Virus record (IMG/VR): IMGVR_UViG_3300010389_000087
Span: 1 to 29,760 of that record
Source: a virus
DNA length: 29,760 bases
Direction: 5' to 3' (one strand)
The notes beneath the pieces were generated by a model. It ran no database searches, was not told the DNA's origin, and saw only the letters and a program-made list of their open reading frames with translations. Shown piece by piece: positions 1 to 29,760 of the stretch. A program made the translations under genes and the position numbers. Positions within the stretch are counted from its first letter, which is position 1. Every line of letters begins with the position of its first letter.

Positions 1-196
1 AACTTGTACCTGGTGTTGGAGGCATTTGAATTGGGCCTTTCCAACCAAGAGCATTCAGTTCTTCATCAGTAAGTTCTGGAAGGTCAGTTCTTATTTCATC
101 ACCAGGATTTTCTCTCCAAATGTCGGGAATCATTTGTGGAGCATTTCCATTTGGAGGGCTAAACATTCCTCTTGCTTCTATTTGAAAAATATCCAT
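1..196 (-). CDS. Small conserved phage protein, N-terminal part (runs off left edge)
   Basis: The minus strand opens with ATG at 196 and stays open to the window edge, giving 65 codons that begin MDIFQIEARGMFSPPNGNAP and contain the acidic stretch LPELTDEELNALGWKGPIQM. An AAGGAAG ribosome site (about 213-219) and a late-promoter box at 225-231 sit directly upstream, which makes this the real reading of the segment. The ELNALGWKGPI style of sequence resembles small T4-like cyanophage proteins, sometimes described as XkdW-like, encoded next to tail-fibre genes; that link is from memory of the family and is tentative. The C terminus is missing, so length and function cannot be judged. Confidence 0.65.
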   Translation of the reverse strand, partial: MDIFQIEARGMFSPPNGNAPQMIPDIWRENPGDEIRTDLPELTDEELNALGWKGPIQMPPTPGTS

Positions 197-224
197 TTTT
201 TTAAGTGAAGAACTTCCTTTTCTC

Positions 225-231
225 TATTTAT
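225..231 (-). promoter_or_regulatory. Late promoter box (ATAAATA)
   Basis: Minus-strand ATAAATA matches the core of the T4-type late promoter TATAAATA. It lies 29 bases upstream of the ATG at 196 and next to the stop of the oxygenase gene that ends at 235. Confidence 0.6.
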
Positions 232-234
232 CAA

Positions 235-720
235 TTAAAAGAAATTAAAGTTCACATTGACTCTACACTTATCATTAGTGCAAGTAGTACTATGATGAGG
301 AACTGTTGGATCAAAAAGTAATAGGCGATTTTCTACAGATTTTACTTCTTCATTACCAATTACTGTAAGACCATCATTAGTATTCAGATAAAAAATAGCA
401 CCTTTATGCGGAAACTCATAATCCACATGGTCCATATGATGCACAATGGTTTCAGTAGAAGGATATAAGTTTCCTTTAATTCTCATCACTGCACGACATT
501 CAATTTGATTTAGAATTGGTGCAAATACTTGTGCTTCTGGTTCCGTATGAAAACCACTCCAAAATTCATGAGTAAAATAATAAGATGCTGATATTGGCAA
601 ATCTTCTTTTTCGTTTGATACAACAGGTGTTAAGTTCCAAGGAAAGTTTGGATTTAACATAAAGTTTTTGATTTTTTGAAACTCTTCCTCTGGAAGAACA
701 TTATCTATAATTTTAAACAT
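235..720 (-). CDS. Small 2OG-Fe(II) oxygenase-like protein
   Basis: This 161-residue protein is probably a 2-oxoglutarate/Fe(II)-dependent oxygenase reduced to the catalytic core. Visible landmarks are an iron-binding HxD motif (H95-M-D97, with H98-V-D100 as an alternative), a strand GAIFYLNTNDG, a distal histidine in PHHS (H142 or H143), and a 2OG-binding arginine candidate R153 in KCRVNVNFNFF. I chose ATG 720 because it gives MFKIIDNVLP, which aligns with the start MYEIVDNFLS of the upstream paralogue. A longer reading from 789 would add a hydrophobic leader that overlaps the neighbour's coding sequence and is unlikely. It overlaps the upstream paralogue by 8 bases, so the two are translationally coupled. 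Its substrate is unknown. Confidence 0.75.
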   Translation of the reverse strand: MFKIIDNVLPEEEFQKIKNFMLNPNFPWNLTPVVSNEKEDLPISASYYFTHEFWSGFHTEPEAQVFAPILNQIECRAVMRIKGNLYPSTETIVHHMDHVDYEFPHKGAIFYLNTNDGLTVIGNEEVKSVENRLLLFDPTVPHHSTTCTNDKCRVNVNFNFF

Positions 721-1234
721 AATTGATATTAATAACACAACGAGGATGATCAGTTGAAGTAACAGAATGATGTTCAATTGATCCATCAAAAATTAACATT
801 CGATTTTGCGAGCAATCTACTTTAGCAGTATTTTTTAGAATTGTAAATCCATTACAATCCGTTACATAAAATAAAGCCACTTTGTGAGAAACATTTCTAT
901 CAGTATGAAATTCATGATAAATGTGTTCTTTCGTTGGTACTAAAAGATTAGCACGAACATCAAAAAGTTTTTTGACTTTCAACTTATCAATAATTGGTTT
1001 GACGATTGAATAATGCTTATCAAATTTCAATCCATTATCCGAAGAATATAAAGAACGATTATACATCCAATCATGATCTTCATATCCTGTTGGGCCCAAA
1101 TCAGGATCACGAACAATACCTTTATGATAATTCCACGAAAAGTTATTTGGATCTTTTAAATCTTTTGGAAAGAATGTATTTATTATGTTCAAAAAATTTT
1201 CTTGTGAAAGAAAATTATCTACGATTTCATACAT
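713..1234 (-). CDS. Small 2OG-Fe(II) oxygenase-like protein (paralogue of the next gene)
   Basis: This 173-residue protein is a divergent tandem paralogue of the product of 235-720. It has HxD at H110-T-D112 (in HEFHTDRN), the strand KVALFYVTDCNGFTIL, a distal histidine in EHHS (H155 or H156) and an arginine candidate R165 in PRCVININYV. These are the metal and 2-oxoglutarate ligands expected for the double-stranded beta-helix oxygenase fold. It overlaps the DUF6165-like gene upstream by 8 bases and the next oxygenase by 8 bases, so it belongs to one operon with the glycosyltransferases. Substrate unknown; a protein or glycan hydroxylation role fits the neighbourhood (inference). Confidence 0.75.
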   Translation of the reverse strand: MYEIVDNFLSQENFLNIINTFFPKDLKDPNNFSWNYHKGIVRDPDLGPTGYEDHDWMYNRSLYSSDNGLKFDKHYSIVKPIIDKLKVKKLFDVRANLLVPTKEHIYHEFHTDRNVSHKVALFYVTDCNGFTILKNTAKVDCSQNRMLIFDGSIEHHSVTSTDHPRCVININYV

Positions 1235-1586
1235 AGCATTTTATCTCTTGATAGGATGATTTATATTTTTCGTTGATTTCTTTTTTAATTGATGCCCTTT
1301 TATCGTTTGTAGCATATACCAATCTTGCATTTGTTATAAATTCATCATCGAATAAATGATCTTTTTCAGATTGTCTCAATTCATCTTCGATTTTCCAAAG
1401 TTTAGAGTTAACTTCCAAAAGTTGTTCTAAGTAATTTTCATCATAAACATTGTTTTCTTTCGCAATAAAAATTAAATCTTTAATTTCCTGAATTACATAA
1501 GAACTATTTGTATGTTTAGATTTTATTTCAAGAATAGAAATCTTGTCTAAAAGTTCTCCTATGGAAATTGGTATTGTGATTTTCAA
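1227..1586 (-). CDS. DUF6165-like protein
   Basis: The 119-residue product starts MKITIPISIGELLDKISILE and is largely helical and charged, with a repeated pattern of I/L and K/E suggesting a coiled-coil or helical hairpin. The opening PISIGELLDKISILEIKS resembles the DUF6165 family, small proteins of unknown function that in bacteria are often found with glycosyltransferase or surface-polysaccharide genes. It overlaps the GT9-like gene upstream by 4 bases (ATGA type) and the oxygenase downstream by 8 bases. A partner or accessory role for the glycosyltransferases is plausible but not shown. The family match is from recognition of the N-terminal motif only. Confidence 0.55.
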   Translation of the reverse strand: MKITIPISIGELLDKISILEIKSKHTNSSYVIQEIKDLIFIAKENNVYDENYLEQLLEVNSKLWKIEDELRQSEKDHLFDDEFITNARLVYATNDKRASIKKEINEKYKSSYQEIKCYV

Positions 1587-2563
1587 TTGTATGACACTCC
1601 CCTAATTTCTTTAGGTTCTTTATGTTGATGTATCATAGGATCTTTCTGCATTTTACCTTCTATTTTTTCAATAATTTCAATATATGCACTTTCAATCTCT
1701 TCTTGAGTGAAATCAATTCGAGGTTCATTTAATCTAGAGGACATATGTGCTTGAAAACCTGATATTCTCATTGAATCTGGATAAAACTCAACATCTCTTT
1801 CAATAATGTGAAAACCATCATAGGTGACATTGACACGATGAGTTCCTGCAATGACTACGGATGCTCTCTTATTCAATGCTTTACACATATGCTGACCACA
1901 ACTATCACATCCAATAAAATAATCAGCAGAACCAATAATTGCAGCCCATTCTCTTAGATTTGGATCCGGATCTGGTTTATAAGTTTTGATATTGTGAAAT
2001 TCCTTTGCTCCCATAAAAATTAAATTATAATTTTTTGAAAGATTAGTAATAAAGTAATCTAACATTGGTTTTGGAATTGATCTCAAACTATCATCAAATA
2101 TTCCAGAAGAATGAGGAGTTGCGGTAGAACCATATGGTTGCAATACAATGGTCTTTGATTTTTTATGTATTGACTTTACCTGCTCTATAATTTCAAATGC
2201 TTTTCTTTTTTCTGGAGAGGAAATGTTCAACTGCATTGGAGGCAGGTCGCTGTGGTCTGTTGAGTTATTGATACAGACATCAAATGACTCTCTTAAAGAA
2301 ATCTCATTACGATAATATGCAGGAAGACGATAAGGTTCTGGCGTAATTACTTGATCTGCTTTCCAATACAAGTCAAAAGAACCTCTTGCATCAGGATTAA
2401 ATGTTCTTTCTTGTAATTCTGGAAATCCCCAAGTCATAAAGTCCCATCCAGGAATCATAATATACCACTCTTCATCTGGATGGTTCTTATGATATTTGAG
2501 AAGTGCTGGAATTGCTGTAATAATTCTTCCAAGGCCACCATCTAATGAGATTATTGTAGTCAT
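1583..2563 (-). CDS. GT9-like (heptosyltransferase-type) glycosyltransferase
   Basis: The 326-residue protein resembles GT-B fold glycosyltransferases of family 9 (ADP-heptose:LPS heptosyltransferase type). The N-terminal Rossmann half begins with the glycine loop DGGLGRIITAIPAL (residues 8-21). The nucleotide-sugar half contains IVLQPYGS (about 139-146), a LIFMGAKE strand (about 181-188) and the signature-like segment AAIIGSADYFIGCDSCGQHM (about 207-226), which corresponds to the donor-binding region in GT9 proteins. Length fits the family. The start overlaps the stop of the upstream glycosyltransferase as TAATG, indicating coupled translation. Donor and acceptor are unknown; proteins of this type can add heptose or other sugars to lipid or protein acceptors. 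Confidence 0.7.
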   Translation of the reverse strand: MTTIISLDGGLGRIITAIPALLKYHKNHPDEEWYIMIPGWDFMTWGFPELQERTFNPDARGSFDLYWKADQVITPEPYRLPAYYRNEISLRESFDVCINNSTDHSDLPPMQLNISSPEKRKAFEIIEQVKSIHKKSKTIVLQPYGSTATPHSSGIFDDSLRSIPKPMLDYFITNLSKNYNLIFMGAKEFHNIKTYKPDPDPNLREWAAIIGSADYFIGCDSCGQHMCKALNKRASVVIAGTHRVNVTYDGFHIIERDVEFYPDSMRISGFQAHMSSRLNEPRIDFTQEEIESAYIEIIEKIEGKMQKDPMIHQHKEPKEIRGVSYN

Positions 2564-3267
2564 TATGAGTAAGAAATACTATGAATGGTTTTCAATTTTT
2601 TAATTGAATTTTTTAAATATTGAATTTTAATATCTCTTGCATCACTTGTATGTGCAATGATATTTAATTCTGGAAAATCTTCTTGTAAGGAAGCAGTTTT
2701 GATATTATATCTATGAAGGTTTAAAGTAAGTAAAAATTCATCAATTAGAGTATCTTTAATTTCCTTTTCTGTAAGATGAGTCCTTATCTTCATGTAATTT
2801 TCCATTTCTGGATGTGTAGAACTTAAATCTATGTGTTTATAGTAATCAAAAGGATTTTCATAAGGTTTCACACAATCTCTTGAGTTCTGATGAAATACTA
2901 AAAAGAAAAATGGTGCATAATACTTTAGATTATATTGTCCCTCAATGTTTTCTGGATGAAAGTGATGAGTTGGTGAATTATATTTTGCAATTAATACTCT
3001 GTCTTCTTCCACTAAAGTTGTTAAATCTACTCCTTTTGTATTAATTAAACAGTCAGCATCTAAAAAAATAATCCAATCATAAGTTTGTGAAAACTCATAT
3101 AATTGAAAAAATTCCAATCTTAAAGGAATGTTTGAAAATTTTCGTTCAGTAATAATATGAAAATCTGCATCAATATTTTTTGCATACTCTCTCATATAAG
3201 GAAATGTAAGTTCTGTAATTTCCTTATCATAATCGTCAATATTAAGAGTAACTAATAGTTTTTTCAT
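2563..3267 (-). CDS. GT-A type glycosyltransferase with DxD motif
   Basis: The 234-residue protein starts MKKLLVTLNIDDYDKEI and carries the sequence YDWIIFLDADCLINTKG (about 63-79). D70-A-D72 is the DxD metal/nucleotide-sugar motif of GT-A fold enzymes, preceded by the usual R-x-E/K-x-F pattern at about 50-54. This arrangement is typical of phage and bacterial glycosyltransferases related to the GT8 or nucleotide-diphospho-sugar transferase group. The gene overlaps the upstream glycosyltransferase by 26 bases and the GT9-like gene by one base, so it is inside the same operon. The sugar and acceptor cannot be read from sequence. The protein is shorter than many GT8 enzymes but contains the core domain. 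Confidence 0.7.
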   Translation of the reverse strand: MKKLLVTLNIDDYDKEITELTFPYMREYAKNIDADFHIITERKFSNIPLRLEFFQLYEFSQTYDWIIFLDADCLINTKGVDLTTLVEEDRVLIAKYNSPTHHFHPENIEGQYNLKYYAPFFFLVFHQNSRDCVKPYENPFDYYKHIDLSSTHPEMENYMKIRTHLTEKEIKDTLIDEFLLTLNLHRYNIKTASLQEDFPELNIIAHTSDARDIKIQYLKNSIKKLKTIHSISYS

Positions 3268-4012
3268 TTTTATTAGATTTGATTAAATAAGTATCATTTA
3301 TAATTTTTCCCCAGTCAATTATTGGACTTAAGTGATTAGCATCACAATGAGTGCTCCAACCTGGCATTGGGGAAATTACATATTTTTGATTTTGATTGAG
3401 TTCCCAGAATTTATCATAATCTTTAGAAAAATAAAATCCCTTTTCCTCTTTTATGGCGTGAGTTGATGAATATTTTTTATGCACATCCAAATCTTCTAAG
3501 AGTGTCTTGTATTTACATGCAAATGTATTTGTAGTTCCAGGAACTGCTCTCCAGTGAGAACTTTTTGTTTTAAAAATCTCACAAAGATATCCACTTTCTA
3601 TGAAGAAATCAAAGTCATATAAAGTTAAATATGATGGATTTATTTCAAATCCTTCTAACATTACATTGCACCATCCAAAACGATGCAAATAATCATCTTC
3701 TAAAAGATATACAATTTGATTATCTTCAAAGTTTCGTGATTGAATAATATCAAGAGTTTTTAAGAAACTATCACATTCACTTCCACAATTAATAATCTCT
3801 ACGTTTTTCTCTTTTGCAAGAAAAGTTTTATCAATACTTCCATAGAATTCATCATAAACAATAGTATAATTTACAAGATTTGGATCTAAAGTATTTTTAA
3901 AGTTTTCAAATACTTTAATCTTATTGAACCATTCTGGTCTAGTTCGGTCTGGAAGTTCTTGTAGTTTGGAGTAATAGCAATGTCTTAAAAATACTTCAAT
4001 TGGTTTATTCAT
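3242..4012 (-). CDS. Putative GT-A glycosyltransferase with EDDYLH motif
   Basis: The 256-residue protein has the acidic motif VYLLEDDYLHRFGW (EDDYLH at 105-110), which takes the place of DxD after a hydrophobic strand, and a downstream segment SSHWRAVPGTTNTFACKYKT. The same two landmarks in the same order occur in the product of 4744-5571 (VYSVEDDYLHYP, then RHWKSSTWTTQTFMTS), so the two are distant paralogues of one glycosyltransferase-like family. An N-terminal stretch with conserved R and a strand of type YTIVYDEF fits a nucleotide-sugar binding half. It precedes the DxD glycosyltransferase with a 26-base overlap. The 72 bases upstream of its ATG (4013-4084) hold no gene and no clear promoter. 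Function is inferred from motif and context. Confidence 0.6.
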   Translation of the reverse strand: MNKPIEVFLRHCYYSKLQELPDRTRPEWFNKIKVFENFKNTLDPNLVNYTIVYDEFYGSIDKTFLAKEKNVEIINCGSECDSFLKTLDIIQSRNFEDNQIVYLLEDDYLHRFGWCNVMLEGFEINPSYLTLYDFDFFIESGYLCEIFKTKSSHWRAVPGTTNTFACKYKTLLEDLDVHKKYSSTHAIKEEKGFYFSKDYDKFWELNQNQKYVISPMPGWSTHCDANHLSPIIDWGKIINDTYLIKSNKNEKTISYS

Positions 4013-4084
4013 TTGTATGTAAAATTAATTTTAATATCATTCATACCAATAATCTTAAATATATTCTCTCTAAAAGTCATTTTA

Positions 4085-4732
4085 TTATCTTAAATTTGGA
4101 CCATTGACCCAACTTACAAGAGCATGTCGAGTTCCCTTCTTTACTGGTTTTACTTCGTGCAAAATAGATGAATCAAAAAATATAATTGTACCTTTTGTTT
4201 TTGGGGCATTAAATTCTTGCCCATCTTTATAAAAAACTAATTCACCACCTTCATAATCTTCCGAACTACTCAATTGTATTGAAAAAGATAATTTTCTAAT
4301 GTCTACAAAGTTTTCTAATTTTGAACTATCTCCACAATCAATATGCCTCGAATAGAATCCTTGTTGATCTTGATTGTACTCTGTAAACTGCAAATTTTCA
4401 ACAAATTTTAAAATATAATCAAAATTTTCTTGATTTACTTTATGTATTTGCGAAATAAGTTTTTTATACAACCAATTTGTATCTGGATTTAAGTCAATCC
4501 ATTTTATAATTGATTGTCTTACTCTTGGAACATTACCTATATTTGGATTTTTAATGTGATAATCCGGAGTAAAAGGTTTTTTAATTTCTTCGTCAATGTT
4601 TCCACCAATTTTCGCACTTTCTATTGGTAAATTTTCTGCATATTTTATTATTTCACAAATATCTTTACCCGAAAGAAAATTATCTACCCAATAAATTGGT
4701 CTTATTTCTTTGTTTGTTCGAAGTAAATTCAT
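4085..4732 (-). CDS. 2OG-Fe(II) oxygenase, prolyl 4-hydroxylase-like
   Basis: The 215-residue protein is a clear member of the P4H-type 2OG-Fe(II) oxygenases. It has H130-I-D132 (in YSRHIDCGD), the central strands RKLSFSIQLSSSEDYEGGEL, the distal H192 (SSILHEVKPV) and R202 in GTRHALVSWVNGP, which would bind the 2-oxoglutarate carboxylate. Members of this fold hydroxylate proline, lysine or other side chains and also small molecules. It lies between two putative glycosyltransferases (3242-4012 and 4744-5571), which suggests hydroxylation followed by glycosylation of a shared target (inference). Only 11 bases separate it from the upstream gene. Start ATG 4732 gives a full-length domain. Confidence 0.85.
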   Translation of the reverse strand: MNLLRTNKEIRPIYWVDNFLSGKDICEIIKYAENLPIESAKIGGNIDEEIKKPFTPDYHIKNPNIGNVPRVRQSIIKWIDLNPDTNWLYKKLISQIHKVNQENFDYILKFVENLQFTEYNQDQQGFYSRHIDCGDSSKLENFVDIRKLSFSIQLSSSEDYEGGELVFYKDGQEFNAPKTKGTIIFFDSSILHEVKPVKKGTRHALVSWVNGPNLR

Positions 4733-4743
4733 AATATTTCAAT

Positions 4744-5571
4744 TTATTGATAAATTATTTTAGTTTTCTTTTTTACTCTAGTGTATTTATCCCACCATTC
4801 AAAATGATTGATATATGGATCTCTTTCTTTTTCAAACTGAACATGAAGAGCTAAAGATGGAATGGGGTGAAAAACTGTAACATAATCTCTCCAAACATTT
4901 CCTATTGTGGTTTCCTCCCAAACAATATCGTCCCAATTCAATGTATGTTTTAAATGTTTAGGAACAACCTTAAATTCTTTTGCAAGTCGTTCAAAATGCC
5001 TCCAGTGCTCATTAAAAACATTTGGTGAGGTCATAAAAGTTTGAGTTGTCCATGTAGATGATTTCCAATGTCTACACCTACCACGAGTGATTAAGAACTT
5101 CTCATTTATATTAAAATCATATTCTTGAGGAGTGTCATATGGAAATATACAGACATCATCTAATTGGTATTTCCTTTTTAAATCCACATACGCATTAAGC
5201 ATTTCACCAATTGCTGTAGGATAATGTAGATAGTCATCTTCTACGGAATAAACTACATCGGATGTTGAATTCTTACAATATTCAAATTGATTTAATGCAC
5301 TATAATTATATCCACATTCCTCTAAATGAATAAGTTCCCAGGAATGAATTGATTGGGAGAAAATATTCTTTAAAGAATTTATAAGTTCTTCTGTGCTATG
5401 GTCATCAAGAATTGTAAAATGTATTTTGTGGTTTGAAACATTATTTGCAGAATTTACGAGGGAAGAGACACATCCAATTACCAACTCTGTTTTAGAAACT
5501 GGGATATATCTTTGCTTTTTTCCATGAATATTTTTGCCATCATGAGTTCTTAAAACGATGTGTAAGTTCAT
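4744..5571 (-). CDS. Putative GT-A glycosyltransferase with EDDYLH motif
   Basis: The 275-residue protein starts MNLHIVLRTHDGKN and shows a GT2/GT-A like layout: an early strand with R-T-H, HFTILDDHSTEEL (DDHS at 56-59, like the donor-binding DDxS of GT2 enzymes), YNYSALNQFEYC, and the acidic motif VVYSVEDDYLHYP (EDDYLH at 111-116). Its second landmark RHWKSSTWTTQTFM matches SHWRAVPGTTNTFA in the product of 3242-4012. It overlaps the GT4-like gene upstream by 4 bases (ATGA), which implies translational coupling. Donor and acceptor unknown. Confidence in a glycosyltransferase role is moderate to good because of DDHS plus EDD. Confidence 0.65.
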   Translation of the reverse strand: MNLHIVLRTHDGKNIHGKKQRYIPVSKTELVIGCVSSLVNSANNVSNHKIHFTILDDHSTEELINSLKNIFSQSIHSWELIHLEECGYNYSALNQFEYCKNSTSDVVYSVEDDYLHYPTAIGEMLNAYVDLKRKYQLDDVCIFPYDTPQEYDFNINEKFLITRGRCRHWKSSTWTTQTFMTSPNVFNEHWRHFERLAKEFKVVPKHLKHTLNWDDIVWEETTIGNVWRDYVTVFHPIPSLALHVQFEKERDPYINHFEWWDKYTRVKKKTKIIYQ

Positions 5572-6548
5572 TGATAATTCAAAGTATCATTTGACATTTG
5601 TTTTAAAAAACTAATCCAATCTTGGGTTCTCTTTTCCCAACTGAAATGATAATCGACATACTCTTTTTGTTTCTTTAGGTGTTCACATGTCTCCTTCGTC
5701 TTAACCAATTCAATTGCGGACTTAAGATTTTGATAAAAAATCTTTTCATGTCTTTTAAAATCTTCATCAAATTGATACATCATAGTCCAGTTTGATGCAG
5801 TTTCTGAAAGAGAACCTAAAGATGAATGAACGCATAAACATCCAGCACTCATTGCCTCTAAAAGAGATAAACAAAAAGTTTCTTTCCAAATAGAAGGATA
5901 TGCAAAAATATGAGATGAAGCTAATGATTTTTTTAATTCATCGTTAGGAAGATAACCAACGTTATTAATTTTTGGATGGTTTTCTAATCTTTTATATAAG
6001 TCACTTTGTTTGTAATCTTCATGCCAATCAGATAAACCGTAAATTTTCCATGAAGAGTGGACTTTGAGTTCTATATTATTATACTCTCTTGCAAGTTTTT
6101 CAAAAACATTTATAAGAACTGGTAGTCCTCTTTGTGGATTGCAATGATGAACTATAACAATTTTATCTTCTGGTTTTTGCTGAGTTTCAATAGGGTCCAA
6201 GGCATATTTTATCACAATACAATGAGAGTATGGAATATCATAATATCTAACCCACTCTTCCATTTGAGAATATGAGATGAAAACAATCTTATGAAATTTT
6301 TTCCATCCACAATTTGCTAATGGATTATACTCCTCAACTCCCATCCATTTCAACATTTCTTCAGTTTGAACAGGAGATAGATGAACCCAGAAAAGACGAA
6401 TCTTATTTGGGTCAAGGTACTGAATTCTATCGCAAACAATCTGAAACTTATCTAAAAGATTTTTTGGCAATCTTTCTTGGAGTTTGTACTTGATAATTTC
6501 AGTTCCACCTAAAGATTTTTTGCTAAATTCATCAAATTCTATAGTCAT
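5568..6548 (-). CDS. GT4-family glycosyltransferase
   Basis: The 326-residue protein has the two landmarks of GT4 (glycosyl transferases group 1) GT-B enzymes: an N-terminal SLGGTEII segment (GGTE at 14-17) that contacts donor or acceptor, and a C-terminal E-x7-E motif, E223-TFCLSLLEAMSAG with E231, followed by a glycine-rich turn and CVHSSLGSLSE. A strand KIVFISYSQMEEW marks the linker region and IVIVHHCNPQRGLPVLI the nucleotide-binding start of the second domain. At 326 residues it is somewhat short for the family, mainly in the N-terminal half. It is the first gene of the glycosyltransferase run and is followed by a 4-base overlap. Product unknown. Confidence 0.85.
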   Translation of the reverse strand: MTIEFDEFSKKSLGGTEIIKYKLQERLPKNLLDKFQIVCDRIQYLDPNKIRLFWVHLSPVQTEEMLKWMGVEEYNPLANCGWKKFHKIVFISYSQMEEWVRYYDIPYSHCIVIKYALDPIETQQKPEDKIVIVHHCNPQRGLPVLINVFEKLAREYNNIELKVHSSWKIYGLSDWHEDYKQSDLYKRLENHPKINNVGYLPNDELKKSLASSHIFAYPSIWKETFCLSLLEAMSAGCLCVHSSLGSLSETASNWTMMYQFDEDFKRHEKIFYQNLKSAIELVKTKETCEHLKKQKEYVDYHFSWEKRTQDWISFLKQMSNDTLNYQ

Positions 6549-6566
6549 AATTATTAAAATAAATTC

Positions 6567-6836
6567 TCAATCAGATTCTTCTTGTAGTAATTTTGCTCCC
6601 ATTTCTTCTATTTCTTCCAGTGTCATTGTTCCAATTTTCTCATATCCCACAGCATCCAATACCTTTAGATAACCTTTAGGAACGACCTCTGTAGAAAAAT
6701 AATGTTCCAACTCTTCATAATATGGATTATCCGTATCAATTCTTATCTGCATTGCGTTAAGAACTTTTTTAACATCTTCAAGAGTTTCAATTCTTTCTAC
6801 ACACAATTGGAATCTTCTTAATGGTTTCTTAGTCAT
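6567..6836 (-). CDS. Hypothetical small protein
   Basis: The 89-residue product begins MTKKPLRRFQLCVERIETLE and is rich in E, K and L with alternating hydrophobic residues, so it is probably mostly helical. I do not recognise the family. It stands between a sulfotransferase (6862-7695) and a GT4 glycosyltransferase, with 18 bases before the latter, and has its own candidate late promoter at 6859-6865. The start ATG at 6836 is the only in-frame start that gives a compact gene. A structural or partner role for the modification enzymes is possible, but nothing in the sequence proves it. Confidence 0.6.
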   Translation of the reverse strand: MTKKPLRRFQLCVERIETLEDVKKVLNAMQIRIDTDNPYYEELEHYFSTEVVPKGYLKVLDAVGYEKIGTMTLEEIEEMGAKLLQEESD

Positions 6837-6858
6837 AATTCATTTCAATTATTTTTAA

Positions 6859-6865
6859 TATTTAT
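6859..6865 (-). promoter_or_regulatory. Late promoter box (ATAAATA) overlapping a stop codon
   Basis: Minus-strand ATAAATA lies 23 bases upstream of the ATG at 6836. It overlaps the TAA stop of the sulfotransferase gene (stop at 6862-6864), so one short sequence may serve as both terminal codon and promoter. Confidence 0.55.
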
Positions 6866-7695
6866 TGATACTGAATAAACTTTTTGTCCAATTTTTCAAT
6901 AATATCAGCATCTGGTTTATATTCTTTTCTCCAGAACTCCATATTCATCTCTTTATATTTCTGAACGATTTCTAGTGGAAGAACATTTCTTGGTGGATTA
7001 TATTCCACTTTTCTTTTCACTGTATGCAAATCCTTAAGATTGCAAGCCTTATCAAAGTTCTCATTAGAATACTCAAGGTTTTCATAGTCGTGAGAATAAT
7101 AAGGTTTTTCTAGAAATTCATAGACACCTCTCATTGTTTTTTCTGGATCTTTACACAGGTTCTCATACTCAATAAAGTAAATCATTTCTGGATTGAGTGC
7201 ATAACCTTCTTGAAGTAGGATCCAAGGACCAGCAACAATTCCACCATTCTTGTCCATCAGATCACCACATCGTGAGAACACATTGTCCTTATATTCTGTA
7301 AGTGTATTGGTATGAAATGGATTTTTGGATGAAATAACTTCAAAAGAATTCAAAATCGAAACAATATCTCTTACTGGACACAGAATTTTAGTGTAAGGGA
7401 AGAGTGCCTTAAGAAAATTTGTTTTCTTTGTCCAATCTCTTGAACTATCAAAGATCACTGGTTTTTCAATATGTTTATAGTAACCTTCAAAAATTCCATA
7501 CATTAAATTTTTTCTTTGATCTTCCGTGATTGTAAGATTACTTTCTGCTCCAGTCACAATATCAATTGCAGTTCCAGTGAGTGCTTCTACTGGTGATGCA
7601 ATATCAGCATAAAACTCTGGATTCTGTCGAAGAATAGAAGAAAGTAATGTAGAACCTGACCTTGGAAGTCCTGAGATAAAATAATATGATTTCAT
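6862..7695 (-). CDS. Sulfotransferase (PAPS-dependent type)
   Basis: The 277-residue protein begins MKSYYFISGLPRSGSTLLSS. S8-GLPRSGST16 is the 5'-phosphosulfate-binding loop of PAPS-dependent sulfotransferases. R109 in CPVRDIVSILNSFE, with S113, matches the 3'-phosphate-binding motif. IYFIEYENLCKDPEKTMRGVYEFL (about 172-195) is the usual region after the core fold. These enzymes move a sulfuryl group from PAPS to hydroxyl or amino groups of glycans, proteins or small molecules. It ends 3 bases before the next oxygenase gene's stop (7699 side) in the same transcript. The host would have to provide PAPS. Function assignment is strong; the acceptor is unknown. Confidence 0.88.
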   Translation of the reverse strand: MKSYYFISGLPRSGSTLLSSILRQNPEFYADIASPVEALTGTAIDIVTGAESNLTITEDQRKNLMYGIFEGYYKHIEKPVIFDSSRDWTKKTNFLKALFPYTKILCPVRDIVSILNSFEVISSKNPFHTNTLTEYKDNVFSRCGDLMDKNGGIVAGPWILLQEGYALNPEMIYFIEYENLCKDPEKTMRGVYEFLEKPYYSHDYENLEYSNENFDKACNLKDLHTVKRKVEYNPPRNVLPLEIVQKYKEMNMEFWRKEYKPDADIIEKLDKKFIQYQ

Positions 7696-7698
7696 AAA

Positions 7699-8316
7699 TC
7701 AGGATTGGGGATATTCAATACTACCTTTTGGAAGTGCAATCAAATTAAAAGAAATGGAAATTCTTTCTTCGTCGTGATTATTTGTTTGTACTGAATGTGG
7801 AAGATACGAAGGAAAGAGAATAATATTACCTTCTACTGGTTCAATTTGTATACTTTCTCCAGTAAATTGATTTTTTTGTGATGTAAGTTCACAACCTTTC
7901 CACATTTTATTAATTGCTGGATTAACAATAGAAAGTTTTCCACTTCCATCTGGAGTATGAAGATAAAAAACACCAGAGAACACCTCACCATGAATATGTT
8001 CAGAATTCATACATTGACGACTATCATTGACATTTAACCATGCCTCAGTGAGAGCAATGTCACAATCAATAAAATCTAGGTCTGCTGATGCTTTAAATCC
8101 CATTTGGCAGATATATTCAAAAATAGGTGCCAATTCTGGAACATGATGTAAAGTGCTTGGTGATTGATATCCAGCAATATTAGACCTTGGAGTTTCTTTT
8201 GTTGGATTTTGTTCTTTATATTCTCTTACTACATTTAGAAAGGTTTCTTTATGTTCTTCAAACTCTGGATATTCTGATTGCCAGAGAGGAACAGAGTAAA
8301 TGGGCATCAAGTTCAT
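7699..8316 (-). CDS. 2OG-Fe(II) oxygenase of the TIGR02466 / 2OG-FeII_Oxy_5 type
   Basis: The 205-residue protein resembles the small oxygenase family common in marine phages and bacteria (TIGR02466-like). Landmarks are the opening PIYSVPLWQSEYP, a Trp-rich strand TEAWLNVN, the metal motif H107-I-H109-G-E, the strand SGVFYLHTPDGSGKL, the distal H174 in FPSYLPHSVQTN, and R185 in ERISISFNL. The first metal motif is HxH rather than canonical HxD; which residue is the second ligand is uncertain. It is the first gene of a transcript that continues with a sulfotransferase, and a TATTTAG-type promoter box lies upstream at 8351-8357. Substrate unknown. Confidence 0.8.
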   Translation of the reverse strand: MNLMPIYSVPLWQSEYPEFEEHKETFLNVVREYKEQNPTKETPRSNIAGYQSPSTLHHVPELAPIFEYICQMGFKASADLDFIDCDIALTEAWLNVNDSRQCMNSEHIHGEVFSGVFYLHTPDGSGKLSIVNPAINKMWKGCELTSQKNQFTGESIQIEPVEGNIILFPSYLPHSVQTNNHDEERISISFNLIALPKGSIEYPQS

Positions 8317-8350
8317 AGTGTTTAAAGACGAATTAATTCATATTATACCA

Positions 8351-8357
8351 TATTTAG
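8351..8357 (-). promoter_or_regulatory. Candidate late promoter box (CTAAATA)
   Basis: Minus-strand CTAAATA differs from ATAAATA by one base and lies 35 bases upstream of the ATG at 8316. The same variant occurs before the adhesin at 12808-12814 with the same spacing as a perfect box at 10573, which supports it as functional. Confidence 0.4.
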
Positions 8358-8364
8358 ATAAATT

Positions 8365-10554
8365 TTAATAAGTCACACACCTGAAGGAACGAATGGGCAG
8401 TCCAATACCTTTAGTAATAGGAGAATAGGTTGCGCCCCCTGTAGTCAAACAAACTCTCCATGCAGTAAACTGAAAACCTTCAGTACTGGACCAATATAAA
8501 GAATTAAGATAAGAATCCCAATAAATTCTACAACTAGATCCTGGATTCTTTAGTTGTCCGCAAGTTGGCACAAACCATCCAGAACATCCTGATATACTTT
8601 GAGCGGTTGTGTTTGCATCATTTCTAGAATACCAATCCCTGTTTACTTCAGAACTTGAAGGTGCCACAACCCATCTAACTCCTCCGGCCGCACAAATTAA
8701 GTACCCACCACCATATGGGTCGCCTAAATTTAATACTGTAGTAAAACTATAAGAAGCAGTACCACCACCTATATTAAGACCCTCATAATTTGGAGTAATA
8801 GCTGTATTGGGTATTACAAGGTAAATTGCAGTTCCTGCTGGTAAATTTGATGTTGGATCTAAAGTCCATACGTTCCCAGCAATGCTAATTCTTGGACTCG
8901 TTGCAGCATCATAAGATTCTATAATGCTTCCACCAGCACTTCCAGATCTTAATGTAATAGTTCCAGTGCCCCTAGATGGTGGCCCATCAAATGTTAATGC
9001 TATATTAGTACTTACTGATTGATTAGTAGCACCATTAGTTGGACTATAGGATGATACATTAACTTGCGCTTCAGTAGTAAAGTTATAAGTATCTGTTCCT
9101 GCATATCCTGCAACTGCCTCATCGGGCACTACAACATAATAATTTGTAGTAACTGATAAATTTGATGTTGGATCTATGGTTAAAGTGTTTGTGCTAAAGG
9201 TCAATCTAGCAGAACTTGTTACATCATAAGATTCTATAATTGTACCACTAGCACTTCCAGTTCTTAATGTAATTGTACCTACACCAGATCTAATGTTTTT
9301 ATCAAAAGTAAAGACAATATTTGTAGATACACCAACATCAGTGCTTCCAGTTGGAGGTGCAAGTGATGTTACTACAGGACCTGTTTCTGTAGTGAAATTA
9401 TAAGTTGTTAACTCATAGTTATTACCAAGAACATAATTTTTAACCATTCCTTGATCTAAAGTTAGATAATATCCTTGATCATAATCAAAGTTATCTGTTG
9501 GATCTATTGTTAAGGTTTGGTTGACAAGAGTAATTCCAGAACCAACTTGAATATCAAAACTTTCGACTATTGTTCCAGATGCACTATCCTTTCTTAATCT
9601 TGCAGTTCCAGTACCAACATTAACTAACTGATCGAATGTAAAAGAAATATTTGGACTACTTAGAGCACTTACTCCAGTTGCTCCGTCACTTGGACTAAAT
9701 GAAGTAATTGTTGGACTAAAGATTAACTTGTCTCCAGTTCCTACAAACTCATTAGCAATGAATGTTGTTGCTGTAATAACACCAGTGGTGTTTATAGATC
9801 CATCAGTTCCAATTCCAATTCCAGTTAAGTTAGTTCCATCGCCATAAAATGCAGTAGCAGTTATAATACCAGAACCTATAGTTACACCAGTTCCAATATT
9901 AATAGAATTATTATCACCATCAAGAGTAATACTTGAGGTTCCTATGGTAAGAATACCAGTTACTCTTGCATCACCATCTACAATAAGTGCTGTAGTGGCA
10001 GTACCAGTATTGACAATTAATCCACTTCTTGCTGTGGCAAGACCAATGGAATCAACATTCGTAACATCTTCATATGTTAATGTTCCACCAATACTTACAT
10101 TGCCAGTGACAGTAAGATCACCACTGGTGTTCCATGAAGGTCCTCCAGTAGAAAGTTTTGCTGGCGTTACTGATCCATCATCAATTACATTAACTGGAAC
10201 TGCAGGTCCTAAGGATACAATCGAACAATCTAATGCCCCTGCAGGTGCTGTTGTGAAGGTGATATTACTTCCAGATAATGTATAATCAGTTGATGGTTCT
10301 TGAACAATACCACCTAAAGTTACTCTCAGTTGTTGAGTATTGGTTGGTATGAAAGCAACTGATGCTAAAGTTAGTGCAAATGTTTGCGTAGATCCATTAA
10401 AAGAACCTGAAATATCATCAAGAACTTTAATTTGACTTGATGTGGTTGGAGTATAACTTTGCCAAACAAATCCATCCCACTCATATGAAAATCCAGATGT
10501 TATGTCAGTATATACTTGACCTAATGATGGGGAATCTGGAAAATTTAAAGCCAT
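8365..10554 (-). CDS. Large modular adhesin/tail-fibre protein with Ig-like repeats and lectin-like tip (copy A)
   Basis: The 729-residue protein reads as ordered modules. Residues 1-35 (MALNFPDSPSLGQVYTD, then WDGFVWQSY) are a virion-anchor module. A phage tail-fibre type beta domain follows (FNGSTQTFAL to FTTAPAG, about 50-120), then a shaft of repeats (GILTIGTSSITLDG and FYGDGTNLTG types, about 130-265). Three bacterial Ig-like domains follow, each closing with LTIDPT or WTLDPT plus YNFTT or YSFTT (about 275-605). The last 120 or so residues form a Cys- and Trp-rich DUF1566/Lcl-like, C-type-lectin-like domain ending SFRCVTY. It is a tandem duplicate of the gene at 10597-12789, including promoter and leader. 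It probably binds the host surface. It has its own late promoter at 10573. Confidence 0.85.
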   Translation of the reverse strand: MALNFPDSPSLGQVYTDITSGFSYEWDGFVWQSYTPTTSSQIKVLDDISGSFNGSTQTFALTLASVAFIPTNTQQLRVTLGGIVQEPSTDYTLSGSNITFTTAPAGALDCSIVSLGPAVPVNVIDDGSVTPAKLSTGGPSWNTSGDLTVTGNVSIGGTLTYEDVTNVDSIGLATARSGLIVNTGTATTALIVDGDARVTGILTIGTSSITLDGDNNSINIGTGVTIGSGIITATAFYGDGTNLTGIGIGTDGSINTTGVITATTFIANEFVGTGDKLIFSPTITSFSPSDGATGVSALSSPNISFTFDQLVNVGTGTARLRKDSASGTIVESFDIQVGSGITLVNQTLTIDPTDNFDYDQGYYLTLDQGMVKNYVLGNNYELTTYNFTTETGPVVTSLAPPTGSTDVGVSTNIVFTFDKNIRSGVGTITLRTGSASGTIIESYDVTSSARLTFSTNTLTIDPTSNLSVTTNYYVVVPDEAVAGYAGTDTYNFTTEAQVNVSSYSPTNGATNQSVSTNIALTFDGPPSRGTGTITLRSGSAGGSIIESYDAATSPRISIAGNVWTLDPTSNLPAGTAIYLVIPNTAITPNYEGLNIGGGTASYSFTTVLNLGDPYGGGYLICAAGGVRWVVAPSSSEVNRDWYSRNDANTTAQSISGCSGWFVPTCGQLKNPGSSCRIYWDSYLNSLYWSSTEGFQFTAWRVCLTTGGATYSPITKGIGLPIRSFRCVTY

Positions 10555-10572
10555 CTTATTACACTTTTTAGG

Positions 10573-10580
10573 TATTTATA
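10573..10580 (-). promoter_or_regulatory. Late promoter (TATAAATA, perfect)
   Basis: Minus-strand TATAAATA, the complete T4 late-promoter consensus, 19 bases upstream of the ATG at 10554. It is followed by CCTAAAAAG, an extension shared with the boxes at 12808, 26977 and 27705. Confidence 0.75.
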
Positions 10581-10596
10581 TATTTCGATGTGGGTA

Positions 10597-12789
10597 TTAA
10601 TAAGTCACACACCTGAAGGCACGGATACAGAGAGGCTGTGTCTTAAAGAGGTCGCTGCGAGCAGCACCATTATTGGGGTACACACTCCAAGCGGCGCCGG
10701 CATTGAACTCTGTATCACTCCAGTAGTAAATATTGGAGTAAGCATCCCAATAAGTTATACAAGTATGTCCTGGGTTCTGTAGTTGTCCACAAGTTGGTAC
10801 AAACCATCCAGAACATCCTGATATACTTTGAGCGGTTGTGTTCGCATCATTTCTAGAATGCCAGCTTCTACATACTTGAGCACTAATTGGTGCTACAACC
10901 CATCTAACTCCTCCAGAAGCACAAATAAAATATCCACCTTCATAAGCACTTCCTAAAGAAGGTGCTACTGTAGTAAAACTATAAGAAGCAGTTCCGCCAC
11001 CAATATTGAGTCCCTCATAGTTTGGAGTAATAGCAGTATTTGGAATTACAAGGTATATGCTTTGACCTAAAGGTAAATCTGATGTTGGATCAAGAGTCCA
11101 TACGTTTCCTGCAATACTAATTCTTGGACTTGTAGCAGCATCATAAGATTCTATAATTGTACCACCAGCACTACCACTCCGAAGGGTAATAGTTCCAGTA
11201 CCTCTTGTCGGAGTATTATCAAAAGTTAACGATATATTAGTATTTGCAGCAACACTTGTGGCTCCATTTGTTGGACTATAGGATGATACATTAACGACAT
11301 TAATTGTTGTGAAGTTATATGTATCTGTTCCTGCATATCCTGCAACTGCACCATCAGGAATTACGACATAATAATTGGTTCCAATACTTAAATCTGATGT
11401 TGGATCTATGGTTAATGTATTTGTACTAAAGGTTAATCTAGCAGAACTGGTTACATCATAGGATTCAATAATCGTACCAGTTGAACTATCACTTCTTAAT
11501 GTAATTGTTCCACTACCTGCTCTTATATTTTTATCAAAGGTAACAACAATGTTTGAATTTACCGCAATATCTGTAGACCCACTCGTTGGGGAGAAAGAAC
11601 TTACTGTAGGACCAACTTCGGTAGTAAAGTTATAAGTATTCAATGCAGCACTATTACCAAGATAGTTTGTTACAACTCCAACTGGAAGAGTGACATAATA
11701 TTCGGTGTTGTAATTAAAATTGTCTGTTGGATCTATTGTTAAAGTTTGGTTATTTAAGGTAACTCTAGTACTAACACCAACACTAAAACTTTCTACGATA
11801 GATCCACTTGCACTTCCAGTTCTTAGTGCAATTATTCCTGTGGTTCCCAATCCAATTGTTGGATCGTAACTATAAGTCAAAACGATATTAGGACTACTTA
11901 AGGCACTTACGCCAGTTGCACCATCTACAGGACTAAAAGTAGTAATTGTTGGACTAAAGATTATCTTATCTCCAATTCCAATAAATTCACTTCCAACTAA
12001 CTTTGATGCTGTAATAATTCCAGTGGTATTTACAGACCCAGCAGTTCCAACACCAGCATTTCTAATGTTACTACCATCACCATAGAATGTAATAGCAGAG
12101 ACAATACCAGCACTTATTGTTACTGCAGATCCTACTTTTATTGTATTAGTTGTTCCATCAAGAGTGATTGAACTTGTACCAATTGTTAAAATTCCAGTGA
12201 TTCTTGCATCACCATTAACAATAAGTGCTGTTGTAGCAGTGCCAGTATTTACTACTAATCCACTTCTTGCCGTGATTAATCCTATTGAATCTACATTCGT
12301 AACATCTTCATAAGTTAGTGTTCCAGCAATAGAAACATTTCCAGAAATACTAAGATCACCACTGGTGTTCCATGAAGGTCCGCCAGTAGAAAGTTTTACT
12401 GGCGTTACGGAACCATCAGCAATTTCTACAGAAAGTTTAGGACCCAAGGATACAATCGAACAATCTAAAAGTGCTGATGGTGGAGTTGTAAAAGTAATAT
12501 TAGAACCTGATACTGTATAATCAACTCCAGGTTCTTGAACAATGCCACCTAAAGTTACTCTGAGTTGCTGTGCATTTCCAGGAGTAATTGTGGTTGATGA
12601 TGAGGCTAGTGCAAATGTTTGCGTAGATCCATTAAAAGAACCTGAAATATCATCAAGAACTTTAATTTCACTTGGGGATGATGGAGAATAACTTTTCCAG
12701 ACATAACCATCCCACTGATAGGAAACTCCTGCAGTAGTATCAGTATAAACCTGATTCAGTGATGGTGAATCTGGAAAGTTTAATGCCAT
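10597..12789 (-). CDS. Large modular adhesin/tail-fibre protein with Ig-like repeats and lectin-like tip (copy B)
   Basis: The 730-residue protein has the same order as the product of 8365-10554: anchor module MALNFPDSPSLNQVYTD, FNGSTQTFAL beta domain, shaft repeats, three Ig-like domains, and a C-terminal lectin-like domain ending AFRCVTY. The third Ig-like domain and the GCSGWFVPTCGQL segment are almost identical between copies. The tip after NPG differs at most positions; copy B has SNIYYWSDTEFNAGAAW where copy A has LNSLYWSSTEGFQFTAW. The first Ig-like domain also differs. Codons in the variable tip (GCC, GGC, CGC, GAC, CTC) are more GC-rich than the AT-rich surroundings. It is probably an alternative host-binding protein. 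A late-promoter variant lies at 12808-12814. Confidence 0.85.
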   Translation of the reverse strand: MALNFPDSPSLNQVYTDTTAGVSYQWDGYVWKSYSPSSPSEIKVLDDISGSFNGSTQTFALASSSTTITPGNAQQLRVTLGGIVQEPGVDYTVSGSNITFTTPPSALLDCSIVSLGPKLSVEIADGSVTPVKLSTGGPSWNTSGDLSISGNVSIAGTLTYEDVTNVDSIGLITARSGLVVNTGTATTALIVNGDARITGILTIGTSSITLDGTTNTIKVGSAVTISAGIVSAITFYGDGSNIRNAGVGTAGSVNTTGIITASKLVGSEFIGIGDKIIFSPTITTFSPVDGATGVSALSSPNIVLTYSYDPTIGLGTTGIIALRTGSASGSIVESFSVGVSTRVTLNNQTLTIDPTDNFNYNTEYYVTLPVGVVTNYLGNSAALNTYNFTTEVGPTVSSFSPTSGSTDIAVNSNIVVTFDKNIRAGSGTITLRSDSSTGTIIESYDVTSSARLTFSTNTLTIDPTSDLSIGTNYYVVIPDGAVAGYAGTDTYNFTTINVVNVSSYSPTNGATSVAANTNISLTFDNTPTRGTGTITLRSGSAGGTIIESYDAATSPRISIAGNVWTLDPTSDLPLGQSIYLVIPNTAITPNYEGLNIGGGTASYSFTTVAPSLGSAYEGGYFICASGGVRWVVAPISAQVCRSWHSRNDANTTAQSISGCSGWFVPTCGQLQNPGHTCITYWDAYSNIYYWSDTEFNAGAAWSVYPNNGAARSDLFKTQPLCIRAFRCVTY

Positions 12790-12807
12790 CTTATTGTGCT
12801 TTTTAGG

Positions 12808-12814
12808 TATTTAG
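12808..12814 (-). promoter_or_regulatory. Candidate late promoter box (CTAAATA)
   Basis: Minus-strand CTAAATACCTAAAAAG, 19 bases before the ATG at 12789. The paralogous adhesin has TATAAATACCTAAAAAG at the same distance, so the box was duplicated with the gene and lost one consensus base. Confidence 0.5.
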
Positions 12815-12828
12815 TAGAAATGAAAGTA

Positions 12829-12892
12829 TTAATTACGCCGATCAAAGGCAAATTCTGCTCTTAAACCATCAGCAAGAACATAGTGGAAAAAG
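12829..12892. repeat. 64-bp direct repeat, copy 1 (3' end of sulfotransferase gene)
   Basis: This segment matches 13512-13575 over 64 positions with 4 differences. It encodes the last 20 or so codons, including the stop, of the sulfotransferase gene, whereas copy 2 encodes the same part of the oxygenase. Identity stops sharply upstream of the repeat in both genes, which marks a recombination junction. Confidence 0.9.
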
Positions 12893-13512
12893 TTTTTTCT
12901 AAAAAAATTATTATATTTAAACATTTTATAATCTTCCTTATAAAACTTTTTCACATATTTTTTGATATTTGAATTTAGTTTATATTTCTCATCAGTTTCA
13001 CCTTTAAATTTTTTATAATTTACATCGTTCAAATTAATCTCTATATTCGTTTTATTATAGACCCATTTTTTAAAATTTTTCCCAAATCCCCATTCATATT
13101 TCCAAACATGAGTTTTTGAAGAAATGAATTTATGTTGTGGGAGAAACCAATTATTATGGTAACTTTGGGCATTTATTTCCAAATTAATAAATTCTAAAAA
13201 AGAGTCATATGTTATTATATTATTATAATCAATTCCATGTAATTTGCACATGTTGTTTATACATGAATTTAATTTATCAAAAGGATTTCTTACAACTGTT
13301 ATATGTGGAATATCCCCCACATTCAGATAAAGATCATAAAGTGGATAATGTAAATGAGTTACATCAATTCCTTTAATTCTATATTCATGTATCCTATGAT
13401 ATTTGCATTCTATATTCATAGAGTTTTCAAAAAGGGAAGATACATATCTTCCTCCTGTTCTTGGTATATGAATAAAGTAGCAAACATTATCATTTTGCTT
13501 AAAGATTGCCAT
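12829..13512 (-). CDS. Small sulfotransferase-like protein with borrowed oxygenase C terminus
   Basis: The 227-residue protein has a sulfotransferase fold signature: YFIHIPRTGGRYVSSLF (about 12-28) as the 5'-phosphosulfate loop and ITVVRNPFDKLNSC with R75 and S83 as the 3'-phosphate motif, the layout of Sulfotransfer_2-like enzymes. The gene is visibly AT-rich and its product is rich in Lys and Asn. Its last residues FHYVLADGLRAEFAFDR are the same as the C terminus of the oxygenase just upstream (13512-14360), so the end of the gene is a duplicated piece of its neighbour (see repeat at 12829-12892). The start codon overlaps the oxygenase stop as TAATG. It was probably inserted as a cassette (inference). 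Substrate unknown. Confidence 0.75.
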   Translation of the reverse strand: MAIFKQNDNVCYFIHIPRTGGRYVSSLFENSMNIECKYHRIHEYRIKGIDVTHLHYPLYDLYLNVGDIPHITVVRNPFDKLNSCINNMCKLHGIDYNNIITYDSFLEFINLEINAQSYHNNWFLPQHKFISSKTHVWKYEWGFGKNFKKWVYNKTNIEINLNDVNYKKFKGETDEKYKLNSNIKKYVKKFYKEDYKMFKYNNFFRKNFFHYVLADGLRAEFAFDRRN

Positions 13513-13575
13513 TAATTGAACCGATCAAAGGCAAATTCTGCTCTCAAACCATCAGCAAGAACATAGTGGAAAAAG
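13512..13575. repeat. 64-bp direct repeat, copy 2 (3' end of oxygenase gene)
   Basis: This is the partner of 12829-12892 and likely the parental copy, because the encoded C-terminal sequence fits continuously with the oxygenase domain (YYHQIFFHYVLADG). Confidence 0.9.
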
Positions 13576-14360
13576 ATTTGATGATAATATAAACCTTCTT
13601 TTTCTACTTTCTCATTGAAGAATAACCATTTCTTTTTATTTTCATATTCTCTTGGAAGTGGTTCACGCCAATGAGGTCTTTCACATCCTTTGTAAATCAT
13701 TCCATCACCGGGATTTAAAATTACTGAACGATTCTCACCCTTTTTGATAATATTTTCTTTCTTTTTAGGATCATCATAAGTATCTGGAGTTTTAATCCAT
13801 ATGGGCCATGGATTACTTACATTACTACTGACGTGTACAGTAACTGAAATCTCACATGCAGGTCTATCAGTATGTAAAGTCAACTCCTGACCTGGATTAT
13901 AAAACCTATCAAAGTAATAGGTGTTATAAAGTTTTTTACCAATTGCCTTTTCAATCTTTAATCTAATTTGAGAATGATAATACTTATAAGCAGGCCAATC
14001 ATATCTTGATGTAGAACCAACAACTTGATTTTCTACTGGAACATGTGAAAACTTATCAACTTTTCCATAATAACTATATTGCCCCTTTAATTCTGGTGGG
14101 GGACAATAAAGATCTTTTGGATCCCATAGATTTTTGATAAGAAGATATCCGTTCTTATCAAACTCTTCATTATTTGTTGGTGATGTATGAGAATTTTCTC
14201 TTTCGGAATCACAACAATGTTGATCTGGCAATAATGAATCTTGATTGACTTGTGTAATTTGTGTAACCTGTTCAGATTTTTGTTGCTCCATTGCAACAAA
14301 TACTTTTTCAAGAAAATCAATTTCTTTTTCGGTTACTTCCAATTGTTTATTATTTTTCAT
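13512..14360 (-). CDS. 2OG-Fe(II) oxygenase with low-complexity N-terminal extension
   Basis: From ATG 14360 the protein has 282 residues. Residues 1-65 are a Gln/Glu/Ser-rich, probably flexible or coiled extension. The catalytic part follows, with EFDKNGYLLIKNL typical of phytanoyl-CoA-type or related oxygenase starts, NPGQELTLHTDRPACEISVTV giving H163-T-D165, and NPGDGMIYKGCERPHWREPL with H230 as the likely distal ligand, then YYHQIFFHYVLADG. I prefer ATG 14360 to an upstream start at 14393 because it sits 5 bases after the stop of the preceding gene and has GGAAG upstream; the longer start overlaps that gene. The substrate is unknown. Its 3' end was duplicated into the following gene. Confidence 0.8.
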   Translation of the reverse strand: MKNNKQLEVTEKEIDFLEKVFVAMEQQKSEQVTQITQVNQDSLLPDQHCCDSERENSHTSPTNNEEFDKNGYLLIKNLWDPKDLYCPPPELKGQYSYYGKVDKFSHVPVENQVVGSTSRYDWPAYKYYHSQIRLKIEKAIGKKLYNTYYFDRFYNPGQELTLHTDRPACEISVTVHVSSNVSNPWPIWIKTPDTYDDPKKKENIIKKGENRSVILNPGDGMIYKGCERPHWREPLPREYENKKKWLFFNEKVEKEGLYYHQIFFHYVLADGLRAEFAFDRFN

Positions 14361-14365
14361 AGCAA

Positions 14366-14995
14366 TCACTTCCAACGAGGTCCAACAGTCCAACCAACGA
14401 TACTCTTACGAACTCCTTTTGTTACCTTTTGAACTCTATGTTGAGCTCTTGAATCAAATAAAATAATAACACCTCTTTTTCTTGGTGCAATGTAAGATCT
14501 TCCAGTAGAATCTAGTAGTTGCAAATTACCACCTTCATATTCATCTGGATCGGATAAAAGTAAACTAAATGAAAGTTTTCGCACTGTTTCAGTATTTTTA
14601 ATTAAAAAATCTTGATTTAGAGAATTTTGACATTCTCTATTGTTTGTATTTGGTTTATAAAATGTTTCAATTCCAGCATCATTATGCCATCCATAATATT
14701 CTCCTTCACCATATACAGTGTATTGAAGAGATTCTCCATCAATATTAGTTAAATCATATAAAAAGTTTTCACGATTTGCTCTTTGAACGTAATGCCACAC
14801 AAATCCACCAACCCAATGGTCTGTGGGAATCCATGTGTTTCTTGCATTTCTCTTATCTTTATCTACTGTTCCATATATGCCGCCACCAACACGAGAATCC
14901 TGAAGGCTATTTTCTGCTTTTAAAAGATCTTCTTCTATATTATCAACTATAGAGGAAGGAATATCAGTATAATACCAAATTGATTGTTGTGCCAT
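14366..14995 (-). CDS. 2OG-Fe(II) oxygenase, P4H-like
   Basis: The 209-residue protein begins MAQQSIWYYTDIPSSIVDNI and carries the full ligand set: H104-N-D106 in YYGWHNDAG, strands VRKLSFSLLLSDPDEYEGGNL, distal H186 in SRAQHRVQKV, and R196 in GVRKSIVGWTVGPRW. The GGNL plus HRVxxVxxGxRxSIVGW pattern is typical of PKHD/P4H-type hydroxylases and is shared with the product of 4085-4732 (GGEL, LHEVKPVKKGTRHALVSW). It sits between fibre genes and the next oxygenase, with 5 bases separating them. The 54 bases upstream hold no obvious promoter. Hydroxylation of a virion or host protein is possible but unproven. Confidence 0.87.
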   Translation of the reverse strand: MAQQSIWYYTDIPSSIVDNIEEDLLKAENSLQDSRVGGGIYGTVDKDKRNARNTWIPTDHWVGGFVWHYVQRANRENFLYDLTNIDGESLQYTVYGEGEYYGWHNDAGIETFYKPNTNNRECQNSLNQDFLIKNTETVRKLSFSLLLSDPDEYEGGNLQLLDSTGRSYIAPRKRGVIILFDSRAQHRVQKVTKGVRKSIVGWTVGPRWK

Positions 14996-15049
14996 AAAAA
15001 ATAATTATATAGTGTAAATTGTAACTTGGGAATATTGAAAAGTCAATAC

Positions 15050-15481
15050 TTATTCTTGCGGAATGTCATCCTCAATAAACTCTACAAATACCCAACCTTT
15101 AGTGTTATCTAATTGGTGAAGTTCTTCATCCCAAATATACGATCCATTTGGTTCGTCTTCTGGTCTTGGAATGGGTGCTTCCCATTCCAATTTTTCATTA
15201 TTCCATACCCAAGAGTCATTCCATTTGATGGGTTTAAAAATGTTTAAATTTTCATCATATGTTCCACCAACTCTAGCATAATATCCTCTGATTCGGTCAT
15301 TAATGGAAGTTTGTTTCCAAATATAATCATTGTAATCTGGATATATTTCAGATAAAAAATCTAAACCTAACTTTTCATTTTCTTCTGGTTCTTGACCATT
15401 ATTTGTCAAAATGTCATTATCTACTTTAACTACATCCAAAACTTTGTTTGTTTCTTTTTCTATTTTTGCAAAATGTGCCAT
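15050..15481 (-). CDS. Conserved T4-like phage protein of fibre region (MAHFAKIE type)
   Basis: The 143-residue protein starts MAHFAKIEKETNKVLDVVKV. It has the pattern seen in a small protein family of T4-like marine phages: an N-terminal MAHFA segment, a middle RGYYARVGGTYDENLNIF, then SWVWNNEKLEWEAPIPRPED and an acidic tail. The repeated short W-and-P-rich strands suggest a compact beta domain, and its usual neighbours are tail-fibre genes. No catalytic motif is visible. It is 12 bases downstream of the glycine-rich fibre gene and probably co-transcribed. The family recognition is from memory; a fibre-associated or chaperone role is inferred from location only. Confidence 0.7.
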   Translation of the reverse strand: MAHFAKIEKETNKVLDVVKVDNDILTNNGQEPEENEKLGLDFLSEIYPDYNDYIWKQTSINDRIRGYYARVGGTYDENLNIFKPIKWNDSWVWNNEKLEWEAPIPRPEDEPNGSYIWDEELHQLDNTKGWVFVEFIEDDIPQE

Positions 15482-15493
15482 AATTTTTACCGA

Positions 15494-16564
15494 TTATTGA
15501 ACTGGGAAATATCTAATCGCGATCATTCCACCATAACCCGAGGCCCCTGCGGGAGAGACGGGCCCACCATTTCCACAGGTTGGCGTATCTATATTAGTGC
15601 CAAGGTAAGGTGCGTTAAACCACTGCGACGCCTGACCACCTCCAAATCCAAACCAAGAAGATTTAGGATCTCTTGTTGATGTTCCATTGAAGGGGCCCTC
15701 ATATCTTGTAAATACGAATCCATGTGCTTGCCCAAATGAGGGTGGGAATGACCATCTTGATTGATAACCTTGGCCCAAGTAGAAACTACCACTTGGTGAA
15801 TAAGCAGCTTGCGCTGGATTTCCAGGAAATCCCCATCCACCTCCAGTTCCGGCACGCCATCCGTTTGGAGCGGGGATTAAACTTCCTCCAGGAGTTCCTT
15901 GACCCGGTGTTCCTGCTCCAGCAGATCCGGCAGTGGGTGGTTGTGCCCAAGCTCCAGCTCCTCCTCCAGATCCTCCAGGATCTCCATTGAATGGCCCGGT
16001 CGGCGATCGACCGCCACCCGCACCACCTCCAATAGCAGTAATTGTACCACCGGGATGTGTAATATAACTTGGAGTTCCTGGTGCTGGGGAAGGTACTCCC
16101 GCACCTCCGCCACCAACACTAATTGTATAGGTTCCTGCACTAAATGTAGATCTTCCTAAAACAATACCACCAGCACCACCGCTGCTTGCCCGAGAAAATC
16201 GGACTGGGTTGCTTGCCGCCAGCACTCCTCCTCCACCACCACCAGCAACGATAAAATACTCAAGAACTGCTGACGGACTATTTAAAGTAAATGTTCCAGT
16301 TGAAGAAAAAGCATGAACTTTGTAACCATCGACAGTAAATTCAGTTCCACCCGATGCAGAAATTACTTGACCCGACCCAACTGCAGCTTCCCAAGAAGAA
16401 CCATTCCAAACCTGAAGTTGATTATCAGTTGTACTCCAGATTACATCACCTGTTGATGCAGACCCTGGACGTTCAGGATTTGCAAAAGTACCCACATTAG
16501 CACTTTGAAAAATACCTTTTCTATTGTCATCAACAACGTCTGTTCCACCTATTCTAATTGCCAT
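15494..16564 (-). CDS. Glycine-rich tail-fibre adhesin with anchor module
   Basis: The 356-residue protein starts with a 60-residue module (MAIRIGGTDVVDDNRKGIF to VWNGSSWEAA) that is shared with the 62-residue protein encoded just upstream. A linker follows (GGTEFTVDGYKVHAFSSTGTF), then a long glycine-rich region full of GGGGGG, GGGAG and TPGQGTPGG stretches (about 110-250), and a more ordered end (GYGGMIAIRYFPV). Glycine-rich distal adhesins of this type occur in T-even phages (gp38 of the S16 type), where polyglycine helices form a host-binding tip; the resemblance is by composition. AAGGAGGT precedes the ATG. It likely contacts the host surface. The Pro-Gly motifs are possible targets for the neighbouring hydroxylases (inference). 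Confidence 0.75.
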   Translation of the reverse strand: MAIRIGGTDVVDDNRKGIFQSANVGTFANPERPGSASTGDVIWSTTDNQLQVWNGSSWEAAVGSGQVISASGGTEFTVDGYKVHAFSSTGTFTLNSPSAVLEYFIVAGGGGGGVLAASNPVRFSRASSGGAGGIVLGRSTFSAGTYTISVGGGGAGVPSPAPGTPSYITHPGGTITAIGGGAGGGRSPTGPFNGDPGGSGGGAGAWAQPPTAGSAGAGTPGQGTPGGSLIPAPNGWRAGTGGGWGFPGNPAQAAYSPSGSFYLGQGYQSRWSFPPSFGQAHGFVFTRYEGPFNGTSTRDPKSSWFGFGGGQASQWFNAPYLGTNIDTPTCGNGGPVSPAGASGYGGMIAIRYFPVQ

Positions 16565-16577
16565 TTATATTACCTCC

Positions 16578-16766
16578 TTATTTTGTACTTTCCCAGGACG
16601 AACCATTCCACACTTTCAAGGCCGCATCTGTGGTATTGTAAATTACATCACCTATAGATGGGGATGCTGGTTCTGATCCAGTTGCAAAAGAACCAAAACT
16701 TATACTGCTAAAGATTCCTCTTCTACTATCATCAATGACAGTAGTTCCTGAAATTTGAATTGCCAT
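16578..16766 (-). CDS. Stand-alone 62-residue fibre anchor module
   Basis: The product is MAIQISGTTVIDDSRRGIF through VWNGSSWESTK, which aligns along its whole length with the first 60 residues of the following gene (MAIRIGGTDVVDDNRKGIF to VWNGSSWEAA). It therefore consists of only the N-terminal attachment module and has no shaft or receptor domain. A late-promoter box lies at 16795-16801 and the ribosome site of the next gene overlaps its stop. It could be a capping or decoy subunit, or a remnant of a deleted fibre gene; the intact frame and promoter favour a used gene. Confidence 0.7.
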   Translation of the reverse strand: MAIQISGTTVIDDSRRGIFSSISFGSFATGSEPASPSIGDVIYNTTDAALKVWNGSSWESTK

Positions 16767-16794
16767 CTTCGTGTTTCCACTCGGCTAACTACAA

Positions 16795-16801
16795 TATTTA
16801 T
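16795..16801 (-). promoter_or_regulatory. Late promoter box (ATAAATA) overlapping a stop codon
   Basis: Minus-strand ATAAATA 29 bases before the ATG at 16766. It overlaps the TAA stop of the S74 fibre gene (16801-16803). Confidence 0.6.
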
Positions 16802-18924
16802 TAAGATTTATTTTCCAATTCTTCTACTCTTTGAGTTAATTCCTTAACTGCTTCAATCAATACAGCAATAATACCATTATAGTTTACCGATTTTGGATCA
16901 GTATTAGTAACCAGTTCTGGTAACACTTGCTCCAATTCTTGTGCAATTACACCATAAGAAGGTCTACCATCTTCTTTCCAGTTAAATTTAACTCCATGAA
17001 GATTATTGACCTTATTCAGTGCATCTTCAACTGTCTCAACATTTTCTTTTAAGGTGGAGTCAGAAGATGAGTTGAGATCTGTTGCTGATAGAGTTCCAGT
17101 TGATGGATTAAAGGTTAATTTAGTTGTAGATACCTTAGTTGCAGTTACAGTTCCACTCGTGATTGTTGTAAACAGTGGATAGAAAGTTGCATCAGTAGCA
17201 GTATCATCAGCAACAGTAGAACCCGCTCCAGTTAATCCACTACCGTCACCAACAAAACTTGCGGCTGTGATGATTCCAGAAACTGCTAAATCTCCACCAT
17301 TTCCATTAATAGTTGCACCAGAACCAACATTGATTAGATTATTAATTCCATCAAGAGTAATACTTGAAGTTCCAATCGTTAGAATACCAGTGACTCTTGC
17401 GTCACCATTAACAATCAGTTCTGTAGTTCCTCCACCAATAACTACATTGGAGAGTGTTGAAACTCCAGATGAATTGACATTACCAGTTAGATTTCCAATA
17501 AAAGATGTTGCAGTAGATACTCCAGTTACATTAATACCAAAAGGATTAATATTAAGAACTGAAGAACCTGTTGATACAAATGTAAGTTCTCCATTTACTG
17601 GAGAAAATACTCCAGTAGTTGAATCTCCATCAAAATACCAACTTGGTGAAGATGCAGAACCATCACTAAATGCAACACCACCCGAAAGTGATGTAATGAC
17701 CCCAACATTAAATGGTGAAGAATCTACCCAGAATGCAGATGAACCGACTCCTAAAGTTACTTCATCATAATAGATGAAAGTTCTACCATAATCAATATGG
17801 AAGAATAAATCTCCATTTGATGGTGATGGATCTGTAGATGCTGGCGTTCCTGGGAATGTAGAACCAATTCCAATAGCACCTCCACCTCCACCACTACCTC
17901 CTCCTTGGAAGAAGACAGTAGCAATTCCTACAGATGCATCATAATAACCAGTACTAACACCAGGACCTCTAAATTCAATAAATGTAACACCAGAACCGAT
18001 TAAAGTATCGCCAGTTTGAATTCCAATCCCCGATGTAAAAATTTCTCCATTTTGATATAAATTTCCACTGAAATATAAATCCTGACCAGCATAAAGATCT
18101 CCACCAGTGGTAGTAATGCCACCAGAAGAAGCAAGAGTTGTAATTCCAGTGGACTCAATATTTACTGATGTCAAATAATCAATCGTACCAGTTGGAACAT
18201 CAAGTGATGCAATAGAACCGATACCAGTAACGTCAAGATTTACTAAAGTACCATAATCAATAGTGCCAACAGATACATCTAATGTGGTAATAGAACCAAT
18301 TCCAGTAACATCAAGATTTACTGAAGTTGAATAATCAACAGCACCAACAGATACATCTAATGTATTGATTGTACCAACACCACTAATATTAGTGTTGGTT
18401 GAATTTAAATCGGTAATGGTTCCAAAACCACTTACATTAACATAAGTGGTATTTAAGTCAGTGATGGTTCCAAAACCACTGATGCTTAAATTTCTACCAT
18501 TAACCTCATCATAAAATACATCATCAGCAACGTATAGATCTCCACCTACATAAAGATCCCCTTGGAAAGTGCCAACTCCAACAAAAGTTGATACCCCAGA
18601 TACATTTAAGTTATCTAATTCCGTATGACCATCTACATCTAAATCACCATTCGCATCAATTGCTCCAGTGAATGTGGAAAGACCACTTACACTTAGATTT
18701 GTAATTCCAATTCCATTAACTGTTAGTGTTCCAATATCTGCAGTTGTTGCTGTCAATGCAGAGCTTACAACTACATCAGTTACACCAATTCCACCAAGAA
18801 CATCTAACGTATAATTAACAATTGTAGTACCAATACCAACCTTATTGGTGTCACCATCAGCAAAAATAAGATTTGACTTTACTTCAAGACCATTCTTAAC
18901 AACAAAATTCTTGTTGATTGCCAT
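16801..18924 (-). CDS. Trimeric tail fibre with S74-type intramolecular chaperone
   Basis: The 707-residue protein begins MAINKNFVVKNGLEVKSNLI, a typical phage fibre start with a VGIGTT repeat. Its middle is made of beta-helix-type repeats (LNVSGVST, ITDLNTTYVNVSGFGT and similar, about 90-260), a glycine run (GGGSGGGGG, about 345), and more shaft repeats. The C-terminal 90 residues are a peptidase S74 / endosialidase chaperone domain: SDSTLKEN with S621 and K626 in the Ser-Lys arrangement used for self-cleavage, then GVKFNWKEDGRPSYGVIAQE, LEQVLPELV and VNYNGIIAVLIEAVKEL, ending in a short coiled coil. The chaperone drives trimer folding and is then cut off (known for the family). The promoter candidate is 18963-18969. 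Confidence 0.9.
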   Translation of the reverse strand: MAINKNFVVKNGLEVKSNLIFADGDTNKVGIGTTIVNYTLDVLGGIGVTDVVVSSALTATTADIGTLTVNGIGITNLSVSGLSTFTGAIDANGDLDVDGHTELDNLNVSGVSTFVGVGTFQGDLYVGGDLYVADDVFYDEVNGRNLSISGFGTITDLNTTYVNVSGFGTITDLNSTNTNISGVGTINTLDVSVGAVDYSTSVNLDVTGIGSITTLDVSVGTIDYGTLVNLDVTGIGSIASLDVPTGTIDYLTSVNIESTGITTLASSGGITTTGGDLYAGQDLYFSGNLYQNGEIFTSGIGIQTGDTLIGSGVTFIEFRGPGVSTGYYDASVGIATVFFQGGGSGGGGGAIGIGSTFPGTPASTDPSPSNGDLFFHIDYGRTFIYYDEVTLGVGSSAFWVDSSPFNVGVITSLSGGVAFSDGSASSPSWYFDGDSTTGVFSPVNGELTFVSTGSSVLNINPFGINVTGVSTATSFIGNLTGNVNSSGVSTLSNVVIGGGTTELIVNGDARVTGILTIGTSSITLDGINNLINVGSGATINGNGGDLAVSGIITAASFVGDGSGLTGAGSTVADDTATDATFYPLFTTITSGTVTATKVSTTKLTFNPSTGTLSATDLNSSSDSTLKENVETVEDALNKVNNLHGVKFNWKEDGRPSYGVIAQELEQVLPELVTNTDPKSVNYNGIIAVLIEAVKELTQRVEELENKS

Positions 18925-18962
18925 GAGGTTCCACTATCCCCTCTTATGAGATTACTTTTTTA

Positions 18963-18969
18963 TATTTAG
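18963..18969 (-). promoter_or_regulatory. Candidate late promoter box (CTAAATA)
   Basis: Minus-strand CTAAATA, 39 bases upstream of the ATG at 18924 and next to the stop of the glycine-rich gene (18966). It is a one-base variant of the consensus. Confidence 0.4.
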
Positions 18970-19856
18970 ACGAATATTAGTTTACCTGTTCCAGATGTCC
19001 AACTAAAATATCTATATGAAGCATCTTGTGCATAAGTAGCACTTCCAGTTGTAATTGCCTTTGGATATGCTATAGAATACTTAATAATGATAATTCCAGA
19101 ACCACCTCTTTGACCATTTTGATTATTGCCACAACCACCACCTCCACCACCTAAACCATCAGTTCCTGGTGTTGGTGAACGATAAGCAGTTCCAGTAACT
19201 CCAATTTGAACTCCTCCAGTTCCACCACCGCCAGATCCACCAAGCCCACCTCCAGGATATCCTTGACTTGGATCATAATATTGACCACCACCGCCACCAC
19301 CAGCATAAGTAACCGATGAACCAGTAAAGTTGGAAGTTACTCCACTTCCACCATTTCCCGCAGCAGCAAATGCTGATGTTTTATTGGTGCCCGGTCCACC
19401 AGCACCACCTCCACCTCCACCTCCAGGATAAGAAGGTGATCCTCTATTACCATATCCACCAGAGTATCCTTGACCAGAAGTTCCAGATCCTCCAGGTCTT
19501 GTGAATGGAGATGTATCAGTTGGACCACCACCTCCACCAGAACCTCCATCAGATCCTGCAGATCCATAGTTAGATCCTGCGCCACCACCAATTGCAGTTA
19601 CACTTAAACTAACCCCACTAATTGAAGAGTTTCCTCCGTTTGTTGGTGCAGTAGATTCTCCAATAGTTCCACTTCCACCATTTCCAACACTTATATCAAT
19701 AACAGGAATATAAAGGCTAGAACTCCCCGTAAGAAATCCACCTGCTCCTCCACCACCTCCAAGATATCCACCTCCACCTCCCCCACCGACTAGGAGATAT
19801 TCAAAGGGAGGAATTTGAGATGGACCTTGAGTAAGTAAAGTTTGAATAATAGACAT
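18966..19856 (-). CDS. Glycine-rich adhesin/fibre-tip protein
   Basis: The 296-residue protein has a short start (MSIIQTLLTQGPSQIPPFEYLLV) followed by long glycine tracts (GGGGGGG, GGGGGAGG and GGGGGGGAGG) and RPGGSGTSGQGYSGG-like segments over about 24-245. It ends with an ordered domain (GGSGIIIIKYSIAYP to FSWTSGTGKLIFV). Composition resembles polyglycine-helix adhesins at T-even fibre tips and the Gly-rich region of the product of 15494-16564. It is coupled to the preceding 2003-residue gene by a TGATG stop-start overlap, so the two proteins may be made in fixed ratio. No signal peptide or membrane segment is present. Receptor binding is inferred. Confidence 0.72.
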   Translation of the reverse strand: MSIIQTLLTQGPSQIPPFEYLLVGGGGGGGYLGGGGGAGGFLTGSSSLYIPVIDISVGNGGSGTIGESTAPTNGGNSSISGVSLSVTAIGGGAGSNYGSAGSDGGSGGGGGPTDTSPFTRPGGSGTSGQGYSGGYGNRGSPSYPGGGGGGGAGGPGTNKTSAFAAAGNGGSGVTSNFTGSSVTYAGGGGGGQYYDPSQGYPGGGLGGSGGGGTGGVQIGVTGTAYRSPTPGTDGLGGGGGGCGNNQNGQRGGSGIIIIKYSIAYPKAITTGSATYAQDASYRYFSWTSGTGKLIFV

Positions 19857-22800
19857 CAGCTTAATCCTGCTCCACTAATTATAAAGTTATTTGAACCGAT
19901 ACAAACGATCGTGCATAGTCCTTTTGCGGATAATGTTCTGTTTCCAGTGCTTGCGGTAACAACTTGTGTTAGAGTAATTCCAGAAGCAGTAATTGTATTA
20001 TTTCCAGTAGAAGTATTGTAAACTGAAATTACATCTCCACTATTAAATACACCAGCAGGAATTGTTACTCCACCAGCAGCAGTTACAATTTTACCAGCAT
20101 CAGAAGCAACTAAAGTATAAGTTCCACCTTGACTATTTGTTGGAACAGATCTCAAATTACCTTTGGAATCAGATACTGAAGAACCAGCACTTACATTTCC
20201 TGAGATTGTAGCACTTGCAGCAGTAACTGCTCCAGTAATTGAAGCACTTGCTGCAGTCAGAATACCAACAACATTTGCATTAGTTGAAAGTGTAACATCA
20301 CCTCTAAATGTCACCGTATTGCTACCTCTTGGATATGAGAATACAACTTCATCAGATCCACTAACTCTTCTGTAGAATGATACAGTATCAGCAGTTTCTC
20401 CAATAGCAAATACAGGTGAACCATCTCCACTGTAGAATACACCACCACCATTTGTTGCACTATCACCTACGAATAGATAACCAGTTCCATTTGCATTCCC
20501 ATATGCTTCAAATCCTGCTTCATAGTTATCACCAGCAAGAGATCTTACGAATGTATTTGCTGCTCTTGAACTATCACCAATTACAATATCACCATTAAAA
20601 GTAGAAATACCTGCAGAGAATATATTAATGTTTGCACTTGGAATATTTGCAGAACCCGTAACATTTAGAGAATTTGCAGTTAATCCTCCACTAATATCAA
20701 CTGCTGCATTAATATCAACAGTTGAATTAAAGGTAGAAATTCCACTATTAACAATAATTCCATTATCAATATCAATTCCTTGGTTAATGTAGACAAGTGA
20801 ATTGAATGTTGAAATTCCAGCTACTTGTAAGAAACTTGGTGTAGAAGCACCAGAGAATTCAAAGTTAACTGTTGAAATTCCACTTGTTGCATCAAAGGTC
20901 TGGTCAATATCAATTGTTGAAGAACTCAGGTTAATTGCGGTTGAGATGCTAAATCCACCACCACCTGTTGCAACACCAACTGCGTTTGTTGGAACTGCTC
21001 CACCTGCAGCAATTGCACCAAACTGCTCCCAAACATTATTAGTTGTATATACCCAACCAATAGAACCATTAGATGTTGGGTTTGCTCTATAGATAACATC
21101 ACCAGGATTGCCTGCGAGAGTTGGTTGAGTGTTACTTACACTATACTTTCTTGAAACTGTTACGTCACCTTGTAAGAATAGTGAGTTTGCTTCAATACCT
21201 TTGTCTGATGTTGAAGTTAGTTTGTTATTGAATACAACTGGACCATCAAACTCCGAAATAATGTTATTATCGTTTCCACCTTCAACTCTAATTGAACGAC
21301 TGATCGAAACTTCAAGTGGAGTTAGAACATCAAATCCGATGTTAAATGCACCCGTGCTTGGATCTTCGCCAGTTACCGATGGAACTGGTGCATCAAATAC
21401 TTCTTCCTGTCCAGTATTTGAACTTACTCTCTTATTACCAACATAGAAATCACCATCAGCATTCATGCCAGTGAATACTACAACACCACCTTCTTGCTTA
21501 TTAGATTGTGCAAGGAGTTCTTCTTGAGCAGTAATTGTGCGATCTTGTCTTTCTGGGAATGCAGTTGAGTAGTTACCAGGACCAAAACCAAGATATTCAA
21601 ATGTGTGACCAGAAGCACGAATCAATGAGTTTCTGCGTAATTCAATGGGGAATGGTTTGATTCTTCTTACAACTGCGCCAGAAAGGTGAGTTTGTGTTGG
21701 TGAACCAAGAACTCCTCTAAAGATAGAAACTGGATTTCCGGATACAGTAGATTTAATTCTTACAATCTCATCATCAATCTGCAGATAATCACCAATCTGG
21801 AGATCTAAGTTATCAACATCGGTGATGCTGCAGATGCCTACAGTTCTTGTTGAAATTGATGCTAATAGTGTAGTTGTAATGCCAGCATAGACATATTCCA
21901 ATCTTCCACCAATATTTTCATTTGCATCAGTGATATTTCCTGCATTTGAGGTAAATCCTGGATCATAAACATAAATTGTTCCAGTGGTTGATGGGGAATT
22001 GGTGCTAACTCCAATATTAGCAACAAATGTAGTCAAACTACCAACTGTTTCTACAATGAAATCTCCATTATAAAGTGAATTATCTGCTCCACCAATTCTA
22101 ACTTTATTGAATACATTCAGACCATGATTTTGAGTTGTTGTAATTGTAGCAAGACCAACCACATTATCATATACAAATGAAGATACATTCAGAGTTCTTC
22201 CCGAAATATAAGCAATTGCATTGGATGTAATTGTAGATCCAAGACCATTTGTATTTGATACTGAGATGGTAGATGCAGATGCTACTTGAATTTGGTTATA
22301 TGTCGAAATTCCAGTGATCCTATAAGAGCTATCAAATTCTTCGTTCTCAAAGTTAGAAACCCCAAATACATTAATAGTATCTCCAATGTTATTATAGATT
22401 TGAGTAACACTTACAACACCTACAACATGACTTGTTGTTGTAGCTACACCAACGACGGAGAATGAATGACCAATACCATAAGCACTACCACCATCAATGA
22501 TAGTAACATCAGTTAATTGTCCAGAACTATCAAATGTAATTCTTGCGGTTGCATTTACACCTTGCTCAGTTCCTGCAAATCCAACCAATCTTGCATTATA
22601 AAGAGTTCCTGCAGTTCCAGATCCATAACCAAAACCAGTGCCTACAATTCCGACTTTAGTAACTCTGTTTAATCCATGATCAACAGAAGTATATAATGTA
22701 TGAGCAGTTCCTACAGAATTTGAAACAATATCTGTAAGGGCAATACCAACTCCAGATGACTTGATTTGCTTCTCAAGAGTTTCCTTAGTAATACTTCTTT

Positions 22801-25800
22801 GTGGTTCGTTAATTACAACCTGACCAATTGGATCTGCAACGGCAAAAGAACTTGCAACTTTTGGATCTGATGTTGGATTATCTCTATTTGTTTGTGGATA
22901 AAGATTTGTAATAGGTTGTAGGTAACTTAATGTATTGAATGGAGTTACCGATGGTGAATTTGAAGCATTAACGAGCAGTAGATGATAAATTCCATCTTGA
23001 TCACCTGGAACATACTTCTGAACTTCCTGAGATCTATAAACTATAAAGGTATTTGTATATTTCTTTCTCTGGAATGTTGGTAGTGAAGTTGTTCTCAGGG
23101 AAACATTATTTTGGAAACTTCCGGGATCTGTGCCAATACCGACACTAAATTGCTTAGTGCTACTGATTCCAGCAACACTGAAAGTTCCATTGAAAGCAGA
23201 ATTTGCAATACCAGTTGTATTATTTGAACTGATAATGTTTACAATTTCAACTTGATCGTTAAGATTCAGGTTGTGGGGAAGTTCCGTATCAATGGTTGCG
23301 GTTCCACCAGACCAAGACGCTCCAGAAATAATTCTTTGGTTTCTGAGTTGAGCAGAGTTTGCTAGATTAACAGAACCAGGATTAAACTGATATGCAACTT
23401 CAGTATCAGTAGTTCCAAGAACACTGCTCGATTCTTGAATTACATAACCATCAAGTGGAGGTCTTGCAGTAACTGAAGAATCTGAAGGAAGAACAAATCG
23501 TGCTCTATAAACAGTATCAATCAGACCACGAGTATCGGGTCTTCTAGTAATGAAAGTTCTTGGTGTTGCTGCTCCAAGTGAACCCGTTCCAAGAGAAATA
23601 ATGGTTGGATGTATGTCGTTTTCTGTAGAAGCAGTGGCAACATTAACATACCACTGATTATTTGTAGAATCATATTGAATTGGATGACCAATATCTCCAG
23701 ATTTCTTATCAGATACTCTACTTACAACATGAAGAATTCCACCTTTATCGTTGATAGTAATTTCAGTATCGTTAATTGCATCGTTGAGTGATTTTGCAAT
23801 CTTAATTTGATCTGCACTTACAATATTTGTTCCAGTCGTAATTACATGATAAACTTGATTACTATCAAGACCGTCAGGAAGTTCTCCAGTTTCACTAACG
23901 ACTCTTATTGTCTCACCATTAACAAATGAGTGATTTTGAGTAAGAGTAAGAACATTGGTTGAAATACTATTAATTCCTACTTGTCTTCCTACAGTATAAT
24001 CTTTTTCTGAAGTAATTTCATTTGCAGTATACTGAGTATTCGGCATTACAATTCTTGCCGAATATTGAGTAGAAACTCCAGAATTTGAAATAAGAACGTT
24101 TAGATTGTCATTTACTTTCGCACCAATTCTATATCCTTCAATAACACTATCAGGAGCAATACTTTCGTTAGAATATCCATAAAGGAATAATTTACTTGTA
24201 TCAGCTACAGATACTGTCTTTGCAACATCAATTGAGATAAATTCAATACTTGTTTCTGTTGTATCAAGATGTTTTGGTGGAATGATGTGAGTGATATATC
24301 CAACATCATCTCTTGGGAATGCAGAACTTCTAAAGCCAGCTGCGGTAAGAGCCTTTGCACCAAAGTTTGAGTTGGAGTTATTAATTGACTGGTCTCCACC
24401 AGAATTTGCCAAGAAATGATTTGCATATCCGATTGCAAATACAGAAACAATCTGTAGATATGCATCATTATCACACTTAATGTGGAAGTTCTCATATTCT
24501 GGTTTGAATCGTGCTCTAGAATCTGAGTGAATATTCTCGTTTCCTGATGCAGTGTAATCTTGATAAGTTCCTGTTGTTGTATCGTACTTTACAAACGCAC
24601 GGTCATCTTTTTGCAGTCCAATACCAGTGAACTGAGCAACAACCATCGACTTAAATCCATCTGCCTTATTTCCATCAGCATGAAGACCACACATGCCATA
24701 GACAGATCTCAATGAGATATTAAAGATATAAGGTGAAGCAGATGTAACTGTATCAACAGAAATGTTCAGTGTTGCTCCAGATACTGATGGAAGTGGATTG
24801 GTAGGAGCATTTTGAACCTGATATGCAACTTCTGGATTTGCCCCAGTCGCAAAAACTTCAGATACAACATACTGACCATCATAACCAGCAGCACCAACTC
24901 CACTAATACGAATTGGAGTATCTACATCAAGACCTTCAAGTGCGCCAGAAAGAGTAACTGTAATAGTGCTACTTGAAGTTACACCATCACCAGCTTTGAT
25001 ACTGCTAATACCAACCTCAGCACCTCTTGATCCAACAATACGATACTCATCAACTTTAGTTTGAATATCAAGTGAGGATGAAGGATAATCGGGAGAAATA
25101 GGTCTACCACTGGAAGTTCCGTATGCAAGACCAACTTTCTCATAATACATATCCAAATCTGTACGATTTGTAGTGTATGTCTGGAAAGTATCTGAAATAC
25201 TTACACCATTTACACCATCAGCATACTCAAATGCAGTGAGTTTGTGGTGTGAGAAATTGGGAACAAATATGTTTGTCGTATAATCCTTATAACATGTTCC
25301 ATTAGGATCTGCATCAAGGAAGGTAAACTGCCAAAAGTAACATGCGCCAGTTACACGGAAAATAGCAGATCTTTCAATGTTATCATTTTCTGGGTTTGGA
25401 ACATATGTTGGACGAATCTTGGTCTTACGAAGATCCATACCAATGATTGAAGTTCCCCTCGGAATAATTACACCACCATGAACACTGTTTAGTTTATAGA
25501 GTTGATTGCTAGCATTTTCAAGATTAAAATTAGTCGTCAGGTCAAAAGGTGGGAAATCTGATGAAGTTTGTCCACTTCTTAATCTAAAGTTGTTTGATCC
25601 ATCTGGAATCCATCCAGGTCTATTATCAACAACGTGCTCTCCAGGATAGAGCATAATTGTAGTTTTCCCAAATCTATCATTATCAAGTCCCGACTGATAT
25701 GAGAATCTTGCTGCCTCAATCAGTGCTCTTTGAATAGTTTTAAACGGTCTCGCAAGTGAGTTTCCTTGATTTAAAATACTATCTGTAGAATCAATATTTG

Positions 25801-25867
25801 AGGGATCTACATAAAGAATTTCTCCACGAGAATTCTTTAAAAAATTATCCAGACGACTTAGACCCAT
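19856..25867 (-). CDS. Giant virion fibre/structural protein
   Basis: The 2003-residue protein is typical of the very large fibre-like structural proteins of T4-like cyanophages. The N-terminal part (MGLSRLDNFLKNSRGEILYV, then SLARPFKTIQRALIEAARFS and VIIPRGTSIIGMDLRKTKIRP) resembles a pectate-lyase-like beta-helix domain. The middle consists of many repeated beta domains with THGLNVFNKVRI, NHGLNV and VGIGTD motifs. The C-terminal quarter has the fibre shaft repeats (SGISTFNSTVDINAAVDISG), and the end is a domain with the pattern YTLVASDAGKIVTAAGG, GVFNSGDVISVYN and GNRTLSAKGLCTIVCI. No enzyme motif is recognised. It has its own promoter (25897-25903) and is coupled to the next gene. It probably forms a tail or baseplate fibre. 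Confidence 0.85.
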   Translation of the reverse strand: MGLSRLDNFLKNSRGEILYVDPSNIDSTDSILNQGNSLARPFKTIQRALIEAARFSYQSGLDNDRFGKTTIMLYPGEHVVDNRPGWIPDGSNNFRLRSGQTSSDFPPFDLTTNFNLENASNQLYKLNSVHGGVIIPRGTSIIGMDLRKTKIRPTYVPNPENDNIERSAIFRVTGACYFWQFTFLDADPNGTCYKDYTTNIFVPNFSHHKLTAFEYADGVNGVSISDTFQTYTTNRTDLDMYYEKVGLAYGTSSGRPISPDYPSSSLDIQTKVDEYRIVGSRGAEVGISSIKAGDGVTSSSTITVTLSGALEGLDVDTPIRISGVGAAGYDGQYVVSEVFATGANPEVAYQVQNAPTNPLPSVSGATLNISVDTVTSASPYIFNISLRSVYGMCGLHADGNKADGFKSMVVAQFTGIGLQKDDRAFVKYDTTTGTYQDYTASGNENIHSDSRARFKPEYENFHIKCDNDAYLQIVSVFAIGYANHFLANSGGDQSINNSNSNFGAKALTAAGFRSSAFPRDDVGYITHIIPPKHLDTTETSIEFISIDVAKTVSVADTSKLFLYGYSNESIAPDSVIEGYRIGAKVNDNLNVLISNSGVSTQYSARIVMPNTQYTANEITSEKDYTVGRQVGINSISTNVLTLTQNHSFVNGETIRVVSETGELPDGLDSNQVYHVITTGTNIVSADQIKIAKSLNDAINDTEITINDKGGILHVVSRVSDKKSGDIGHPIQYDSTNNQWYVNVATASTENDIHPTIISLGTGSLGAATPRTFITRRPDTRGLIDTVYRARFVLPSDSSVTARPPLDGYVIQESSSVLGTTDTEVAYQFNPGSVNLANSAQLRNQRIISGASWSGGTATIDTELPHNLNLNDQVEIVNIISSNNTTGIANSAFNGTFSVAGISSTKQFSVGIGTDPGSFQNNVSLRTTSLPTFQRKKYTNTFIVYRSQEVQKYVPGDQDGIYHLLLVNASNSPSVTPFNTLSYLQPITNLYPQTNRDNPTSDPKVASSFAVADPIGQVVINEPQRSITKETLEKQIKSSGVGIALTDIVSNSVGTAHTLYTSVDHGLNRVTKVGIVGTGFGYGSGTAGTLYNARLVGFAGTEQGVNATARITFDSSGQLTDVTIIDGGSAYGIGHSFSVVGVATTTSHVVGVVSVTQIYNNIGDTINVFGVSNFENEEFDSSYRITGISTYNQIQVASASTISVSNTNGLGSTITSNAIAYISGRTLNVSSFVYDNVVGLATITTTQNHGLNVFNKVRIGGADNSLYNGDFIVETVGSLTTFVANIGVSTNSPSTTGTIYVYDPGFTSNAGNITDANENIGGRLEYVYAGITTTLLASISTRTVGICSITDVDNLDLQIGDYLQIDDEIVRIKSTVSGNPVSIFRGVLGSPTQTHLSGAVVRRIKPFPIELRRNSLIRASGHTFEYLGFGPGNYSTAFPERQDRTITAQEELLAQSNKQEGGVVVFTGMNADGDFYVGNKRVSSNTGQEEVFDAPVPSVTGEDPSTGAFNIGFDVLTPLEVSISRSIRVEGGNDNNIISEFDGPVVFNNKLTSTSDKGIEANSLFLQGDVTVSRKYSVSNTQPTLAGNPGDVIYRANPTSNGSIGWVYTTNNVWEQFGAIAAGGAVPTNAVGVATGGGGFSISTAINLSSSTIDIDQTFDATSGISTVNFEFSGASTPSFLQVAGISTFNSLVYINQGIDIDNGIIVNSGISTFNSTVDINAAVDISGGLTANSLNVTGSANIPSANINIFSAGISTFNGDIVIGDSSRAANTFVRSLAGDNYEAGFEAYGNANGTGYLFVGDSATNGGGVFYSGDGSPVFAIGETADTVSFYRRVSGSDEVVFSYPRGSNTVTFRGDVTLSTNANVVGILTAASASITGAVTAASATISGNVSAGSSVSDSKGNLRSVPTNSQGGTYTLVASDAGKIVTAAGGVTIPAGVFNSGDVISVYNTSTGNNTITASGITLTQVVTASTGNRTLSAKGLCTIVCIGSNNFIISGAGLS

Positions 25868-25895
25868 TGTATTTTTTGATAAGTTCCGTTATGGA

Positions 25896-26084
25896 TTATT
25901 TATTGTCTTCAGTTGTTTCTTCTTTTTCTTCTACTTCTGGTTCTGGAAGTGTAACTCCAATTTGAGTTAGATATTCAATTGCACCTTGAACTTTCCAGAA
26001 AAGTTCTCTATTTTTTGCAATTTCAGTGTCTAATTGTGCTCTTTGTTGTAAAAGATTTGCAAGATGTTCTTGTTGTTCAGTCAT
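25896..26084 (-). CDS. Small coiled-coil phage protein
   Basis: The 62-residue product begins MTEQQEHLANLLQQRAQLDTEI. It is a heptad-rich coiled coil to about residue 45 (LFWKVQGAIEYLTQIGV), followed by an acidic tail PEVEEKEETTEDNK. Small proteins with this layout occur near fibre genes of T4-like marine phages (recognition from memory, moderate). Its start lies 20 bases from the late-promoter box at 26105-26111. A second promoter/leader with an unused ribosome site lies further upstream. Function unknown; a structural or assembly role is likely. Confidence 0.65.
   Translation of the reverse strand: MTEQQEHLANLLQQRAQLDTEIAKNRELFWKVQGAIEYLTQIGVTLPEPEVEEKEETTEDNK
25897..25903 (-). promoter_or_regulatory. 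Late promoter box (ATAAATA) overlapping a stop codon
   Basis: Minus-strand ATAAATA overlapping the TAA stop of the small coiled-coil gene (25896-25898) and 30 bases before the ATG of the 2003-residue gene. Confidence 0.65.
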
Positions 26085-26102
26085 AATTTAGAATGATTTG
26101 GG

Positions 26103-26126
26103 AGTATTTATTAGTTTGGGTGGTGG
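26103..26126. repeat. Short leader repeat, copy 1
   Basis: Matches 26975-26998 with one mismatch in 24 bases. It includes a late-promoter box and abuts the 42-bp cassette at 26125-26166, so this intergenic stretch is a composite of two leaders. Confidence 0.8.
26105..26111 (-). promoter_or_regulatory. Late promoter box (ATAAATA)
   Basis: Minus-strand ATAAATA, 21 bases upstream of the ATG at 26084. It is inside a 24-base leader (26103-26126) that recurs at 26975-26998 with one change. Confidence 0.65.
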
Positions 26127-26166
26127 TAATCTCCTTGATTAAACGGATTTAGGCAGAGGTATTTAT
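26125..26166 (-). repeat. 42-bp promoter/ribosome-site cassette, orphan copy
   Basis: Identical over 42 bases to 27963-28004. On the minus strand it starts with a late-promoter box ATAAATA (26160-26166) and ends with an AAGGAGAT ribosome site. In this copy no ATG follows within normal spacing; a second promoter comes instead. It looks like a leader whose gene has been lost or displaced. Confidence 0.9.
26160..26166 (-). promoter_or_regulatory. Late promoter box (ATAAATA)
   Basis: Forms the start of the orphan 42-bp cassette. It lies 76 bases before the ATG at 26084 and just past the stop of the gene ending at 26175. Confidence 0.55.
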
Positions 26167-26174
26167 TAATTTTT

Positions 26175-26951
26175 TTAAGAAACTGAATATATTAATATCG
26201 CACGGAAAGTTCCAGAAGAAGGAGTAGATAGATTATTCACGGTTCCATCTGTTTTGACTTCTATAGCATAAATAGTTGATGAAGAAAATACACTACTAAC
26301 CTCTAGTGCATAGAAAGTATATCCAGCAGTAAGGGCAGTGGGGGCGGTGATAATAATTCCACGAGTGTACTGAGAAAGTGGAGAAGAAGCAAACGGTAGT
26401 CCGGTAAAACTGAGGTCTGCTGCTGTTCCTTTATTACTCCAAGCACAAATAATCTCCCCATATACCATTCTACCTATTTTAGTGTATCTTCCGGTTTGCT
26501 GGGTGTAAACCGCACCTCCACCACCATTTCGTAGTGCGGGAGTCCAAGTCCCCTCTTCATAATCATCCAGTAGTTCAGAAGACATTGTGCCTGAACTGTT
26601 AGCAGTCGCAGAGAAGTCAATACCATAACCATTACTAACAACAACATTACCATTAGTAATAGTGAAATCTCCAGTGACACTACTACCCGCAGGAACATTA
26701 GTTAGTCCTGATGCATCACCATAAAATGTGGAAACTCCAATATTAATACCACTAGAATTAATAGTAACAGCAGTTCCTACATTTATTTGTGATGCAGTTA
26801 TAATACCACTAATATTAAGATTTCCACCACTATCCCCAACTACTAATGTTCCACTGCCATTAGGAAGAGTAACCGAATTGTTCCCTGCTGTTGCTTCTGG
26901 GACAACCTCTACATAACCACTGGTAGATCCGTATAACTTGAGTGAAGACAT
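26175..26951 (-). CDS. Short tail fibre protein, DDYEEGTWTP type
   Basis: The 258-residue protein begins MSSLKLYGSTSGYVEVVPEA, a T4-like fibre start that continues SVTLPNGSGTLVVGDSGG. Shaft repeats follow (ITASQINVGTAVTI, STFYGDASGLTN), then the connector GYGIDFSATANSSGTMSSEL and LLDDYEEGTWTPAL, then a 120-residue beta-rich head ending ILIYSVS. A 93-bp part of the connector is almost identical to the gene at 27047-27682, although the heads differ. It is therefore one of a set of domain-swapped fibre genes. Two late-promoter boxes lie upstream. Host binding by the head is inferred. Confidence 0.8.
   Translation of the reverse strand: MSSLKLYGSTSGYVEVVPEATAGNNSVTLPNGSGTLVVGDSGGNLNISGIITASQINVGTAVTINSSGINIGVSTFYGDASGLTNVPAGSSVTGDFTITNGNVVVSNGYGIDFSATANSSGTMSSELLDDYEEGTWTPALRNGGGGAVYTQQTGRYTKIGRMVYGEIICAWSNKGTAADLSFTGLPFASSPLSQYTRGIIITAPTALTAGYTFYALEVSSVFSSSTIYAIEVKTDGTVNNLSTPSSGTFRAILIYSVS
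26539..26631. repeat. 93-bp connector repeat, copy 1
   Basis: Matches 27384-27476 over 93 bases with one difference. It encodes the module from GIDFSATANSSGTMSS to DDYEEGTWTP. A 33-bp part (one mismatch) recurs at 28361-28393. Confidence 0.9.
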
Positions 26952-26974
26952 TATATTCTTGTGATACTCTTTTT

Positions 26975-26998
26975 AGTATTTATTAGTTTGGGTAGTGG
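26975..26998. repeat. Short leader repeat, copy 2
   Basis: Partner of 26103-26126; contains the late-promoter box at 26977-26983. Confidence 0.8.
26977..26983 (-). promoter_or_regulatory. Late promoter box (ATAAATA)
   Basis: Minus-strand ATAAATACTAAAAAG, 26 bases before the ATG at 26951. Confidence 0.65.
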
Positions 26999-27013
26999 TG
27001 TTTATGGGGGGGG

Positions 27014-27020
27014 TATTTAT
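27014..27020 (-). promoter_or_regulatory. Second late promoter box upstream of a run of eight G/C
   Basis: Minus-strand ATAAATA followed directly by eight C (plus-strand G run 27006-27013). It lies 37 bases before the box at 26977, giving the gene at 26175-26951 a double promoter. Confidence 0.5.
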
Positions 27021-27046
27021 TGATTTTTATATGATACTATACTAGA

Positions 27047-27682
27047 TTATACGATATAACAAAGTGAGCCCCTTACTACACCACCCGATACAATGCGAGA
27101 ATATGCTACAGTGTCTCTGCTTCCACCAGAAGTAGCACTAAATTGAAATTGCATCGTAGTTGAACCAGAAGCTACGAAAGGAAAAGCATTAAGAATATTA
27201 AAATTGTCGGACATAATCACACCAAAACACTGGCTGCCTGCCGTAAAAGGCAGACCCGTAATACCTATTGCGGATCCACTCGCATTTGTAGCAAGGGTAA
27301 AGTCAAAATTAACATAAACAAATCTTCCAACTTTTGTATATGTTGCTGTAGTAAGGTTGGTCAAAGTCGTAACACTATTGGCAGGAGTCCAAGTCCCCTC
27401 TTCATAATCATCCAGTAGTTCAGAAGACATTGTGCCTGAACTGTTAGCAGTCGCAGAGAAGTCAACACCATAACCATCACCAACAACAAGATTGCCACTG
27501 GAAATAGTAAAATCTCCAGTGGCATTACCAGTAATATTACCAGTTACATCACCAGTTACATTACCAACAAAACTTGATGCAGTTGTCACTCCACTGATTA
27601 CAACACCACCACCCTCACTCAGCACAATATTATTGCTGCCACTGTCTGGGTTTTTAATGTTCGTTGCTCTTAATGTAGACAT
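27047..27682 (-). CDS. Short tail fibre protein, DDYEEGTWTP type
   Basis: The 211-residue protein starts MSTLRATNIKNPDSGSNNIVL, a common phage fibre opening. Shaft repeats follow (TTASSFVGNVTGDVTGNITG), then the connector GYGVDFSATANSSGTMSSEL plus LLDDYEEGTWTPAN, and a beta-rich head (residues about 105-211) ending RGSLCYIV. The connector is nearly identical at DNA level to that of the gene at 26175-26951, but the head is different. A late promoter at 27705-27711 has the CTAAAAAG extension. It probably forms a receptor-binding or accessory fibre; no enzyme motif seen. Confidence 0.8.
   Translation of the reverse strand: MSTLRATNIKNPDSGSNNIVLSEGGGVVISGVTTASSFVGNVTGDVTGNITGNATGDFTISSGNLVVGDGYGVDFSATANSSGTMSSELLDDYEEGTWTPANSVTTLTNLTTATYTKVGRFVYVNFDFTLATNASGSAIGITGLPFTAGSQCFGVIMSDNFNILNAFPFVASGSTTMQFQFSATSGGSRDTVAYSRIVSGGVVRGSLCYIV
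27384..27476. repeat. 93-bp connector repeat, copy 2
   Basis: Partner of 26539-26631, one mismatch. It is the probable crossover site for exchange of fibre heads. Confidence 0.9.
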
Positions 27683-27704
27683 TATTTGCTGCTTAACTTT
27701 TTAG

Positions 27705-27711
27705 TATTTAT
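27705..27711 (-). promoter_or_regulatory. Late promoter box (ATAAATA) overlapping a stop codon
   Basis: Minus-strand ATAAATACTAAAAAG, 23 bases before the ATG at 27682. It overlaps the TAA stop of the 83-residue gene (27708-27710). Confidence 0.7.
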
Positions 27712-27959
27712 GGATTTTGCTGTGATGCAATAGATGCTTGATATGCTGCAACAACCTCATCAGTCCACAGTGCTGCTGCAACTGCTTGAAGTTCTGCACA
27801 ATCTTCTGATACATCCTCACCAGGAACTCTGACGTGACGATGATAAGTTCTACCGACTTCTACACCATCTTTCTCAACAATATCTGCTCTGCGACATTGA
27901 ATGATATTGAAAGGTGGGATGATTTCTAGTTTGTGTTCGTGTCTTTCAGTAAATGCCAT
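27708..27959 (-). CDS. Small conserved phage protein (MAFTERHEHKLEI type)
   Basis: The 83-residue product starts MAFTERHEHKLEIIPPFNII and contains IQCRRADIVEKDGVEVGRTY, YHRHVRVPGEDVSED, and an alpha-helical end AVAAALWTDEVVAAYQASI. I recognise this as a small protein that recurs next to fibre genes in T4-like marine phages; its function has no firm assignment. It is preceded by a complete leader cassette (27963-28004) with late promoter and AAGGAGAT ribosome site directly before the ATG, so this is the leader's normal context. Confidence 0.75.
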   Translation of the reverse strand: MAFTERHEHKLEIIPPFNIIQCRRADIVEKDGVEVGRTYHRHVRVPGEDVSEDCAELQAVAAALWTDEVVAAYQASIASQQNP

Positions 27960-27962
27960 TAG

Positions 27963-28004
27963 GGTAATCTCCTTGATTAAACGGATTTAGGCAGAGGTAT
28001 TTAT
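27963..28004 (-). repeat. 42-bp promoter/ribosome-site cassette, functional copy
   Basis: Identical to 26125-26166. Here the ribosome site lies directly before the ATG at 27959, so the cassette is a complete late leader. Confidence 0.9.
27998..28004 (-). promoter_or_regulatory. Late promoter box (ATAAATA)
   Basis: Start of the 42-bp cassette, 39 bases before the ATG at 27959. Confidence 0.7.
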
Positions 28005-28023
28005 GGGTTTGTGGAATTGGGTG

Positions 28024-28692
28024 TTACACATAATAAGTAAGTGATGCAGACATCCCTTGTGTTGCTGCAATCGTTGTATCAAAATAGAAGGTTGATGAAG
28101 ATGGTGCGGGACCTTGTATAAATCCACCTGCAGTTGTAGTTCCGTTAATTGCTACACCAGGAGGACCTCCACTAGCATTTGGTCCGTCGTATCCGGAAAC
28201 AAAAGGGAGTCCAGATACACTTGTGCTGTTTGCAGTAGAAGCATAAGTTGCTACGCCTCCGAGAGTTGTAGTAAAAAACCAAACAGTAACTTGACTACCT
28301 ATTTTCCTATATCTTCCACCATAAGCAGGGCTGCCCGTTGTAGTCATATTCGTCACACTTGGAGTCCAAGTTCCCTCTTCATAATCATCCAGTGCATTTA
28401 CTGCTGCTGTGTCTCCGTTGAAAGTTAAACCACCACCAGAAATCCACCTACCTCTTTCGGTTCCGCCAGTTGTAAAAGAAATAGTATCTGCTGATGGGAA
28501 GAAAATTCCAGTATTATCGTCTCCAGATGTGGTAATTGATGGGGAACTTGTCGAACCAGCAGCAACGGTTGCAGCACCACTAACACTTAAATTAGTTGCA
28601 TCTACCGAACTAAAAGTAGTAACACCAGTCAGAGGTGTAGTTAAAGTTGAAACTCCAGAGATGATACCATCTCCATTTAGTGATATAGGCAT
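28024..28692 (-). CDS. Short tail fibre protein, DDYEEGTWTP type
   Basis: The 222-residue protein starts MPISLNGDGIISGVSTLTTP. Shaft repeats follow (TTFSSVDATNLSVSGAATV), then a segment SGDDNTGIFFPSADTISFTT typical of fibres with GIF-F-x-SADT patterns, a connector NALDDYEEGTWTPSVTN, and a head ending MSASLTYYV. Only the 33-bp core of the connector is shared with the other two short fibres, so it is a more distant member of the set. A strong AAGGAGG ribosome site precedes the ATG, and the gene lies 12 bases after the preceding one, without its own promoter. Confidence 0.8.
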   Translation of the reverse strand: MPISLNGDGIISGVSTLTTPLTGVTTFSSVDATNLSVSGAATVAAGSTSSPSITTSGDDNTGIFFPSADTISFTTGGTERGRWISGGGLTFNGDTAAVNALDDYEEGTWTPSVTNMTTTGSPAYGGRYRKIGSQVTVWFFTTTLGGVATYASTANSTSVSGLPFVSGYDGPNASGGPPGVAINGTTTAGGFIQGPAPSSSTFYFDTTIAATQGMSASLTYYV

Positions 28693-28704
28693 TTCTTTTC
28701 CTCC

Positions 28705-29076
28705 TTATACGATAGTCCAGGTAGAACCTGATGGAATGGTGACTGTGATGCCTGTTGCAATTCCGACCGGACCAGCACTCATTGCATTTTTTGATGTGCT
28801 AATCGTATAATCTACGGTTACTTCTTGCCCGTTTTCATAAAAAATCTGGTCACTTCCACCACCAGTAGCACCTGCACTAATACCACTCAGAGCACTACCA
28901 TCACCACTAAAACTGGTGGCTGTTACAACTCCAGCAAAACTTGCATTGCCATTAGAATTTATTGTTACACCAGTACCAACTGTAGTATCAATACTTAGAA
29001 GATCACCATAAATTGTAAAGTCATCTGCGGTAGATATTCCAACCCCACCAACTAATTGTGCCTTTGTCTGTGACAT
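28705..29076 (-). CDS. Small fibre-type structural protein
   Basis: The 123-residue product starts MSQTKAQLVGGVGISTADDF. It carries shaft repeats (GVVTATSFSGDGSALSGI) and ends with KNAMSAGPVGIATGITVTIP and SGSTWTIV, an ending common in fibre proteins of T4-like cyanophages. The size suggests a short adaptor or cap rather than a complete fibre. It is the first gene of the transcript starting at the late promoter 29100-29106 and is followed 12 bases later by the 222-residue fibre gene. Confidence 0.75.
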   Translation of the reverse strand: MSQTKAQLVGGVGISTADDFTIYGDLLSIDTTVGTGVTINSNGNASFAGVVTATSFSGDGSALSGISAGATGGGSDQIFYENGQEVTVDYTISTSKNAMSAGPVGIATGITVTIPSGSTWTIV

Positions 29077-29099
29077 TATGACTTTATAGTTCTTTTACT

Positions 29100-29106
29100 T
29101 ATTTAT
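29100..29106 (-). promoter_or_regulatory. Late promoter box (ATAAATA)
   Basis: Minus-strand ATAAATA, 24 bases before the ATG at 29076 and directly after the terminator at 29117-29138, marking the boundary between two transcription units. Confidence 0.7.
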
Positions 29107-29111
29107 CATAC

Positions 29112-29138
29112 AAGAAAACCTCCCACAAAGAGGAGGTT
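29112..29138 (-). terminator. Intrinsic terminator for the Mom-like gene
   Basis: On the minus strand the arms AACCTCC (29138-29132) and GGAGGTT (29123-29117) form a 7-bp stem with an 8-base loop, followed by a T-rich stretch TTCTTG. It lies about 47 bases past the stop at 29185. Confidence 0.85.
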
Positions 29139-29184
29139 CTCAAGCCACACGGAAGGGGTTTGGTTCTGTATCACCTTTACTATT

Positions 29185-29760
29185 TTACCACGATTTCTCT
29201 TCCCACGTCAATCTTTTCTTCAGTTCCTTATCAAATATCATCAGGTATCGGTGCTTTCTACTTCTTTCTCTCCATTCACCTTCTAATCCTTTAATAGGAC
29301 CCCTTGAATGTTTGATAAAAGAACCATCAGGTTGTTTGATCCAAAAGTCAGATTTCTTATCTGTCAAACCATAGTATTGAAAATTACAAGCTCTGTATAT
29401 AATTCCAGAGTGGTGATTATTGTCAGCGTAACTAAGAATAGCACGAACGCGGGCATCTTTTCTAAATCTCCTTATACAACGACTGACGAACCAAGAGGTG
29501 ATATTATACTCTTCTTTCTGAATATCTGGGTGAATACAAAGACGTGAGAGTTCGTAGATACCCTCTTGCTCGTTTCTTTGCAATCCAAAAGCACCTACTG
29601 CAATTTCTGGAACTGGGAGACCAGTAAAAATGCAAGCACCAAGACACCCGCCAATATTAAGTACATCTGTGACTGTATTACGGTATAGTCCATAGTTAAA
29701 ACCAGATTTGAAATCTTTTGATTCGTCTTTAAGATAATGATGAGTATAAAGAAGTTCTTT
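29185..29760 (-). CDS. Mom-like DNA-modification / GNAT-fold protein (5' end missing)
   Basis: The frame is open from 29760 to the stop at 29185, giving 191 codons without a start, so the gene enters from the right. The upstream codons read GGCLGACIFTGLPVPEIAVGAFG, followed by GIYELSRLCIHPDIQKEEYN, a run IRRFRKDARVRAILSYADNN, and HHSGIIYRACNFQYYGLTDK. The ELSRLC motif, the SYAD segment and the GIIYRACNF-Y-G motif match the Mom family (phage Mu momyl adenine modification), which has a GNAT-type acyltransferase fold. A TTG at 29583 is not the real start because the frame continues. It could instead be another GNAT-like protein; no partner gene (for example Com) is visible. A terminator follows. 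Confidence 0.65.
   Translation of the reverse strand, partial: KELLYTHHYLKDESKDFKSGFNYGLYRNTVTDVLNIGGCLGACIFTGLPVPEIAVGAFGLQRNEQEGIYELSRLCIHPDIQKEEYNITSWFVSRCIRRFRKDARVRAILSYADNNHHSGIIYRACNFQYYGLTDKKSDFWIKQPDGSFIKHSRGPIKGLEGEWRERSRKHRYLMIFDKELKKRLTWEEKSW

Follow-up and report, generated by a model that had tools for sequence, protein, structure and literature searches.

A cassette of putative oxygenase, sulfotransferase, and glycosyltransferase genes linked to predicted lectin-like adhesin tips in marine cyanophages

Genes for putative 2OG-Fe(II) oxygenases (2OGs), a sulfotransferase (ST), glycosyltransferases (GTs), and a DUF6165 protein form a cassette of recurrent order which follows, on the same strand, the genes of adhesins ending in a predicted C-type-lectin-like tip. 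Within the literature covered, which is without most subscription journals, it is this linkage that is new, the enzyme families being already known. This linkage points to a chemical decoration by which viruses alter either their host-recognizing part or the surface that it recognizes.

The window, namely the whole stretch of DNA that was analysed, is a 29.8-kb IMG/VR fragment of a marine T4-like cyanophage. Along it lie a short tail fibre (phrog_529), glycine-rich fibre proteins (PF21722), a baseplate-wedge/fibre protein with an endosialidase chaperone domain, and then the island described here. The Megablast matches among cultured phages were confined to short fibre stretches of Synechococcus and Prochlorococcus phages. 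The minus strand carries every gene (235-29760), and from g1 to g17 adjacent genes overlap or are separated by at most 72 nt; the coordinates (Table 1) thus confirm the one-strand island with often overlapping ends that an earlier note on this DNA had described around the adhesin genes. The gene order is tip-tip-g12-g11-g10-g9-g8-g7-g6-g5-g4-g3-g2-g1, and its backbone is the same in the cassettes of relatives.

Table 1. Predicted features of the island and the adhesin genes.
Feature	Coordinates	Strand	Assignment	Basis
g1	235..720	-	2OG oxygenase, paralogue of g2; ATG start	phrog_274, E 9e-44
g2	713..1234	-	2OG oxygenase	phrog_274, 1e-38; HTD...H motif in translation
g3	1227..1586	-	DUF6165	PF19662 1.1e-8
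g4	1583..2563	-	GT9/heptosyltransferase-like, cassette core	phrog_8954 4e-60
g5	2563..3267	-	Putative GT	DxD motif alone
g6	3242..4012	-	GT-A-fold transferase, EDD motif	Predicted model, pLDDT 84
g7	4085..4732	-	P4H-type 2OG oxygenase	PF13640 1.3e-14
g8	4744..5571	-	GT2-like glycosyltransferase, EDDYLH motif	PF00535 5e-4, weak; aligned with g6
g9	5568..6548	-	GT4-type glycosyltransferase	PF00534 2.8e-17; firm
g10	6567..6836	-	Small conserved cassette protein	phrog_9119; found in sisters too
g11	6862..7695	-	PAPS sulfotransferase, TPST-like fold family	PF13469 1.8e-18
g12	7699..8316	-	2OG-Fe(II) oxygenase, usual first gene past tip	PF13759 1e-22
g13	8365..10554	-	Adhesin, Big_5 Ig-like domains and C-terminal Lcl_C-like lectin tip	Pfam 3.5e-30 (Big_5)
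g13 tip DNA	about 8368-8709	-	Tip	Tip alignment
g14	10597..12789	-	Twin adhesin	Big_5 2.7e-33 (Pfam)
g14 tip	10600-10941	-	Tip	Predicted fold and profile match
g15	12829..13512	-	Second sulfotransferase, Sulfotransfer_2-like	phrog_3347 5e-20; Pfam weak, 0.012
g16	13512..14360	-	2OG oxygenase	phrog_2954 2e-57
g17	14366..14995	-	P4H-type 2OG oxygenase; forms a fixed pair with g16	PF13640 1.9e-13
g18	15050..15481	-	Small fibre-associated protein	phrog_7759; relative between tip and ST in other phages

The adhesins g13 and g14 each have at their C-terminal end a tip domain, some 114 residues long, whose AlphaFold2 model, built with 24 relatives, has a pLDDT of 92.7. The closest solved fold is the C-terminal domain of Legionella Lcl (Lcl-CTD, 8q4e; TMq 0.81, E 7e-7), which is also found by a profile search with the tip (4e-10). 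The window tip gives no Pfam match at the cut-off, which several sister tips reach for PF07603 (Lcl_C). A C-type-lectin-like fold resembling Lcl-CTD is therefore predicted for both tips. Lcl-CTD is a C-type-lectin-like trimer that recognizes sulfated glycosaminoglycans (PMC11162425), and the likeness suggests that the phage tip may also bind sulfated glycans.

The six 2OG-Fe(II) oxygenases that the earlier note had counted between 235 and 14995 (g1, g2, g7, g12, g16, and g17) are all borne out as putative members of this family by family or profile matches together with iron-site motifs. The translations of g1 and g2 carry HMD/HTD...H...R, the iron site of g16 (H111-x-D113...H178) is invariant in 14 sequences, and g12 has HxH where HxD is expected; a PDB search with g16 returned nothing useful. 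Two family labels were ruled out, “ferrochelatase” for g16 (phrog_2954) by the invariant HxD...H and the profile, and “DNA endonuclease V” for g2 (phrog_274) on motif and profile grounds. A TTG start at 789, given earlier for g1, makes this gene too long, and the ATG was taken instead. P4H-type 2OGs are scattered, with 2-7 per genome, and distant relatives of the 2OGs lie at places other than the fibre genes; for this reason their abundance alone is too weak a sign of a fibre link. The g17-g16 pair lies side by side in all 12 g16-seeded loci and adjoins fibres in five cultured genera (S-SM2, Bellamy, S-MbCM6, P-RSM4, and ACG-2014g), with sugar genes mostly absent.

Both sulfotransferases of the earlier note, g11 and g15, are likewise upheld by their family matches. 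With a Sulfotransfer_3 domain and a P-loop-like PAPS site (GLPRSGST) conserved across phage groups, g11 qualifies as a putative PAPS sulfotransferase; its identity between these groups is 51-53%. Its closest solved relatives in a profile search of the PDB are TPST1 (1e-13) and TPST2 (1e-9), in which a Glu is catalytic; in a weak pairwise alignment, the Glu-Glu of TPST pairs with Ile-Ala in g11. The C-terminus of g15 duplicates the end of g16, with a 69-nt repeat (12828-12896 and 13511-13579, 93%), and a PDB search with g15 gave nothing useful. No relative of the ST of the tip-ST pair was found in bacterial genomes. A distant ST relative in S-SCSM1 lies in the replication region, beside recombination genes, and an HMM search for a tip in S-SKS1, which also holds a distant relative, found none; a fibre link cannot be presumed for distant ST relatives.

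Among the five glycosyltransferases claimed earlier, g9 is firm, the support for g8, g6, and g4 is moderate or weak, and g5 matched nothing in family and PDB searches. The model of g6 has POMGnT1 among its best folds (E 7e-7, with a TM of only about 0.53), and g4 contains a weak heptosyltransferase III motif (0.0015), a PDB search with it returning nothing useful. The claimed DUF6165-like protein was recovered as g3. The window enzymes have no membrane-type hydrophobic stretch, the highest Kyte-Doolittle mean being 1.53, and a mean above 1.9 is reached by 6 of 294 cassette ORFs, none of a flippase-like family. The membrane flippase or membrane-anchored transferase of a host serotype-conversion cassette (Gtr type) was, judged by hydrophobicity only, not found.

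The linkage of the enzymes to the tips was followed across relatives, tip and enzyme calls being made with HMMs iterated on sequences of this same analysis. The g11-seeded scan, taken as the best 80 of 156 loci, gave 25 clusters at 90% identity, one of which comprises 46 loci. A same-strand tip gene lies upstream in 24 of these 25 clusters, the sole exception being at a contig end with 203 bp of upstream DNA. When both scans were pooled (the ST scan again as the best 80 of 156), a tip was found upstream in 52 of 54 ST clusters formed at 95% identity; in the other two (L119 and L203), the contig ends a short way upstream. These 54 clusters divide into 24 cassettes and 30 with tip and ST only. 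What follows the tip block in the cassettes, with Avd and RT skipped, is a g12-type 2OG (22), DUF6165 (5, after second tips), or another gene (2), and NodU-type carbamoyltransferases and heptose genes are present in relatives. A tip scan with a single sequence gave no loci, as the query patterns fell in variable parts; with a seven-sequence alignment as the query, the order tip, 2OG, ST, GTs, DUF6165, 2OG was regained, and most of L177-L207 contained the cassette. L208-L217, on other contigs of which several exceed 130 kb, have tips but no cassette.

As a control, the neighbourhood of the portal gene was searched in 80 loci (740 kb), the comparison being made per kb because many contigs are short. 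ST, GT, DUF6165, NodU, and tip were all absent from it, and three g12-like 2OGs were the only matches to cassette families, which argues that the clustering is not due to chance. The earlier note had proposed that the enzymes are dedicated to the fibre or adhesin genes, and that their inheritance independently of such genes would speak against this. The scans seeded with ST, tip, and g16 all yield fibre-linked enzyme neighbourhoods and the portal control does not, in agreement with the proposal, and such independent inheritance was not seen in these scans.

The group with tip and ST only occurs in phages unrelated to that of the window. It begins with one to three tips, which are followed by a small gene (about 142 aa), the ST, and an APS-kinase-like gene (e.g., L131, L142, L147, and L170), neighbouring ends overlapping or abutting; L131 has as its small gene a relative of g18 of the window (phrog_7759). 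An APS-kinase domain gene is present in 28 of the 30 clusters, and a longer version of it has an additional nucleotidyltransferase-like part. APS kinase produces PAPS, the sulfate donor, which would be the putative product of this gene as well. In 29 of the 30 clusters the g11-type ST is without cassette GT or 2OG; GT and 2OGs of other types are present in L108, and a GT2-TPR gene lies further along in two loci. Two modules at least can be told apart, namely g17-g16 and tip-g12-g11-...-g3-g1; the single hydroxylate-glycosylate-sulfate pathway that had been envisaged is not supported. The same holds for the proposed analogy with collagen: no window protein has a Gly-X-Y run, only 5 of the 25 cassette loci have one, and some STs are unaccompanied by 2OGs.

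A diversity-generating retroelement (DGR) accompanies the tip in some lineages. In six non-identical sister loci, bAvd, RT, and TR lie downstream of the tip, and the mismatches between VR and TR fall almost exclusively at TR adenines (22 of 24 in L097, 27 of 27 in L109, 29 of 29 in L110, 18 of 19 in L177, 17 of 17 in L195, and 20 of 20 in L126). In the window, 48 nt separate g13 from g12, and the 29.8-kb fragment contains no RT. Third codon positions vary freely, and the differences between g13 and g14 show no enrichment at codons that a DGR could change (17/30 versus 7/17, P 0.37). On these grounds, a DGR inside the window, that is, in the 29.8-kb fragment only, was rejected.

The preferred reading, on which our judgement is evenly divided, is that of a tip-decoration cassette, in which late, soluble, virion-directed enzymes would modify tip or fibre proteins. 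The twin adhesins would bind the receptor with their tips, which carry the C-type-lectin-like Lcl_C domain, and the same-strand genes behind them would specify enzymes that are soluble in the cytoplasm and probably appear late, together with the virion proteins. Before assembly, these enzymes would modify tips or fibres that have just been synthesized: hydroxyls would come from the 2OG oxygenases, a single sugar or a short glycan from the GTs, and sulfate from the ST, which depends on PAPS. This decoration may tune or shield the receptor-binding surface. In the sisters, where the DGR mutates the same tip, one and the same surface would vary both in sequence and chemically. Gene content, enzyme families, conserved linkage, the sister DGR, the lack of clear membrane segments, and, by prediction, the tip fold are observations; the late timing, the substrate, the reaction order, and the effect on binding of the cassette enzymes we infer. 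Modification of the virion tip is favoured because the enzymes are soluble by hydrophobicity, because strand and junctions are shared with structural genes, and because g11 is conserved; its identity across phage groups would be expected more of an enzyme whose acceptor the phage encodes than of one acting on varied host glycans. Also counted for tip decoration were the near-constant presence of a tip upstream of the ST, the g12-type 2OG as the usual next gene, the portal control, the compact operon of the phages without cassette GTs, and the protein-tyrosine sulfotransferases as nearest solved relatives of g11. Counted against tip decoration were the Lcl fold, which suggests binding of sulfated glycans and would make a glycan ligand just as possible a substrate of the ST; the heptose and carbamoyl genes of relatives, which recall surface polysaccharide synthesis; the distant ST in the S-SCSM1 replication region and the cassette-less tips of L208-L217; and, in the weak alignment, the Ile-Ala of g11 in place of the TPST Glu-Glu.

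The main rival, to which we give clearly less weight, is that the enzymes remodel the host receptor, altering with sulfate, hydroxyl, or an extra sugar the host glycan recognized by the tip. ST and tip would then concern the same glycan, and progeny would not be trapped on debris, or rivals would be unable to adsorb. The match of the tip fold to a domain that binds sulfated glycosaminoglycans agrees with this, as do the GT9/heptosyltransferase-like g4, the NodU-type carbamoyltransferases, and the relatives' heptose genes, all typical of surface polysaccharides, and the DGR-driven variation of sister tips, which implies a changing receptor. However, no flippase, polymerase, or membrane-anchored GT was recognized by hydrophobicity in the 294 cassette ORFs, a criterion by which LPS-core enzymes, being soluble, would go unnoticed; g11 is conserved even between phages that are not related; and a late change would probably bring little gain in a lytic infection. 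It is very improbable, in our estimation, that the ST instead makes a sulfated small molecule or glycan serving as a removable cap in the tip's own binding site until adsorption. The ST and the APS-kinase-like gene stand beside the tip, without cassette GT, in most tip-ST loci, and the tip has the predicted fold of a sulfated-glycan binder, but we know of no precedent. Somewhat less remote, though still improbable and as a whole strongly disfavoured, is a reading in which the island is hypervariable, its oxygenases being generic genes of cyanophages and its GTs and STs cargo without relation to them. DNA repair and 2-oxoglutarate signalling/nitrogen sensing have been proposed for cyanophage 2OGs (PMC3037559, PMC9146016), a proposal with which the scattering of the P4H-type members is consistent; yet the order is fixed, the cassette is regained from independent seeds and absent from the control, and the g17-g16 pair adjoins fibres in the five cultured genera.

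If tip decoration is correct, a subset of the abundant cyanophage 2OGs would gain a different, testable role through its fixed cassette with lectin tips, and the tip-ST pair would offer a two-to-four-gene system for studying the modification of a phage receptor-binding protein and its relation to DGR variation. A more tentative proposal, which we regard as doubtful, is that one receptor-binding surface is diversified both genetically and chemically, a lectin-like tip being mutated by a DGR in some lineages and sulfated or decorated by co-inherited enzymes; the operon of tip, ST, and APS-kinase-like gene could then be a minimal dedicated viral protein-sulfation system.

In mycobacteriophages, phage GTs have been proposed to glycosylate a capsid protein (PMC11256854). 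Phage-encoded GTs would act on a virion protein there, as is proposed for the cassette. To our knowledge, no sulfotransferase, oxygenase, or lectin tip belongs to that system, and we know of no phage in which the virion is sulfated. In the literature covered, without most subscription journals, no paper was found joining DGR, phage, and sulfotransferase, nor one joining phage, sulfotransferase, 2OG, glycosyltransferase, and tail fiber. In the sugar-gene islands of the cyanophages P-SSM2, S-SSM7, S-CAM1, and S-SRM01, a g4-like gene, a carbamoyltransferase, a 2OG, heptose genes, or an ST adjoin tail fibres, but these islands have neither an Lcl_C tip, as judged with the HMM used, nor the g12-g11 order. 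TPSTs are the nearest solved kin of g11, whose tyrosine activity is putative and in which, by the weak pairwise alignment, their Glu-Glu is not conserved. Sister loci share bAvd, RT, and TR/VR with adenine-directed changes with known DGR target systems, whereas the window is without RT and the differences between its tips are not concentrated at DGR positions. Unlike Lcl, for which alone glycan binding is known, the phage adhesin has an Ig-like stalk and, in this window, no collagen repeats; what the phage tip shares with the Lcl C-terminal domain (PF07603, DUF1566) is the predicted fold and the profile match.

The family labels of several enzymes are misleading. The phrog_2954 proteins of many cyanophages, labelled "ferrochelatase" and represented in the window by g16 (13512-14360), are predicted 2OG oxygenases given their invariant HxD...H motif, and the same holds for g1 and g2, phrog_274 members labelled "DNA endonuclease V". 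The sulfotransferase g15 and g16 are different enzymes with a common C-terminus, because the 3′-terminal stretch of g16 recurs at the 3′ end of g15 as a 69-nt direct repeat (12828-12896 versus 13511-13579, 93% identity); this repeat may be a trace of g15 insertion.

Fibre proteins and other genes near fibres, lectin tips or the window edge (S-SZBM1 and S-SSM7 are listed for L223 and L220)
Feature	Locus	Positions	Remark
Collagen-like Gly-X-Y fibre protein	L109	4300-7008	sister phage, upstream of tip
Collagen-like Gly-X-Y fibre protein	L102	4105-6711	sister phage, upstream of tip
Collagen-like Gly-X-Y fibre protein	L131	5350-6819	sister phage, upstream of tip
Annotated tryptophan halogenase	L223	7449-9035	cultured cyanophage
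Annotated tryptophan halogenase	L220	12511-13998	cultured cyanophage
GT2-TPR protein	L131	11637-12692	near tip-sulfotransferase operon; weak match to GmaR structure
GT2-TPR protein	L162	4517-5572	near tip-sulfotransferase operon; weak match to GmaR structure
Mom-like DNA modification protein, truncated	window edge	29185-29760	phrog_1384

The genes annotated as halogenases in S-SZBM1 and S-SSM7 lie near 2OG genes and tail-fibre or fibre-assembly genes.

The lectin tip is also found on contigs with no enzyme cassette nearby (L208-L217, several >130 kb), one of which carries three tips. Within the cassette, small stand-alone tip genes immediately precede DUF6165 in L187, L192, L193, L195, and L203. 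Diversity-generating retroelements immediately follow the tip in the sister phages L097, L109, L110, L177, L195, and L126. In some sister phages, the Gly-X-Y fibre protein and the tip together resemble the arrangement of the Legionella collagen-like protein Lcl, but divided between two genes.
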